A stretch of 64,000 bases of DNA from Paracoccus marcusii. GTDB lineage: Bacteria; Pseudomonadota; Alphaproteobacteria; Rhodobacterales; Rhodobacteraceae. Location of the stretch: NCBI RefSeq assembly GCF_028621715.1, contig NZ_CP117466.1:2058501-2122500 (forward strand). Direction: 5' to 3'. Under the pieces are notes generated by a model. That model searched no databases and had not been told where the DNA came from. It worked only from the letters and a program-made list of their open reading frames with translations. Below are positions 1-64,000 of the stretch, piece by piece. Position 1 is the first letter of the stretch. Each line of letters starts with the position of its first letter. The position numbers and the translations under genes were made by a program.

Positions 1-1
1 G

Positions 2-2017
2 AGCAAGGAGGACGCGCAGCGCGCCGTCGAGCAGGCCCTCGCGGGTCTCGGCGACGGGTTCGCCGGGATGATCCCCGGCCTCAATGCCCTCCGCAAGGAT
101 GGCGAAAGCACCACGGAGGCGCTGAACCGCCTGTCCACGTCGCTGACCGGCGTCAACGGCATCATGGACACACTGGGTCACCGCTTCCATGCCGTGGGTC
201 TTGCTGGTGCGGATGCGGCGTCCAAGATTGCCGAGGCGTTCGGCGGCCTGGACGCGATGGTGAGTGCCACGCAGCAGTACTACCAGGCGTTCTACACCGA
301 TGCCGAACGACTGGCCGTCACCACCCGCCAGACCTCGGCCGCGCTGGCGGAGCTGGGCATCGCCATGCCGCAGACCCGCCAGGAGTACCGCCGCATGATC
401 GCGTCCCTGGACCTGACCACGGAGGCGGGCCGCGAGGCCTATGCCGCGCTGATCGGCCTGTCGGGTGCCTTCGACCTGATCCTGCCGCAGATTTCGGGCT
501 TCACGCGGGAGATGACGGCACTGCAGGATCGGGTCGTCGCCTCGATCGGCACCGTCATCGGCGGCCTGTCCGAAGCGATCCGCCTGAACACGTCCGCCGC
601 GGCCGACTGGCGCAAGGCGGGTGACGGCATCCGCGACTACCTGGACAAGCTCCGGGGCACGGCCTCGGCACTGTTCAGCCCGCAGCAGGCGCGCGCCTAC
701 AACCAGGCGCTCTACCAGCGCACCTTGAGGCAGGCGAACAGCGGCGATGTGGAGGCGGCGGGTCGTCTGCCCGGCGTGGCCGACAGCTACTTGTCCAGCG
801 TCAACGACATGGCACGGTCCAGGACCGAGGCCGCGCTGGCACAGGCCCGCGTGGCCGTGGCGCTAAGCAAGGTCGCGGTCAGGACCGATACCACCGCGAC
901 GGCGCTGGAACGGGTCGCGGCGCTGCAGCAGCGGCAGGTCGACATCCTGACCGGCGTGCAGAACTACCTGGCGGCAGGCAACAGCCTGACGCAGGCGGGG
1001 ATCACGCGCCTTCTGGGTCAGCTTGGCAGCCTGGACGATCGCATCGCGCTGCGGGCCGGCGATGCCCGCACCATCGTCGCGGGCGTCAGCGATGCCCTGG
1101 GCAATGCCAACGTCACGGCGTCGCTCACGGGCGCGGACGGGCTGCGCACCAGCATGGGTACGTTGCGCATGTCGCTGGTGGATCTCCGTCAGGCCATCGC
1201 GGCCGAGACGGCGCGGAGCGAACGGCAGCGCAAGGTCGCGGCCCTGAACACCTATGTCGGTGGCCTCACGGCCAATGCCGCGGGCAACCACTTCGTGGAC
1301 GATGCCGATCTCACGGCGATGTCTCGGGCCGCGGGGATCAACACGGCCGGGCTCAACACCAGCCAGATCCGCAATCGGCTGGCGTCCTTCGACGGCGGCG
1401 ACCTGCTGCGCGGGACGGTCTACGATCCCACGGGCAGCCTGGAGCGCAACTACCTGGAGAAGGAGCGGCTGAAGCAGGAGGTCAGCGGCATCTACGGCAC
1501 CATCCGGCAGATGATGACCCAGTACGGGGTGACCACGGCCAACCCGTTCGTGCTGAACGACAAGGGCGTGCGGTCCAACCCGCACACCGGGCACTTCTTC
1601 ATCAACGGGAGGCACATCACCGACCACAACCACCCGTTCTGGAACACCCTCTGGGGCTCGGGCGGGCTGTGGGCGCGGTTCACGTCCGCCGAGACGGCGC
1701 TGCGCAACACGCCGGGCTTCGCGACGGGCGGTACCCACCTCGGGGGCCTCCGTATCGTGGGCGAGAACGGTCCGGAACTGGAAGCCACCGGTCCGAGCCG
1801 CATCTTCAGCCACCGCCAGAGCCGCGCCATGCTGGACAACAGCGAGATGGTGCGGGAACTGCGCGCGGTCCGCGCTGAGCTCGCGGAGATGAAGGCGCAC
1901 GCCCGCGGCACGGCCGAGAGCACGAGGGACACGTTCAAGACGCTGCGGGAGATCAATTCCGTCGGCGTCGGGATCGACCCTGACCGGAACGTAGTCTCCG
2001 GTCTTGGCTTTGCGTGA
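2..2017 (+). CDS. Phage tail tape-measure protein, C-terminal part (cut by window edge)
   Basis: The reading frame is open to the left edge, so only the last 671 residues are seen; the ATG at 68 is internal. Tape-measure proteins fix tail length and are ejected during infection. The visible part is alanine-rich and largely helical, with long heptad-like stretches. Near the end (about nt 1711-1840) it has the Gly-rich stretch GFATGGTHLGGLRIVGENG followed by PELEATGPSRIFSH. This type of stretch closes many tape-measure proteins of phages from alphaproteobacteria. The last 100 residues look like a coiled coil (MVRELRAVRAELAEMKAHA). The gene ends 316 bases before the next coding start. I am fairly sure of the family from the C-terminal motif; the N-terminal domains cannot be seen. 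Confidence 0.8.
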   Translation, partial: SKEDAQRAVEQALAGLGDGFAGMIPGLNALRKDGESTTEALNRLSTSLTGVNGIMDTLGHRFHAVGLAGADAASKIAEAFGGLDAMVSATQQYYQAFYTDAERLAVTTRQTSAALAELGIAMPQTRQEYRRMIASLDLTTEAGREAYAALIGLSGAFDLILPQISGFTREMTALQDRVVASIGTVIGGLSEAIRLNTSAAADWRKAGDGIRDYLDKLRGTASALFSPQQARAYNQALYQRTLRQANSGDVEAAGRLPGVADSYLSSVNDMARSRTEAALAQARVAVALSKVAVRTDTTATALERVAALQQRQVDILTGVQNYLAAGNSLTQAGITRLLGQLGSLDDRIALRAGDARTIVAGVSDALGNANVTASLTGADGLRTSMGTLRMSLVDLRQAIAAETARSERQRKVAALNTYVGGLTANAAGNHFVDDADLTAMSRAAGINTAGLNTSQIRNRLASFDGGDLLRGTVYDPTGSLERNYLEKERLKQEVSGIYGTIRQMMTQYGVTTANPFVLNDKGVRSNPHTGHFFINGRHITDHNHPFWNTLWGSGGLWARFTSAETALRNTPGFATGGTHLGGLRIVGENGPELEATGPSRIFSHRQSRAMLDNSEMVRELRAVRAELAEMKAHARGTAESTRDTFKTLREINSVGVGIDPDRNVVSGLGFA

Positions 2018-2333
2018 CTTAGGTACCGTATTCTTCAGGCCGGCGTGCAAAGGCACTATAATCAGCGCGCATTGTTGTGTCTTAGTATGCGTATGGGCGC
2101 CAAAAAGGGCAGGGTGCCCTAACTAACGCACCCCGCTTGTAGCCGTCGCGTCGGCACTTTGTAGACAGTGTAGCGAATTTTGCCTTTGGATCGTTGGTTG
2201 GCTGGCGCGAAGAACACAGCGTAGGATCCCTCGTAGCAATACTTGATCTTGCAACGAGACTGAGTCTCGTTCACGGATTAAATCTTTGGCTAAACTTACG
2301 CTGCCATCGTATTCTTGAGAAGAAAGGTTTCAC
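2018..2333. other. Intergenic stretch after the tape-measure gene
   Basis: No convincing gene is present. The region falls in GC compared with the tape-measure gene and leads into the AT-rich SGNH gene. At 2106-2120 there is a perfect inverted repeat, AGGGCA-GGG-TGCCCT, and an alternative GGGTGC/GCACCC pairing at 2112-2133. Neither is followed by a T-run, so a terminator is only possible. The region probably holds the promoter of the gene at 2334, but no clear -35/-10 pair stands out. Confidence 0.4.
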
Positions 2334-3299
2334 GTGCCGGACAACCTTAAAGACCCTATCAAAATACCGTCCAGTATACGACAGGCAGAAAATGGGCGGC
2401 TTTTGCTTATCGGTGGAAATCACGGCGTGGCAAAAGTTTTCGCAAGTGATAGTCCGGGAGTCCCCGACAGTCGTGTTTCAGTGTTCCTAGATAACCATGA
2501 TCGGCGTATGAGTTGGACACGCACTCGTAATATAACCTATTCCCAGTGGGTGTTCCCAGATCCGATAGTATTTAAAGGTTCAATGCCACCGGGATCTGTT
2601 CGGTCAATATTTGAAGCATCGGTACCTCTACATATTCGCCCGTCAAATATCATGTACCCGCTTGATGTGATCGATGGACATTCTGATCGACAGAGCCTGA
2701 CGGACAGCCATTACAGTTTAGTTGGCAATATGCATCTTGCGGCTGAAGTCGCTCAAAAAACGCTATCGATAGATACCTCCACGGCACTGGACGTGCTTTG
2801 CTCTAGCCTTTTGCCGCTCGTATCTTACACCGGGGACCTCGGTGTGCAGTGCAATCCTCATGTATCAGAGCTTCGTGCCAAGCCACCACAGCTTGCAGGT
2901 ATCAGGACCGCTTCAAACGGCGTCCAAGCTGGAAACATGGGTATCATACAGCTCACAGTATCTGAAAATTCTATGACCGATCGTACACTGCTCATCTTCG
3001 GCGACTCATTCTTCCGAAGCCTCCTGCCAGAACTAGCGCGATATTGGAGAAGTATTGTATTTTTCCGGACTCAGTTTTTTCACGATGAAATGATTGAGGC
3101 GATCATGCCTGATGATATTTTGTGCGGACTAGCTGAGCGATACTTTCCTACAACCTCACCTGATTCTGAACGTCCACATTTTTTATCGTATCCGTTAATG
3201 ATGGGTCGGCGTACCTCCCCGGACGCTGAATTTCCGAAGCTTTGGAATGAACTTGTAGATTCTAAAGCGCTAGCCTCCATAATGTCATCGGAAAAATAA
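2334..3299 (+). CDS. SGNH-hydrolase/acyltransferase-like protein (AlgX/AlgJ-like), AT-rich insert in the tail operon
   Basis: This 321-residue protein starts at GTG 2334, six bases after an AGAAAGG ribosome-binding site. Two motifs fit the polysaccharide O-acetyltransferase AlgX/AlgJ fold in the correct order: an Asp-x-His in TDSHY (D124, H126), then GDSF (S225) about 100 residues later. In AlgX the catalytic triad has the same order and similar spacing. After GDSF comes a stretch (FFRTQFFHDEMIEAIMPDD) like the usual 'debate on who acts' helix of that family. No signal peptide is visible, unlike periplasmic AlgX/AlgJ, so the place and partner are unknown. Base and codon use are far more AT-rich than the flanking tail genes, and the gene has its own terminator. 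It looks like a later-acquired phage accessory gene. A role in acetylating or deacetylating a glycan is inferred. Confidence 0.55.
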   Translation: MPDNLKDPIKIPSSIRQAENGRLLLIGGNHGVAKVFASDSPGVPDSRVSVFLDNHDRRMSWTRTRNITYSQWVFPDPIVFKGSMPPGSVRSIFEASVPLHIRPSNIMYPLDVIDGHSDRQSLTDSHYSLVGNMHLAAEVAQKTLSIDTSTALDVLCSSLLPLVSYTGDLGVQCNPHVSELRAKPPQLAGIRTASNGVQAGNMGIIQLTVSENSMTDRTLLIFGDSFFRSLLPELARYWRSIVFFRTQFFHDEMIEAIMPDDILCGLAERYFPTTSPDSERPHFLSYPLMMGRRTSPDAEFPKLWNELVDSKALASIMSSEK

Positions 3300-3335
3300 A
3301 TTTTCTATTATCATTGATATCTTTCAATCTAATAT

Positions 3336-3364
3336 AAAGCCTCGCCATTCGGCGGGGCTTTTCG
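3336..3364 (+). terminator. Rho-independent terminator after the SGNH gene
   Basis: The sequence AAAGCCTCGCC-attc-GGCGGGGCTTTT forms a GC-rich hairpin followed by a T-run. It isolates the accessory gene from the tail genes downstream. Confidence 0.75.
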
Positions 3365-3403
3365 TAATAAAATAAATGATGCACTGAGAATATTTATTGC
3401 CGT

Positions 3404-4309
3404 ATGGGGGCTAATTTGAAAATCATCGAGCCGTACGACGTCACCCCCTCCATGATGCTGGCCAGCAATGTTCCGGAGACCGACCATCCCGCGTGGGTCT
3501 CCGGGACGAGCTACGAGAACGGCGCGCGGGTGATCCGGCAGAACGCCATCTGGGAAAGCATCCAGGCGGCCAATGTCGGGCATGACCCTCTCACGGACAT
3601 GGTGTCGGAGTGGTGGTTCCGGATCGGGGCCACCAACCGCTGGCGTGCCTTCGACAACCGGCTTGGCGGGGTCACCCGCCAGCCCGGCAACATCACCTAC
3701 ACGATCCGCCCGCCGCGGACCCTCAACAGCATCGCGTTCTTTGGACTCGATGCGCAGAGCGTCCGGATCAGGGTCACCACCCCGGGCGCCGTGCTGATCT
3801 ACGACCAGACCTTCCAGCTCGCCTCGCGCGATCAGGTGGGGACGTTCTGGGAGTACATCTACACGCCCTTCACGGTGCGGTCGGACCTGATCCTGACGGG
3901 TCTGTCGCTGCCGTCCGGGTCCTCGATCGAGATCACCGTGGCCTCGACTGGCTCGGCCGAGGTCGGCGAGATCATGATCGGCAACCAGATCGACATCGGC
4001 ATCTCGCTGATGGGATCGAGCCTGGGCATCGTGGACTATTCCAAGAAGGACCGGGACGAGTTCGGGGGCGTGTTCATCGTTCCGCGCCCGGTCAGCGAGA
4101 CCGTCCGGTTCCGCTTCTCGGTACCCTCCGGCGGGGAGGCCCGCGTGCAGCAGATCATCCGGCGGATTACGTCCAAGATCTGCGTCTTCTACGCCATCGA
4201 GGGCGAGGACCGTTTCGGGATGACCATTGCGGGCATCCTGCGCGACTACGACCTGACGATCGGCGCGGGCAAATCCTTCGGAACCATCGACGCGGAAAGC
4301 CTCGTCTAA
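3404..4309 (+). CDS. Conserved phage tail-tip protein, carbohydrate-binding-like N-terminus
   Basis: About 300 residues. Two starts compete: ATG 3404 has no ribosome-binding site, while in-frame TTG 3416 lies just behind GGGGG (3406-3410) and would give a product beginning MKIIEPYDVTP. The TTG start is more likely. The N-terminal region has a motif like chitinase-type carbohydrate-binding modules (PAWVSGTSYENGARVIRQN, then a W in IWESIQA), followed by a beta-rich body. Proteins beginning this way are common in the tail-tip regions of alphaproteobacterial phages, so a structural or adsorption role is inferred. GC content returns to that of the tape-measure gene. Confidence 0.6.
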   Translation: MGANLKIIEPYDVTPSMMLASNVPETDHPAWVSGTSYENGARVIRQNAIWESIQAANVGHDPLTDMVSEWWFRIGATNRWRAFDNRLGGVTRQPGNITYTIRPPRTLNSIAFFGLDAQSVRIRVTTPGAVLIYDQTFQLASRDQVGTFWEYIYTPFTVRSDLILTGLSLPSGSSIEITVASTGSAEVGEIMIGNQIDIGISLMGSSLGIVDYSKKDRDEFGGVFIVPRPVSETVRFRFSVPSGGEARVQQIIRRITSKICVFYAIEGEDRFGMTIAGILRDYDLTIGAGKSFGTIDAESLV

Positions 4310-4357
4310 AACCATCACCCATCATCTCAGGAGCGCCCGTCACCCGGGTGATTTAGC

Positions 4358-5059
4358 ATGGCAATTACCCCACCGCCCACGCCGCCGAACACCGGCAACC
4401 CTGCGCAGCTGGAGGAGCGGGCAGACGCCTTCTTCGGCTGGTTTCCAACGTTCGTCTCGGACTACAACGCCGACCTTCCCCTGCTGCGTGGAAAGACCTA
4501 CGCCGCCCGCGGCGGCACGGCGAACGCGATCACGCTGAACACCGGGGGCGTGGCGCTTGCGACGGGCATGCAGGTCCGGTGGCGGGCGGCGGCGGCGAAC
4601 TCCGGTCCGGTCACGATCAACGTTGACGGGCAGGGCGCGATCGAGGCGCGGACCATCACCAATGTCGCGCTGCCCGCCGGCTACATCCGCACCGATGCCG
4701 ACACGGTCGCGACCTATGACGGGACACGCTGGATCGTGGACCGCCAGATCGAGAACGGGATCAATGCCAATGGGGCGTTCCAGCGTACGGCAGATGGCAC
4801 GCTGCTGTGCTGGGGGTTCGGGACGAGCGGCACCTCGTCAGACACACCAGCGACCTTTCCTGCGGTCTTTATGGCGTCGAACGCTGCCAGCGAGATCATG
4901 GTCACGCTTGGGATCAACTCGACCACAACGGCTTTCGGCATGGCGACGCGCTTTACCGCGATGACCAACACCGGGTTAAGTTTCGCCGCCTTTCGGACAG
5001 ATACCCAAGCGCTCATCTCCGTGCGCGTCACCTTCATCGCCGTCGGCCGCTGGTACTGA
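4358..5059 (+). CDS. Phage tail fibre protein
   Basis: This 233-residue protein starts at ATG 4358. The N-terminus is proline-rich and resembles the linker of side-tail-fibre proteins (PPPTPPNTGNP, then a segment ending in FVSDYNAD). The middle has the repeated-strand pattern NAITLNTGGVALATGMQV and GPVTINVDGQGA typical of phage fibre domains. The C-terminus reads NGAFQRTADGTLLCWG and ends GRWY, a pattern like the trimeric C-terminal head of tail fibres. It would take part in host recognition. A short inverted repeat TCACCCGGGTGA precedes the start. Confidence 0.7.
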   Translation: MAITPPPTPPNTGNPAQLEERADAFFGWFPTFVSDYNADLPLLRGKTYAARGGTANAITLNTGGVALATGMQVRWRAAAANSGPVTINVDGQGAIEARTITNVALPAGYIRTDADTVATYDGTRWIVDRQIENGINANGAFQRTADGTLLCWGFGTSGTSSDTPATFPAVFMASNAASEIMVTLGINSTTTAFGMATRFTAMTNTGLSFAAFRTDTQALISVRVTFIAVGRWY

Positions 5060-5069
5060 GGATCACCCC

Positions 5070-5384
5070 ATGAAGATCATGTTTACCCCGCAGCTGCGGG
5101 CTGATGCCCTGTCGCTGTCCCTCGATGGTGACGTGCTGACCGTCAACGGCACCGCCTACGACTTCGGCCCGCTGGCCGAGGGTGGCACGCTGCCCCGCGA
5201 GGCTGTCGGCTGCCCGCTGCTGGCCTCCGACGTCACCCGTGTAGGCGGTCACATCATGCTAGCGCTGATCCTGCCCCACGGCAGCGACGCGCCCGAGGCG
5301 GCCCGGTTTCCCCAGCCCATCACCGTTACCCAGACCGGGCCGATCCCACTGCCAGTGACCTATGCCGAGGAGGCGCCCGAATGA
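5070..5384 (+). CDS. Small conserved phage protein of the tail-fibre region
   Basis: A 104-residue protein starting at ATG 5070, 10 bases after the fibre gene and behind a GAGGAT ribosome-binding site. The sequence is beta-rich and ends with a hydrophilic tail (PVTYAEEAPE). I recognise no catalytic motif. It overlaps the next gene by four bases (ATGA), so the two are probably translationally coupled. Its place between fibre and DUF4376-like genes suggests a fibre accessory or assembly role, which is inference. Confidence 0.6.
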   Translation: MKIMFTPQLRADALSLSLDGDVLTVNGTAYDFGPLAEGGTLPREAVGCPLLASDVTRVGGHIMLALILPHGSDAPEAARFPQPITVTQTGPIPLPVTYAEEAPE

Positions 5385-5758
5385 TCGACTGGAGCCAGGT
5401 CGTCACCGCCGCGCAGCAGCAGGAAACGGATCGCCAGGCGCTGCGCAATCTGATCGCGGCCCGCCGCCATGAGGCGATGTGCGCGGGGATCAGCATCGCG
5501 GGAATGTCGGTCGCAACCGACGACGTCAGCCAGACCCGTTTCGCCGGGGCCGCCGTCAGCGCCATGCTGGACCCCGACTATGCCGTCCGGTGGAAGACGG
5601 GCGACGGGTCGTTCCGGCTGCTGTCCGGTGCCGAAATCATCGGAATTGCCAGCGCCGTCCGGGCGCATGTGCAGGCTTGCTACGACCGCGAAGCCGATCT
5701 TCTGGCGGCACTGGACGCGGGCGAAGCCGTCGATCCGGAAGCAGGCTGGCCCGGCTAG
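5381..5758 (+). CDS. DUF4376-like phage protein
   Basis: 125 residues, starting in the ATGA overlap with the preceding gene. The helical pattern (QQQETDRQALRNLIAARRHE, then an AVRAHVQACYDREADLLAAL helix near the end) and the position after a tail-fibre gene match DUF4376-type proteins, which are frequent in phage tail-fibre modules. No catalytic residues are obvious. The usual guess for such proteins is fibre assembly or chaperone work, but the function is not established. Confidence 0.6.
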   Translation: MIDWSQVVTAAQQQETDRQALRNLIAARRHEAMCAGISIAGMSVATDDVSQTRFAGAAVSAMLDPDYAVRWKTGDGSFRLLSGAEIIGIASAVRAHVQACYDREADLLAALDAGEAVDPEAGWPG

Positions 5759-5821
5759 AGCAGCCCGCCCAGCCATCGCGACCAACCTCCCCTGCGAGGG
5801 GCACAATCACCGAGAGGGGCC

Positions 5822-8383
5822 ATGGCCAACATCATCAAGACCTCCGTCGGGGGGGCCGGTACGCGGCCCGTCACGGAGATCGTCCTGACCGCCACCAACG
5901 ACCTGACCTATGAGCCGGGGGCGGGGCACGTGCTGATCCTGCGCAACCCGACCGCGGCATCGATCGACTGCGTGCTGCGCGGCGCGGACAGCACGACCGT
6001 CAACTTCCCCGGCGCGCCGTTCATCTCCGTCGCCGGCGGCTACTCCACCCCCGTCCCGGCCGGTGCCGTCCGCGCCATCCCGCTCGACACCGTGGCCGCC
6101 TATCTGAAGGGCCCCGTGACTGTCACCGGTGCTGGCCTCGTCGCGGTGCTGATGCGCGCGGTGAACGGGCGTGGCGCCAGGTCCATCTTCAACGATCCTC
6201 CGGCGGCCGTGCCGGGCGATATCCCGGCTGCCGACCCGGCCATCGTGACCAGCCCCGTGATCACCGGCAGCGCGGTTGCAGGCGGCACGCTGTCGTCGAC
6301 GCTTGGAGCCGCCAGCGGAAATCCCGCGCCCAACGCGACGCGGCAATGGCTGGCTGACGGTGTGGCCATCGCTGGCGCAACCGGTGCTACGCTGGACACC
6401 ACGGGCCGTGCCGGCCAGTCCATCAGCCTGCGCGTGACCTGGTCAAACGGCATCGGAAGCCCGGCCGTCGCGACCTCCAATGCCATTACCATCGTGGCCG
6501 CTGCGACCGCCCCCGTTCCGTTCGCGGCAGGCGACTGGTCCCTCGCCACCGGTCTGGAGGCGAACCAGCTGGTCGTGAACATTGCATCGCTGCCGGCCAA
6601 TGGCGGGTCTCCGATCACCGCGATCCAGTACTCCGCCAATGGGGGCACGTGGACGGCGCTGCCTGGTGGCGCTGGAACCGGCCCCCGTACGCTGACCATG
6701 CCCGCGGCCGCCACGAGCTACTCGATCCGCCTGCGCGCCGTGAACGCAGTGGGCAACAGCACGCCTGGTGACACGAAGACGGCCACCAGCGGGGCGGCTG
6801 ATACGTCCGCACAGCGGGTCATCGTTCTGACGGACTACGCGGGTGACTGCGATGACGCGGCAGCGATGGCTATTGTGGCGCGTGCGCATGAGGAAGGTGA
6901 CATAAATCTGCTAGGTGTGGTCACAACCTCAACGGTCTCTACATCAGCGCCAGGTCTTCGCGGCAATCTTGACGCTTACAGGTTACAGTCCATTCCAGTC
7001 TACGCCTACCAAGGCGCTGTCGGAACGTACAACGACCGATACAGCATTCAGATGCGTGACGAGTTCGGCGTTCCCGGCCAGACACGAACTGCATACCAGG
7101 ACGACGTCGCCGGGTTGCGGACGATGCTCGCGGCAGCGCCGAGCGCCTCGGTCAAGCTGATTGACATCGGCGCGCCTATCTCGACTGCTCGCTTGCTAGC
7201 CAGTCCTGCCGATGGCATCTCACCTCTTACCGGCGCAGAGCTTGTAGCGGCAAAGGTCGTAGGCTTGTGGGCCATGGCGGGCAATTTCCCGACCGGCGTG
7301 TCCGAGTACAACATGAACCGCGACGTGGCCTCGTCGCAGGCTGTGTACAGCAGCTGGCCCACGCCCATCTATGCGCACGGCGGGGAGGTTGGGGCTACGA
7401 TTTTCACTGGACCAGCCCCGAGCACGGTTTACGGCGATGATCCGGTCAAGACGGCCTTTGATGCGTTCCAGAACATCTATGGCGGTACGCTGCAGAGTGG
7501 CCGCCGCCAATCATGGGACCCGGCGACGGTCCATCACGCCATCTATGGCAATCAGGCCCTCTACACCCTGTCCGCAGCCGGAACGATTGCGATCGACGGC
7601 ACGGGTGTCAGCACCTGGACGGTAAACGCCAGCGGCAATCGGTTCTATGTCACCAAGACTGCGTCCGACGCGGCAATTGCCGCGGCAATGCAGGCTCTGA
7701 TTGACGACTACGCTGTCATTGCCCCGCCGGGGCCATCCAATGCCGTGAACCGGTTCTTTGATCTGAACGAGGGCAATGGATCACCCACACAGCGTGGCGG
7801 CACTCTCGCAATGACCCGCGCCAGCGGCGCGACGTGGCGAACTGACCCTGTTGGTATCGCCCATAGCGGCACGACCAGCCACATGATCCTGCCGGGCGCA
7901 GGACTGAACGCTGATGACTTGCTGATCGGGGCCGTGTTCCGCCTGGACAGGATCACCGGGACACAAGCACTAGCTGCCCTGCGTGTAGGGGTGACCAACC
8001 AGTACCAGTTTCGGGCTAATGCCGCAGCGCTGGAGGCTGTCGTTTTTACCGGCAATGCAAATACGGCAACGATCCTCGCGTCTCCAAGCCTTCTGGTCAT
8101 AGGCGATTGGGCTATGGCCGTGGTTCGCATGGGTGATATGGCCACGACCCTCCGCCTGAACGGGGTGGAGGTCGCATCCGCCTCACACCCTGTTCGGAAC
8201 AAGGCTACGCCTGATGCCGGGGTTGCCATCGCAGGCCGGTACACCGGCTCGGCCTACACCGATTTGCTAGACGGCGACATGATCGGCTTCGGATACGCGA
8301 CAAACGCCGCCTTGACCGACATTGCCGGGTTCGAGGCCGAGCTCCGAGCCATCGCCTTAGCCAAAGGCATCACCCTCTCCTGA
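5822..8383 (+). CDS. Multidomain tail protein with Ig-like, Fn3-like, nucleoside hydrolase-like and lectin-like domains
   Basis: 853 residues, ATG 5822 behind GAGAGGGG. Residues 1-115 are a beta-rich phage virion-type domain. Residues 140-225 look Ig-like (TRQWLADGVAIAGATG), and 230-322 Fn3-like. Residues 331-635 resemble inosine-uridine nucleoside hydrolases: an N-terminal Asp cluster (D338, D342, D344, D345 in LTDYAGDCDDAA), the middle motif AMAGNFPTGVSEYN with D500, and WDPATVHHAI with D566, matching the usual last metal-binding Asp. All metal ligands of that family seem present. Residues 640-853 look like a concanavalin-type lectin domain. Codon use is more AT-rich over about 6900-7550, inside the hydrolase domain, which suggests a mosaic origin. 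A tail fibre or tip enzyme acting on a ribosyl or glycosyl bond is possible; the substrate cannot be told. Confidence 0.7.
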   Translation: MANIIKTSVGGAGTRPVTEIVLTATNDLTYEPGAGHVLILRNPTAASIDCVLRGADSTTVNFPGAPFISVAGGYSTPVPAGAVRAIPLDTVAAYLKGPVTVTGAGLVAVLMRAVNGRGARSIFNDPPAAVPGDIPAADPAIVTSPVITGSAVAGGTLSSTLGAASGNPAPNATRQWLADGVAIAGATGATLDTTGRAGQSISLRVTWSNGIGSPAVATSNAITIVAAATAPVPFAAGDWSLATGLEANQLVVNIASLPANGGSPITAIQYSANGGTWTALPGGAGTGPRTLTMPAAATSYSIRLRAVNAVGNSTPGDTKTATSGAADTSAQRVIVLTDYAGDCDDAAAMAIVARAHEEGDINLLGVVTTSTVSTSAPGLRGNLDAYRLQSIPVYAYQGAVGTYNDRYSIQMRDEFGVPGQTRTAYQDDVAGLRTMLAAAPSASVKLIDIGAPISTARLLASPADGISPLTGAELVAAKVVGLWAMAGNFPTGVSEYNMNRDVASSQAVYSSWPTPIYAHGGEVGATIFTGPAPSTVYGDDPVKTAFDAFQNIYGGTLQSGRRQSWDPATVHHAIYGNQALYTLSAAGTIAIDGTGVSTWTVNASGNRFYVTKTASDAAIAAAMQALIDDYAVIAPPGPSNAVNRFFDLNEGNGSPTQRGGTLAMTRASGATWRTDPVGIAHSGTTSHMILPGAGLNADDLLIGAVFRLDRITGTQALAALRVGVTNQYQFRANAAALEAVVFTGNANTATILASPSLLVIGDWAMAVVRMGDMATTLRLNGVEVASASHPVRNKATPDAGVAIAGRYTGSAYTDLLDGDMIGFGYATNAALTDIAGFEAELRAIALAKGITLS

Positions 8384-8406
8384 AAACCGTCCAGAAAGGA
8401 CATTTC

Positions 8407-11400
8407 ATGCCCACCGCTGAAATCGCGGCGCGCCTCGGCGTCATCAATGGCGAGACCGCACGTCCCTTCATCAACGCCTTCAAGCAGGCGTGGTCCTGGC
8501 AGGCCGACCGGGGCGGCGCGCAATGGGACCAGCTGGTCGCGGCCGGTCACATGACCCCCGGCGGCCAGTTGATCTCGATCCCGCCGGGGTCAGGCGGGTT
8601 CCGCACACGCCTGTTCCACAACATGCCGGCGGAGGCGGGCGGCTCCGGCCGCCAGCGTCTGCGGTGGGACGGGACCTGCACCATTGATCTGCATGGCGCC
8701 CGAAACATCACCCGCGTGTCGCCGAACGAGATCCAGTTCGACTTCACTGCCAATGGTGCGTCCTGGATTGACCTGATCGTCCGGACGATTGAGCCCGCAG
8801 GCGGACCGATCGAGAACATCTCGCTGGTGCACCAGGATGACTGGGCCGACGCCGATCAGGGCAAGATCTTCCGCCGGCAGTACCTGACCGAGGTGGCGCC
8901 CTATCACGCCCTGCGGTTCGATGAGTGGATCGGCATCCTGACCTCGGAGAACCAGGGCGGCCTGCGGATCACAGACTGGGCCAGCCGGGCGCTGCCGACC
9001 GACGAGATCTTCCACCGCTTCGTGCCCTACGAGTGGATGGCGGCGCTCTGCCGTGAGGTCGATGCCGACATGTGGCTGTGCCTGCCGACCGCGGCGACCG
9101 ACGATCACATGCACCAGTGCGCAGCCCTGATCCGCGATCTGATGCCCGCGCCGCGGCAGGTCTATGTCGAGTACAGCACCAAGACCTGGGACTTCTCCGG
9201 CACCCCACAGGCGCACTACTGCGCCGCCCGGGGCCGCGAGGCCTTCGGCACCAGCACCGGGTCCGAGTTCCGGAACTGGTACGGCTTGCGGTCGGTGCAG
9301 ATGGCGCAGATCTGGCGCCGGGTCTGGGGCGGCGACGAGCGGCTGCACACCGTGGTTCAGCACCAGGCGGACTGGGTGGGCGGCGAGGCCGACATCCTGC
9401 TGGCACCGCTATGGCGGGACCGCAGCGGGACTCAGGGTCTGCCGGTCTACGTCGCGCCGCACTCGGTGATCGACATGCTGACCGTGCACGCGCAGATAGA
9501 CGGCGGCATGGCCTATGGCGGCCGGGCCTCGCAGCTGGAGGGCTGGCGCACCTCCCTGTCACAGGGCGCGGCCTTCGACCGGATCCGCGACCAGCTGCTG
9601 ACGGGCAACGCGTGGGGCGCAGACCGCACGGTCCGCAGCCTGGTGCTCAAGTGGCGGCACTACCGGAGCGAGGCGTCGAAGTACGGCATGGAGCTGAGCG
9701 CTTACGAGGTCGGCAACCACATGAACGGCGTCGGCGGCAGCACGGCCCTGCGATCGTTCATCCATGCCTTCTCGGTCAGCCCGCAGATGGGCGAGGTCTA
9801 TGCCGCCACTTTCGCCGCTCTTGATGCCGCGGGCTTCAACGGGCCGCTATGCATGTCGGTCGAATGCCGGATGCCCGACCAGAACATCATGCACGGCCTG
9901 CAGCGCTGGTTGGGCGACCGCAACCCGGCCTGGGCTGCGGTGCGGGCGCTGATCGAGGATGCGCCCGTCACGGTGCCTAAGCCCGTGCCTGTGCCGGTCC
10001 CGGAGCCTGTTCCGGTGCCGACGCCTGTGCCGGATAGGGAACCCATCCCCACGCCCGCGCCTGTTCCTGAGCCAATCCCCACTCCGGTCCCCGTGCCGGT
10101 TGATCCAACCCCCGAGGAACCCGATATGAGTGCCCGACAAAAGCTGATTGAACTCCTGAGCGTCCTTCAATCTACGACCGCAGACCTGCAGACCTATCTT
10201 GCAGCCGATCCTGTCGCGACGCCGCCCGATGTCGTTCCGCCGGTGATTTTTCCGGTCTCGCCGCCCGTCGCCGCACCGGCAGGGCCGATCTGGGACCAGT
10301 ACAAACAACCGGTTCTCAGCATTCCGCCGGAGATAACGGTGCCTGCCGGTGCGGCTGACATCTACATTCCTGTGTCCGTTGATCAGTGCGACCGCAATTC
10401 TTTCATGGCGTATGTCGATCGTCTGGTGAACCTCACGGGCGGCAGCATCAACGTCGGGTCTGCGGACTCGCAACGCGCGAAGTTTGCCGGCATGGACGTG
10501 GTGTATCACTGGTCCCCCGGTGACGATGTCCTGCATTGGATCAAGATCACGCCTCGCGACCGCCACGCCGACGGTCAGGCTTTCCAGATCACCATCCGGG
10601 TCAAGGGCCTCGGCGATAAGCAGAAGGGCCGCACTGTCAAGGTTCGGTTCTCCTCGGCAGTTCCCACGCAAGTCATCACGCAGCCGTTCCACCGTCCTCT
10701 GCGCCGCCTGGACCTGTCCCGCGCCACACGCAAGAACATGTTCGACCCGGCTACGCTGACGTACAACCCGACAGGAGATGGCGGCGAATGGATGTCTGCC
10801 CTGAGCCATGGACGGTCGCAGGACGGCAATCAGGAGACGGGTCTTTATGCCGATGCTTCTATCGCAGGGGCGGACAATCCCATCAGCTACGATGCTGCCG
10901 AGAAGGCGATCCGCCTCCACTCGGTCGGATATGCGAGCCGGGTCGAATGGGACAAGCGCAACTGGAGCTACCAAGCTGCTGTGCTTCAAGGCCTGCATCG
11001 AGATGATGTCTGCGGGGTCGAGGGAGTCTGGCGCATCGAGGCCAAGATCCCTGTGCGCCGCTACAGCTGGCCCGCGTTCTGGCTCGTCAATCGTTCAAAG
11101 GCTTCTGCCGGGTTCTACTACAGCCAGTGGCCCGGCGAGATCGACATCCTGGAGAAGTTCAACCATGCGTGGGGCGCGGCTGATACGCCGTACACCAGCT
11201 CGTTCGCGCAGCACTTTGGTCCGATCAACGAATGGCAGAACAAGAAGGGCGCTTTCGGAAACGACTTCGAAGTTGACCAGTACGGTTCGCCCCGGACACC
11301 GCTGGATGAGGTCTACACATCCTGGGCGGTTCACGTGACCTATGACCCGGTGGACACCACTAAGTCGGAAGTCACGTTCTTCGTGAACGACCGCGAGGTG

Positions 11401-11595
11401 GGCTGCCAGATCCTGCACGCACGACACCAGGATCTGGCCCGCAAGATCGAGTTCTACCCGATCTTCAATGTCGCCGTGAAAACGCCATCAGGTTACACTC
11501 CGGAGCGGTACAACACCGACGACGGGCGCGGCCGAACCGGTGACATGCTGGTGCGGGATGTGGCCTACTATCCGACAGGTGCACAGTTCGCCTGA
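8407..11595 (+). CDS. Tail-spike-like protein: glycosidase-like N-half, Pro-rich linker, GH16-like C-half
   Basis: 1062 residues, ATG 8407 behind AAAGGAC. Residues 1-515 resemble a family of TIM-barrel, clan-A-like glycosidases from Rhodobacterales. Where relatives read YSNE-W at the acid/base position, this one has YSTKTW (residues 256-261), so that residue seems lost; E433 in AYEVGNH may be the remaining nucleophile. Residues 519-572 are a Pro-Val repeat linker. Residues 640-755 form a beta-sandwich-like domain. Residues 765-1062 look like GH16: EIDILE at 911-916 fits the catalytic ExDxxE with the one-residue bulge, followed by aromatic-rich strands. GH16 enzymes cut beta-glucans, galactans and similar polymers. 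The likely role is a tail-borne depolymerase. An in-frame ATG at 10126 has its own ribosome-binding site. Confidence 0.7.
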   Translation: MPTAEIAARLGVINGETARPFINAFKQAWSWQADRGGAQWDQLVAAGHMTPGGQLISIPPGSGGFRTRLFHNMPAEAGGSGRQRLRWDGTCTIDLHGARNITRVSPNEIQFDFTANGASWIDLIVRTIEPAGGPIENISLVHQDDWADADQGKIFRRQYLTEVAPYHALRFDEWIGILTSENQGGLRITDWASRALPTDEIFHRFVPYEWMAALCREVDADMWLCLPTAATDDHMHQCAALIRDLMPAPRQVYVEYSTKTWDFSGTPQAHYCAARGREAFGTSTGSEFRNWYGLRSVQMAQIWRRVWGGDERLHTVVQHQADWVGGEADILLAPLWRDRSGTQGLPVYVAPHSVIDMLTVHAQIDGGMAYGGRASQLEGWRTSLSQGAAFDRIRDQLLTGNAWGADRTVRSLVLKWRHYRSEASKYGMELSAYEVGNHMNGVGGSTALRSFIHAFSVSPQMGEVYAATFAALDAAGFNGPLCMSVECRMPDQNIMHGLQRWLGDRNPAWAAVRALIEDAPVTVPKPVPVPVPEPVPVPTPVPDREPIPTPAPVPEPIPTPVPVPVDPTPEEPDMSARQKLIELLSVLQSTTADLQTYLAADPVATPPDVVPPVIFPVSPPVAAPAGPIWDQYKQPVLSIPPEITVPAGAADIYIPVSVDQCDRNSFMAYVDRLVNLTGGSINVGSADSQRAKFAGMDVVYHWSPGDDVLHWIKITPRDRHADGQAFQITIRVKGLGDKQKGRTVKVRFSSAVPTQVITQPFHRPLRRLDLSRATRKNMFDPATLTYNPTGDGGEWMSALSHGRSQDGNQETGLYADASIAGADNPISYDAAEKAIRLHSVGYASRVEWDKRNWSYQAAVLQGLHRDDVCGVEGVWRIEAKIPVRRYSWPAFWLVNRSKASAGFYYSQWPGEIDILEKFNHAWGAADTPYTSSFAQHFGPINEWQNKKGAFGNDFEVDQYGSPRTPLDEVYTSWAVHVTYDPVDTTKSEVTFFVNDREVGCQILHARHQDLARKIEFYPIFNVAVKTPSGYTPERYNTDDGRGRTGDMLVRDVAYYPTGAQFA
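10112..10128 (+). promoter_or_regulatory. Candidate internal ribosome-binding site and start codon
   Basis: Inside the preceding gene, just after its Pro-rich linker, GAGGAA lies seven bases before an in-frame ATG at 10126 (codon 574). Translation from here would give a separate 489-residue C-terminal product holding the beta-sandwich and GH16-like domains. Confidence 0.35.
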
Positions 11596-11622
11596 TCTGA
11601 TCTCCATGGTTCCGACCAACCC

Positions 11623-11645
11623 GCCCGCCATTGTGCGGGCTTTTT
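11623..11645 (+). terminator. Rho-independent terminator after the tail-spike gene
   Basis: GCCCGC-cattgt-GCGGGC followed by five T. It separates the tail module from the small lysis-region genes. Confidence 0.8.
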
Positions 11646-11694
11646 CATGCCCGGCGACCGGGCGTGAACCCCAGCCCATTTCACGGAGGCCGCG

Positions 11695-11742
11695 ATGGCT
11701 GATGACACCACCCGCCGTCGCACGGCCGGGCCCATACCATGA
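11695..11742 (+). CDS. 15-residue leader-like ORF
   Basis: ATG 11695 follows ACGGAGG with good spacing and encodes MADDTTRRRTAGPIP. Its stop codon overlaps the start of the next gene (ATGA at 11739). This is the layout of a short coupling or leader peptide for the membrane protein behind it. Only the ribosome-binding site and overlap support it; the peptide itself is too short to recognise. Confidence 0.4.
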   Translation: MADDTTRRRTAGPIP

Positions 11743-12014
11743 ATGAGCTGATGACCCTCGTCCGGGAGGTGGGCGGCGGCCTCGCCGGGGTCGTGATTGT
11801 CGTCCAGGGCTGGGCCAACTGGATCCAGTACAAGCGCAACGGCGAGCTGCAGGACAAGATGCTGGAGATGGCGCAGGCGATGGTGAAGGAAAGCCGCGAC
11901 CTGATCACCGACACGAACAAGACCACCGCGGCAAACACCGAAATCATGGGCCGGGCTGTCCGGCTCTTGGAGGATCGCCGGAGCGAAACCCGGCTTCTGG
12001 AGGATCGGCGATGA
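11739..12014 (+). CDS. Small phage membrane protein, one membrane segment plus coiled coil
   Basis: 91 residues. Residues 10-25 (GGGLAGVVIVVQGWANW) form a likely membrane helix, and the rest is a charged helix with heptad spacing. The C-terminus holds a short repeat, RLLEDRRSET then RLLEDRR. It begins in an ATGA overlap with the leader-like ORF and ends in a four-base overlap with the next gene. The position ahead of the endolysin suggests a lysis-related role, such as a holin or spanin-type component. No family was recognised. Confidence 0.55.
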   Translation: MNELMTLVREVGGGLAGVVIVVQGWANWIQYKRNGELQDKMLEMAQAMVKESRDLITDTNKTTAANTEIMGRAVRLLEDRRSETRLLEDRR

Positions 12015-12190
12015 TGGGGCGGCTCATTCGACAGCTGACCGGCCACGGGCGCCGGGCCGAGAAGGCCGACACGATCATGCGCGAGCACATGACAGACTCG
12101 GCCCCGGAGAAGCGGGCCATAAAGGCACGGGTGCGGGCAATCGAACGCCTCGTGGAGCAGCTGGAGAAGGACACGCAGACATGGCACTGA
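12011..12190 (+). CDS. Small charged phage protein, 59 residues
   Basis: ATG 12011 overlaps the stop of the preceding gene (ATGA) behind a GGAGGAT ribosome-binding site, and the stop at 12188-12190 overlaps the next start at 12181. The protein is Arg/Lys/Glu-rich and helical (KARVRAIERLVEQLEKD). The tight overlaps on both sides are the main evidence that it is real. Function unknown. Confidence 0.55.
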   Translation: MMGRLIRQLTGHGRRAEKADTIMREHMTDSAPEKRAIKARVRAIERLVEQLEKDTQTWH

Positions 12191-12576
12191 CAATCGGGCT
12201 GATCGCCGTCATCAACGCGCTCGGCTATTTCGCCGTGATCTGGGCGTTCCGCGCCAGCTTCCGCGAGCTGCGGTCCGCGACCTGGTGGTTCGCCACCGGC
12301 TTCATGATCCTCGCCGGGGCCATCATCCTGCGCGGCCTATACTGGGACGTTGGCATGCCGCTTCTGCGGATGTGGGTGCCGGGGTTCGCCGAGCAGTGGA
12401 CCGATGCGACCCACGGGCGGCTGATCAACATCGTCTTTGGCCTGATGAAGATGGCGTCATTCTTCTGCGCCTTGAAGTGCCGCCAGCTGCTGATCCCGGA
12501 GGATGAGCGACACCATTGGCCTCTGTGGCGCGCTTGGCTGCACCCCACGAAGATCAGGCTGCTGCCTTGGCGATAG
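12181..12576 (+). CDS. Phage membrane protein with about three membrane helices
   Basis: 131 residues. Hydrophobic segments lie at about 4-23, 36-53 and 82-98, and the C-terminus is short and basic. It is the last gene of a run of four overlapping small genes just upstream of the endolysin. A holin is possible, but three helices and 131 residues are not decisive and no family was recognised. Confidence 0.55.
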   Translation: MALTIGLIAVINALGYFAVIWAFRASFRELRSATWWFATGFMILAGAIILRGLYWDVGMPLLRMWVPGFAEQWTDATHGRLINIVFGLMKMASFFCALKCRQLLIPEDERHHWPLWRAWLHPTKIRLLPWR

Positions 12577-12603
12577 AAAAAAGGCCCCGCTGGCAGGCGG
12601 GGC
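12577..12603. terminator. GC-rich hairpin, possible terminator
   Basis: GCCCCGC-tggcag-GCGGGGC is preceded by six A, so it has the full terminator form only on the minus strand. On the plus strand it is a strong hairpin with no T-run right after the gene. Confidence 0.45.
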
Positions 12604-12801
12604 GAGAACAGAAGCAGGGTAAATATTCCACTGTGTATGCCCCATAACGGGACTTCTCCCGGATGGTTCCATTCCAAGTTGTTTCGGAAGTTCGGCGGCG
12701 GCCCCAGATCGGGCAAGACAGGGACCGCCTAACCGAACGACAACGAATATGCGCGACTCGGCTGCACACACATTAATCGCCTGCAAATGAAAGCCAAGCT
12801 C

Positions 12802-12826
12802 GCCCGCCCTGACCGGCGGGCTTTTT
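12802..12826 (+). terminator. Rho-independent terminator before the endolysin gene
   Basis: GCCCGCC-ctgacc-GGCGGGC followed by five T. The 277 bases from 12577 to 12853 hold no gene that I can support; they contain this terminator and the hairpin at 12584-12603. The endolysin start at 12854 lies only 28 bases after it, so read-through or a processed transcript may be used. Confidence 0.8.
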
Positions 12827-12853
12827 CATGTCCATGCCCACGAGGAGGCAGTC

Positions 12854-13420
12854 ATGCCACACTTCCCCATCAAGCTCATCGTGCTGCACTACAGCGCGAC
12901 CTATCCCGACCAGGATTGCGGCGTGGCCGACATTCGCAAGATGCACCTCGCCCGCGGGTTCAACGACGTCGGCTATCACTACGTGATCCGGCGCAGCGGA
13001 GCCGTCGAGAAAGGCCGCCAGGACGCGACCGTCGGTGCGCACGTCGCGGGCCACAACACCGGCAGCCTAGGCATCTGCTGCATCGGGGGCATCGAGCGGG
13101 CGACCGGCCCCAATGTCGGTGTCGACAACCGCACCGAGGCGCAGAAGGCTGCGACCGTGAAGCTGGTCCGCGAACTGCTGGCCAAGCATCCCGGCGCCCA
13201 GGTCGTCGGCCATCGTGATCTGGGCGCCACCCAGTGCCCCGGCTTTGACGTGCGCAGCTGGTGGGCCGCGGCCAACGCCCGGCCGCCCGTCGTGGACAGC
13301 ATCCCGGCGAAGCCCCTGCCGTCCCCATCTGCACCTGTCACGACCGGCCCTGCCAAGGGCGCCATCTACATCCTCGCTGCGCTGGCTGCTGCCACGCTGG
13401 CCTATTTCGGAGTGAAATGA
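12854..13420 (+). CDS. Phage endolysin, N-acetylmuramoyl-L-alanine amidase (amidase_2/T7 lysozyme type)
   Basis: 188 residues, ATG 12854 behind AGGAGG. It cuts the bond between muramic acid and L-alanine in peptidoglycan to release phage. The amidase_2 zinc ligands are visible: H12 (LHYSAT), H120 (GHRDL) and C128 (CPGFD), with the conserved Tyr in GYHYVI. T7 lysozyme has a catalytic Lys two residues before the Cys; here that place holds T126. After the catalytic domain a Pro-rich linker (about 150-165) leads to a hydrophobic segment at 168-185 that could anchor the protein in the inner membrane. This C-terminal anchor is not usual for a simple soluble endolysin. It overlaps the next gene by four bases. 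Confidence 0.85.
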   Translation: MPHFPIKLIVLHYSATYPDQDCGVADIRKMHLARGFNDVGYHYVIRRSGAVEKGRQDATVGAHVAGHNTGSLGICCIGGIERATGPNVGVDNRTEAQKAATVKLVRELLAKHPGAQVVGHRDLGATQCPGFDVRSWWAAANARPPVVDSIPAKPLPSPSAPVTTGPAKGAIYILAALAAATLAYFGVK

Positions 13421-13749
13421 TCGTGGCTCAAATCGGAAAGAAGCTCCGAAGCCTGCAAAACGGCATGGTCGGGTTCATGTGCCCCGGCTGCAATGGGATG
13501 CACGCCATTACCGTAGAAGGGCCCAATTCGTGGGGTTTCAACGGTAATGTTGACGCCCCCACATTCACTCCGTCAATCCTTGTTCGCTGCGGCTCTGCGG
13601 TTGATCCGAGCTTTATTGATGAGCCGGGTGATCCGCCGACCGTCTGCCACAGCTTCGTAAGCGACGGGCAGATCCAGTTTCTTGCCGACTGCACACATCA
13701 ACTGGCGGGCCAAACGGTGCCACTGCCTGGCTTTGGAGTTGTCGAATGA
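13417..13749 (+). CDS. Small Cys/His-rich phage protein (DUF6527-like)
   Basis: 110 residues, starting in an ATGA overlap with the endolysin. CPGC at 22-25 with H29, then CH at 77-78 and C92/H94, suggest a metal-binding site. The motifs NSWGFNG, APTFTPSIL, CHSFV and GQIQFLADCTH belong to a phage family often mislabelled 'ammonia monooxygenase'. I recall it as DUF6527, from pattern only. It sits between endolysin and holin-like genes, so a link to lysis or host takeover is possible, but the function is unknown. Confidence 0.6.
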   Translation: MIVAQIGKKLRSLQNGMVGFMCPGCNGMHAITVEGPNSWGFNGNVDAPTFTPSILVRCGSAVDPSFIDEPGDPPTVCHSFVSDGQIQFLADCTHQLAGQTVPLPGFGVVE

Positions 13750-14126
13750 ACCCCCTGATGATCTTCAAGGCCCTCCGCGACCTGTCTGCCCTGATCGAGC
13801 AGGCGAACCGCCTGGCTGGGCCGGACAAGCGCTGGTCGCTGGCCTTCACCAACCGCTCCTTCATCGTCGCCTGTGTGGCGTTCGTCGCCGCGGCCGCGCT
13901 GATGATCGGCCTGCCTTTTCCCATGCCAGTCGATGTCACGGCAGAAACGGTCTATGCGGTGATCACCGTGGCAGGTCTGGTCTGGGCGGGTGTCGAGCGC
14001 ATGCTCGGCAAGACCCGGGCGATCTGGAACAGGAAGCAGGCCGTCGAGGCTCTGACGGAGGCCGATGCCCTGACCACGGCTCTGAACAAGGTGCCAGGCG
14101 TGAAGGCGGAGATGCAACGACGCTAA
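13746..14126 (+). CDS. Holin-like membrane protein
   Basis: 126 residues, starting in a four-base overlap with the previous gene. Two hydrophobic segments (about 38-57 and 68-86) are joined by a short loop, with a charged N-terminus and a basic helical C-terminus. This is the shape of two-helix holins, and the position after the endolysin fits. The 40-residue tail after the second helix is longer than in many class II holins. Family membership was not recognised. Confidence 0.5.
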   Translation: MNPLMIFKALRDLSALIEQANRLAGPDKRWSLAFTNRSFIVACVAFVAAAALMIGLPFPMPVDVTAETVYAVITVAGLVWAGVERMLGKTRAIWNRKQAVEALTEADALTTALNKVPGVKAEMQRR

Positions 14127-14206
14127 ACGATTGATCGGCGTTTCCGAAACAAACCCGTCAGTTTAGTGTTACTATGACCTCATCCATTACTGAGGGAGGA
14201 AGCGCT

Positions 14207-14407
14207 GTGGCCGAACGTGTGAAGACGAGAAAGCTCCAGCCGCCATCTGCTGCCGCTTTGATGGAGAGGCTTAGAGATCCGAGAGTGAGCATGCTGGATC
14301 ACCCCTACAAGCAAGAGAGCTTTCTAGACCAGATGATTGATAAGAAGGTCGCTCATGCCGATCGCGTGCTCAGGCTTTACGACAAGTCGGCCCACCGGCT
14401 GATCTGA
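14207..14407 (+). CDS. Small basic phage-region protein
   Basis: 66 residues from GTG 14207, chosen because GGGAGGA lies six bases before it; an upstream in-frame ATG at 14174 lacks such a site. The protein is basic and helical (VKTRKLQPPSAAALMERLRD). No family recognised. It is the first gene of the region where base composition begins to fall towards the AT-rich cassette. Confidence 0.5.
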   Translation: MAERVKTRKLQPPSAAALMERLRDPRVSMLDHPYKQESFLDQMIDKKVAHADRVLRLYDKSAHRLI

Positions 14408-14469
14408 GACTGTCGCACGTCTTGCTCAATGTTCTTCTTACGTTCTAATTGGACCGGAAGGAGACAGCC

Positions 14470-14685
14470 ATGCCCCGCCACCGAATCCACGAACCGATTT
14501 TCCCGGAGAACCGGGCCCTCTACATCATCTGGTGCGAGGAGTGGCAGGGGGATCGGTACTCCCTGGCGGCCGGGCACCTGAGCGCCATGATCGCGGCGTG
14601 GGACGCGATGGTAGACTACTCGCCACGCGACCGGCTTTTGCTCCAGTTCGGCAGCCGAGTGCTTCGTATGAGGGAACCCATATAG
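14470..14685 (+). CDS. Small phage-region protein, 71 residues
   Basis: ATG 14470 stands behind AAGGAG (14458-14463). Codon use is GC-rich like the tail genes. The sequence has Trp and Tyr spread through it (YIIWCEEWQGD, then AAWDAMVDYS) and no motif that I know. Function unknown. Confidence 0.5.
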   Translation: MPRHRIHEPIFPENRALYIIWCEEWQGDRYSLAAGHLSAMIAAWDAMVDYSPRDRLLLQFGSRVLRMREPI

Positions 14686-14976
14686 CTAGCCTTCCACGGT
14701 CAACGTCGTGTTTAAAATAAGCGGGCGAATCCACACCTGCTTGGCGCTATCTCCGCCGATGCGGTGAGTTCAAGAAATAAAATTTAGCAACCCATAACCC
14801 CTAGGCTTGGCTATCCATGCAACCTAAAATGGACAGTGGCGCGCATGTCAGAAATCGTACAGAACAGCGCCAATGATCTGAACGCACAGAAGACTGATCG
14901 ACCCGCACACTCATGGATCAACCACTGGGACAGCTCTTGGGAACAGTGCAGGAGCATAGAATAGAAGGAAGTTGCT
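14686..14976. other. Composition boundary leading into the AT-rich cassette
   Basis: No supported gene. A 39-codon ORF at 14845-14964 ends 12 bases before the next start but has no ribosome-binding site. The stretch around 14770-14800 is AT-rich (AAGAAATAAAATTTAG) and may hold a promoter for the cassette. This is where the phage backbone changes to accessory DNA. Confidence 0.35.
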
Positions 14977-15489
14977 TTGACAACGGAACGCAGGTTCACC
15001 GACACGCACCTTATCCTTATGGAGATCAGGCGTATAGGAATTCTGATCGATGGGTCCCGTCAAACTGACGAAGGTGCTCAAAAGCGGTCTGAAGAACTGC
15101 GTGACGAGGTCGAGCGCGGCCGCATCCTTGCAGCAAAATTTGCTGAGCAGATATCGTGTCTTACTGAAGCTTATAACAGAATCACGAAACAATTGCAGCA
15201 AAGAGATGAGTTGATTGCCTCTATGAGAGGCAACACTCAATCTGGCGATCCCCTAGATGTAAGCAGTTCCATCGACCCCGAACTCCGTGAAGCGATTAGA
15301 AGTTCCCTCATTAGAGCACGAGAGCAAGCTGATGAGGCAATAAAGCGCGCCGACGTCCTTGAGGCTGAAGCCGTCACTCTGCGTGATGAACGAAATAAGG
15401 CACGTCAGGATGTCGAGGAAATACGGGCTAGTAACTCGTGGAAAGTTACCGCGCCTATTCGAGCTGTAACAGGCTTGTTTCGCCGATAG
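14977..15489 (+). CDS. Coiled-coil protein of the glycosyltransferase cassette
   Basis: 170 residues from TTG 14977, behind AAGGAAG. Residues 30-150 are almost all charged helix with heptad repeats (EELRDEVERG, AREQADEAIKRADVLEAEA). The C-terminus reads RASNSWKVTAPIRAVTGLFRR. That short S-x-SW-x-TxPxR-Arg-rich ending is common in coiled-coil segments joined to bacterial surface-glycan glycosyltransferases. The glycosyltransferase gene begins 66 bases later, so a scaffold or chain-length partner is plausible. This is inferred; there is no catalytic motif. Confidence 0.5.
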   Translation: MTTERRFTDTHLILMEIRRIGILIDGSRQTDEGAQKRSEELRDEVERGRILAAKFAEQISCLTEAYNRITKQLQQRDELIASMRGNTQSGDPLDVSSSIDPELREAIRSSLIRAREQADEAIKRADVLEAEAVTLRDERNKARQDVEEIRASNSWKVTAPIRAVTGLFRR

Positions 15490-15555
15490 ACCTCGGGTCT
15501 CTCATTGACGGCATAAGTGCTTTCCGGTGCTTATTGATACGACAGGAACAACACT

Positions 15556-18500
15556 TTGGCTAACGCGACTTCCGATCAGGGCTCATCATCAGAGTTGGAA
15601 CTGACCTCAGCGAAACGATTTTTCGATGCCGCTGCATATCTGACATTGTATCCTGATGCTCACAGTTACAAAGCAGGCCCATGGGCTCACTACGTCAACC
15701 ATGGGCAGTCCGAACGTAGAACACCTAACCCGCTTTTTGATCCCTTGTGGTATCGTGCTCAAACGGACGATCAAATCACCGATCCATTCGGGCACTATCT
15801 TACGCAGGGATGGCGGAAGTTACTTTCTCCCCATCCCTTGTTTGACCCCATTTGGTATCTCGCGCATAACCCTGACCTGATATCCGCCAATCTAGACCCC
15901 ATTGCACATTACCTTGAGCACGGATGGCACGAAGGCCGTCCTTTGCATGCCTTGTTCGATCCGACGTGGTACCTAAATGCATATTCCGATGTCCGGGCGA
16001 GCGGCGTGGAACCCCTTTCGCATTTTTTGGTAAGCGGATGGCGACAAGGACGTAGGCCTCATCCTTTATTCGATACAAAGTGGTTTCTTGAACAAAACGC
16101 AGATCTACGTGGATCTGATGTAAATCCGTGGCTTCACTACATTCAGCATGGCTGGCGAGAAGGGCGCTCTCCCCACCGAGGCTTCGACGTTAATTGGTAT
16201 ACACAAAGCTATCTGCAGACCTGGCGACGTGAACAAGAGCCTCTTGCACATTATCTTACAACTGGATGGCGAGATGGCCTGAAGCCGAGCGAGAACAGCT
16301 CTGCTGCCGTTCATGCAGCAGGTAGGAATGCACCGTTGCTCGAGCAGGAAATAATAAACCTAGCGGCAGTTGGAACCTCCGCCAGCGACGATCTTCGGCA
16401 CGATGGTCGTCGTGGAACAGTACTACTGGTGACGCATGAGACGGAAGTTGGGGGAGCGCCGCATGTACTAAAGCAAATCGCACTCTTCTTGCGTGATCGA
16501 ACCAGGTTTGACGTGCGCATAGCTGCGATCAACGGTGGCAATTTGCGTGAAGCTTTTGCCAACGTAGCGCCGCTTCTTGTGTTGTCTGAGCACACAATGC
16601 AATCACGGGATAGGGTTCTACAGGACTTTGCAGGTCCAGACTTAAAGGCAGTTTTCGTAAATTCGATAGCGAGCGGTGGAATATTAGATCATTTGCCTGC
16701 AGATCTGCCAACTGTGGCATTTATCCATGAATTGCCTCAGTTGCTCGACCGCTATCCAAATCAAGTTTCTCTTGTACGTGATAGAGCCTCTAGAATTATC
16801 GGCGGTGGACCAGACGTCACAAACGCGCTTGAGGTTCGGTACAAGTTCGATCCTGAGAAGCTCGTTTCAGCAGTTAGTTTCATTGAATCGTTACCCCCAG
16901 GCACGGATTTTGTAGAGCGGCGTGATGCTGCGCGTGCAGCCTTAAACATAGGGTCAGATCGTTTCGTTGTAATGGGTTGCGGACTTCTTCATTGGCGCAA
17001 ATCCCCAGAGAAGTTCATCGAGACGGCGCATCTATTGACCGAGCGTGGAATTGACGCTGACTTTGTATGGCTGGGTGGTGGCCCAGATCACGATAAATGC
17101 AATCAGCTCGTTGAGCATTATGGGTTAACGGATCGAGTCCGTTTTACCGGCTATGAGCCGGATGTGGCCGGCAAGCTCGCTGGTGGCGACCTTTTTCTCC
17201 TAAGCTCCTGTGAAGATCCATTCCCGCTGGTTGCACTATATGCCGCTCAAGCTGGTCTCCCAATTGTTTGTTTTAAAGACGCTGGCGGAATAGAAGGTTT
17301 CGTCTCAAACGGCAGTGGCATTGCGGTACCACATATGAACAGCGTTGCGATGGCAGATGCTGTTGAAAAATATTATGTTGATCGTGCTCGCGCATGTGCC
17401 GATGGTGTTCTGGGCCAATCACAAGTTACTCGCGGTCATACCATTGACGTTATCGGTCCCTTACTGCTTCATCACATCCGCGAGGCAGCGATGTTGCCCC
17501 CAGAGGTGACTGTTGTTGTCCCAAACTACAACTACGAAAAATATTTGCCTGAGCGTCTGGATAGTATTGCAGCACAGACATTTCAAGATTTTGAAGTTGT
17601 TCTTCTTGATGACGCATCATCTGACAAATCAGTTGCTGTCCTACAGAGTTTTGCTGATAGGCGGCCTGGTACGAGGCTGGTTGTAAATCCGCAGAACAGC
17701 GGATCCCCCTTCGTGCAGTGGCTACGAGGTATGGAGTTTGCAAACGCCGAACTAATCTGGCTTGCTGAGGCAGATGACAGGTGTACACCTGATCTATTGA
17801 TGCAATTGCTACCCTTCTTTAACGATCGAAACGTACGAATTGCATCGTGTGCGTCCCGTCCAATAACTTCCGATGGTGAATTGATTGGCGACTACAGACC
17901 ACTTTATCTTAACCGTATTGCGAACGGGCGATGGGATAACGACTATATCGCAAGTGATCATGAAGAGGCAAACGCAGGGCTTGGCATTGCAAACTCTATT
18001 CCAAACGCCAGTGCTGTAGTTTTCCGGAAATTTGCACCAGAGCCTCAATTTGTCACTCAGCTTACCGATATGCGGCTATGTGGCGACTGGTATTTCTATT
18101 GCCGGGTAATGCGTGGCGGTCTCGTTGGTTATCGTGCGCGTGAGATGAATGATCATCGTAGACATGAGAGCACCGTCACCAAACAGCTTGAAGGCTCAAC
18201 TCATTACTTTTCCGAACTGGCTGTCGTACGAGACTACCTCGGCCGCAACTACCACCAAAATTCCGATTGCCGAACTCGTATAGCTGAATTTCTAGCTCAA
18301 GATATCGCGCGTTTCAAAGTCAACGACGATACTGCATCTGCAATTCAAACTACTAGGAAAAAGGATCTACCGTCTCTACTCGTTGTAGCCCCGGACTTGT
18401 CGCCCGGGGGTGGTCAGGTGTTTGCACTCTCTATTGCAAATGAATGGGCCGCGCGCGGGGGACGGGTTGTACTTCTAAATGTCGAGAGCCAGCCCTCTCA

Positions 18501-19455
18501 CCCAGCGATGATCTCACGTGTATCTCCCGAGGTTATGCTAGTCGGCGCGCATGACCCAGGAGCCGATTTGCGAACACTGATTCAGCGTTTCGATATTGAC
18601 GCAGTGCACTCTAGCATTTGGTGGGCGGACAGGTGGGTTGACGATCACCGTCATAATTTGCCGGCTGAAATGCCTTGGATAATCACAATGCACGGCTGTC
18701 ACGAAACTATCCTCGCGGAGCCGTCGATTGATGACAGCTTCATTGAGCGGATGGGGCGTATGTCAGAGCGCGCCAGTTGGGCATATACCGCAGCTAAAAA
18801 CCTCGCTGTTTTTAAAACCATGCCCCAGCCGCGTCGGTTGGTTAAAATTCCAAACGGAGTGCATCTTCAAACTGATGAATCAGGCCCGGATAGAGCAGCG
18901 TTAGGTTTGCGATCTGATGCGTTAGTTTTAGGGTTAGCTAGTCGAGCAATCGATTCTAAGGGGTGGCACGAAGCGGTCCGTTTGACGCATCGCCTGAACG
19001 ACGCAGGTTATCCGACTGATCTTCTTCTTATTGGGGAAGGACCCACGGCTTCAGTTATTAAAGAACAAGGCCCGGCCCACGTCCGTCTGCTTGGACAGGT
19101 CAGTAATCTGCAAGCGCATCTGCGGATCCTCGACATCGGGCTGTTGCCTAGCTATTTCCCGGGTGAATCATTGCCACTTGTGCTCCTTGAGATGATGGCC
19201 CAAGGCATCCCTTCAATTGCGTCTCACATTGGTGAGATACCTTGGATACTTAACGGTGGGGATGATCCGGTTGGGCTTCTGGTGCCATTGTCATCGTCTG
19301 GTGTTGATGAAGATATCCTCTTTGCCCATGCAATTAAGTTGTCCGATAAAGCGCTCCGCTCCAAATTGTCTTTAAACGCCAAGGTTCGTTTTCAAAAGGA
19401 GTTTGAAATTGGAAGAATGCTGGATCGATATATCGAGCAATACCGGGGGCGTTGA
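15556..19455 (+). CDS. Giant glycosyltransferase: six N-terminal repeats, then GT4, GT2 and GT4 domains
   Basis: 1299 residues, probably from TTG 15556. Residues 22-244 hold six repeats of about 37 residues with the pattern LFDPxWYL...D....P..HYL..GW.EGRxPH. Residues about 288-640 form a GT4-like (GT-B) domain with the ETEVGGAPHVL loop. Residues about 650-880 form a GT2-like (GT-A) domain opening VTVVVPNYNYEKYL, with an EADDR acidic motif. Residues about 939-1299 form a second GT4-like domain with DLSPGGGQ and GESLPLVLLEMMAQG (the E-x7-E sugar-nucleotide motif). The protein would assemble or branch a surface polysaccharide with up to three linkages; sugars cannot be told. AT-rich codon use points to transfer. 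Followed closely by a sulfotransferase. Confidence 0.75.
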   Translation: MANATSDQGSSSELELTSAKRFFDAAAYLTLYPDAHSYKAGPWAHYVNHGQSERRTPNPLFDPLWYRAQTDDQITDPFGHYLTQGWRKLLSPHPLFDPIWYLAHNPDLISANLDPIAHYLEHGWHEGRPLHALFDPTWYLNAYSDVRASGVEPLSHFLVSGWRQGRRPHPLFDTKWFLEQNADLRGSDVNPWLHYIQHGWREGRSPHRGFDVNWYTQSYLQTWRREQEPLAHYLTTGWRDGLKPSENSSAAVHAAGRNAPLLEQEIINLAAVGTSASDDLRHDGRRGTVLLVTHETEVGGAPHVLKQIALFLRDRTRFDVRIAAINGGNLREAFANVAPLLVLSEHTMQSRDRVLQDFAGPDLKAVFVNSIASGGILDHLPADLPTVAFIHELPQLLDRYPNQVSLVRDRASRIIGGGPDVTNALEVRYKFDPEKLVSAVSFIESLPPGTDFVERRDAARAALNIGSDRFVVMGCGLLHWRKSPEKFIETAHLLTERGIDADFVWLGGGPDHDKCNQLVEHYGLTDRVRFTGYEPDVAGKLAGGDLFLLSSCEDPFPLVALYAAQAGLPIVCFKDAGGIEGFVSNGSGIAVPHMNSVAMADAVEKYYVDRARACADGVLGQSQVTRGHTIDVIGPLLLHHIREAAMLPPEVTVVVPNYNYEKYLPERLDSIAAQTFQDFEVVLLDDASSDKSVAVLQSFADRRPGTRLVVNPQNSGSPFVQWLRGMEFANAELIWLAEADDRCTPDLLMQLLPFFNDRNVRIASCASRPITSDGELIGDYRPLYLNRIANGRWDNDYIASDHEEANAGLGIANSIPNASAVVFRKFAPEPQFVTQLTDMRLCGDWYFYCRVMRGGLVGYRAREMNDHRRHESTVTKQLEGSTHYFSELAVVRDYLGRNYHQNSDCRTRIAEFLAQDIARFKVNDDTASAIQTTRKKDLPSLLVVAPDLSPGGGQVFALSIANEWAARGGRVVLLNVESQPSHPAMISRVSPEVMLVGAHDPGADLRTLIQRFDIDAVHSSIWWADRWVDDHRHNLPAEMPWIITMHGCHETILAEPSIDDSFIERMGRMSERASWAYTAAKNLAVFKTMPQPRRLVKIPNGVHLQTDESGPDRAALGLRSDALVLGLASRAIDSKGWHEAVRLTHRLNDAGYPTDLLLIGEGPTASVIKEQGPAHVRLLGQVSNLQAHLRILDIGLLPSYFPGESLPLVLLEMMAQGIPSIASHIGEIPWILNGGDDPVGLLVPLSSSGVDEDILFAHAIKLSDKALRSKLSLNAKVRFQKEFEIGRMLDRYIEQYRGR

Positions 19456-19516
19456 CATGGTGATGTTGACCTTCGGTAATATTCATTATTGCGTAGTGTC
19501 TTAGGAAAACCTTTAG

Positions 19517-20509
19517 TTGCTTTTAGCAAAAGTCTGGCGCGGTGTGTCAGGACTGGCGGCGGCTACTATAGCAAAAAGTGTGGGACAAGAGTTGACTAAA
19601 AGAATCTATATGCACATGGGCTTACAGAAAACAGGCACCAGCAGTATTCAAGTGATGCTAGCGTCATCCGGTAAAGCTTTAGAGGATTTCGGGTATTTTT
19701 TTCCGAACCTTCCTGTTCCTCAGACCGAGCGAAGCTCAGTTTGGACGTCGCCTTTTAGACATAACTGTTTAGCTGCAACATATGCAGACTTCCATTCAAC
19801 ATTTCAGCCGTTGACGGCTCCGGAACATACCGTCCTAATGGGAGCTATGCGATCGTCGAAATATGATCCAATATTATCGGCGGAAGAATTTAGTCGTCAG
19901 TTAGATTTCTCACGTATCGCTAGAGGTTTAGCTGGCTTCGAATTGGTCGTGCTAATCTATCTACGGCGCCAAGACCGATACATGGAATCTCTTTACAATC
20001 AACGTAACAAAATACTTGTTTCACGTTGTGATACAAGCTTCCTTGGTGATTCTATACTTACTATTGATGATATGCGTCAGTTTATACAGGTTTCCGGTTA
20101 CGATAAGATTATGAATTTTCATTCTCTACTAAAGAGAATCGAAAATGATTTAAAACCGATTTCAATATACGTTCGGGATTTTAATAGATTATCCTTACGG
20201 GGCGGTGACGTTTGCGACGATTTTTGTTCGCTCATCAACGTCGACATTGATCAAATGTCCCGACCAAGGACGGAAGCTAATCAGTCAATTGGCAACCATG
20301 TTATTGCGTCAATCAATGACACGTTTATGAGTTCTGGGCGTGAAGCCGCAAAGGAAATGATGTCAGAAATAAATTTACGAATGTCTCAGGGCGAGGATTT
20401 TTCTGGAGATTATAAAATTTTATCTGACGGTGATCGACAGTCACTGCTGGATGAGTATGCAAATCAAAATGACGAATTGAAACGCGACTTTGGAGTTAGC
20501 TTCTATTAG
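19517..20509 (+). CDS. Sulfotransferase-like protein
   Basis: Up to 330 residues. TTG 19517 has a weak ribosome-binding site; in-frame GTG or TTG codons up to about 19592 could instead be the start. The PAPS 5'-phosphosulfate loop is clear in MGLQKTGTSSIQ (residues 34-45), and LRRQDRYMESLY (149-160) fits the 3'-phosphate-binding region. The reaction would move sulfate from PAPS to a sugar hydroxyl. Its position 61 bases after the glycosyltransferase and the same AT-rich composition suggest that it sulfates the glycan made by that enzyme. It has no signal peptide, so it would act in the cytosol on a precursor. Confidence 0.65.
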   Translation: MLLAKVWRGVSGLAAATIAKSVGQELTKRIYMHMGLQKTGTSSIQVMLASSGKALEDFGYFFPNLPVPQTERSSVWTSPFRHNCLAATYADFHSTFQPLTAPEHTVLMGAMRSSKYDPILSAEEFSRQLDFSRIARGLAGFELVVLIYLRRQDRYMESLYNQRNKILVSRCDTSFLGDSILTIDDMRQFIQVSGYDKIMNFHSLLKRIENDLKPISIYVRDFNRLSLRGGDVCDDFCSLINVDIDQMSRPRTEANQSIGNHVIASINDTFMSSGREAAKEMMSEINLRMSQGEDFSGDYKILSDGDRQSLLDEYANQNDELKRDFGVSFY

Positions 20510-20569
20510 CATCAGCATATAATTAGCTTGGTCGTGTGGTGATATGTCTTCGTACAGCCGAGCTCGCTT

Positions 20570-20819
20570 TCAGATATCCAGAATCAATGGTTTTAAGAGT
20601 CTGGAGATGGCGGTTGCTGCAAGCGCGACGGCGGAGAACAAGGCCTTCAGGCCCTTGTGGCAGCGGGCGGCAAGCCAGCACCCTTTCGACCAAGCACAGT
20701 TGTTTGAGATTTTTCCGCTCTGTACGCGTTGTTCGTCGTCTCGGCTTCCCATGGCTCTCGTGAAAAAATGACTTCGGCTGCTCCATGTGCGCGTCGGTTA
20801 GCCGGAAGGGATAGTTCAT
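20570..20819 (-). pseudogene. Remnant of an IS5-family transposase
   Basis: Read on the minus strand, codons from 20819 give MNYPFRLTDAHMEQ and FFHESHGKP, close to the N-terminus of IS5-type (IS427 group) transposases. The frame then shifts, and DDEQRVQSGK continues the same N-terminal region. Without the middle of the protein, ARCHKGLKALFSAVALAAT follows, matching the usual ARYDRCPKxFLSAIALAAT C-terminus. So most of the catalytic DDE core is deleted and at least one frameshift is present. It cannot be active. Confidence 0.55.
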
Positions 20820-20870
20820 CCCCTCCAGTTCTAATGGCATGGTTAATGCAGGCCACGCAGCGTCAAGCAG

Positions 20871-20889
20871 GTCAATAGGTCCTGACCCT
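20871..20889 (-). repeat. Probable left end (inverted repeat) of the IS5 remnant
   Basis: On the minus strand GGGTCAGGACCTATTGAC lies about 70 bases before the transposase start. GGGTCAGGACC-like ends are common in the IS427 group. No matching right end was seen near 20510-20570, so the other end seems lost. Confidence 0.4.
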
Positions 20890-21102
20890 ACTATCGAGTA
20901 TGCGCACCGAATATTCGATAGGGCGGCGAGCAAAACGCTACGCTCACCTTCCGATGTACAATGGGCATTAGAAATCGACGACAATACGAAGCGCTCCTCG
21001 GTTCGCTGAACCGGCATTGATGTGAACAAAGAGTGATAACGTCATTTCGAGCATGCCTACAAAGCGTATAATCACGATGATTGCTGGTGGTTCGACGTTC
21101 TA

Positions 21103-21154
21103 CGCTTCGTTCACATCGAAGATGTCAGGGGTTCAAATCCCTTATCACCCACCA
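21103..21154 (+). other. 3' half of tRNA-Val(CAC): probable prophage attR
   Basis: The anticodon arm CTTCG-TTCACAT-CGAAG (21105-21121) has anticodon CAC, followed by the variable loop, a T-arm AGGGG-TTCAAAT-CCCTT (21127-21143), the 3' acceptor strand ATCACCC, A and an encoded CCA ending at 21154. The matching 5' half (GGGTGAT, D-arm) is missing; the sequence before 21103 is unrelated. A broken tRNA 3' half at the edge of a prophage is the normal result of integration into a tRNA gene. The tRNA itself should be restored at the other end, outside this window. Phage-like DNA ends here and core genes begin. Confidence 0.75.
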
Positions 21155-21228
21155 TTTCCCTTGCCGGTTTGCGCTTTTCGCCGCGGGCGCCTATATCGGC
21201 GGCCTTGACCCGCAATCCCGGACCGCCC

Positions 21229-22215
21229 ATGCCCGACCCGATCAGTGATGCCGCGCGCCTTTCGGTCGCGCCGATGATGGACTGGACCGACCGCAACTGT
21301 CGGCGGTTCCACCGGCTGATGTCGCGCCGTGCGCTGCTGTACACCGAGATGGTGACCGCGCCGGCGATCATCCACGGCGACCGGCCGCGCCTGCTGGATC
21401 ACGACGCCGCCGAACACCCGATGGCGCTGCAATTGGGCGGATCGGACCCTGCGGAACTGGCCCAGGCCACGCGCCTGGCCGCCCCCTGGGGTTATGACGA
21501 GATCAACCTGAACTGCGGCTGTCCAAGCGATCGCGTGCAGTCCGGGGCCTTTGGTGCGATCCTGATGACCACGCCGCAGGTGGTCGCCGATTGCGTGGCG
21601 GCCATGCAGGACGCCAGCGCCGTGCCCGTGACCGTCAAGTGCCGCATCGGGGTGGACGACCAGCAGGCCGAACAGGTGCTGCCCGAATTTCTGGACATGC
21701 TGCAGCGCACGGGCATCCGGCGGGTGACGATCCACGCGCGCAAGGCCTGGCTCAAGGGGCTCAGCCCCAAAGAAAACCGCGAGGTCCCGCCGCTGGACTA
21801 TCCGCTGGTCCACGCGATGAAGTCGCAGTTCCCGGCACTGCATCTGTCGATCAACGGCGGCATCGCGACGCTGGACCAGGCCCGCGACCAGTTGGCGGTG
21901 ATGGACGGGGTGATGATCGGCCGCGCGGCCTATCACGAACCGTGGAACATCCTGGGCGGCGCGGATGTGCTGTGGGGCGACGTTCCGCCCTTTGCCGCCC
22001 CGGCCGAGGTCGCCGTGGCGATGCGCCCGATGATCGTCGATCACATCGCCAAAGGCGGGCGGCTGCACCAGTTCACGCGGCACATGCTGGGCCTGTTCCA
22101 CGGCCAGCCCGGCGCCCGCGCCTGGAAGCGCACCCTGTCCGAGGGGGCGTCCAAGGGCGGGATCGAGGTCTATGACGCGGCCCTGGCGCAGGTGACCGAG
22201 GCCGCGCTGGCCTAA
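21229..22215 (+). CDS. dusA: tRNA-dihydrouridine synthase A
   Basis: 328 residues, the usual DusA length, from ATG 21229. The enzyme reduces uridines in the D-loop of tRNAs with NADPH and FMN. FMN-barrel motifs are clear: VAPMMDWTDRNCRRFHR at the start, TEMVTA, and the catalytic Cys C98 in NLNCGCPSDRVQSG. The substrate-binding HARKAWLKGLSPKENR of DusA is present. It is the first core gene after the attR site and ends in a four-base convergent overlap with mazG. Note that dusA itself is intact; the prophage used the tRNA gene just upstream. Confidence 0.93.
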   Translation: MPDPISDAARLSVAPMMDWTDRNCRRFHRLMSRRALLYTEMVTAPAIIHGDRPRLLDHDAAEHPMALQLGGSDPAELAQATRLAAPWGYDEINLNCGCPSDRVQSGAFGAILMTTPQVVADCVAAMQDASAVPVTVKCRIGVDDQQAEQVLPEFLDMLQRTGIRRVTIHARKAWLKGLSPKENREVPPLDYPLVHAMKSQFPALHLSINGGIATLDQARDQLAVMDGVMIGRAAYHEPWNILGGADVLWGDVPPFAAPAEVAVAMRPMIVDHIAKGGRLHQFTRHMLGLFHGQPGARAWKRTLSEGASKGGIEVYDAALAQVTEAALA

Positions 22216-23018
22216 CCGGCGGTCTTCTCCGCGACCTTGGCCGCGTTCCACAGGCGGTCCATCTCGGCCAGGTCGCTGTCCTCGGGGCGGCGGCCGTCTG
22301 CGGCCAGCGCGGCCTCTATGGCGGCAAAGCGGCGCGTGAACTTGGCGTTGGCGCGGCGCAGGGCCAGTTCGGGGTCGATCTTCAGGTGGCGGCCCAGATT
22401 GGCCATCACGAACAGCAGGTCGCCGAACTCCTCCTCCATCGCGTCGGGGCCCAGGGTATCGCGGGCCTCGACCAGCTCGGCCGTTTCCTCGGTGATCTTG
22501 TCCAGGACATCCGCGGGGCCGGGCCAGTCAAAGCCGACGCGCGCCGCCCGGTTCTGCAGCTTAAGTGCCCGCGTCAGCGCGGGCAGGCCCAGGGCGACCC
22601 CGTCCAGCGTGCCGCGTTCGGCCTTGCCGGCCCGCTCGACGGCCTTGATCGCCTCCCAGTCCTTGACCTGCTGTTCGGCGGACTTGTCGCGAGATTCGTC
22701 GCCGAAGACATGCGGATGCCGGAAGATCAGCTTGTCGCTGATCGCGGCGGCACAGTCGGCGAAATCGAACATCCCGGCCTCGCGCGCCATCTGGGCGTGA
22801 AACACCACCTGCAGCAGCAGGTCGCCCAGCTCTCCGGGCAGCTCGTCCCAGGCCTGGCGCTGGATCGCGTCCTCGACCTCGTGGGCCTCCTCGATCGTGT
22901 AGGGCGCGATCGAGGCGAAGTCCTGTTCGATGTCCCAGGGGCAGCCGGTCCTGGGGTCGCGCAGGGCGGCCATGATGTCCAGCAGGCGCGTGATCTGCGC
23001 GGCGGGGTCGAGGGTCAT
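22212..23018 (-). CDS. mazG: Nucleoside triphosphate pyrophosphohydrolase MazG
   Basis: 268 residues from ATG 23018, behind AAGGGA. MazG hydrolyses NTPs and dNTPs to monophosphates and pyrophosphate, cleaning the nucleotide pool and lowering ppGpp responses. Two MazG domains are visible. The first has the metal-binding helices EEAHEVEDAI and ELGDLLLQVVFHAQ, preceded by CPWD; the second has EETAELVEA and EEFGDLLFVMANLGRHL. RHPHVFGD is the conserved linker motif. It converges on dusA and is divergent from the amidohydrolase gene at 23083, with only 64 bases between starts. Confidence 0.93.
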   Translation of the reverse strand: MTLDPAAQITRLLDIMAALRDPRTGCPWDIEQDFASIAPYTIEEAHEVEDAIQRQAWDELPGELGDLLLQVVFHAQMAREAGMFDFADCAAAISDKLIFRHPHVFGDESRDKSAEQQVKDWEAIKAVERAGKAERGTLDGVALGLPALTRALKLQNRAARVGFDWPGPADVLDKITEETAELVEARDTLGPDAMEEEFGDLLFVMANLGRHLKIDPELALRRANAKFTRRFAAIEAALAADGRRPEDSDLAEMDRLWNAAKVAEKTAG

Positions 23019-23082
23019 TGCAATTCCCTTCGTCAGGCGGAAGATGGCCCATCGACTGCCACAGCATAAGGCCCAAGTCCAC

Positions 23083-24249
23083 ATGCCCGTCCTGAACCGC
23101 ATCGCCGATTTCGCAGATCAGATGACCGAATGGCGCCGCCACCTGCACCAGCATCCCGAACTGGGCTTCGACTGCGGCCAGACCGCCGCGTTCGTCGCGG
23201 CGCGCCTGCGCGAGTTCGGCGTGGACGAGATCCACGAGGGGATCGGCCGCACCGGGATCGTGGCGATCATCCGCGGGCAGGGAGAGGGCCCGACCATCGG
23301 CCTGCGCGCCGACATGGACGCCCTGCCCATGACCGAGACGACGGGCCTTCCCTGGGCCTCGACCGTGGCGGGGCGGATGCATGCCTGCGGGCATGATGGG
23401 CACACGACGATGCTGCTGGGGGCCGCGAAGTACCTGGCCGAGACGCGCAACTTTGCCGGCCGCGTCGCGCTGATCTTCCAGCCCGCCGAGGAGAACGGCG
23501 GCGGCGGCGACGCGATGGTGCAGGACGGGATGATGGACCGCTTTGCCATCGAACGCGTCTTTGCGATGCACAACAATCCCGGCCAGCAGACCGGCAGCTT
23601 CCAGACCACCCCCGGTCCGATCATGGCCGCCGTCGACACGTTCGAGATCGACGTGCAGGGCCGCGGCGGCCATGGCGCGATGCCGCACCTGACCGCCGAC
23701 CCGATCGTGGCCGCCGTGGCCGTGGTCGAGGCGATCCAGACGATCAGCAGCCGCAACCATCACACCGCCGACGACCTGGCCCTGTCGGTCACCCAGATCC
23801 ACACCGGCAGCGCCGACAACATCGTGCCGGACACGGCCTATATCTGCGGGACGGTGCGGACCTTTGCGCCGCATGTGCGCGACATGGTGCGCCGCCGCAT
23901 GACCCAGATCTGCGACGGGCAGGCCCAGGCCTATGACGTGGAGATCCGCCTGAACTATCAGGAAGGCTATCCCGCGACGGTCAACGATGCCGAACAGACC
24001 GCCTTTGCCGTGCGCGTCGCCAAGGAGATCGCCGGCCCCGCCAATGTCGATCCCGACGCCGGCCGCGAGATGGGGGCCGAGGATTTCAGCTATATGCTGA
24101 ACGCGCGGCCCGGCTGCTATCTGTTCCTGGGGCAGGGGGACGGCGCGGGGGTCCATCACCCGGCCTATGACTTCAACGATGCGATCTCTCCGGTCGGGGC
24201 CAGCTTCTTCGCGCGGCTGGTCGAACGGGCGCAGCCGGCGCAACCCTGA
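23083..24249 (+). CDS. M20-family amidohydrolase (hippurate hydrolase/N-acyl-amino acid hydrolase type)
   Basis: 388 residues from ATG 23083. The M20D metal motifs are present: GLRADMDALPM, HACGHDGHTTMLLGAA and FQPAEENGGGGDAM, plus the dimerisation-domain motif GRGGHGAMPH. Such enzymes remove acyl groups from N-acyl amino acids or related amides in the cytosol. The substrate is not set by the sequence; N-acetyl- or N-benzoyl-amino acids are both possible. It shares a short divergent promoter region with mazG and is followed by a terminator-like hairpin. Confidence 0.85.
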   Translation: MPVLNRIADFADQMTEWRRHLHQHPELGFDCGQTAAFVAARLREFGVDEIHEGIGRTGIVAIIRGQGEGPTIGLRADMDALPMTETTGLPWASTVAGRMHACGHDGHTTMLLGAAKYLAETRNFAGRVALIFQPAEENGGGGDAMVQDGMMDRFAIERVFAMHNNPGQQTGSFQTTPGPIMAAVDTFEIDVQGRGGHGAMPHLTADPIVAAVAVVEAIQTISSRNHHTADDLALSVTQIHTGSADNIVPDTAYICGTVRTFAPHVRDMVRRRMTQICDGQAQAYDVEIRLNYQEGYPATVNDAEQTAFAVRVAKEIAGPANVDPDAGREMGAEDFSYMLNARPGCYLFLGQGDGAGVHHPAYDFNDAISPVGASFFARLVERAQPAQP

Positions 24250-24262
24250 TCACAAGGACGTT

Positions 24263-24298
24263 CGCCGCCCTTGCCAGCAAGGCGGCGGGCGCTTTCTT
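24263..24298 (+). terminator. Probable terminator between the amidohydrolase and yajC
   Basis: CGCCGC(C)CTTG-ccag-CAAGGCGGCG forms a strong hairpin with one bulged C, followed by a short T-rich stretch (GCTTTCTT). The bulge and weak T-run lower certainty. Confidence 0.5.
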
Positions 24299-24379
24299 GC
24301 CAAGGGCGGACAGCGCGGCTAGGTTGCGCGCCAATCCTGACGCGGCCCCGGTCGCGCCCCCAGACCGAAAGGACCCTTG

Positions 24380-24712
24380 ATGTTCGTGACCCCCGCCTAT
24401 GCCCAAGCCGCCGGCGGCGCCGGTGCCGGTGCTGCATTCGCGCAGTTCATCCCGCTGATCCTGATCTTCGCGATCATGTACTTCCTGATGATCCGCCCCC
24501 AGCAGAAGCGTCTGAAGGCACATCGCACGATGGTCGAGAACGTCAAGAAGGGCGACCGCGTCGTCACCCAGGGCGGCATCCTGGGCAAGGTCGTGTCGGT
24601 GGGCGAGGACGAGCTGGAGGTCGAGATCGCGACCGGCGTGCGTGTCCGCGTGATCCGCAGCACCCTAGCACAGGTCGTCACCAAGACCGAACCTGTCGCC
24701 GCAAACAGCTGA
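24380..24712 (+). CDS. yajC: Preprotein translocase subunit YajC
   Basis: 110 residues from ATG 24380, behind AAAGGA; a TTG just before is a less likely start. YajC is an inner-membrane partner of SecDF. One membrane helix (about 20-40, FIPLILIFAIMYFLMIRPQQKR) ends in the family's RPQQKR motif, followed by the small beta-domain with GDRVVTQGGILGKV. It leads a unit with secD 16 bases downstream. Confidence 0.93.
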   Translation: MFVTPAYAQAAGGAGAGAAFAQFIPLILIFAIMYFLMIRPQQKRLKAHRTMVENVKKGDRVVTQGGILGKVVSVGEDELEVEIATGVRVRVIRSTLAQVVTKTEPVAANS

Positions 24713-24728
24713 AAAGGCCCTAGCCAAG

Positions 24729-26393
<1,665 letters not shown>

Positions 26394-26406
26394 GGGGGAC
26401 GCAATC

Positions 26407-27393
26407 ATGGCCTTCCGTCTGAAACTGGTCCCCGACGTCACCCGGATCGACTTCTTCCGCTGGCAATGGCTGACCGTCGGGGCGTCCGCCGTGGCGGTGG
26501 TCGTGTCGATCCTGGCCACGATCTTCATGGGGCTGAACTACGGCATCGACTTCCGGGGCGGCACGACGATCCGCACCGAAAGCACCACCGCCTTCGACAT
26601 CGGCGACTATCGCCAGGCGTTGGACGGCATGGGTTTCAGCGACGTGTCCATCACCGAGGTGTTCGACCCGTCCTTCGGGGCCGACCGCCACGTCGCCATG
26701 GTCCGCATCGGCACCACGGACGAGGCGGGATCGGTCTCTCCCGAGCAGCTGGCCGAGGTCGAGGCCGCGTTGCAGCAGGTCGATCCGCAGGTGACTTTCG
26801 CCTCGGTCGAATCCGTCGGACCCAAGGTGTCGGCCGAACTGATCCGCACCGCCATCATGGCGGTGGCGGCGGCGACCGTGGGCATCCTTCTCTACATCTG
26901 GCTGCGGTTCGAATGGCAGTTCGCGGTCGGCGCCGTGGTGTCGCTTCTGCATGACATCATCCTGACCGTCGGCATCTTCGCGCTGTTCCAGATGAAGTTC
27001 GACCTGACGACCATCGCGGCGTTGCTGACGACATTAGGCTTCTCGGTCAACGACACCGTCGTGGTCTTCGACCGGCTGAGAGAGAACCTGATCAAGTTCA
27101 AGACGATGAAGCTGATCGACGTCATGAACCTGACCGTGAACGAGACGCTGTCGCGGACCGTCATGACCGCGGTGACCACCGCCATCGCTCTGACCGCGAT
27201 GCTGGTCCTGGGCGGCGACGTGGTGCGCGGGTTCGTCTTCGCGATGCTGTGGGGCGTGTTCGTGGGCACCTATTCCACGGTCTATGTCGCCAAAAGCGTC
27301 GTTCTGTGGCTGGGCGTGAAACGCGACTGGTCCAAGGACGGCGACGGTCCCAAGAAGAACGTGTCCCCCTTCGAGGGCGCCGAGGAGGTCTGA
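26407..27393 (+). CDS. secF: Protein translocase subunit SecF
   Basis: 328 residues from ATG 26407, behind AAGGGGG. Typical SecF: first membrane helix, then [13 protein letters not shown], a small periplasmic domain and five C-terminal helices with [17 protein letters not shown]. Works with SecD and YajC. The stop overlaps the next start (TGATG). Confidence 0.95.
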
Positions 27394-27749
27394 TGCCCGC
27401 CCTGACGCCCACGGATTTCACCGGCCAGAACGCGGTCGACGGCTATGGACCCGGCTTCTTCCGCATTGCCGGAAAGGTCCATCAGGGCGCGCAGGTGGTC
27501 GAGGCCGACCGTGTGACGCCTTGGGGCGGGCTGGACGATCCCGGCCCGTTGCTGGCGCTGGCCGGGCGCGTGGACGTGCTGTTCCTGGGCCTCGGGGCGC
27601 AGGTCGGCTATGCCCCGCGCGACCTGGCGGCGCAGCTGGACGCGCTTGGCGTGCGGGTCGAGGCGATGGCCTCGGCCACCGCGGCGCGCACCTACAACGT
27701 CACCCTGTCCGAAGGGCGGCGCGTCGCCTGCGCCCTGATCCCCGTGTGA
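27393..27749 (+). CDS. Mth938-like domain protein (DUF498 type)
   Basis: 118 residues, starting in a one-base overlap with secF behind GAGGAGG. The pattern of [29 protein letters not shown] and [23 protein letters not shown] matches the Mth938-like fold, the same family as human AAMDC/NDUFAF3. The position between secF and ccmA is usual in Rhodobacterales. A membrane-complex assembly role is suggested by NDUFAF3 but unproven in bacteria. It overlaps ccmA by four bases (GTGA). Confidence 0.85.
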
Positions 27750-28378
27750 GCCTGCTGGCCGTCCATGACCTTGCCGTCGCGCGCGGAGGTCTGCGGACGG
27801 TCGAGGGCGTCAGCTTTGCCCTGGACCCCGGTCAGGCGCTGATCCTGCGCGGCCCGAACGGGCTGGGCAAGACCACGCTGCTGCGCACGGTTGCGGGGCT
27901 GCAGTCCCCGGTCGCGGGGCGGATCGACATGGCTGACGACGTCGTCGCCTATGCCGCCCATGCCGACGGGCTGAAACCGGCCCTGACCGCGCGCGAGAAC
28001 CTGACATTCTGGGCACGGGTCTTTGGCGGGCAGGGCGTCGAGCGGGCCTTGGCCGCGATGGACCTGACCGCGCTGGCCACGCGTCCCGCCGCGGCGCTGT
28101 CGGCGGGCCAGAAACGCAGGCTGGGGCTGGCCCGGCTGCTGGTCACGGGCCGTCCGCTGTGGGTGCTGGACGAGCCGACGGTGTCGCTGGATGCCGCCTC
28201 GGTCGCGCGCTTCGCGCAGGTGGTGGCCGACCATCTGGGGCAGGGCGGTGCGGCGCTGATCGCCACGCATATCGACCTGACCCTGCCGCAGGCGCGCGTC
28301 CTGGACCTGACCCCGTTCCGCGCCCGGCTCGGCGCGCCCGTCGCGCGGCCGTCCGGCTTCAACGAGGCGTTCGGATGA
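27746..28378 (+). CDS. ccmA: Heme exporter ATP-binding protein CcmA
   Basis: 210 residues from GTG 27746 in a GTGA overlap. This is the ATPase of the CcmABCD complex, which loads heme on CcmE for cytochrome c maturation. The ABC motifs are complete: Walker [10 protein letters not shown], signature LSAGQKRRL, Walker B LWVLDEPT and the switch His in ATHID. It overlaps ccmB by four bases. Confidence 0.95.
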
Positions 28379-29031
28379 TCGCGCTCTTGATCCGCGACCT
28401 GCGTCTGGCCACGCGGGCGGGCGGCGGGTTCGGCCTGGGCGTCGCGTTCTTCCTGATCCTGTCGGCGCTGGTGCCCTTTGGTGTCGGTCCGGACCGTGCG
28501 ACGCTGGCCCCCGTGGCGCCGGGCATCCTGTGGGTCGGGGCGCTGCTGGCATGCCTTCTGTCGCTGGATCGCATCTTTGCGCTGGATCACGAGGACGGCA
28601 GCCTGGACCTGCTGGCCACCGCCCCCCTGCCGCTGGAGGGGGCGGTCGCGATCAAGGCCCTGGCCCATTGGATCACCACCGGCCTGCCGCTGGTGCTGGC
28701 CGCCCCGATCTTCGGGCTGCTGCTGCACCTGCCGCTGCAGGCCGTGCCGGCCTTGGTGCTGTCGCTGGCCCTGGGTACGCCGGCGCTGTCGATGCTGGGG
28801 GCCTTCGGGGCGGCGATCACCGTCGGTCTGCGCCGGGGGGGGCTGCTTTTGTCGCTGTTGGTCCTGCCGCTGTATATCCCCACACTGATCTTCGGCGCCG
28901 AGATCACCCGCCGCGGGGTCGAGGGGCAGGCCATCGGCACGCCGCTGGTGTTCCTGGCGGGCATCACGCTGGCGGTGCTGGCGCTGATCCCGCTGGCGGC
29001 AGCGGCGGCGCTGCGGGTCAATCTGCGGTGA
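28375..29031 (+). CDS. ccmB: Heme exporter protein CcmB
   Basis: 218 residues from ATG 28375 (ATGA overlap). Six membrane helices are visible. The family's [17 protein letters not shown] and [19 protein letters not shown] segments are present, the latter being the cytosolic coupling region to CcmA. It is the membrane partner of CcmA in heme handling. Confidence 0.93.
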
Positions 29032-29074
29032 GACGCCCTTGAGGGCGCGGGGAAAACAGGGAATACACGGACAC

Positions 29075-29800
29075 ATGTCGATCTGGGAATACGCAAACCC
29101 CGCCAAGTTCATGCGCACCACCGAAGGGGCCTTGCCCTGGCTGGTCGGCAGCGCCGCGATCTGCTGCGTGGGCGGGGTGGTCTGGGGCTTCCTGACGCCC
29201 GAGGATTTCCGCCAGGGATCGACGGTCAAGATTGTCTTCCTGCACGTGCCCGCCGCGATGATGGCCATCAACATTTGGGTGATGATGCTGGTCGCGTCGC
29301 TGATCTGGATCATCCGCCGCCACCATGTCAGCGCGCTGGCCGCCCGGGCCGCGGCCCCCATCGGGGCGGTGATGACGCTGATCGCGCTGGCGACCGGGGC
29401 CATCTGGGGCCAGCCGATGTGGGGGACGTGGTGGGAATGGGACCCGCGCCTGACCTCGTTCCTGATCCTGTTCCTGTTCTACATCGGCTATATCGCGCTC
29501 TGGGCATCGGTCGAGGATCCCGACAGCGCCGCCGATCTGACGGGCGTGCTGTGCCTGGTGGGGTCGGTCTTTGCGCTGCTGTCGCGCTATGCGGTGCTGT
29601 TCTGGAACCAGGGCCTGCACCAGGGCGCCAGCCTGTCCGTCGCCCCGGGAGAGCGGATGTCGGCCGTCTATCGCCACCCGCTGTACCTGTCGATGCTGGG
29701 GTTCTTCCTGCTGACGCTGGCGCTGATCCTGATCCGCACCCGAACCGAAATCCGCAAGCGCCGCCTGGCCGCGCTGCAAGCCAGGGAGATGCGCGCATGA
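29075..29800 (+). CDS. ccmC: Heme exporter protein CcmC
   Basis: 241 residues from ATG 29075. CcmC delivers heme to CcmE. The tryptophan-rich heme-handling motif GTWWEWDPRLTS is intact (about residues 121-132), with six membrane helices. Conserved His residues fall in FLHVPAAMM and in the segment NQGLHQGAS. It overlaps ccmD by four bases. Confidence 0.95.
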   Translation: MSIWEYANPAKFMRTTEGALPWLVGSAAICCVGGVVWGFLTPEDFRQGSTVKIVFLHVPAAMMAINIWVMMLVASLIWIIRRHHVSALAARAAAPIGAVMTLIALATGAIWGQPMWGTWWEWDPRLTSFLILFLFYIGYIALWASVEDPDSAADLTGVLCLVGSVFALLSRYAVLFWNQGLHQGASLSVAPGERMSAVYRHPLYLSMLGFFLLTLALILIRTRTEIRKRRLAALQAREMRA

Positions 29801-29940
29801 TCGATCTTGGGCGGTATGCCGGAACCGTGCTGGCCGCCTATGGGGTCAGCATCGTGCTGATCGCGGGGCTGGTCTGGCACACCGTCGCGGCCAATGCCCG
29901 CGCCCGTCGCGCCCTGCAGGAGTTCGAGCGCAATGGCTAG
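29797..29940 (+). CDS. ccmD: Heme exporter protein CcmD
   Basis: Only 47 residues, but clearly the family: one membrane helix with an aromatic and glycine-rich lead-in (LGRYAGTVLAAYGVSIV) and a basic C-terminal helix (ARARRALQEFE). It releases holo-CcmE from CcmABC. The start overlaps ccmC by four bases, and the stop overlaps ccmG by eight. Confidence 0.9.
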   Translation: MIDLGRYAGTVLAAYGVSIVLIAGLVWHTVAANARARRALQEFERNG

Positions 29941-30475
29941 GATCGCGCCGCTGATGCTGCTGCCCCCGCTGGCCTTCGCGGCGCTGGCCGCGACCTTCCT
30001 GTGGGGCATGAACCGCGATGATCCGGGCAGCGTGCCGTCGGCCATGATCGGGCGCCAGGCGCCGCCCGTGCCCGCCACGACCCTGCCCGGCAAGACCCAG
30101 TTGACCGACGCGATGCTGCGCGAGCCGGGGGTCAAGCTGGTGAACTTCTGGGCCAGCTGGTGCCCGCCCTGCCGGATTGAACATCCGATCCTGATGGCGC
30201 TGTCCGAACAGCTGCCCGTCTATGGCGTCGATCTGCGCGATGTCGAGGCCAACGCGCTGCAGTTCCTGTCTGCCGACGGCGACCCCTTCGCGGCGCTGGC
30301 GACCGATCCGCGCGGACGCGCAGCCATCGACTGGGGCGTGACCGCGCCGCCGGAAACCTTCATCGTCGATGGCGACGGGACGGTTCTGTACCGGTTCGCC
30401 GGCCCGCTGGTCGATGCCGATTACCAGACGCGATTCCTGCCGGAACTGGAACGCGCATTGGCCGACCAGGACTAG
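29933..30475 (+). CDS. ccmG: Thiol:disulfide interchange protein CcmG/DsbE
   Basis: 180 residues. One N-terminal membrane helix (about 5-24) holds a thioredoxin domain in the periplasm. The active site is WASWCPPC (C77, C80), and GVTAPPETFIVD carries the cis-Pro. It reduces apocytochrome c haem-binding cysteines, taking electrons from CcdA, whose gene lies at 42003. The ccm run stops here: ccmE, ccmF and ccmH are not next to it. Confidence 0.93.
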   Translation: MARIAPLMLLPPLAFAALAATFLWGMNRDDPGSVPSAMIGRQAPPVPATTLPGKTQLTDAMLREPGVKLVNFWASWCPPCRIEHPILMALSEQLPVYGVDLRDVEANALQFLSADGDPFAALATDPRGRAAIDWGVTAPPETFIVDGDGTVLYRFAGPLVDADYQTRFLPELERALADQD

Positions 30476-30544
30476 GCCGCTTGCACCCAGACCCCTTGCG
30501 CGACATGCTGACCCAAAGGCACGCACAAATAGGGGAGACGGCAG

Positions 30545-32350
30545 ATGACACGGACAGGTCTGGCACTGGCGCTGCTGATGGGCAGCACCACATGGGGCAT
30601 GGCCCAGCAGGCGACCGACGCGATCGCGCCCGAGGCCGCGTCGGGGACGCAGGTTGCGACCGAAGGCTTTGGTGATCTGACGCAGGCCGCCCGCGACGGG
30701 CTGGCCGCCAAGGCCGAGGGTCGTCCGGTCACTGCCCCCGACTGGATGATCAGCGCCGCCCACCCGCTGGCCGTACAGGCCGGCGCCCGCGTGCTGGAAC
30801 AGGGCGGCAGCGCGGCCGACGCGATGGTCGCGGTCCAGGTCGTGCTGGGCTTGGTTGAACCGCAAAGCTCTGGCCTCGGCGGCGGGGCGTTTCTTGTCTG
30901 GTACGACGCCGCCACGGGCGAGGTGACCACGCTGGACGGCCGAGAGACCGCACCGATGGCCGTGACCCCCACGCTGTTCCAGGATGACCAGGGTCAGCCG
31001 CTGGACTTCATGGAGGCGGTGGTGGGCGGTCGGTCCGTCGGTACCCCCGGCACGCCGCGCCTGTTGGAGACCGCGCACCGCAAATGGGGTCGCGCCAACT
31101 GGGCCGGGCTGTTCCAGGACGGCATCGATCTGGCCAAGAACGGGTTCACGGTGTCGCCGCGGCTGGCCTCGCTGGTCGCGTCCGAAGGCGATGCCCTGGC
31201 CCGCTATCCGGCGACGACGGACTATTTCTTTCCGGGCGGTCAACCCGTCGCGCAGGGGGCGACGCTGACCAACCCCGCCTATGCCGACACGCTGCGGGCG
31301 CTGGCCCGCGACGGTGCGGATGCCTTCTATGACGGTCCCATCGCGGACCAGATCGTCGCGGCGGTCCGCGGGGCCGAGGACAATCCCGGCCTGCTGACCC
31401 GGTCCGACCTGTCGGCCTATCGCGTCGTGGAGCGTCCGGCGGTCTGCGTCGAGTATCGCGATCACGACGTCTGCGGCATGGGGCCGCCGTCCTCCGGGGG
31501 GCTGACGGTGGGGCAGATCCTTGGGATGCTGGGCGGCTATGACCTGGCTTCGCTTGGCGCCGAAAGCCCCGAGGCGTGGCGCCTGATCGGCGACGCCTCG
31601 CGCCTGGCCTTCGCGGATCGGGGCCGCTTCATGGCGGATGCCGATCATGTGGCGATGCCGACGCAAGGCTTGATCGACCCGGCCTATCTGGACGAACGCG
31701 CCGCCCTGCTGCAGGGCGACGACAGCCTGCCCGAGGTCACCGCCGGCCAGCCGGGGTGGAGCCATGCCGCCCTGTGGGGCCAGGACAGCGCGCTGGAACT
31801 GCCCTCGACCACCCATATCTCGATCGTGGATGGCGACGGGAATGCGCTGTCGATGACCACCACCATCGAGAACGGTTTCGGGTCGCGGGTGATGGCGGCG
31901 GGGTTCCTGCTGAACAACGAGCTGACCGATTTCAGCTTCGAGACGCATGATGCGGACGGCTGGCCCATCGCCAACGCCATCGCGCCGGGCAAGCGGCCGC
32001 GGTCGTCGATGGCGCCGACCATCGTGCTGAAGGACGACGCCCCGGTGATGGTGATCGGATCGCCGGGCGGCAGCCGCATCATCGGCTATGTCGCGCGGGC
32101 CATCGTGGCGCATCTGGACTGGGGCCTGGACATCCAGGCCGCCGTGGCCGGGCCGAACCTGGTGAACCGTTTCGGCCCGATGGACGTCGAGGCGGGGCTG
32201 CCCGCGGCCTTGACCGACGGGCTGACCGCGATGGGGTTCGAGCTGAACGAGACCGAGCTGACTTCGGGCCTGCAGGGGATCGTGGTCACCCCCGACGGGT
32301 TGCAGGGCGGCGCCGACCCGCGCCGCGAGGGTGTCGCCATCGGCGGCTGA
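30545..32350 (+). CDS. ggt: Gamma-glutamyltransferase
   Basis: 601 residues with a signal peptide (about 1-21, cleaved after GMAQ). It hydrolyses or transfers the gamma-glutamyl group of glutathione in the periplasm. The proenzyme cuts itself before the catalytic Thr, here T422 in STTHISIVD; this would give a large and a small subunit. ENGFGS and GSPGGSRII of the small subunit are present. It ends at a terminator shared with acnA. Confidence 0.93.
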   Translation: MTRTGLALALLMGSTTWGMAQQATDAIAPEAASGTQVATEGFGDLTQAARDGLAAKAEGRPVTAPDWMISAAHPLAVQAGARVLEQGGSAADAMVAVQVVLGLVEPQSSGLGGGAFLVWYDAATGEVTTLDGRETAPMAVTPTLFQDDQGQPLDFMEAVVGGRSVGTPGTPRLLETAHRKWGRANWAGLFQDGIDLAKNGFTVSPRLASLVASEGDALARYPATTDYFFPGGQPVAQGATLTNPAYADTLRALARDGADAFYDGPIADQIVAAVRGAEDNPGLLTRSDLSAYRVVERPAVCVEYRDHDVCGMGPPSSGGLTVGQILGMLGGYDLASLGAESPEAWRLIGDASRLAFADRGRFMADADHVAMPTQGLIDPAYLDERAALLQGDDSLPEVTAGQPGWSHAALWGQDSALELPSTTHISIVDGDGNALSMTTTIENGFGSRVMAAGFLLNNELTDFSFETHDADGWPIANAIAPGKRPRSSMAPTIVLKDDAPVMVIGSPGGSRIIGYVARAIVAHLDWGLDIQAAVAGPNLVNRFGPMDVEAGLPAALTDGLTAMGFELNETELTSGLQGIVVTPDGLQGGADPRREGVAIGG

Positions 32351-32454
32351 TCCGCGCCGGGCGGGGCGCTGTCCCCGCGTCGGTCCTCGCGGGGCTTTCG
32401 GCAACAAAGATGCCCGCCCCGCCGTGGTCGGCGCCCATTTTGGCCTTGGTCATG

Positions 32455-32490
32455 AAAAAACCCCCGGCGCGGTGCCGGGGGTTTCCTTTT
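32455..32490. terminator. Bidirectional terminator between ggt and acnA
   Basis: AAACCCCCGGC-gcggt-GCCGGGGGTTT, with an A-run before and a T-rich stretch after, can stop transcripts from both convergent genes. Confidence 0.88.
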
Positions 32491-32505
32491 CGCAGCGCGG
32501 GCCGA

Positions 32506-35286
<2,781 letters not shown>

Positions 35287-35378
35287 CAAGGCCTCCCTGT
35301 CTGCAAGAGTGGATGGGTCCGGCGTGTGCCTTGCTTTGCCCCATCGGGGGGCATCGCGCAAGGGTTGCGTCGCGAATT

Positions 35379-35394
35379 GTATGCGATTGCATAC
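35379..35394. promoter_or_regulatory. Palindrome upstream of acnA, candidate operator
   Basis: GTATGC-GATT-GCATAC is a perfect 6-4-6 inverted repeat, 93 bases before the acnA start and 127 before the divergent DUF1223 gene. It is in an AT-rich pocket (AATTGTATGCGATTGCATACC). A GntR-type dimer site would look like this, but the regulator is unknown. Confidence 0.4.
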
Positions 35395-35520
35395 CATCTT
35401 TCGCGCTGTTGCTCAAGAGGCACGCATCGGTCCGTCGCACGTGCTGACGAAGCCTTGATTTGGTGTTTCACCGCGCCACCCGTTAACACGCTGGATGTGA
35501 AACATGACGGGAAACATCCG

Positions 35521-36498
35521 ATGGCCCTGTGGCCCCGATCTGCGTTGCGGCCCTGCCGCGGGATGGGCGGGGCCATGATGCTGGTGGCGATGCTGGCCGC
35601 GGCGCCGGCGCTGGCGCAGGACGGCGGCCATGCCGACATCACGCAGCGCAGCGCGCCAAGCCCCGCGCCCAGCCAGATGAACCGCCCGGAGGCGCCGCTG
35701 ATCCTGGCGCCCGACGATCCGGGCCGGCAGAGCCCCTCGACGATGTCGCTGACAGAATCGGGCGGCGTGAACGGTTTCGTCCCGGCCGAGGCCGCGCCGC
35801 CGGTGACGGCGGACCTGCCCTCGGCGAACCTGCCGGTCGTGGTCGAGCTGTTCACCTCTCAGGGCTGTTCGTCCTGTCCGCCGGCCGATGCGATGCTGAC
35901 CATGCTGGCGGGACAGCACGACGTGCTGCCGCTGTCCTTCCATGTCGACTACTGGGACTATCTGGGCTGGGCCGACAGCTTTGCCCGGCCCGAATTCACC
36001 GAACGCCAAAGCGCCTATGCCCATGCGGTGGGCGAACGGTCAGTCTATACGCCGCAGATGATCGTGGACGGACAGGACACCGCGGTCGCGCCGGGGCCCG
36101 CGCAGCTGATGGGCCTGATCGACGCCCACCGCTTTGCCCCCGCCGAGGTCACCATCCAGCGAGAGCGCACCGACGCCGGAGAGACGATCGAGCTGCAGCC
36201 CCTGTCCGATCTGGGCGGCAAGGTCGACGTGCTGCTGGTCCGCTATGCCCCCGAACGCCCCGTCGACATGACCGCCGGAGAGAACCGCGGCAAGACCGTC
36301 ATCTATACCAATGTGGTTCTGGGGATGCAGCATCTGACGCGGTGGGACGGGCTGCAACCATTGCGCCTGACGGTGCGCGCGGACCTGGTCGGCGATGCAT
36401 CCTTTCCCGACGACACGCGCCACGCCCTGCTGGTCCAGCAGATGATGGGCAAGCGCGCCCTGCCCGGACCGATCGTCGCGGCGATCCGGCTGGACTGA
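35521..36498 (+). CDS. DUF1223 family secreted thioredoxin-like protein
   Basis: 325 residues from ATG 35521. A signal peptide is likely, with a hydrophobic core at about 17-33 (AMMLVAMLAAAPALAQ). After a low-complexity stretch the DUF1223 domain opens with VVVELFTSQGCSSCPPADA, a thioredoxin-like CxxC. HVDYWDYLGWAD and VYTPQMIVDG follow. This fits a periplasmic redox or metal protein; no biochemical role is established. It is divergent from acnA. Confidence 0.85.
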   Translation: MALWPRSALRPCRGMGGAMMLVAMLAAAPALAQDGGHADITQRSAPSPAPSQMNRPEAPLILAPDDPGRQSPSTMSLTESGGVNGFVPAEAAPPVTADLPSANLPVVVELFTSQGCSSCPPADAMLTMLAGQHDVLPLSFHVDYWDYLGWADSFARPEFTERQSAYAHAVGERSVYTPQMIVDGQDTAVAPGPAQLMGLIDAHRFAPAEVTIQRERTDAGETIELQPLSDLGGKVDVLLVRYAPERPVDMTAGENRGKTVIYTNVVLGMQHLTRWDGLQPLRLTVRADLVGDASFPDDTRHALLVQQMMGKRALPGPIVAAIRLD

Positions 36499-36543
36499 CC
36501 CGTCGCGTCTTGCACATCCTGCAAATCGGGGCCATCAGGCGGC

Positions 36544-37443
36544 ATGGGCGATTTCATCATCCAGATCGCCGGGACCGAACAGGGGGCGCGGCTTGCGTCG
36601 ATCCTGGCGATCACGGCGGCCTTCCTGCACGCGGTTTTCGGCGCGCTGCAGAAGGGGCGGCACGATCCCTGGATCAGCCGCGCCGCGATCGACCTGTCCT
36701 ATCTGGTGCTGGCCCTGCCGGTGGCGCTGTTCCTGGTGCCGTGGCCCGATCCGCACCTGTGGCCGGTGCTGGCGGGCGCGATGGGCATCCATATCGCCTA
36801 CAAGATCGCGCAGGCCGAGACCTATCAGCGGGGGGCTTTCACGGTCGTCTATCCCGTGGTGCGCGGTTCCGCGCCGCTGGTCGTCGTGCTGGTCGCGATG
36901 ATCGTCTTCGACGAACGCTTCAACGCGGTGCAATGGGTGGGGCTGGGCCTGCTGGTCGGCGGCATCTTCGGGCTGGCGCTGAATAGCCTGCGCAAGCTGA
37001 AGGTCGGTCGCGACACGCTGGTCCCGGCGCTGGCCTGGGCGCTGATCACCGGCGTGACGGTCGCGGCCTATACGACCTATGACGCCTGGGGTATCCGGCT
37101 GGCGGCGAACCCGTTCACGTTTCTGGCATGGTTCTTCGTGCTGGACGGCCTGTTCATGCCGCTGCTGAGCTGGCGCCGGCTGGCCGCCCTGCCGCGGGTC
37201 GAGGTCGCGCCCCTGGCTGCACGCGGCATGATCGGCGCCGTGGTGGCATTCGCCAGCTTCGGGTCGGTGATGCTGGCCACGCGCATCGACGACGTGGGTC
37301 GCGCCGCCGTGCTGAGAGAGACCTCGACCGTGTTCGCCGCCCTTGTGGGCTGGGTCATCCTGGGCGAAAAGGTGGGGCCGCGGCGCGTCGCGCTGATGGC
37401 GCTGATCGCGCTTGGCGCGGTCATCGTGGAATTCGCCGCCTGA
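36544..37443 (+). CDS. EamA/DMT-superfamily transporter
   Basis: 299 residues with about ten membrane helices in two halves, the classical DMT layout. Each half carries an EamA-type signature: AQAETYQRGAFTVVYPVVRGSAPLVV in the first and VGRAAVLRETSTVFAALVGWVILGEKVG in the second. It would move a small metabolite across the inner membrane; the substrate is unknown. It starts 45 bases after the DUF1223 gene and precedes yciB by 26 bases. Confidence 0.85.
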   Translation: MGDFIIQIAGTEQGARLASILAITAAFLHAVFGALQKGRHDPWISRAAIDLSYLVLALPVALFLVPWPDPHLWPVLAGAMGIHIAYKIAQAETYQRGAFTVVYPVVRGSAPLVVVLVAMIVFDERFNAVQWVGLGLLVGGIFGLALNSLRKLKVGRDTLVPALAWALITGVTVAAYTTYDAWGIRLAANPFTFLAWFFVLDGLFMPLLSWRRLAALPRVEVAPLAARGMIGAVVAFASFGSVMLATRIDDVGRAAVLRETSTVFAALVGWVILGEKVGPRRVALMALIALGAVIVEFAA

Positions 37444-37469
37444 CGGGCGGCCACAGGAAGGCAGTCGGG

Positions 37470-38075
37470 ATGGAAAACACGAAACCCTGGGTCAAGCCGG
37501 CGCTGGAGTTCGGCCCCCTGATCCTGTTCTTTGCGGTGTTCATGCTGTATCGCAACGACACCGTGACCATCGCGGGGGAAAGCTATGGCGGGTTCATCCT
37601 GGCTACGCTGGCCTTCATTCCCGCGCTGATGCTGACGACCGCGATCCAGTGGCGCATCACCGGCAAGCTGGCACCGATGCAGGTGGCCACGCTGGTGTTG
37701 GTCATCGTCTTTGGCGGGCTGTCGGTCTGGCTGAACGATCCGCGCTTCTTCAAGCTGAAGCCCACGATCATCTATCTGCTGTTCGCGGCCATCCTGGGCG
37801 TCGGCCTGATGCTGCGCCGCAACTGGCTGGGCGCCGTCCTGTCCGAGGCGTTGCCGATGGACGCGGAAGGCTGGCGCAAGCTGACGCTGCGCATGGCGCT
37901 GTTCTTCGTGGCGCTGGCCATCGCGAACGAACTGGTCTGGCGCAACCTGTCGGACAGCACCTGGGTCTGGTTCAAGACCTTCGGCCTGCCGGTGCTGCTG
38001 TTCGCGTTCCTGCTGGGCAATGCGAAACTGTATCGCGATCATGCCTTGCCCGCCAAGGACGACGCCCAGCCCTAG
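37470..38075 (+). CDS. yciB: Inner-membrane protein YciB/septation protein A (IspZ)
   Basis: 201 residues from ATG 37470 behind GGAAGG. Five or so membrane helices. The family motifs are KPALEFGPLILFFAVF near the start and the NDPRFFKLKPTIIYLLFA block in the middle. It takes part in cell envelope and division processes. It converges on the hydrolase gene with a four-base overlap. Confidence 0.88.
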   Translation: MENTKPWVKPALEFGPLILFFAVFMLYRNDTVTIAGESYGGFILATLAFIPALMLTTAIQWRITGKLAPMQVATLVLVIVFGGLSVWLNDPRFFKLKPTIIYLLFAAILGVGLMLRRNWLGAVLSEALPMDAEGWRKLTLRMALFFVALAIANELVWRNLSDSTWVWFKTFGLPVLLFAFLLGNAKLYRDHALPAKDDAQP

Positions 38076-38956
38076 GCTCGCATTCCGCCCAGGGACACCG
38101 GCCCCGCCCGCAGCCGCGACCAGCGCGGCTGTGGCCGCAGCGGCAGGTGATGGCGCAGCAGCCCCAAGGGCAGGGCCCAGGGGTGGCACAGCGCCGCACG
38201 GTAGAAGGCGAATAGTCCCTGGCGCCGATAGGGCGTCCAGTGCGACATCAGCCGGGCTCCGCGGGCGGTGGGAAAGCCCAAGGTCTCAAGCGCCTCGAGG
38301 GTGGCGGCATCGTCGATCTGCAGGTCGACCCAGTTGGCGCGGGCCTGCGCCAGTCCTGCGCCAAGCGCCCGCCTGCGCCCGCGCGACAGCAGCTGCTCCA
38401 ACGCGAAATCGAACAGGTCGTTTTCGCGGGCGGTGACGTTCAGCACCTCGGCCATGCGGCCCGCCGGACTGTCCAGCGCCGATTGGGCGGCGTCCTGGAA
38501 TTCGGCGGCGTTCAGCAGGACGATCCGGCCGATGCTGCCGGGCGCGGCATGGGCCAGCGCCTGCAGCGCCACGCGGCCGCCAAGCGAATGCCCGATCAGC
38601 CCGATGGGCCGCCCCGCAAGCGTCGCCAGATCGTCGATCATCGCGCCCAGGTCCGCCCCGGCCCCGGCGGCGCGGTCATAGGCATGGCGCAGTCTGCCCC
38701 GCGCCTCCCACCCGCAGGCCAGGGCCAGGCCTTCGGACGGATCGCCCTGAAAGCCCAGCTGCTGCGGCCACGAGATGCCGCCGGGACCGGCCTGGGGCGA
38801 CAGGATGTGGCGGTGCGGGTCATGCGCCGGATGGGCCGGGGAATAGCGATAGCCGTGCAGCATCACCAGGACCGGCGCCCCCGCGGGCAGGCGGCGCGCG
38901 GCGTCCCGCAGGGCAGGGGGCACAGGCTGGTCGGCATCCATCCGCATCACGGGCAT
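38072..38956 (-). CDS. Alpha/beta hydrolase
   Basis: 294 residues from ATG 38956, selected because GGAGG stands just before it. The nucleophile elbow GHSLGG (in GLIGHSLGGRVAL) and the oxyanion segment VLVMLHGYRYSP are clear. It may be a lipase or esterase-like enzyme; no signal peptide is seen. The substrate is unknown. It is divergent from rne. Confidence 0.75.
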   Translation of the reverse strand: MPVMRMDADQPVPPALRDAARRLPAGAPVLVMLHGYRYSPAHPAHDPHRHILSPQAGPGGISWPQQLGFQGDPSEGLALACGWEARGRLRHAYDRAAGAGADLGAMIDDLATLAGRPIGLIGHSLGGRVALQALAHAAPGSIGRIVLLNAAEFQDAAQSALDSPAGRMAEVLNVTARENDLFDFALEQLLSRGRRRALGAGLAQARANWVDLQIDDAATLEALETLGFPTARGARLMSHWTPYRRQGLFAFYRAALCHPWALPLGLLRHHLPLRPQPRWSRLRAGPVSLGGMRA

Positions 38957-39488
38957 CGCGGCCTCCGTTCCCGGTCGATCCCGGACTAGGGACAGGCTGC
39001 GACGGGCGCGTGAAAAATCTGTTAATGCTGCGTGACGTTGCGCGGCTGCCGCAAATTCGCCCATGCCGGGCCCGGATCGTTTTCGGCATTGAATTTTGAT
39101 GGGTTCCACCGCTATGTTGGCCCCATGCGCAGGGCTGCCCGCAACCGGGGGTTGCCACGCGCCGAAAGTTTCGCAGCGCGGCACCTCTGATCCCGATACC
39201 GGGCAGCCATGTGTCCCGCGGAAAACCAAGCCTCCGTCGCGCCACCGCATTGCGGGGCGGCGCAGGAGGTCAGATGAACAGCGGCCCCGCCTTGCGGCAT
39301 CGGGCCATCCTAGGGAACAGACGCGATGACGCGCGCTTTGGACGGCAGACTTCGGGACGGGCGGGCAGGATGCCCCGTCCGACCGGACGTCTTCGACGGT
39401 GACGCGCCCGTGTCCTCATCACACCGCAGACCGAACCGGGGGATGCCGATGGCGCCGCCCGGTCTTCGGCTGCGCGAAAGACATAACA
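38957..39488. promoter_or_regulatory. Long divergent region with candidate rne promoter and structured leader
   Basis: This 532-base stretch has no supported gene. A good sigma70-like promoter, TTGAAT (39089-39094), 18 bases, TATGTT (39113-39118), points towards rne and would give a leader of about 365 bases. In the leader are hairpins at 39152-39183 (TGCCaCGCGC ... GCGCG-GCA, with an inner CGAAA-g-TTTCG) and 39355-39380 (GGACGGG/CCCGTCC), then CGTC-TTC-GACG at about 39388. E. coli rne also has a long structured leader, which RNase E cuts for autocontrol. Confidence 0.5.
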
Positions 39489-41888
39489 ATGGCAATGAAA
39501 ATGCTGATCGACGCCACCCATGCCGAGGAAACTCGGGTGGTCGTGGTCGATGGAACCAAAGTCGAGGAATTTGACTTCGAGACGGCCAACCGGCGCCAGA
39601 TCGCCGGGAACATCTACCTGGCCAAGATCACGCGGGTCGAGCCCTCGCTGCAGGCGGCCTTCGTGGATTATGGCGGGAACCGCCACGGCTTCCTGGCCTT
39701 CGCGGAAATCCATCCGGACTATTACCAGATCCCCGCGGCCGACCGCGAGGCGCTGAAGGCCGAGGAACGCGCCGATGCCGAGGCCCAGGAGGCCGAGGAG
39801 GAGCGTGGCCGTTCGCGCCGCAAGCCCCGCGCCGAGGCGGTCGATGCCTTGGACGAGACGACGACCGACGACGCGGGCCAGGACGCGACCGACAAGGACG
39901 ACGAGATCGAATCGGTCGCCGACGAGGACGTGACCGAGGAGGTCCGCGCGCCCCGAAAGCCGCGTGCGCGCCGCTACAAGATCCAGGAGGTCGTCAAGGT
40001 CCGCCAGATCATGCTGGTGCAGGTCGTCAAGGAGGAGCGTGGCAACAAGGGTGCCGCGCTGACCACCTATCTGTCGCTACCCGGCCGCTACTGCGTCCTG
40101 ATGCCCAACACCGCGCGCGGCGGTGGCATCAGCCGCAAGATCACCAATGCCGCGGATCGCAAGAAACTCAAGGACATCGCGGGCGAACTTGATGTGCCCA
40201 AGGGCGCCGGCCTGATCATCCGCACCGCGGGCAGCGAGCGCACCCGGATGGAGATCCGCCGCGATTACGAATACCTGCTGCGCCTGTGGGAGCAGATCCG
40301 CGACCTGACCTTCAAGTCGATCGCACCGGCCGCCATCTATGAGGAAGGCGACCTGATCAAGCGCAACATCCGCGACCTCTATTCCAAGGACATCGACGAG
40401 GTGCTGGTCGAGGGCGAGCGCGGCTATCAGCAGGCGCGCGACTTCATGCAGATGATCATGCCGACGCATGCCGACAGCGTGAAGCACTACCAGGACCAGA
40501 TGCCGCTGTTCGCGCGCTTCCAGGTCGAAAGCTATCTGGCGGGCATGTTCAACCCGGTCGTGCAGCTGAAGTCGGGCGGCTACATCGTCATCGGCATCAC
40601 CGAGGCGCTGGTCGCCATCGACGTGAACTCGGGACGGGCTACCAAGGAGGGCTCGATCGAGGAGACCGCGCTCAAGACCAACCTGGAGGCTGCCGACGAG
40701 GTCGCCCGCCAGCTGCGCCTGCGCGACCTGGCCGGGCTGATCGTCATCGACTTCATCGACATGGACGAGCGTCGCAACAACGCCGCCGTGGAAAAGCGCA
40801 TCAAGGACAAGCTGAAATCCGACCGTGCCCGCATCCAGATCGGCCGCATCTCGGGGTTCGGCCTGATGGAGATGTCGCGCCAGCGCCTGCGCCCCGGCAT
40901 GCTGGAATCGACCACGCAGCCCTGCGCGCATTGCCACGGCACCGGCCTGATCCGCAGCGATGACAGCCTGGCGCTGACCATCCTGCGCGCCATCGAGGAC
41001 GAGGGCACCCGTAAGCGTTCGCGCGAGGTTCTGGTCAAGGCGCCCGTCGCCGTCGCCAACTTCCTGATGAACGCCAAGCGCGAGCATGTCGCGGGCATCG
41101 AGGCGCGTTACAGTCTGTCCGTGCGCGTAGAGGCGGACCCGGCACTGGTGTCCCCGGACTTCGCGATCGAGAAGTTCAAGACCGCGACCCGCGTGCTGCC
41201 CGAGCCCAGCCACGTTCCCCTGGGCGTCAATGCCGACCTGATGGCCAGCATCGACGAGGAGGAGGACCTGGACGTCGGCGAGCCGCAGGAGGAGCCGGTG
41301 GCCGAGGTCGTCGAGGCGTCCGAACCCGCTGCCGAGCCGCGGGCCGAGCGTCCCGCCGATGCGGATGCGGATGGCGAGGGTCGGTCGCGTCGCCGCCGTC
41401 GTCGTCGTCGTCGGAAATCGGGCGAGCGTCCCGAGGGCGAGGATCTGCGCGCCGATGATGATCAGGACGACGAGGGCGAAGACCAGTCCGACGAGGACGT
41501 GGCAGCTCCCGCCGCCGCCGCCGAACCGGTTGCCGCTGCTGCCGGTGATCAGCCCGAGGCCGATACGCCCCAGGCCGAGGAGGAGGCTCCTGCCGGTCGC
41601 ACCCGGACGCGTTCGCGCGGCCGGTCGCGGTCCAGAAAGCCGGTCGATGCGCAGCCCCTGGCCGAGGTCGTCGACCTGCAGGACAGCCAGGATGCCCGCG
41701 CCGATGCGCTGCCCGGCCTGAACGCCGCCCCCGTCGCCGCCGAAGCGGTGGCCGAGGCGCTGGTCGAGACCGCCGCGGCCCCGGTCGATGCGGCACCCGC
41801 GGAGCCCGAACCGCAGGCCGAGGCCCAGCCCGAACCCGTCGCCGACGCCGCGCCCTCCAAGCGGCGCGGATGGTGGTCGGGCCGGTAA
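39489..41888 (+). CDS. rne: Ribonuclease E
   Basis: 799 residues from ATG 39489. It is the main endonuclease of mRNA decay and rRNA/tRNA processing. The S1 domain is at about 35-120 and is interrupted by an acidic and basic insert (about 90-155), as is usual in alphaproteobacteria. The catalytic core has AIDVNSGRATKEGSIEET and the two Asp region IDFIDMDERRN; the zinc link is PCAHCHGTG. The C-terminal 250 residues are disordered, acidic/Ala-rich with an Arg run (about nt 41386-41415), and end KRRGWWSGR. This tail would hold degradosome partners. Confidence 0.95.
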   Translation: MAMKMLIDATHAEETRVVVVDGTKVEEFDFETANRRQIAGNIYLAKITRVEPSLQAAFVDYGGNRHGFLAFAEIHPDYYQIPAADREALKAEERADAEAQEAEEERGRSRRKPRAEAVDALDETTTDDAGQDATDKDDEIESVADEDVTEEVRAPRKPRARRYKIQEVVKVRQIMLVQVVKEERGNKGAALTTYLSLPGRYCVLMPNTARGGGISRKITNAADRKKLKDIAGELDVPKGAGLIIRTAGSERTRMEIRRDYEYLLRLWEQIRDLTFKSIAPAAIYEEGDLIKRNIRDLYSKDIDEVLVEGERGYQQARDFMQMIMPTHADSVKHYQDQMPLFARFQVESYLAGMFNPVVQLKSGGYIVIGITEALVAIDVNSGRATKEGSIEETALKTNLEAADEVARQLRLRDLAGLIVIDFIDMDERRNNAAVEKRIKDKLKSDRARIQIGRISGFGLMEMSRQRLRPGMLESTTQPCAHCHGTGLIRSDDSLALTILRAIEDEGTRKRSREVLVKAPVAVANFLMNAKREHVAGIEARYSLSVRVEADPALVSPDFAIEKFKTATRVLPEPSHVPLGVNADLMASIDEEEDLDVGEPQEEPVAEVVEASEPAAEPRAERPADADADGEGRSRRRRRRRRRKSGERPEGEDLRADDDQDDEGEDQSDEDVAAPAAAAEPVAAAAGDQPEADTPQAEEEAPAGRTRTRSRGRSRSRKPVDAQPLAEVVDLQDSQDARADALPGLNAAPVAAEAVAEALVETAAAPVDAAPAEPEPQAEAQPEPVADAAPSKRRGWWSGR

Positions 41889-41901
41889 GGTTCGCTGAAC
41901 C

Positions 41902-41932
41902 AGGGGCGCGGTGGCAACGCCGCGCCCCTTTT
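41902..41932 (+). terminator. Terminator after rne
   Basis: AGGGGCGCGG-tggcaacg-CCGCGCCCCT followed by TTT. Strong stem with a short T-run. Confidence 0.8.
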
Positions 41933-42002
41933 GCCATCCGGCCCACGCATCCGTGACGCCATGGCCCCTGTCCTTTGCATCCCCACCCGCTAAGGTGTCG
42001 CG

Positions 42003-42746
42003 ATGTTAGGAATCGAACTCGCCACCGCCGCCTTCCTGCCTGCCGCCTTCGTGGCGTTGCTGGCGGGTGTCCTGTCCTTCCTGTCGCCCTGCGTGCTGCC
42101 GATCGTGCCGCCCTATCTGGCCTACATGACCGGGGTGGGGGTGAACGGGCTGAAGACGCGCGAACGCAGCGCCGTCGTGCCCGCGCTGTTCTTCGTGCTG
42201 GGCCTGTCGACGGTCTTTCTGGTGATGGGCTTTGCCGCGTCGGCCTTCGGGCGCGCCTTCCTGCAGTATCAGGACATCCTGGCCCGCGTCGCCGGTGTCA
42301 TGGTGGTGGTGATGGGCCTGCATTTCCTGCACGTCATCCGCATCCCCCTTCTGGACCACGAGGCCCGGCTGCAATCGGGCCAGCAGGGCGGCGGCGCGTT
42401 GGGCGCCTATGTGCTGGGGCTGGCCTTCGCCTTTGGCTGGACGCCCTGCATCGGCCCGCAACTGGGCATGATCCTGTCGCTGGCGGCCACCGGGGGCGAA
42501 CTGTCCCGCGGAACCGCACTGCTGGCGGTCTATGCCCTTGGGCTGGGGATCCCGTTCCTGCTGGCGGCGATCTTCATCAACCGGGCCATCGGCCTGATGA
42601 ACCGCGTCAAGCCGTACCTCAAGACCATCGAACGCGTCATGGGCGCGCTCCTGGTGGTCGTGGGTGTCATGCTACTGACCGGCGCCTTCTCTGCCTTCAG
42701 CTTCTGGCTGCTGGAGACGTTCCCCGCCCTGGCCACCCTGGGCTGA
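42003..42746 (+). CDS. ccdA: Cytochrome c biogenesis protein CcdA
   Basis: 247 residues with six membrane helices. CcdA passes electrons from cytosolic thioredoxin to periplasmic CcmG. The two redox cysteines are C30 in FLSPCVLPIVPPY and C149 in GWTPCIGPQLG. It sits apart from the ccm genes, between rne and ftsW, with about 200 non-coding bases on its right. Confidence 0.92.
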   Translation: MLGIELATAAFLPAAFVALLAGVLSFLSPCVLPIVPPYLAYMTGVGVNGLKTRERSAVVPALFFVLGLSTVFLVMGFAASAFGRAFLQYQDILARVAGVMVVVMGLHFLHVIRIPLLDHEARLQSGQQGGGALGAYVLGLAFAFGWTPCIGPQLGMILSLAATGGELSRGTALLAVYALGLGIPFLLAAIFINRAIGLMNRVKPYLKTIERVMGALLVVVGVMLLTGAFSAFSFWLLETFPALATLG

Positions 42747-42952
42747 ACCGCACAGCCGGCGCAGCCGGCACGGGGCCGGGCGGCAGCGCGCCGAAGGCCG
42801 CTTGCGGGCTCCGGCCCCGTTGCGCGATCACGTTGCGGCGCGCGCCCCGCCCCGCGGACAATCTGTGGTAGCGCGCCTGCGACAATCGCGCTATCCTTGT
42901 GACCAGATCCGGGCAAACCGGACAGGACAGAGGCAGTGACGGCGGTATTCCC

Positions 42953-44116
42953 ATGACCGAGATGGTCTTCGGCACGACGCCCGTTCGGGCGGGCGACCCG
43001 ATTCTTCCACGCTGGTGGCGAACCCTGGACAAATGGTCGTTGACCTGCGTCCTTGGCCTGTTCGCCATCGGTCTTCTGCTGGGGCTGGCCGCATCGGTGC
43101 CCCTGGCAGAAAAGAACAACCTGCCGCGGTTCTACTATGTCCAGCGACAGATGGTGTTCGGGGGAATGGGCCTGTTCGTGATGCTGGTCATCTCGATGCT
43201 GACCCCCCGCCAGATCCGCCGCATCGGCGTTCTGGGTTTTGCCGTGTCCTTCATGCTAATCCTAGCCCTGCCGATCATCGGCACCGACTTCGGAAAGGGC
43301 GCGACGCGGTGGCTGTCGCTCGGCTTCGTGTCGGTGCAGCCGTCGGAATTCCTCAAGCCGGGCTTCGTGGCGCTTTGCGCGTGGTTCATGGCCTCGGCGC
43401 AGGAACCGGGCGGCCCTCCGGGGCGGATCTATTCCTTTGGCGCCGCGATGACGATCGTCATCCTGCTGGCCCTGCAGCCCGACTTCGGCCAGGCCTCGCT
43501 GGTGCTGTTCTCGTGGCTGGTGATGTATTTCGTCGCCGGGTCGCCGGTCATCCTGATCGTCTGCGTCGCGGGACTGGCCGGGATGGGCGGTCTGTTCGCC
43601 TATAACGCGTCCGAACACTTTGCCCGCCGGATCAACAGCTTCCTGTCATCGGAAATCGACGCGAACACCCAGATCTACTTTGCCACGAATGCCATCCAGG
43701 AAGGCCGCTTCTTCGGCGTCGGCGTGGGCGAGGGGACGGTGAAATGGTCGCTGCCCGATGCGCATACCGACTTCATCATCGCCGTCGCGGCCGAGGAATA
43801 CGGCTTCATCATGGTCCTGGCGATCATCCTCCTCTACATGACCATCGTCATGCGCTCGCTGCTGCGGCTGGTGCGGGAACGCGATCCGTTCGCCCGCATC
43901 GCCGGCACGGGCCTGGCCTGCGCATTCGGCGTGCAGGCGCTGATCAACATGGGCGTCGCGGTGCGCCTACTGCCCGCCAAGGGCATGACGCTGCCCTTCG
44001 TCAGCTATGGCGGCTCGTCCATGATCGCGTCCGGCATCGCGCTTGGGATGCTGCTGGCGCTGACCCGCACCCGTCCGCAGGGCGAGTTCGCTGAAATCCT
44101 GCGCCGGTCCCGCTGA
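42953..44116 (+). CDS. ftsW: Peptidoglycan glycosyltransferase/division protein FtsW
   Basis: 387 residues from ATG 42953. SEDS-family membrane protein that polymerises septal glycan. About ten helices; the motifs [22 protein letters not shown] and [18 protein letters not shown] are typical, with the catalytic Asp expected in the extracellular loop ([14 protein letters not shown] region). It opens the division cluster here; its stop overlaps the murG start by one base. Confidence 0.93.
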
Positions 44117-45201
44117 TGGCCGCCCCCCTTGCCCTGATCGCCGCCGGAGGCACCGGCGGCCACATGTTTCCGGCCCAAGCCCTGGCCGAGCTGCTGCTGG
44201 CGCAGGGCTGGCGCGTCAAGCTGTCCACAGATGACCGCGGTGCGCGCTATGCCGGCGGCTTCCCCGACGCGGTCGAGCGCCAGGTGGTGAAATCCGCGAC
44301 CACCGCGCGCGGCGGCCTGTCGGGCAAGCTGGCGGCACCGTTCAAGATCGCAGCCGGGGTGTTGGCCGCCCGCCGGGCCTTCCGGCGCGACCGCCCGTCG
44401 GTCGTGATCGGGTTCGGCGGCTATCCGACCATCCCGGCGCTGTCGGCGGCGCATCTGATGGGCCTGCCGCGGATGATCCACGAACAGAACGGCGTCATGG
44501 GTCGGGTGAACCGGATGTTCGCAGCGCGCGTGCACCGCGTGGCCTGCGGAACCTGGCCCACGATCCTGCCGCAGGGCATTTCGGGTCAGCACGTCGGCAA
44601 CCCGGTCCGCGGCGCGGTCCTGGATCGGGCCGCCAGCCCCTATGTCGCGCCGGGCGAGGGGGCGCTGAACCTGCTCGTCATCGGCGGCAGCCAGGGGGCG
44701 CGCGTCCTGTCGCAGGTCGTGCCCGCCGCCATCGCCGCCCTGCCTGCGGACCTGCGCACCCGTCTGCAGGTCAGCCACCAAGCCCGCCCCGAGGATGCCG
44801 ATCAGGTCACGGCCGCCTATGCCGCAGCCGGCATCGCGGCCGAGGTTCAGCCCTTCTTCACCGACGTCCCGGACCGCATCGCGGCCGCGCATCTGGTGAT
44901 CAGCCGGTCGGGCGCATCGTCGCTGGCCGACATCACCGTGATCGGCCGCCCGGCGATCCTGATCCCCTTCGCCGCCGCCACCGGCGATCACCAGACCGCG
45001 AATGCGCAGGCGCTGGCCGATGCGGGCGCGGCGCATGTCCATCCCGAATCCGTGCTTGACGCGGACAGCCTCACGCGCGACATCCGCGCGATCCTGACGG
45101 ACCCTGCCCAAGCCACAGCCATGGCGCAGGCGGCCCTGACCCTGGCGCGCCCCGACGCGGCGCGCCGCCTGTACGACCTCGTCGAGGAGATCACGCGATG
45201 A
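44116..45201 (+). CDS. murG: Lipid II synthase MurG
   Basis: 361 residues. Transfers GlcNAc from UDP-GlcNAc to lipid I on the inner face of the membrane. [27 protein letters not shown] and the GGSQGARV loop of the UDP-sugar fold are present, as is [11 protein letters not shown]. Overlaps ftsW by one and murC by four bases. Confidence 0.95.
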
Positions 45202-46619
45202 ACGCAGCGACAAAACTGCCCGGAGAGCTGGGCCCCATCCATTTCGTGGGCATCGGCGGCATCGGAATGTCGGGCATCGCCGAGGTGCTGCTGACCCTGG
45301 GCTATCGCGTCCAGGGCAGCGATTCCAAGAAATCCAAGATCACCGACCGGCTGGAGACCCTGGGCGCCACCGTCTTCGAGGGCCAGCGCGCCGAGAACGT
45401 CGCGGGCGCAGGCGTCATCGTCATCTCGACCGCGATCAAGAAGGGCAACCCCGAGCTGGAGGAGGCGCGCCTGCGCGGCCTGCCCATCGTGCGCCGGGCC
45501 GAGATGCTGGCCGAACTGATGCGGCTGAAATCGAACATCGCCATCGCCGGCACGCATGGCAAGACGACGACCACCACGATGGTCGCGACCCTGCTGGATG
45601 CGGGCGGGCTGGACCCCACGGTCATCAACGGCGGCGTGATCCACGCCTATGGCTCGAACGCGCGGGCCGGTGCGGGCGAGTGGATGGTGGTCGAGGCCGA
45701 CGAATCCGACGGCAGCTTCAACCGACTTCCCGCCGACATCGCGATCGTCACGAACATCGACCCCGAACACATGGAGCATTGGGGCAGCTTCGATGCGCTG
45801 CGCCAGGCCTTCACCAACTTCGCGTCCTCGGTGCCGTTCTACGGCTTGGCCGTCTGCTGCACCGACCATCCAGAGGTCCAGGCGCTGGTGGGTCGGTTGA
45901 CCGATCGCCGTGTGGTGACCTTCGGCTTCAACGCGCAGGCCGACGTGCGGGCGATGAACCTGACCTATGACAAGGGCATCGCGCATTTCGACATCGCGCT
46001 GCAGGGCGAGGCGACCGACGGTCCGATCCCGATGATCGAGGGCTGCACCCTGCCCATGCCGGGCGATCACAACGTCTCGAACTGCCTGGCGGCCGTGGCC
46101 GTCGCACGCCACCTGGGCATCAAGAAATCCGAGATCCGCACCGCGCTGGCGAAATTCGGCGGGGTTGGTCGCCGCTTTACCCGCGTCGGAGAGATCAACG
46201 GCGTGACCATCATCGACGATTACGGCCACCACCCGGTGGAGATCGCCGCCGTCCTCAAGGCCGCGCGCCAGGCCAGCACCGGCCGCGTGATCGCGGTTCA
46301 CCAGCCGCACCGCTATTCGCGCCTGTCGAACCTGTTCGAGGATTTCTGCACCTGCTTCAACGAGGCCGACGTGGTCGCCATCGCCGACGTCTATTCCGCC
46401 GGAGAGGAGCCCATTCCCGGCGCTTCGCGCGACGACCTGGTGGCGGGGCTGATCGCCCACGGCCACCGCCACGCCCGCGCCATCCTGTCCGAGGACGACC
46501 TGGAGCGACTGGTCCGCGAACAGGCGCGGCCCGGTGACATGGTGGTCTGCTTGGGAGCGGGCACGATCTCGACCTGGGCCAACGGGCTGCCCGCGCGGTT
46601 GCAGGGCCAGGCCGCGTGA
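45198..46619 (+). CDS. murC: UDP-N-acetylmuramate--L-alanine ligase
   Basis: 473 residues. First amino acid ligase of the peptidoglycan stem. Rossmann start [17 protein letters not shown] loop GTHGKTTTT (118-126), the carbamylated Lys region following [11 protein letters not shown], and [10 protein letters not shown] are all present. Overlaps murG and the following small gene by four bases each. Confidence 0.95.
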
Positions 46620-46918
46620 CGGCCACGCCCGATCTTGCGATCCTGCCGCTGCTGGCGCTGGCGGGGGCGGCGGTCTGGCTGGCGCTGGCCTGCCTGACCC
46701 CGCGCCTGAACCGCCGCTGGCAGCGACGCGCCAGTTGGGTCTTGGTGCTGGCAGGCGTCCCGGTTCTGGGCTGGCTGACGCTGGAATGGGGACCGGGTCT
46801 GGGCGTTCTGGGCTTTGGATTGGGTCTGCTGATGCTGCTGGGCCGTCCGACCGCGCGGCGCCGCGCGGCGCGGCTGCCCACGCCCGCGCCCATGAACACC
46901 GCCGAAGGACAGCGATGA
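46616..46918 (+). CDS. DUF2484-type small membrane protein
   Basis: 100 residues from GTG 46616 in a four-base overlap with murC. Three hydrophobic helices (about 9-27, 38-54, 61-77) and a basic C-terminus. Small membrane proteins of this type stand between murC and murB in Rhodobacterales (DUF2484). Function unknown; co-translation with murC suggests envelope work. Confidence 0.7.
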
Positions 46919-47262
46919 ATCCTTGGATCATCGCGGGCCTGTGCCTGTCGGGCGCGGGCGTCATCGCCTGGGGCAGCGCGCGGCTGCAGCTGCGCTGGCC
47001 GCTGCTGGTCCTGGCGGCACTGCTGGCGGCGATCGCGCTGCAGCTGTTTCGGGCGGCGCAGGGGCAGGGGGGCTTTCACGATCTGGCGGCCGTCGTCGCG
47101 CAAAGCTTTACCGTCCTGCCCGCACTGCTGGGCATGGTGACCGGGCTGGCACTGGCGCGGATCCGCGGCCACCGCCTGGCGTGGCGCAGCCCCCAGATCG
47201 TCCTGACGCTGGCGTCGATGCTGGTCGCGGGTCTGGCCGCCGCGGCGACGCTGGTCCTCTAG
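46915..47262 (+). CDS. Small membrane protein between murC and murB
   Basis: 115 residues, ATG 46915 in an ATGA overlap with the DUF2484-type gene. Four hydrophobic helices, almost no polar loops. No family recognised; its coupling to DUF2484 and murC is the main clue. Confidence 0.65.
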   Translation: MNPWIIAGLCLSGAGVIAWGSARLQLRWPLLVLAALLAAIALQLFRAAQGQGGFHDLAAVVAQSFTVLPALLGMVTGLALARIRGHRLAWRSPQIVLTLASMLVAGLAAAATLVL

Positions 47263-47307
47263 TCCCGCGGTTGACGGGCGGGGCGCCGCTGGCTACCACC
47301 CAAGGCC

Positions 47308-48243
47308 ATGAGCATCGACCTTCCCACCCCCCGCGGCAGCCTGATCCCCGACAGAACCCTTGACGGCCTGACCTGGCTGCGCGTCGGCGGCCCCGCCGAC
47401 TGGCTGTTCCAGCCCGCGGACGAGGATGACCTGGCCGATTTCCTTGCCGTGCTGGACCCCGGTGTCCCGGTCTTTCCGATGGGCGTGGGCAGCAATCTGA
47501 TCGTGCGCGACGGCGGCATCCGCGGCGTGGTCATCCGCCTTGGCCGTGCCTTCAACAGCGTCGAGATCGACGGCGACACCGTCACCGCGGGTGCCGCGGC
47601 GCTTGACGCCCAGGTCGCGCGGCGGGCGGCGGAGGCGGGGCTGGACCTGACCTTCCTGCGCACGATCCCGGGCAGCATCGGCGGCGCGGTGCGGATGAAC
47701 GCGGGCTGCTATGGCAGCTATGTGGCCGACCACCTGATCGACGCGCAGGCCGTCACGCGGCAGGGCGCACGCGTCACCCTGACGCCCGCCGATCTGCGTT
47801 TCGGCTATCGCGAGACGCATCTGCCGGCCGATTGGGTGATCACCAGTGCCCGGCTGCGTGCCGCGCCGGGCGACCCCGACCGGCTGCACGCCAAGATGGC
47901 CGATCAGCTGGCACGGCGCGACGAAAGCCAGCCCACCCGCGAACGCAGCGCCGGTTCGACCTTTCGCAACCCGGCGGGGTTCAGCTCGACCGGGCAGGCG
48001 GATGACGTGCATGACCTGAAGGCATGGTCGCTGATCGACCGGGCGGGGCTGCGCGGGCACAGCTGGGGCGGCGCGCAGATGTCGGAAAAGCATCCGAATT
48101 TCCTGCTGAACACCGGCGGCGCGACCGCAGCCGAGCTGGAGGCCCTGGGCGAACTGGTCCGGCGCCGCGTGCTGGAGGAGAGCGGCCACGACCTGCAATG
48201 GGAGGTCATCCGCATCGGCGACCCCGGTCCCGACACGGACTGA
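47308..48243 (+). CDS. murB: UDP-N-acetylenolpyruvoylglucosamine reductase
   Basis: 311 residues. FAD-dependent reductase of UDP-MurNAc synthesis. FAD motifs [15 protein letters not shown] and [19 protein letters not shown] are clear, with the active-site Ser in AGSTFRNP and the closing [12 protein letters not shown]. Type I-like in layout. Confidence 0.95.
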
Positions 48244-48390
48244 CGCGCGCTGCGCAACATTCTGCGCAGACAGCCGAAATTGAGCTTTTGCGGTTCGCGC
48301 TTTGCTTGTAACCTGATGCGACATGACGCCTCCGTTCAAGGGGGCGCGGACCAGATCAAGCCCGGATCAACCGGGCACGAAAGGCGAAAA

Positions 48391-49326
48391 GTGGCGGGCA
48401 GGTCGAGCAGGACAGCCCACTCGGTCGCTGTTCTGATGGGCGGACCCTCGGCTGAACGCCAGGTGTCGTTGTCGTCGGGACGCGAATGCGCAGATGCGCT
48501 GCGGGTGGCGGGATATCAGGTAACCGAGATCGATCTTGGCACCGCGCGCGGGGACGAGATCGTCCGGCGTCTGGCCGATGCCGCACCCGACGTCGTCTTC
48601 AACGCCCTGCATGGCCGGTGGGGAGAGGACGGATGCGTTCAGGGCCTGCTGGACTGGCTGGACCTTCCCTATACCCATTCGGGCGTGCTGGCCTCGGCGC
48701 TGGCGATGGACAAGACGCGCGCCAAGCAGGCGTTCCGCGCCGCCGGCCTGCCCGTGGTCGAGAGCGTCATCGCCGACGCCGCCGAGGTGCGCCTGCGCCA
48801 CGTCATTCCGCCCCCCTATGTGGTCAAGCCCAATGACGAGGGATCGTCCGTCGGCGTCTACATCGTCCATGACGGCGCCAACCAGCCGCCCGCGCTGTCC
48901 GCCGACATGCCCGAGCGCGTGATGGTCGAGACCTATGCCCCCGGGCGAGAGCTGACGACCACGGTCATGGGCGACCGCGCGCTGGACGTGACCGAGATCC
49001 TGACCAGCGGCTGGTATGATTACGCCGCGAAATACACCGTCGGCGGGTCGCGCCACGTGATCCCCGCGGACATTCCCGACGACATCCGCGCTGCCTGCCT
49101 GGAGATGGCCGTGCGCGCGCACAAGGCGCTTGGCTGCACCGGCCTGACGCGCACCGATTTCCGGTGGGACGAGACGCGCGGCGTGGACGGGCTGATCATC
49201 CTGGAGCTGAACACCCAGCCCGGCATGACGCCGACCAGTCTGGCCCCCGAACAGGCGGCCCATGCAGGCATCGACTTTCCCGCGCTGATGCGCTGGATGG
49301 TGGAGGACGCGCTGTGCCGGTCGTGA
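48391..49326 (+). CDS. ddl: D-alanine--D-alanine ligase
   Basis: 311 residues from GTG 48391, chosen for the AAAGGCG before it and because the family starts just ahead of [19 protein letters not shown]. The ATP-grasp motifs [12 protein letters not shown] and [14 protein letters not shown] are intact. Makes D-Ala-D-Ala for the stem peptide. Its end overlaps ftsQ by 13 bases. Confidence 0.94.
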
Positions 49327-50264
49327 TCGATCACCGTCCCGGAAAGCAGATCACCCCGCCCGCCGCGCGGCAGCGCCGCGACCCCGCGCCGTCGCGCCTG
49401 AAGTACCGCCTGGAGCGGATGTGGTTGACGCCGCTGTACCGCCGGGTGCTGCGCGTGGGCCTTCCGGCCTTTGCCATCGCGATGGTCGGGGGGCTGTGGC
49501 TGGCCGACGAGGACCGTCGCGCCGCGCTGAACGACACCGTCGCCAGCGTGGTGACCAAAGTCCAGAGCCGCGACGAATTCCAGGTCCGCATCATGACGAT
49601 CGAGGGGGCGACCCCGGTGGTGGACCGCGCCCTGCGCGCGATGCTGCCGGTGGATCTGCCAGCCTCCAGCTTCGACATCGATCTGGCGGCGCTGCGCCTG
49701 CAGGTGCTGCAGCTGGACGCGGTCGAATCCATTGACCTGCGCATCAAGCCGGGCGGCATCCTGTCGGCGGTGGTCAAGGAACGCGAACCCGCGATCCTGT
49801 GGCGCCACGCGCGCGGCATCGACATGCTGGACGCCGGCGGTCATCGCGTGGCCAGCCTGACCTCGCGCGAGGTGCGCGCCGACCTGCCGCTGATCACCGG
49901 AGAGGGGGCGGACCTGGCCACGACCGAGGCGCTGGCCCTGTTCGACGCCGCGGGTCCGATCCTGCCCCGCGTGCGTGGCCTTGTGCGGCGCGGCGAACGG
50001 CGGTGGGACCTGGTGCTGGATCACGGCCAGCGCATCCTGCTGCCCGAGACCGGCGCGGTGATCGCGCTGGAGGCGGCGATCGCGATGGACCGGGCCGAGG
50101 ACATGCTGGGCCGCGACATCACCATCGTCGATCTGCGCGACCCGACGCGGCCCGTCCTGCGGTTGGGGATCGACGCGCGCAACACGATACGCACCGCACG
50201 CGGCCTGCCGCTGCTGGGACCCGATGGCAGCGTGCTGCCCGATGACAAGAAGACGGAGGGCTGA
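49314..50264 (+). CDS. ftsQ: Cell division protein FtsQ
   Basis: 316 residues from GTG 49314, seven bases after GGAGG. A basic cytosolic tail, one membrane helix (46-64), a POTRA domain from about 88 and the beta domain after it ([33 protein letters not shown]). Links early and late divisome proteins. Three bases separate it from ftsA. Confidence 0.92.
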
Positions 50265-50267
50265 GGA

Positions 50268-51602
50268 ATGGTGGACCTGTATCAGACGCAACGCGCGATG
50301 CGTAACATCCGCCGGGCGGCCCTGCAGCGGGGCGTGATCGGCATCCTGGACATCGGCACGTCCAAGATCGCCTGCCTTGTCCTGCGCATCGACGGCAACG
50401 GCACCTTCCGGGAAACCGACGGCGTGGGCCCGATGGCGGGGCAGGTCAATTTCCGCGTGATCGGCGCGGCATCGACCCGGTCGCGCGGGATGCGCCGCGG
50501 CGAGATCGAAACCATGGCCGAGACCGAGCGTGCGATCCGCACGGTCGTCGCCGCCGCGCAGAAGGTCGCGGGCGTGCGCGTCGATCATGTCATCGCCTGC
50601 CTGTCGGGCGGGCGACCGGCCTCGTATGGCCTGGCCGGAGAGATCGTGCTGGAATCCGGCAAGGTCGGCGAACATGACGTGGCATCCGTGCTGGCCGCCT
50701 GCGACGCGCCCGATTTCGGCCGCGGCCGCGAGGTGCTGCACGCGCAGCCGGTGAATTTCGCGGTCGACAACCGCAGCAACCTGGCCGACCCGCGTGACCA
50801 TCTGGGCAACAAGCTGTTCTGCGACATGCATGTGCTGACCGTGGACGGCGATTCCATCGGCAACCTGGTCCAGTGCATCCGGCGCTGCGACCTTGAACTG
50901 GCGGGGATCGCCTCGGCGCCCTATGCCTCGGCCCGCGCGTCGCTGGTCGAGGATGAGCAGGAGCTGGGCGCGGCCTGTGTCGATTTCGGCGGTGGCGGCA
51001 CCGGCGTGTCGATCTTCGTCAAGAAGCACATGATCTTTTCCGATCACGTGCCCATCGGGGGCAACCTGATCACCCAGGACATCGCCCAGGGTCTGCGTGT
51101 CAGCCTGCCCGTGGCAGAGCGCCTGAAGACGCTGAACGGGGGCGTCGAGGCGACGGGCCGCGACGACCGCGACATGATCGAGGTCGGCGGAGAGACCGGG
51201 GACTGGGAGGCGGACCGCCGCCAGGTCAGCCGCGCCGACGTGATCGGCGTGATGCGCCCCCGCGTTGAGGAGATGCTGGAGCATGTCCGCGAGGTGCTGG
51301 ACGCGGCCGGGTTCGACTGGATGCCCAGCCAGCAGATCGTGCTGACCGGGGGCGGCAGCCAGATCCCAGGCCTGGACGGTCTGGCAACGCGCATCCTGGG
51401 TCCGAACGTGCGCTGCGGGCGGCCGCTGCGCATCGACGGTCTGGCCCATCAGCTGACCGATCCCAGCTTTTCCAGCGCCGTCGGCCTGGCGCTGTTCGCC
51501 GCACATCCGCAGGATGAATGGTGGGATTTCGAGATGCCGGCCGACCGCTATCCCGCGCGCAGCCTGCGTCGAGCCTATCGCTGGTTCAAGAACAACTGGT
51601 GA
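50268..51602 (+). CDS. ftsA: Cell division protein FtsA
   Basis: 444 residues, ATG 50268. Actin-like ATPase that tethers FtsZ to the membrane. GILDIGTSKIACLV and CVDFGGGGTGVSIF are the phosphate loops, and LTGGGSQIPGLDGLA is the adenosine motif. The C-terminal RSLRRAYRWFKNNW is the amphipathic membrane anchor. A 221-base gap with some AT-rich sequence follows and may hold an ftsZ promoter. Confidence 0.95.
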   Translation: MVDLYQTQRAMRNIRRAALQRGVIGILDIGTSKIACLVLRIDGNGTFRETDGVGPMAGQVNFRVIGAASTRSRGMRRGEIETMAETERAIRTVVAAAQKVAGVRVDHVIACLSGGRPASYGLAGEIVLESGKVGEHDVASVLAACDAPDFGRGREVLHAQPVNFAVDNRSNLADPRDHLGNKLFCDMHVLTVDGDSIGNLVQCIRRCDLELAGIASAPYASARASLVEDEQELGAACVDFGGGGTGVSIFVKKHMIFSDHVPIGGNLITQDIAQGLRVSLPVAERLKTLNGGVEATGRDDRDMIEVGGETGDWEADRRQVSRADVIGVMRPRVEEMLEHVREVLDAAGFDWMPSQQIVLTGGGSQIPGLDGLATRILGPNVRCGRPLRIDGLAHQLTDPSFSSAVGLALFAAHPQDEWWDFEMPADRYPARSLRRAYRWFKNNW

Positions 51603-51823
51603 TTGCACCACCTTGGTTCTGGGGGGTGGCAAGGGTTTTCCCACCACATTCGGAAGACATGGCAAGATGCCGCCTATTTCAAGGGTAGCCCCTCCAGATT
51701 TTGCGAAACGCCCGGCTTTTTCGGGTGACGGAACTGGTGCCAATTGTTACGGTAACCATTAAGAAACGGGATTCGAGCGGTACACCCGCCTCCCCAATGC
51801 AGCAGCGGTAACAGGCGGACACC

Positions 51824-53419
51824 ATGAACCTCAATCTGATGATGAATGACGAAGAAGAGCTGAAGCCGCGCATCACCGTCTTCGGTGTCGGTGGCGCAGG
51901 TGGCAACGCCGTCAACAACATGATTCAGAAGCAGCTCGACGGGGTCGAGTTCGTGGTCGCCAACACCGACGCGCAGGCGCTGCAGCAGTCGCGTGCGACC
52001 TCGCGCATTCAGATCGGGCCCAAGGTCACCGAGGGTCTGGGCGCGGGCGCCAAGCCCACGATCGGCGCCAAGGCCGCCGAGGAGACGATCGAGGACATCG
52101 TCGATCACCTGATGGGCGCGCATATGTGCTTCATCACCGCGGGCATGGGCGGCGGCACCGGCACCGGTGCGGCGCCGATCATCGCGCAGGCCGCGCGCGA
52201 GATGGGCATCCTGACCGTCGGCGTGGTGACCAAGCCCTTCCAGTTCGAGGGCACCAAGCGGATGCGCCAGGCCGAGGAGGGCGTCGAGGCCCTGCAGAAG
52301 GTCGTGGACACGCTGATCATCATTCCGAACCAGAACCTGTTCCGGCTGGCGAACGAAAAGACCACCTTCACCGACGCCTTCGCGCTGGCCGACGACGTGC
52401 TGTACCAGGGCGTCAAGGGCGTGACGGACCTGATGGTCAAGCCGGGCCTGATCAACCTGGACTTTGCCGACGTGCGGTCGGTGATGGACGAGATGGGCAA
52501 GGCCATGATGGGCACCGGCGAGGCCTCGGGCGAGAACCGCGCCCAGGAAGCCGCCGAGCGTGCCATCGCAAACCCGCTGCTGGACGAGATCAGCCTGAAC
52601 GGCGCGCGCGGCGTGCTGATCAACATCACCGGCGGCTATGACATGACCCTGTTCGAACTGGACGAGGCGGCCAACGTCATCCGCGACAAGGTGGACGCCG
52701 ATGCCAACATCATCGTCGGCTCGACGCTGGACCCCGACATGGACGGCACGATCCGCGTTTCGGTCGTGGCAACCGGCATCGATGCCGCCGTTGCGGTGGC
52801 CGAGGTTCCCTCGCCCCGCCGCGGCATGGCTGCGCCGCTGACCCAGAATCCGCAGGTCGGTGCCGCCGCCGAGGAGCAGCCGGCGATCCCGGCGCGCCGC
52901 GTGGCGCCCCCGATCGCATCCTCTGCCGAGACGGCCCGCGTCGAGGCCCCGCGCCACGATCCGCGCGCCGAGGACGACATGCCGCAGCCGGCCTATCAGC
53001 CGAAGGACAGCGCCCGCCAGAACGCCGTGCGCATCGACGACGACGCGTCGGCCTTTGTCGCGCCCCGTGCGCCGCAGTCCCCGCGCGCCGGCCAGCCCGC
53101 ACCCGAGGTGATGGACCGCCTGCGCCGCGCCGTGGACAACCACGGCCGCGTCCCCGCACAGCCGCAGCAGCAGCCGGCACAGCCCGCCACCAGCCGGATG
53201 AGTGGTCTGGGCCGCATGCTGGAGCGCATGGCAGGCCATGGCAACGACCAGCCGGGCGGCGCCAAGCCGGCCGCATCCTCGATCGCCGAGCGTGTGAACG
53301 ACCGCGTCGCCGTCCGCGCCCGCCAGCACGACACCGACTTCGACGATCTGGCCAGCCCCGACTCGAACGGCAAGGACAATGTCGAGATCCCGGCTTTCCT
53401 GCGCCGTCAGGCCAACTGA
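51824..53419 (+). CDS. ftsZ: Cell division protein FtsZ
   Basis: 531 residues. Tubulin-like GTPase forming the Z-ring. [11 protein letters not shown], the signature [12 protein letters not shown] and the T7 loop NLDFADV are present. After residue about 320 a 200-residue Pro/Ala/Gln-rich linker leads to the conserved end [13 protein letters not shown], which binds FtsA. The long linker is normal in Rhodobacterales. Confidence 0.96.
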
Positions 53420-53451
53420 CGGATCACGAAACCGGCACATCCACTGGTTGC

Positions 53452-53483
53452 AAGGGCCGCTGCAAAGCGGCCCTTTCCCTTTT
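53452..53483 (+). terminator. Terminator after ftsZ
   Basis: AAGGGCCGC-tgcaaa-GCGGCCCTT followed by a T/C-rich stretch (TCCCTTTTCC). Confidence 0.75.
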
Positions 53484-53646
53484 CCAGTCAACCTCTTGGG
53501 CGAAAACGGCCATCGGGTTGCAGGGCAGGGCAGGGGAATGTTTCACCCCGTTACAAAACGTTAATTGAATGCGTTCACTGCCGGACCTAGCTGGAGTGAC
53601 AGAAGGGGCAGGTGCGCCCCACGACGAATCCGAAGGCAGGCAGATC

Positions 53647-54582
53647 ATGCAGGCGACGCTGAAAGACACGGTGACATTGCAGGGCGTCGGGCTCCACTCC
53701 GGTGCGCCCGCGCGTCTGGTCATGCATCCCGCACGGCCCGGCCACGGGATCGTCTTTCGCCGCACCGACCTGTCGCCTGCGGTCGACATTCCGGCATTGT
53801 GGGACCATGTGACGCCGTCCAAGCTGTGCACGCTGCTGGACAACGGCTTGGGTGTGACCCTCTCGACGGTCGAGCACGTGATGGCCGCGCTGGCCGGAAC
53901 GGGCATCCACAACGCGCTGATCACCGTCGATGGGCCCGAAATTCCGATCCTCGATGGTTCGGCTGCACCCTTTGTGGACGCGATCCTGGACACCGGCATC
54001 GCGCGTCAGGCTGCACCGCTGCGCGCGATCCGCGTCCTGCGCACGGTCGAGGTCCGCGAGGGCGAAGCCTTTGCCCGCCTGTCGCCCGCCGACCACCTGG
54101 AGATCGATTTCGAGATCGACTTTACCGACGCCGCGATCGGGCATCAGGAAAAGCGTCTGGACATGGCCAATGGCGCGTTCCTGCGCGAACTGGCCGACAG
54201 CCGCACCTTCTGCCGCGCGTCGGATGTCGAGGCGATGCGCCGCAACGGTCTGGCCCTGGGCGGGACCTATCTGAACGCGGTCGTGGTGGATGGCGGGCGC
54301 GTCCTGTCGCCGGGCGGTCTGCGTCACGCGGATGAGGCCGTGCGCCACAAGATGCTGGACGCCACCGGCGATCTGGCGCTGGCCGGTGCGCCGCTGCTGG
54401 CGCGCTATACCGGCCACCGTGCGGGTCACGCGATGACCAACCGCCTGCTGCGGGCGCTGTTCGCCGACCCCACTGCATGGACCTGGGAGCGGTGCACGCC
54501 CGAGCTGGAAGGTCGCCTGCCGGGTGCGGGTGTCGCCGACTATGCACGCCCCGAACTTGCCGCGGCCTTTGCGGCCGAGTGA
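53647..54582 (+). CDS. lpxC: UDP-3-O-acyl-N-acetylglucosamine deacetylase LpxC
   Basis: 311 residues from ATG 53647. Commits UDP-acyl-GlcNAc to lipid A. Zn ligands H77 (STVEHVMAAL), H234 and D238 (RHKMLD) and the catalytic H261 (GHRAGHA) are in place. It has a promoter region of its own after the ftsZ terminator. Confidence 0.95.
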   Translation: MQATLKDTVTLQGVGLHSGAPARLVMHPARPGHGIVFRRTDLSPAVDIPALWDHVTPSKLCTLLDNGLGVTLSTVEHVMAALAGTGIHNALITVDGPEIPILDGSAAPFVDAILDTGIARQAAPLRAIRVLRTVEVREGEAFARLSPADHLEIDFEIDFTDAAIGHQEKRLDMANGAFLRELADSRTFCRASDVEAMRRNGLALGGTYLNAVVVDGGRVLSPGGLRHADEAVRHKMLDATGDLALAGAPLLARYTGHRAGHAMTNRLLRALFADPTAWTWERCTPELEGRLPGAGVADYARPELAAAFAAE

Positions 54583-54717
54583 CGGCGCGGGGCGCCGGGA
54601 CCTTGGCCGAATTCAACGGATTGCCATTTTGCGCCCCCTGATGTTCTGTGCTAGAGGATCCCGGCAGCGCCGCCCGCACGCGGGCAGCGCATCGGCAAAT
54701 CGTAGGGCAGGATAAAG

Positions 54718-55566
54718 ATGGCGGGCTCGAAAATCTCGGCTTCGGTGGTGGCTGCGGTGCTGGCGGGCGTTGTCCTGACTGGCTGCGGCGGCAACCGGGA
54801 CGCGGCGCAAAAGCAAAATCTGGACCGCTTTACGGCCGAGGAAATCTACAAGCGGGGCGAGTTCGAGCTGGAGAACAGCGGCGATCCCGAGGATGCCGTC
54901 GTCTATTTCAGCGAGATCGAGCGGCTGTATCCCTATTCCGAATGGGCCAAGCGCGCGCTGATCATGCAGGCCTATGGCAACCACAAGGCGGGCAATTACG
55001 AAGAGGCCCGCGGCGCGGCGCAGCGGTTCCTGGACACCTATCCGACCGATGAGGATGCCGCCTATGCGCAGTATCTGCTGGCGCTGTCCTATTACGATCA
55101 GATCGATGACGTCGGGCGCGATCAGGGCCTGACCTTTCAGGCACTGCAGGGGCTGCGGACGGTGATCGAGCAGTATCCCGACAGCGAATATGCCCGCAGT
55201 TCGATCCTGAAGTTCGACCTGGCGTTCGATCACCTGGCCGCCAAGGAAATGGAGATCGGGCGTTATTACCTGAAGCAGGGGCATTACGCAGCGTCGGTGA
55301 ACCGGTTCCGCGTGGTGGTCGAGGAGTTCCAGACGACCACCCAGACCCCCGAGGCGCTGCTGCGTCTGGTCGAGGCTTATCTGGCCCTTGGACTGCTGGA
55401 CGAGGCGCAGACGGCGGGCGCCATCCTGGGACACAATTTCCAGTCCTCGCCCTTCTATGACGACGCGTTCCGGCAGCTGCGCGGCCGCGGCCTGTCGGCC
55501 GAGGTGCGCGGTGACAGCTGGCTGACCAACGTCTATCGCCAGACCATCCAGGGACGCTGGCTGTAA
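54718..55566 (+). CDS. bamD: Outer membrane assembly lipoprotein BamD
   Basis: 282 residues. Lipobox LTGC gives lipidated C23. Five TPR-like helix pairs follow (AEEIYKRGEFELENSG, AKRALIMQAYGNHKAGNYEEA, YAQYLLALSYY). Part of the BAM complex that inserts outer-membrane beta-barrels. 28 bases ahead of recN. Confidence 0.93.
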   Translation: MAGSKISASVVAAVLAGVVLTGCGGNRDAAQKQNLDRFTAEEIYKRGEFELENSGDPEDAVVYFSEIERLYPYSEWAKRALIMQAYGNHKAGNYEEARGAAQRFLDTYPTDEDAAYAQYLLALSYYDQIDDVGRDQGLTFQALQGLRTVIEQYPDSEYARSSILKFDLAFDHLAAKEMEIGRYYLKQGHYAASVNRFRVVVEEFQTTTQTPEALLRLVEAYLALGLLDEAQTAGAILGHNFQSSPFYDDAFRQLRGRGLSAEVRGDSWLTNVYRQTIQGRWL

Positions 55567-55594
55567 TGCAGGCCGTGCGCAGGGGCCGTGGCCC

Positions 55595-57241
55595 ATGCTG
55601 AGATCGCTGGACATCCGCGACATGCTGCTGATCGACCGGCTGGAGCTGTCGTTCGGCCCCGGCCTGAACGTGCTGACCGGAGAGACCGGCGCGGGCAAGT
55701 CCATCCTGCTGGATTGCTTGGGGTTCGTCCTGGGCTGGCGCAGTCGTGCCGAGCTAGTCCGCCAGGGGGCCGCGCAGGGCGAGGTTCAGGCGGTGTTCGA
55801 CCTGCCGGAGGTTCATCCCGCCCGCGCCCTGCTGGCCGAGGCCGGGATCACGATCGATGACGACGAGCTGATCCTGCGCCGCGTGAACACGCTGGATGGG
55901 CGCAAGACGGGCTGGGTCAATGACCGCCGGGTGTCGGGCGAGGTTCTGCGGCAGCTGTCCGAGGTCCTGGTCGAGCTGCACGGGCAGCATGACGACCGCG
56001 GGCTGTTGAATTCGCGCGGGCATCGCACCCTGCTGGACGCGTTCGGCGCGATGGACCTGTCGGCGGTCCGCCGCACCTGGGCCGCACGCCGCGATGCGGA
56101 CCGGGCGCTGGCAGAGGCCGAGGCCGCGTTGGCCGCCGCCCGGCAGGAAGAAGAGTTTCTGCGCCACGCCGTGGCGGAACTGGACAAGCTGGCCCCCGAA
56201 CCCGGCGAGGAACAGCGCCTGGACATCGCGCGCCGCGCCATGCAGGGCGCGGAGCGCATCCGGGATGACGTGGCGCGCGCTCTGCAGATGCTGGCGGGAG
56301 ACGGTGCCGAAGGCGCGATGGTCGACGCAGCGCGCTGGTTGGAGGGCGCATCCGAGCAGGCCGAGGGTCGACTGGACGAGCCGCTGGCCGCCCTGTCACG
56401 CGCGCTGATCGAGCTGGGCGAGGCCACCCGCGGGGTCGAGGACACGCTGGCCGCGCTGGATTTCGATCCGCACGCGCTGGAATCGACCGAGGAGCGGCTG
56501 TTCGCGCTGCGTGCCTTGGCGCGAAAGCATGACATCCTGCCCGACGATCTGGCCGGTCTGGCGCAGCAGTTGCGCGACCGGCTGGAGCGTCTGGATGCCA
56601 GCGAGGCGCGGATGGGCGATCTGCGCCGTGCGGCGCGGGACGCTCAGGCGGACTATGATGCCGCGGCCGATGCGCTGACCGCTGCCCGCACCGAGGCCGC
56701 GACCCGGTTGGACCGCGCCGTAACCGCTGAATTGGTGCCGCTGAAGATGGAACGTGCGGTCTTTCGCACCGTCGTATCGCCCGCCGAGCCCGGGCCGGAC
56801 GGGCGCGATACCGTGGCGTTCACGGTGGCGACCAACCCGGGCGCACCGTCGGGACCGCTGGACAAGATCGCCTCCGGTGGCGAACTGTCCCGCTTTCTGT
56901 TGGCGCTGAAGGTCTGCCTGGCGCGGGGGAATGACGCATTGGTCATGATCTTCGACGAGATCGATCGCGGGGTCGGCGGGGCCACCGCCGATGCCGTCGG
57001 CCGCCGTCTGCAGAATCTTGCGGATGGTGCGCAGGTGCTGGTCATCACCCATTCGCCGCAGGTCGCGGCCTTGGGCGCGGTGCATTTCCGGGTGTCGAAA
57101 TCGGTGACCGACGGGATGACCACCTCCACCGTCACGCCGCTGCCTCAACCCGAGCGCGTGGCCGAGATCGCGCGCATGCTGTCGGGCGACCGTGTCACCG
57201 ACGCTGCGACCGAGGCTGCGCGCGCCTTGTTGGACGGTTAG
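55595..57241 (+). CDS. recN: DNA repair protein RecN
   Basis: 548 residues. SMC-like ATPase for double-strand break repair. Walker A GETGAGKS, long coiled-coil arms (about 150-380) and the C-terminal head with ASGGELSRFLLALK and LVMIFDEIDRGVGG. Last gene of the plus-strand block; converges on the small minus gene by four bases. Confidence 0.95.
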   Translation: MLRSLDIRDMLLIDRLELSFGPGLNVLTGETGAGKSILLDCLGFVLGWRSRAELVRQGAAQGEVQAVFDLPEVHPARALLAEAGITIDDDELILRRVNTLDGRKTGWVNDRRVSGEVLRQLSEVLVELHGQHDDRGLLNSRGHRTLLDAFGAMDLSAVRRTWAARRDADRALAEAEAALAAARQEEEFLRHAVAELDKLAPEPGEEQRLDIARRAMQGAERIRDDVARALQMLAGDGAEGAMVDAARWLEGASEQAEGRLDEPLAALSRALIELGEATRGVEDTLAALDFDPHALESTEERLFALRALARKHDILPDDLAGLAQQLRDRLERLDASEARMGDLRRAARDAQADYDAAADALTAARTEAATRLDRAVTAELVPLKMERAVFRTVVSPAEPGPDGRDTVAFTVATNPGAPSGPLDKIASGGELSRFLLALKVCLARGNDALVMIFDEIDRGVGGATADAVGRRLQNLADGAQVLVITHSPQVAALGAVHFRVSKSVTDGMTTSTVTPLPQPERVAEIARMLSGDRVTDAATEAARALLDG

Positions 57242-57570
57242 TCCAGAATCCGCGGTGCGGGTCGCAGAACCGACAGGATACGCCCGTCATCGGCATCGAT
57301 CCGCACCAGATGACCACCGACCACGGCATAGCTGTCGCCATCGGGCGCCTGAGACAGGCCATAGCGGCCCGGTGCGCTGACACGATGCAGCTGGTCCTCC
57401 GGAACGCTGTCACCGACCATCGGCATGGTCGCATGCCCGCCCAGACATTCCGTCGTACATGCCGGCACGGCCTGCAGGCCACGGGTCGGCGTGGTGTTGG
57501 GGGCGGTCAGGGCGGCGAGGCCGAGCATTGTCCCGGCCGCCACGGCGGCAAGGGGGTGCAGCGGCGTCAT
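57238..57570 (-). CDS. Small secreted protein, paralogue of the next gene
   Basis: 110 residues from ATG 57570 (an ATG three bases earlier is too close to its GAGG). Signal peptide-like N-terminus (LAAVAAGTMLGLAALTA). The C-terminus YAVVGGHLVRIDADDGRILSVLRP is nearly that of its neighbour. Such short periplasmic proteins with a 'VRID..G.ILSVLRP' ending occur in this order, often as RcnB-like or hypothetical. Function unknown. Confidence 0.6.
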   Translation of the reverse strand: MTPLHPLAAVAAGTMLGLAALTAPNTTPTRGLQAVPACTTECLGGHATMPMVGDSVPEDQLHRVSAPGRYGLSQAPDGDSYAVVGGHLVRIDADDGRILSVLRPAPRILD

Positions 57571-57668
57571 CATGTCCTCGGATCAGTTACAACGGGTCAA
57601 CCCGGGATTGCCTGACGGGTTCCGCTGCGACGCCGCATGGCAGGCATGCCGATGCGGAACTGCCACGT

Positions 57669-57932
57669 TCAGTCGGGCAGGGGCCGCAGGATCGACAGGA
57701 TCTTGCCGCTGCCGATCTGGATGCGGACAAGATGGCCCGATACGACGGCATAGACGCTGCCCGGCAGCTGCGGCCCAAGGCCCACGGCGCCGGGCTTGTC
57801 GATCTGGCGAACCTGTTCGGGCGCCGGCACCTCACCGACGGTGGGGCGCTGCTGGGCAAAGCCGTCCTGAGGGACCAGCGCGCATGCGCCGATCAGCAGG
57901 GCGGTGGAGAGACGTCGCAAGATCCGGTCCAT
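57669..57932 (-). CDS. Small secreted protein, paralogue of the previous gene
   Basis: 87 residues from ATG 57932; an upstream in-frame ATG at 57968 lacks a ribosome-binding site. Signal peptide at about 1-26, with AQ at its end. The C-terminus YAVVSGHLVRIQIGSGKILSILRP matches the neighbour, so this is a tandem duplication. Function unknown. Confidence 0.6.
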   Translation of the reverse strand: MDRILRRLSTALLIGACALVPQDGFAQQRPTVGEVPAPEQVRQIDKPGAVGLGPQLPGSVYAVVSGHLVRIQIGSGKILSILRPLPD

Positions 57933-58001
57933 GATGGCTGCACCCCGTTCGCAGGCTCGCCACCGCATATCACCACGGCAGGGGTTAACAACCCGTTCCG
58001 A

Positions 58002-58871
58002 TCAACCGTTCCGCGCCGTAAATCGGGGCAGCATGGCCGAAAAATCCTGTCCCCGGCCGTCTTCGCGGGTGACGAAGTCGTCATATTGTTGATGCGCCAA
58101 CGCCCCCATCGGGGTCTGCGCGCCGACCGATTCGGCCGCCTGCTGGGACAGGCCAAGATCCTTGAGCATCAGTTCGGCGGCAAAGCCGGGCTTGTAGCCG
58201 TTGTCCGCGGGGCTGACAGGGCCCACGCCCGGCGCCGGGCAGTAGGCGTTCATCGACCAGCTATAGCCCGAACTGGTCGACACGACGTCGAACATCTTCT
58301 GGCGGTCCAGCCCCAGCTTGTCGGCCAAGGCAAAGGCTTCGCAGGTGGCGATCATCGTGACGCCCAGGATCATGTTGTTGCAGATCTTGGCCGCCTGTCC
58401 GGCGCCGCTGTCGCCGCAATGGACGGCCTTCTGGCCCATGACCGCGAACAGCGGCTGGACGGTGGCGAAATCGGCTTCGGCGCCACCTACCATGAAGGTC
58501 AGCGTGCCGGCCTGTGCGCCGCCGGTGCCGCCCGAAACGGGCGCGTCCAGCGCACCCAGCCCCGCCGCGCGGGCCGCTTGCGCCACGGCGCGCGCGCTGT
58601 CCACGTCGACGGTGGAACAGTCGCACAGGACCGCGCCCTGCTGCATGGCGGGGATGATCTGGTCGGCCACGTCGCGCAGGATCTGGCCATTGGGCAGCAT
58701 GGTGAAGACAACATCCGCGCCCGACACCGCCTTGGTCGCGCTGGCGGCGAGGGTCACGCCCGCGGGGGCGGGGGCCGCGGTGTCGAAACCCGTGACCTGA
58801 TGGCCCGCGGCAGCCAAGTTGGCGGCCATGGGCGCGCCCATGTTGCCCAGTCCGATGAAGCCGATCTTCAT
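58002..58871 (-). CDS. mmsB: 3-hydroxyisobutyrate dehydrogenase
   Basis: 289 residues from ATG 58871. Oxidises 3-hydroxyisobutyrate to methylmalonate semialdehyde with NAD in valine breakdown. GFIGLGNMGAPMAANL is the NAD-binding start, DAPVSGGTGGAQAGTL the substrate motif, and the catalytic Lys lies in GAGQAAKICNNMI. Overlaps the hydrolase gene by four bases. Confidence 0.93.
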   Translation of the reverse strand: MKIGFIGLGNMGAPMAANLAAAGHQVTGFDTAAPAPAGVTLAASATKAVSGADVVFTMLPNGQILRDVADQIIPAMQQGAVLCDCSTVDVDSARAVAQAARAAGLGALDAPVSGGTGGAQAGTLTFMVGGAEADFATVQPLFAVMGQKAVHCGDSGAGQAAKICNNMILGVTMIATCEAFALADKLGLDRQKMFDVVSTSSGYSWSMNAYCPAPGVGPVSPADNGYKPGFAAELMLKDLGLSQQAAESVGAQTPMGALAHQQYDDFVTREDGRGQDFSAMLPRFTARNG

Positions 58872-59875
58872 TCTGCAGTCTCCCATTGCAGTTCGTCATC
58901 CCCAAGCGGGGCCAGCATCGCGCGCAGCGTGTCATCGGACGCGTCGCGGCGCCAGACGGGCTTGCGATCCTTGTCGATGATCTGGGCGCGCACGCCCTCC
59001 AGGAAATCGCTTTCGGCCGTGGCGCGGGCGGTAAAGCGGTATTCGCGCGACAGCGACTGCTGCATGCAATCGTCGCCGCGGGCCGCACGCACCATCGCCA
59101 GCCCCGCCGCCATCGACAGCGGCGAATTGCGCCGCAGCGCCTCCAGCGATTCGTCGTCGCCCGCCTCCTGCAACGCGGCGGTGATATCGGCCAGGGTGCG
59201 GCCACCAAAGGCGGACAGGTCGCGCCGGTCCAGCGTCGCCGCGGGGGCAGGGTGGCCGCGCAGGCCGGTCACGTCGCCGCTGTCCTCCAGCATGGCGATC
59301 AGGCCCGGCCAGTCCGCTTCGGGAATGTACATGTCCGCAAAGCCGGCATGGATCGCGTCGCCTGCCGTCATCCGACCACCGGTCATCGCCAGGTATTCAC
59401 CGATCCGCCCCGGCGCGCGACCCAGCAGCCAGGTGCCGCCCACGTCGGGGATCAGGCCGATGCCGCTTTCGGGCATCGCGATGCGCGTCGTGTCGCCGAC
59501 GATCCGGTGGCTGGCATGACCGCCCACCCCCACGCCGCCGCCCATGACGAACCCTTGCATGAAAGCCACGATGGGCTTGGGGAAATCGGCGATGGCCGCG
59601 TTCATGCGGTATTCGTCGCGAAAGAAGTCGCGCCCGACCTGGTGATCGCCCGCGCGGCCCGCGTGATAGACGGCGGCGATGTCGCCCCCGGCGCAGAAGG
59701 CGCGGTCCCCTTCGGCATCGATGATGACCAGCGCGACCGCAGGATCGTCGCGCCACCCGTCCAAAGCGTCATTGATGGCGCGGGCCATGGTATGGGTCAG
59801 AGCGTTCAGCGCCTTGGGCCGGGTAAAGGTAATGCGCCCGGCGCGCCCGGCGGTGCGGATGGTCAGGTCGTCCAT
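58868..59875 (-). CDS. 3-hydroxyisobutyryl-CoA hydrolase (enoyl-CoA hydratase family)
   Basis: 335 residues. Member of the crotonase fold with the ECH_2 C-terminal extension. FCAGGDIAAVY and MGGGVGVGGH form the oxyanion hole; MPESGIGLIPDVGGTW carries the catalytic Glu and Asp. The neighbours (mmsB, acyl-CoA dehydrogenase, mmsA) make the valine-pathway hydrolase the best reading. Confidence 0.88.
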   Translation of the reverse strand: MDDLTIRTAGRAGRITFTRPKALNALTHTMARAINDALDGWRDDPAVALVIIDAEGDRAFCAGGDIAAVYHAGRAGDHQVGRDFFRDEYRMNAAIADFPKPIVAFMQGFVMGGGVGVGGHASHRIVGDTTRIAMPESGIGLIPDVGGTWLLGRAPGRIGEYLAMTGGRMTAGDAIHAGFADMYIPEADWPGLIAMLEDSGDVTGLRGHPAPAATLDRRDLSAFGGRTLADITAALQEAGDDESLEALRRNSPLSMAAGLAMVRAARGDDCMQQSLSREYRFTARATAESDFLEGVRAQIIDKDRKPVWRRDASDDTLRAMLAPLGDDELQWETAE

Positions 59876-59876
59876 G

Positions 59877-61022
59877 TCAGGCCCTTTCCGCCAACAGGGC
59901 GCGGCTGATGATCAGGCGCATGATCTCGTTCGTGCCCTCCAGGATCTGGTGGACGCGCAGGTCGCGCACGATCTTCTCGATGCCGTAATCGGCCAGATAG
60001 CCATAGCCGCCGTGCAGCTGCAGGCATTGGTTCGCGACCTCGAAGGCGCGGTCGGTGACGTGCAGTTTCGCCATGGCGCAGAACTTGGTGGCGTCCGGCG
60101 CGCCCTGATCCAGCTTCCACGCCGCCTGGCGCAGGAAAATGCGGGCCGATTGCAGGGCGGTCTCCATCTCGGCCAGACGGAACTGCAGGGCCTGGAACTG
60201 GTCCAGTGATTTGCCGAAGGCCTTGCGGTCGCCCATATAGGCCAGCGTGCGGTCCAGCGCCGATTGCGCGCCGCCTAGGGCGGCGGCGGCGATGTTCAGG
60301 CGCCCCCCGTCCAGTCCGGCCATGGCGTAGCTGAAGCCGCGGCCCTCCTCGCCCAGAAGGTTGTCGGCAGGCACGGTGCAGTCGTCGAACTGGACCTGGG
60401 TGGTGGGCTGGGACCGCCAGCCCATCTTGTCCTCAAGCCCCCCGAAGGAGAGGCCCGGCGTGCCGTTCTCGACGATGACGGTGCTGATGCCCTTGGGGCC
60501 GTCGCCGCCGCTGCGGACCATGGCGACATAGACATCGCTGTAGCCGCCGCCGCTGATGAAGGCCTTGGTCCCGTTCAGCCGCCAGCCCTGATCGTCACGG
60601 TCGGCGCGGGTGCGGAGCGCGGCTGCGTCGGACCCGGACCCCGGTTCGGTCAGGCAATAGCTGAAGATGCGGGTCATCGAACACAGGTCGGGCAGCCAGC
60701 GGTCGCGGGCCTGATCGCTGCCGAACTTGTCGATCATGCCGCCGCACATGTTGTGGATCGACAGGAAGGACGCGACCGAGGGGCAGGCCATCGACAGCGC
60801 CTCGAAGACCAGCGTGCCGTCGAGACGCGACAGCCCCGTGCCGCCGTGATCCTCGGAGACGAAGATGCCGCCCAGGCCCAGGGCCGCCACGTCGGGCCAG
60901 AGGTCGCGCGGGATGGTGCCCTGACGTTCCCAGTCCTGCGCATGGGGCGCGATGCGGTCGGCCCCAAAATCGCGGGCCATGTCGAAGATGGCCTGCTGTT
61001 CCTCGGTCAGTGCGAAATCCAT
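59877..61022 (-). CDS. Acyl-CoA dehydrogenase, probably isobutyryl-CoA specific
   Basis: 381 residues. FAD enzyme taking isobutyryl-CoA to methacrylyl-CoA. The family motifs YCLTEPGSGSDAAALRT, DKMGWRSQPTTQV and QILEGTNEIMRLIISR are intact. Substrate is inferred from the cluster. One base separates it from the downstream hydrolase gene. Confidence 0.88.
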   Translation of the reverse strand: MDFALTEEQQAIFDMARDFGADRIAPHAQDWERQGTIPRDLWPDVAALGLGGIFVSEDHGGTGLSRLDGTLVFEALSMACPSVASFLSIHNMCGGMIDKFGSDQARDRWLPDLCSMTRIFSYCLTEPGSGSDAAALRTRADRDDQGWRLNGTKAFISGGGYSDVYVAMVRSGGDGPKGISTVIVENGTPGLSFGGLEDKMGWRSQPTTQVQFDDCTVPADNLLGEEGRGFSYAMAGLDGGRLNIAAAALGGAQSALDRTLAYMGDRKAFGKSLDQFQALQFRLAEMETALQSARIFLRQAAWKLDQGAPDATKFCAMAKLHVTDRAFEVANQCLQLHGGYGYLADYGIEKIVRDLRVHQILEGTNEIMRLIISRALLAERA

Positions 61023-61097
61023 CGGCAGCCCCTCCCCGGACCGGTCTGAATTGAACAGGTGTTTAATTGCCAGATGTTGCGACAGTGTTGCAAGCGG

Positions 61098-62228
61098 TTA
61101 CAGATCGCGGGTGAACTCCTGCACCAGATGGCGGGTGACGGCGCGCAGCGCGTCGTCGGGGTCGGCCCCGGCCTGACGCGCGCGGGCATGGACGGCGCGC
61201 TGCGCCTCGGCCGCGGTGCCATGCGCCACCATGTCTCGCAGGCGGGCCACATGGGGCTGACAGTCCAGCGCGTCGGCATCCTGCGCAATCAGGCCCAGCC
61301 AGTCGTCGGCGATCTGGTCGAACGGGATGATCCGCCCCGCGCCGAAATCGATCAGACCCTCGGTGGTGCCATAGCGCAGCGCGCGCCATCGGTTCTCGGC
61401 AAGCAGGAAGGGCTCGTACTGCCGCCAGCGCTGATTGGCGCGCGACAGGCGCCACAGCATGCGCAGCGTGGTCTGGATCAGCGCAGCCAGGGTCAACGCA
61501 TCCTCGATCCGCGGGCAGGCGTCGCAGATGCGGGTCTCCAGCGTTGGGTATTTGCTGCTGGGGCGCAGGTCCCACCAGATCTTGCTGCTGTCCTCGATGA
61601 TGCCAAGGTCGGTCAGGGCCTGGACCGAGCGTTCGAATTCGTCCCAGCTGCCCATCTGCGGCGGCAGGCCGGTGCGGGGCATGTCGCCGAAGACCGTGGT
61701 GCGGTACGAGGCAAGGCCCGAATCCTCGCCCATCCAGAAGGGGCTGGAGGCGGACAAGGCCAGCAGATGCGGCAGGAAATAGGCCAGCTGGTTCATCAGG
61801 TCGATGCGCTGCGCAGGGTCTGGGATGCCCACATGGACATGCATGCCGCAGATCAGCATGCGCCGCGCCACGCCGCCCATGTCGCGCGACAGCTGATTGT
61901 AGCGGTCCTTGTCGGTATGATCCTGTTCGCGCCAGTCGGCCTGCGTGTGGCAGGAGGCCGAGATGGGCGCCAGCCCATGTTCGGCGGCGCGCCGGGCGAC
62001 GGTGCCGCGCAGGAGGCGCAGGTGATCGCCCGCGGCGCGGATGTCGGCGCTGACCGGGGTGCCGATCTCGACCTGGCAGCGCAGGAATTCGGGGCTGACC
62101 TGCTCGCCCAAATCGGCCGTGAGCGCCTGCATCAGCGCGTCGGGGGCCGCGGCCAGCTGGAAGGTTTCGGCATCGACAAGGAGATATTCCTCCTCGATAC
62201 CCAGGGTGAAGTCGGGATCAGTCGTCAT
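61098..62228 (-). CDS. Carboxylate-amine ligase, YbdK type (GCS2 family)
   Basis: 376 residues from ATG 62228. GCS2 ATP-grasp-like ligases have [12 protein letters not shown] at the start, CGMHVHVGI in the middle and [16 protein letters not shown], all present. E. coli YbdK has weak glutamate-cysteine ligase activity, but the true substrate is unknown. It lies inside the valine cluster between mmsA and the acyl-CoA dehydrogenase, which is not required by the pathway. Confidence 0.87.
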
Positions 62229-62345
62229 GGGTCCGTCCTGGTTGCCACGACGCGCCGGGCTTGCGTCCCGCGAGGTGCCGGGGGGCTGGCTGCCCCCCGG
62301 ACCCCCCACGCAGCGCCCCCCGCATCGGGAGGACTGGCTCCGGCG

Positions 62346-63845
62346 TCAGTCCATGGCCTTGAAGTTGAACTCTCCGCCTTCCTTGATCCCCGACGGCCAG
62401 CGCGCCGTCACGGTCTTGGTCCGCGTATAGAAGCGGAACGCATCGGGGCCGTGCTGGTTCAGGTCGCCGAAGCCCGATTTCTTCCAGCCACCGAAGGTGT
62501 GATAGGCCAGCGGCACCGGGATCGGCACGTTGATGCCCACCATGCCGATGTTGATGCGGTTCGCGAAGTCGCGCGCCGTATCACCGTCGCGGGTATAGAT
62601 CGCGGTGCCGTTGCCGTATTCGTGGTCCAGGGCCAGCTTGATCGCATCCTCATAGGTCGCGGCGCGGACGGTGGAGAGGACCGGGCCGAAGATCTCGGTC
62701 TTGTAGATGTCCATGTCCGGGGTCACGCGGTCGAAGAGGTGGGGGCCGACGAAGAAGCCGTCCTCATAGCCCTGAAGGTTGAAGTCGCGGCCGTCGACGA
62801 CCAGCTCGGCGCCTTGATCCACGCCGGACTGCACCAGGCGCAGGATGTTCTCCTTGGCGGCCTTGGTCACGACCGGGCCGTAATCGATGTCGTTGCCGGC
62901 GGTCCAGGGACCGACCTTCAGCTTCTCGATCCGCGGGATCAGCTTCTCGATCAGCGCATCGGCGGTCTTCTCGCCCACCGGCACCGCGACCGAGATCGCC
63001 ATGCAACGCTCGCCCGCAGCCCCGTAGCCCGCGCCGACCAGCGCGTCGGCGGCCTGGTCCAGGTCGGCGTCGGGCATGATGATCATGTGGTTCTTGGCAC
63101 CGCCGAAGCACTGCGCGCGCTTGCCGGTCGCGGCGGCGCGTTCATAGATGTACTGCGCGATCGGGGTCGAGCCCACGAAGCCCACGGCCTGGATGACCTC
63201 GCTGTCCAGGATCGCGTCGACCGATTCCTTGTCGCCGTTTACCACCTGCAGCACGCCGTCGGGCAGGCCCGCCTCCTGCAGCAGTTTGGCCAGCATCAGC
63301 GGCACCGAGGGGTCACGCTCGGAGGGTTTCAGGATCATCGCATTGCCGGCGGACAGGGCCGGGCCCATCTTCCACAGCGGAATCATGGCCGGAAAGTTGA
63401 AGGGCGTGATGCCCGCGACCACGCCCAGGGGCTGGCGCATGGAGTACATGTCGATGCCGGGGCCGGCGCTGTCGGTGAACTCGCCCTTCAGCAGATGCGG
63501 CGCGCCGATGCAGAACTCGATCACCTCCAGGCCGCGCTGGATGTCGCCCTTGGCGTCGGGGAAGGTCTTACCGTGTTCGCTGGACAGGGCCTCGGCCAGC
63601 TTGTCCATGTCGCGGTTGATCAGGCCGACAAAGGCCATCATCACGCGGGCGCGGCGCTGGGGATTGGTGGCGCCCCATGCGATCTGGGCCTTGGCGGCGC
63701 GGGCGATGGCGTCGTCCATCTCGGCCTTGGTGATCAGCGACAGGCGGGCCTGAACCTCGCCCGTGGCGGGGTTGTAGACGTCGGAAAACCGGCCAGAGGT
63801 GCCCTTGTATTCCTTGCCGTCGATCCAGTGATGTATCTCTTTCAT
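62346..63845 (-). CDS. mmsA: Methylmalonate-semialdehyde dehydrogenase (acylating)
   Basis: 499 residues from ATG 63845 behind AGGAGG. Makes propionyl-CoA from methylmalonate semialdehyde with NAD and CoA. The catalytic Cys lies in GERCMA, with the family's PFNFPAMIPLWKMGPALSAGN and KSGFGDLNQHGPDAFRFYT. First gene of the minus-strand block; divergent from a LysR gene. Confidence 0.95.
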   Translation of the reverse strand: MKEIHHWIDGKEYKGTSGRFSDVYNPATGEVQARLSLITKAEMDDAIARAAKAQIAWGATNPQRRARVMMAFVGLINRDMDKLAEALSSEHGKTFPDAKGDIQRGLEVIEFCIGAPHLLKGEFTDSAGPGIDMYSMRQPLGVVAGITPFNFPAMIPLWKMGPALSAGNAMILKPSERDPSVPLMLAKLLQEAGLPDGVLQVVNGDKESVDAILDSEVIQAVGFVGSTPIAQYIYERAAATGKRAQCFGGAKNHMIIMPDADLDQAADALVGAGYGAAGERCMAISVAVPVGEKTADALIEKLIPRIEKLKVGPWTAGNDIDYGPVVTKAAKENILRLVQSGVDQGAELVVDGRDFNLQGYEDGFFVGPHLFDRVTPDMDIYKTEIFGPVLSTVRAATYEDAIKLALDHEYGNGTAIYTRDGDTARDFANRINIGMVGINVPIPVPLAYHTFGGWKKSGFGDLNQHGPDAFRFYTRTKTVTARWPSGIKEGGEFNFKAMD

Positions 63846-63911
63846 CGCGTCCTCCTGCAACTGCTGGGCGCAGCCTAGTCTTGCGGATTTGCGGAAGAAA
63901 GGGGAATGCTG

Positions 63912-63937
63912 GCAAAAGGGTTTTGCGTTTTTGCAAA
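63912..63937. promoter_or_regulatory. Palindromes between mmsA and the LysR gene
   Basis: GCAAAA-GGG-TTTTGC (63912-63926) and TTTGCAAA (63930-63937) lie between the divergent starts. LysR-type regulators bind interrupted dyads in just this position, so they are candidates for control of mmsA and of the regulator itself. Confidence 0.5.
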
Positions 63938-63945
63938 GGACGGCG

Positions 63946-64000
63946 ATGGATTGGGATGATCTGCGCATCTTTCTGGCTGTCGCGCGGGCCGAAAGCCTGT
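63946..64000 (+). CDS. LysR-family regulator, N-terminus only (cut by window edge)
   Basis: ATG 63946 behind AAAGGA encodes MDWDDLRIFLAVARAESL, the opening of a LysR helix-turn-helix domain. Divergent from mmsA and probably its regulator. The rest is outside the window. Confidence 0.75.
   Translation, partial: MDWDDLRIFLAVARAESL

Follow-up and report, generated by a model that had tools for sequence, protein, structure and literature searches.

We describe a Paracoccus marcusii prophage carrying two low-GC units of predicted glycan-type enzymes, which are probably cargo with which the phage converts a sulfated glycan on the surface of the lysogen. The first is an SGNH gene inserted beside the tape-measure gene; the second is a coiled-coil protein, a large glycosyltransferase (GT) and a predicted sulfotransferase next to attR. 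As judged from sequence, the glycan-type character of the genes and their status as phage cargo are supported, the latter by the att borders and by the empty SGNH site in relatives. Positions refer to the window, the whole stretch of 64,000 nucleotides that was analysed.

Borders and composition of the prophage

One border of the prophage is attL at tRNA-Val, with the integrase adjoining it, and the other is attR. Integration at dusA was rejected as an alternative because the repeat is tRNA-Val, and the putative dusA lies only downstream of it. Landmarks used below are:

68..2017, forward strand: tape-measure protein with PHROG matches, flanking the SGNH insert
5822..8383, forward strand: tail-region protein with a Laminin_G_3-like end (below the Pfam cutoff; tentative assignment) and a nucleoside-hydrolase-like motif
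8407..11595, forward strand: tail-region protein with a GH16-like EIDILE motif (phrog_17064, a PHROG of function not known)
12854..13420, forward strand: amidase endolysin (PF01510, phrog_822)
20699..20890, no strand assigned: remnant similar to an IS5-family transposase region
21103..21156, forward strand: attR, a 54-bp exact repeat copying the 3′ part of tRNA-Val(CAC)

All four open reading frames named in the original prediction (2334, 14977, 15556 and 19517) are present where it placed them, all on the forward strand and inside this integrated, att-bounded element, as expected of lysogenic conversion genes. It had described three of them (2334, 15556 and 19517) as genes of unlike, AT-rich composition in a GC-rich prophage. 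Their GC contents are indeed low (0.476, 0.505, 0.505 and 0.419, respectively, with GC3 of 0.38-0.47), and 23 of 25 other prophage genes measured lie at 0.60-0.71. The two exceptions (L005:69-869, GC 0.532; L005:5750-6628, GC 0.506) and a few further short ORFs at 0.52-0.54, two of them close to the repressor, mean that low GC is not unique to the four-gene set. The tail proteins had been credited with GH16-like and nucleoside hydrolase-like domains; the motifs are there, and the domains are tentative. The former comprises EIDILE at residue 911 and a sub-threshold NCBIfam match (E 1e-4; 21 bits where the cutoff is 700), with no Pfam or PDB match, and the latter only the motif DYAGDCDD.

A separately inserted SGNH gene

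1991..3416, forward strand: 1.4-kb moron insert at the junction of the tape-measure gene and g3404, contiguous in relatives
2253..2271, strandless: perfect palindrome of 19 bp preceding the SGNH gene
2334..3299, forward strand: SGNH protein of PatB1/AlgJ/AlgX fold, 321 aa, without export signal
3336..3361, forward strand: intrinsic terminator immediately downstream of the SGNH gene (-19.2 kcal/mol and z -5.05, with an 11-bp stem and a 3′ T run)

In L082 and L122, the sequences matching window positions 1-1990 and 3417-6219 adjoin each other (at 9934/9947 and 9998/10011, respectively), in L123 the two genes flanking the insert overlap each other, and no copy of the SGNH gene was found at this junction in any of the seven relatives examined. 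The insert, which leaves both neighbouring genes open, has the marks of a moron: absence from relatives at a conserved junction, a GC of 0.476 and its own terminator, a hairpin at 3336-3361 that a general terminator scanner did not list. The upstream palindrome has a single match in the window and arose in 0 of 100 shuffles (fold of 2240-2300, z -4.0); it is possibly an operator or a hairpin. No promoter was found upstream of the gene on the forward strand by a scan covering the sigma-70 type alone. G455 has an ORF of 518 aa at this junction, which was rejected as an SGNH relative (GC 0.64; no family match at 0.01).

The predicted AlgX-like residue order is borne out, with D124-x-H126 preceding G223-D-S225 invariantly in a 31-row alignment (D224 nearly so). 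The predicted fold agrees with this permuted placement of Asp-His before Ser and is that of AlgX, AlgJ and PatB1; a profile search of PDB sequences returned AlgJ at 5e-5, and Pfam ALGX matches 5 of the 31 alignment members, not this protein itself. The equation with AlgX or AlgJ fails at export: hydropathy, used here in place of a dedicated signal-peptide predictor, peaks at 1.21 over 19 residues (residue 146), with no hydrophobic N-terminus. We therefore treat the protein as working like AlgX, AlgJ and PatB1 and not as a member of that group; by its sequence it is not a plain counterpart, and an AlgX-like periplasmic role does not fit it.

Relatives of the SGNH gene occur in glycan surroundings at 10 of 17 loci, where one or more of 25 glycan-gene queries found a match; none of 12 convenience controls matched any query. 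This count omits L037, from which queries were taken, and L046, a duplicate of L041, and treats L049 and L050, which hold weak SGNH relatives, as SGNH loci without a glycan match and not as controls. Several queries resemble one another, so a tally of queries matched is no tally of genes; when matches within 150 bp are merged, L036 and L040 hold five separate glycan places, L041, L047 and L092 four, L032, L038 and L042 two, and L033 and L039 one. The seven loci without a match (L031, L034, L035, L045, L049, L050 and L090) include the host's own second SGNH gene, which is 58% identical, has no glycan neighbours and lies in synteny common with P. marcusii.

The attR-side cassette

14977..15489, forward strand: coiled-coil protein, 170 aa, corresponding to the C-terminal portion of a coiled-coil sulfotransferase with two domains
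15556..19455, forward strand: glycosyltransferase with N-terminal repeats and GT4-GT2-GT4 domains, 1299 aa (Pfam PF13692/PF00534 in two stretches, PF00535)
19517..20509, forward strand: predicted PAPS-type glycan sulfotransferase, 330 aa

The triple-domain architecture predicted for the large GT is confirmed by its Pfam domains, and the protein is 44-64% identical to near full-length relatives. The sulfotransferase assignment likewise held, from motifs and a predicted structure. A KTGT loop at residues 38-41 (K38, T39 and G40 in at least 90% of 30 aligned sequences) and an R150-x7-S158 motif (R150 invariant, S158 in at least 90%) supply the 5′ phosphosulfate loop and the 3′ phosphate motif expected of PAPS-dependent enzymes; translation may actually begin near residue 26. 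The structure-based search that the original prediction had proposed gave the sulfotransferase fold for this protein, nearest to heparan-type glycan enzymes, as well as the SGNH fold given above. The protein is matched by none of the Pfam or NCBIfam sulfotransferase models, and two Pfam sulfotransferase models match one member each of its 30-row alignment (E 0.002). Searching PDB sequences with one protein at a time gave no match, nor did the profiles of either sulfotransferase tried.

The same genes are linked elsewhere, which bears out a link first drawn from position and composition. A coil-sulfotransferase directly precedes the same GT in four of five other replicon kinds examined (pLM20P4 with its twin G512, pSD20, a Phaeobacter G2 plasmid and G127); in Alloyangia pacifica KcN7-14 it lies about 4 kb from the GT, and a single glycan locus holds the SGNH, GT and sulfotransferase genes together. 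This Rhodobacterales cassette comprises the coiled-coil sulfotransferase, the large GT, a variable modifier and an epimerase; some copies also have glf and an RgpF-type GT. The prophage shares with it the GT at 50-64% identity and a preceding coil protein, and with G127 a same-family sulfotransferase after the GT, but its coil protein has no catalytic domain, and glf, the epimerase and RgpF are present in the host chromosome instead. There, a glycan locus at genome 977-985 kb holds glf (75% to pSD20), an epimerase (70% to pLM20P4), an RgpF-type GT and an intact coiled-coil sulfotransferase. We rejected the idea that the cassette copies a set kept in the host chromosome, which has no second full-length copy of the large GT, a weak match to the sulfotransferase over 46 aa only, and an SGNH relative without glycan neighbours.

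All homologues with examined surroundings lie outside prophages, on Rhodobacterales chromosomes and plasmids, a distribution that the original prediction had itself named as evidence against it. In searches of viral sequences, the sulfotransferase, ST-a of the related prophage G434 described below and the SGNH protein had no match in 50,697 phage records, the SGNH profile found no relatives in virus collections from 74 pattern stretches, and the sulfotransferase profile found two weak loci from 27. Among metagenome sequences, P0001 has a 98% identical sulfotransferase on 6.6 kb, and P0004 and P0051 hold relatives of the sulfotransferase and of the SGNH protein, respectively, each with 9,423 bp as the longest contig, which may be a single one.

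The end slot in related prophages and alternative readings

A second prophage, G434, whose integrase is 54% identical, carries two sulfotransferase-like genes in the same end slot, bounded by its own att repeat. The first is a distant homologue of the 19517 sulfotransferase (hhalign 98.4%, E 7.7e-15), and a 197-aa gene of G434 was not found in viral contigs from 8 stretches. Relatives of ST-a in G440, G433 and G467 sit among chromosomal genes at GC 0.65-0.69, which favours a host source over a family restricted to phages. In the related prophages G412 and G425, the region after the amidase has no sulfotransferase.

The cassette may be a partial capture, which would count against conversion. 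The 14977 product shares 31% identity with residues 344-490 of the pLM20P4 protein along 150 aa, and 61% with the host chromosomal protein along its last 23 aa, yet lacks the catalytic domain of its relatives. A remnant of that domain upstream was sought by tblastn with the L037 and L048 proteins (E 10) and rejected, the search returning the C-terminal motif and one chance-level 25-aa match upstream (E 3.2). The IS5-like remnant at 20699-20890 adjoins the cassette; one portion corresponds to an annotated IS5 transposase of P. yeei (NZ_CP031085), and the rest to sequence of other Rhodobacterales plasmids, with no named gene there. Together with a GC far below the host's, these features would suit a piece of a mobile glycan cassette trapped beside attR, through inaccurate excision or the action of an IS element, and decaying without a role. 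We consider this unlikely, because the GT, sulfotransferase and SGNH frames are full length relative to their relatives with motifs or domains conserved, the SGNH unit is a separate insertion that has a terminator of its own and leaves its neighbours open, and G434 has other sulfotransferase-like genes in the same slot.

It is improbable that the enzymes act on phage or cytoplasmic targets such as virion proteins or nucleotides and not on the host surface glycan. None of the four proteins has a strongly hydrophobic stretch, as would suit such targets, but GTs and sulfotransferases are normally cytoplasmic where glycans are built on the inner face; moreover, the relatives sit in polysaccharide loci and the nearest sulfotransferase folds are heparan-type. 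A virome paper suspects phage transferases of modifying nucleotides or proteins (PMC10829341).

That the cassette is instead a genomic island of its own, or a nested integration next to the prophage, is very improbable. It does sit at the extreme margin of the element, and a similar one occurs on a mobilizable plasmid. However, the 26-base att core, sought with as many as 3 mismatches, has no second copy in the window, including between endolysin and cassette; the cargo of G434 occupies the same position within that prophage's own att repeat; and the size fits phage cargo, the related record G518 being 53.3 kb with no part of the cassette in the 20.9 kb examined.

Model and comparison with known systems

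We return to lysogenic conversion as the preferred reading. The prophage would have acquired two separate low-GC units from Rhodobacterales surface-glycan loci, namely, a moron that has its own terminator, encodes an SGNH enzyme of PatB1/AlgJ fold and lies between two tail genes, and a coil-glycosyltransferase-sulfotransferase set adjoining attR. If expressed and active in the lysogen, the large GT would add to or extend the glycan of the host's matching 977-985 kb locus, the sulfotransferase would add sulfate from host PAPS (the host has an APS kinase gene), and the SGNH enzyme would attach acyl groups or take them off. Such a surface change would in turn keep competing phages from adsorbing or benefit the lysogen where it lives.

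Prophage morons are known to convert O antigen or capsule, as with P22 gtrABC, Shigella oac and E. coli K1 NeuO, and acetylation and glucosylation are known modifications in lysogenic conversion. P22 gtrABC is named in one abstract (PMC10883804). Like these, the present genes are accessory, are predicted to modify a host surface glycan and include one, the SGNH gene, set between structural genes with its own terminator. They differ in that predicted sulfation replaces glucosylation or acetylation, that the GT has three catalytic domains, and that no flippase or anchor gene is among the four. The SGNH protein resembles the AlgX, AlgJ and PatB1 acetyltransferases in fold and permuted catalytic order and differs in having no export signal and no Pfam ALGX match. 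Sulfotransferase genes are also reported in marine phages, namely OM43 phages and Synechococcus phage S-SRM01, where the authors call the function unclear (PMC10580990); the likeness is a sulfotransferase family gene in a phage, and the difference is Sulfotransfer_3 in another phage group there against a bounded prophage beside a glycan-locus GT here. The genes in two further reports (PMC2920897, PMC10269572) carry the label PAPS reductase/sulfotransferase. In the open-licence literature, no paper unites Paracoccus, prophage and sulfotransferase, and phage or prophage sulfotransferase was not found as a set phrase.

More broadly, and tentatively, Paracoccus tailed prophages might repeatedly recruit sulfotransferases beside attR, borrowing different host glycan-locus enzymes with a matching GT that plug into the lysogen's sulfated-glycan pathway, so that sulfation would decide which phages adsorb. 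A bounded prophage, a GT of known locus context and relatives for comparison (close ones without the SGNH insert and one with other sulfotransferase-like genes) make the role of a phage sulfotransferase directly testable in a culturable genus. If the conversion reading is true, sulfation would join acetylation and glucosylation among the modifications of lysogenic conversion.

Borders and content of the prophage

Within the single 3.18-Mb contig of the host genome, of which the window covers positions 2058501-2122500, a 54-base stretch running from the interior of a tRNA-Val(CAC) gene to just beyond the gene end has an exact second copy at the far border of an element of about 54.1 kb. A tyrosine integrase adjoins the first copy, and between the repeats lie genes for an HTH protein, a DnaB-like helicase, major head, head morphogenesis and major tail proteins, the tape measure, tail genes and an amidase endolysin. 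The features discussed here are as follows (L004 and L005 are host stretches upstream of the window).

L004:2969-3043, tRNA-Val(CAC) gene, attL side
L004:3117-4127, tyrosine integrase (phrog_1)
Window 2334-3299 (+), SGNH gene
Window 14977-15489 (+), coil protein
Window 15556-19455 (+), large glycosyltransferase (GT)
Window 19517-20509 (+), sulfotransferase
Window 21103-21156, second repeat copy, attR

Two further low-GC prophage genes lie on L005. The product of 5750-6628 (genome 2046750-2047628) matches PDC-S32, a candidate family of anti-phage defence proteins (E 6e-49), with an AbiJ_NTD4 match below cutoff; the 266-aa ORF at 69-869 (genome 2041069-2041869) had no Pfam, PHROGs or PADLOC match. 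Separately, the product of window 5822-8383 keeps its N-terminal part in sibling prophages while its middle and end diverge, a pattern that may be likened to that of a receptor-binding protein under exchange.

Gene traffic among related prophages

The protein g3404, encoded next to the SGNH insert, had eight relatives in the 124 other Paracoccus genomes and two in IMG/VR, and the junction was compared in seven of these ten. In genomes G440 and G517 (96% at g3404), the sequences matching window 1-1990 and 3417 onward adjoin, with a gap within about a dozen bases; in G518, G434 and G412 the tape-measure gene and g3404 touch or overlap; in G425 they stand about 60 bases apart; and in G455 the junction holds an unrelated 518-aa ORF. 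None of the seven has the SGNH gene there, and at E 1e-20 the genomes of G401, G443 and G470 lack any SGNH match. A terminator hairpin with an 11-bp stem (-19.2 kcal/mol, z -5.05) closes the insert. These alignments indicate that the SGNH gene is an insertion at this junction, not ancestry. Upstream of the gene, a perfect 19-bp palindrome (2253-2271) is single in the window and recurs among the loci only in two that repeat the same stretch.

Prophages in G518 (L123:18686-19828) and G440 (L082/L083) carry a low-GC 380-aa gene on the opposite strand, flanked by the 12181 gene and the endolysin, at a position where the window has no insert. Its product has no family match and contains an alpha/beta-hydrolase-like GFGSSGGG motif. 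Gene traffic thus runs both ways.

The slot between the phage genes and attR was also compared. The related prophage of P. liaowanqingii (G434; about 44.2 kb, integrase 54% identical) is bordered on both sides by a 46-bp tRNA-Val(TAC) repeat and carries two sulfotransferase-like genes between attR and the phage genes.

L084:9140-10060, gene 1, 306 aa
L084:10160-10753, gene 2, 197 aa, GC 0.42

The 306-aa product, labelled "Sulfotransferase family" in one source, has no Pfam match and is a distant homologue of the window sulfotransferase (hhalign 98.4%, E 7.7e-15, 217 columns); the 197-aa product has a Sulfotransfer_2 match below threshold (E 0.0016). G412 and G425 were compared by the region after the amidase rather than by att borders: G412 has a PD-Lambda-2_B-like defence protein (L088:18735-19844), and in G425 no sulfotransferase was seen downstream of the amidase by eye. 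Sulfotransferase-type cargo is therefore present in two of four related prophages with a readable post-amidase region, the present one among them, a count that leaves out G440, G455, G517 and G518, whose sequence stops short of the slot or within it. Such cargo is not a constant feature of this position.

Likely source of the cargo

Among 125 Paracoccus genomes, the large GT was found near full length in 2 and SGNH at E 1e-20 in 10. Sulfotransferase matches at E 1e-10 occur in 53, the second best at 2e-31 versus 3.5e-135 for the gene itself, and a close relative only in this genome. By these searches, the GT, SGNH and close sulfotransferase are rare in the genus. Alloyangia pacifica KcN7-14 holds relatives of the sulfotransferase (42%), GT (44%) and SGNH protein (35%) together within 8 kb, beside what we take to be rfbA, rfbB and rfbC. 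The genome scan supplied 12 SGNH loci and a further search 7; with L037 (query source) and L046 (on the L041 contig) set aside, 17 remained. Against 25 glycan-gene queries at E 1e-10, 10 of these gave one match or more and 7 gave none, and none of 12 controls, which were convenience stretches and not a random sample, gave any. The counts separate SGNH loci from controls.

The original prediction of a prophage surface-glycan remodelling set was to fall if homologues lay mainly outside prophages, and all homologues whose surroundings were examined do lie outside them. We read these as the source of the cargo rather than as refutation, since in this genome att sites enclose the genes and the SGNH insert is matched by empty junctions in relatives.

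The sulfotransferase, the G434 306-aa product and the SGNH protein had no match in 50,697 phage records. Weak sulfotransferase relatives (28-29%) occur on two IMG/VR viral contigs (L043, L044). In the portions of the open-licence literature searched, no prophage sulfotransferase was found tied to a surface glycan. Two papers count sulfotransferases among viral accessory genes (PMC8290583, PMC10829341), another lists such a domain for one integrated virus associated with coral (PMC11309003), and a further one states the function of phage sulfotransferases as unclear (PMC10580990).

A possible role in the host

A coiled-coil sulfotransferase precedes the large GT in pLM20P4, G512, pSD20, a Phaeobacter G2 plasmid and G127, and lies about 4 kb from it in Alloyangia. 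The pLM20P4 and G512 copies represent one lineage, since two proteins are identical at 493/493 and 1298/1299 residues. L093 and L134 are stretches of pLM20P4, a Paracoccus plasmid typed as mobilizable, and of its close G512 counterpart, where three sulfotransferase-like genes surround the large GT.

On the host chromosome, one glycan locus comprises rfb-like genes, glf, an 857-aa GT/RgpF protein and an epimerase 70% identical to its pLM20P4 counterpart. A coiled-coil sulfotransferase in this locus is intact (PF13469, E 1.9e-7), and two more ORFs there are sulfotransferase-like by motif and weak similarity alone; neither the locus nor the chromosome holds a copy of the large GT, and an APS kinase gene is present in the host. 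The prophage therefore brings a GT that elsewhere adjoins such a sulfotransferase, and we infer that the two may work together. A second host SGNH gene (L045:9138-10085, genome 2525.1-2526.1 kb; 58% identical) lies near tRNA-Pro without glycan neighbours, in a region syntenic with P. marcusii CGMCC 1.8602 (L031), which suggests that the host is close to that species.

The partial coil protein and the IS5-like remnant beside the cassette would fit a less probable alternative, passive capture of the cargo. The most likely role of the cargo is lysogenic conversion, in which its predicted enzymes, if expressed in the lysogen, would alter a sulfated surface glycan and hence phage adsorption.
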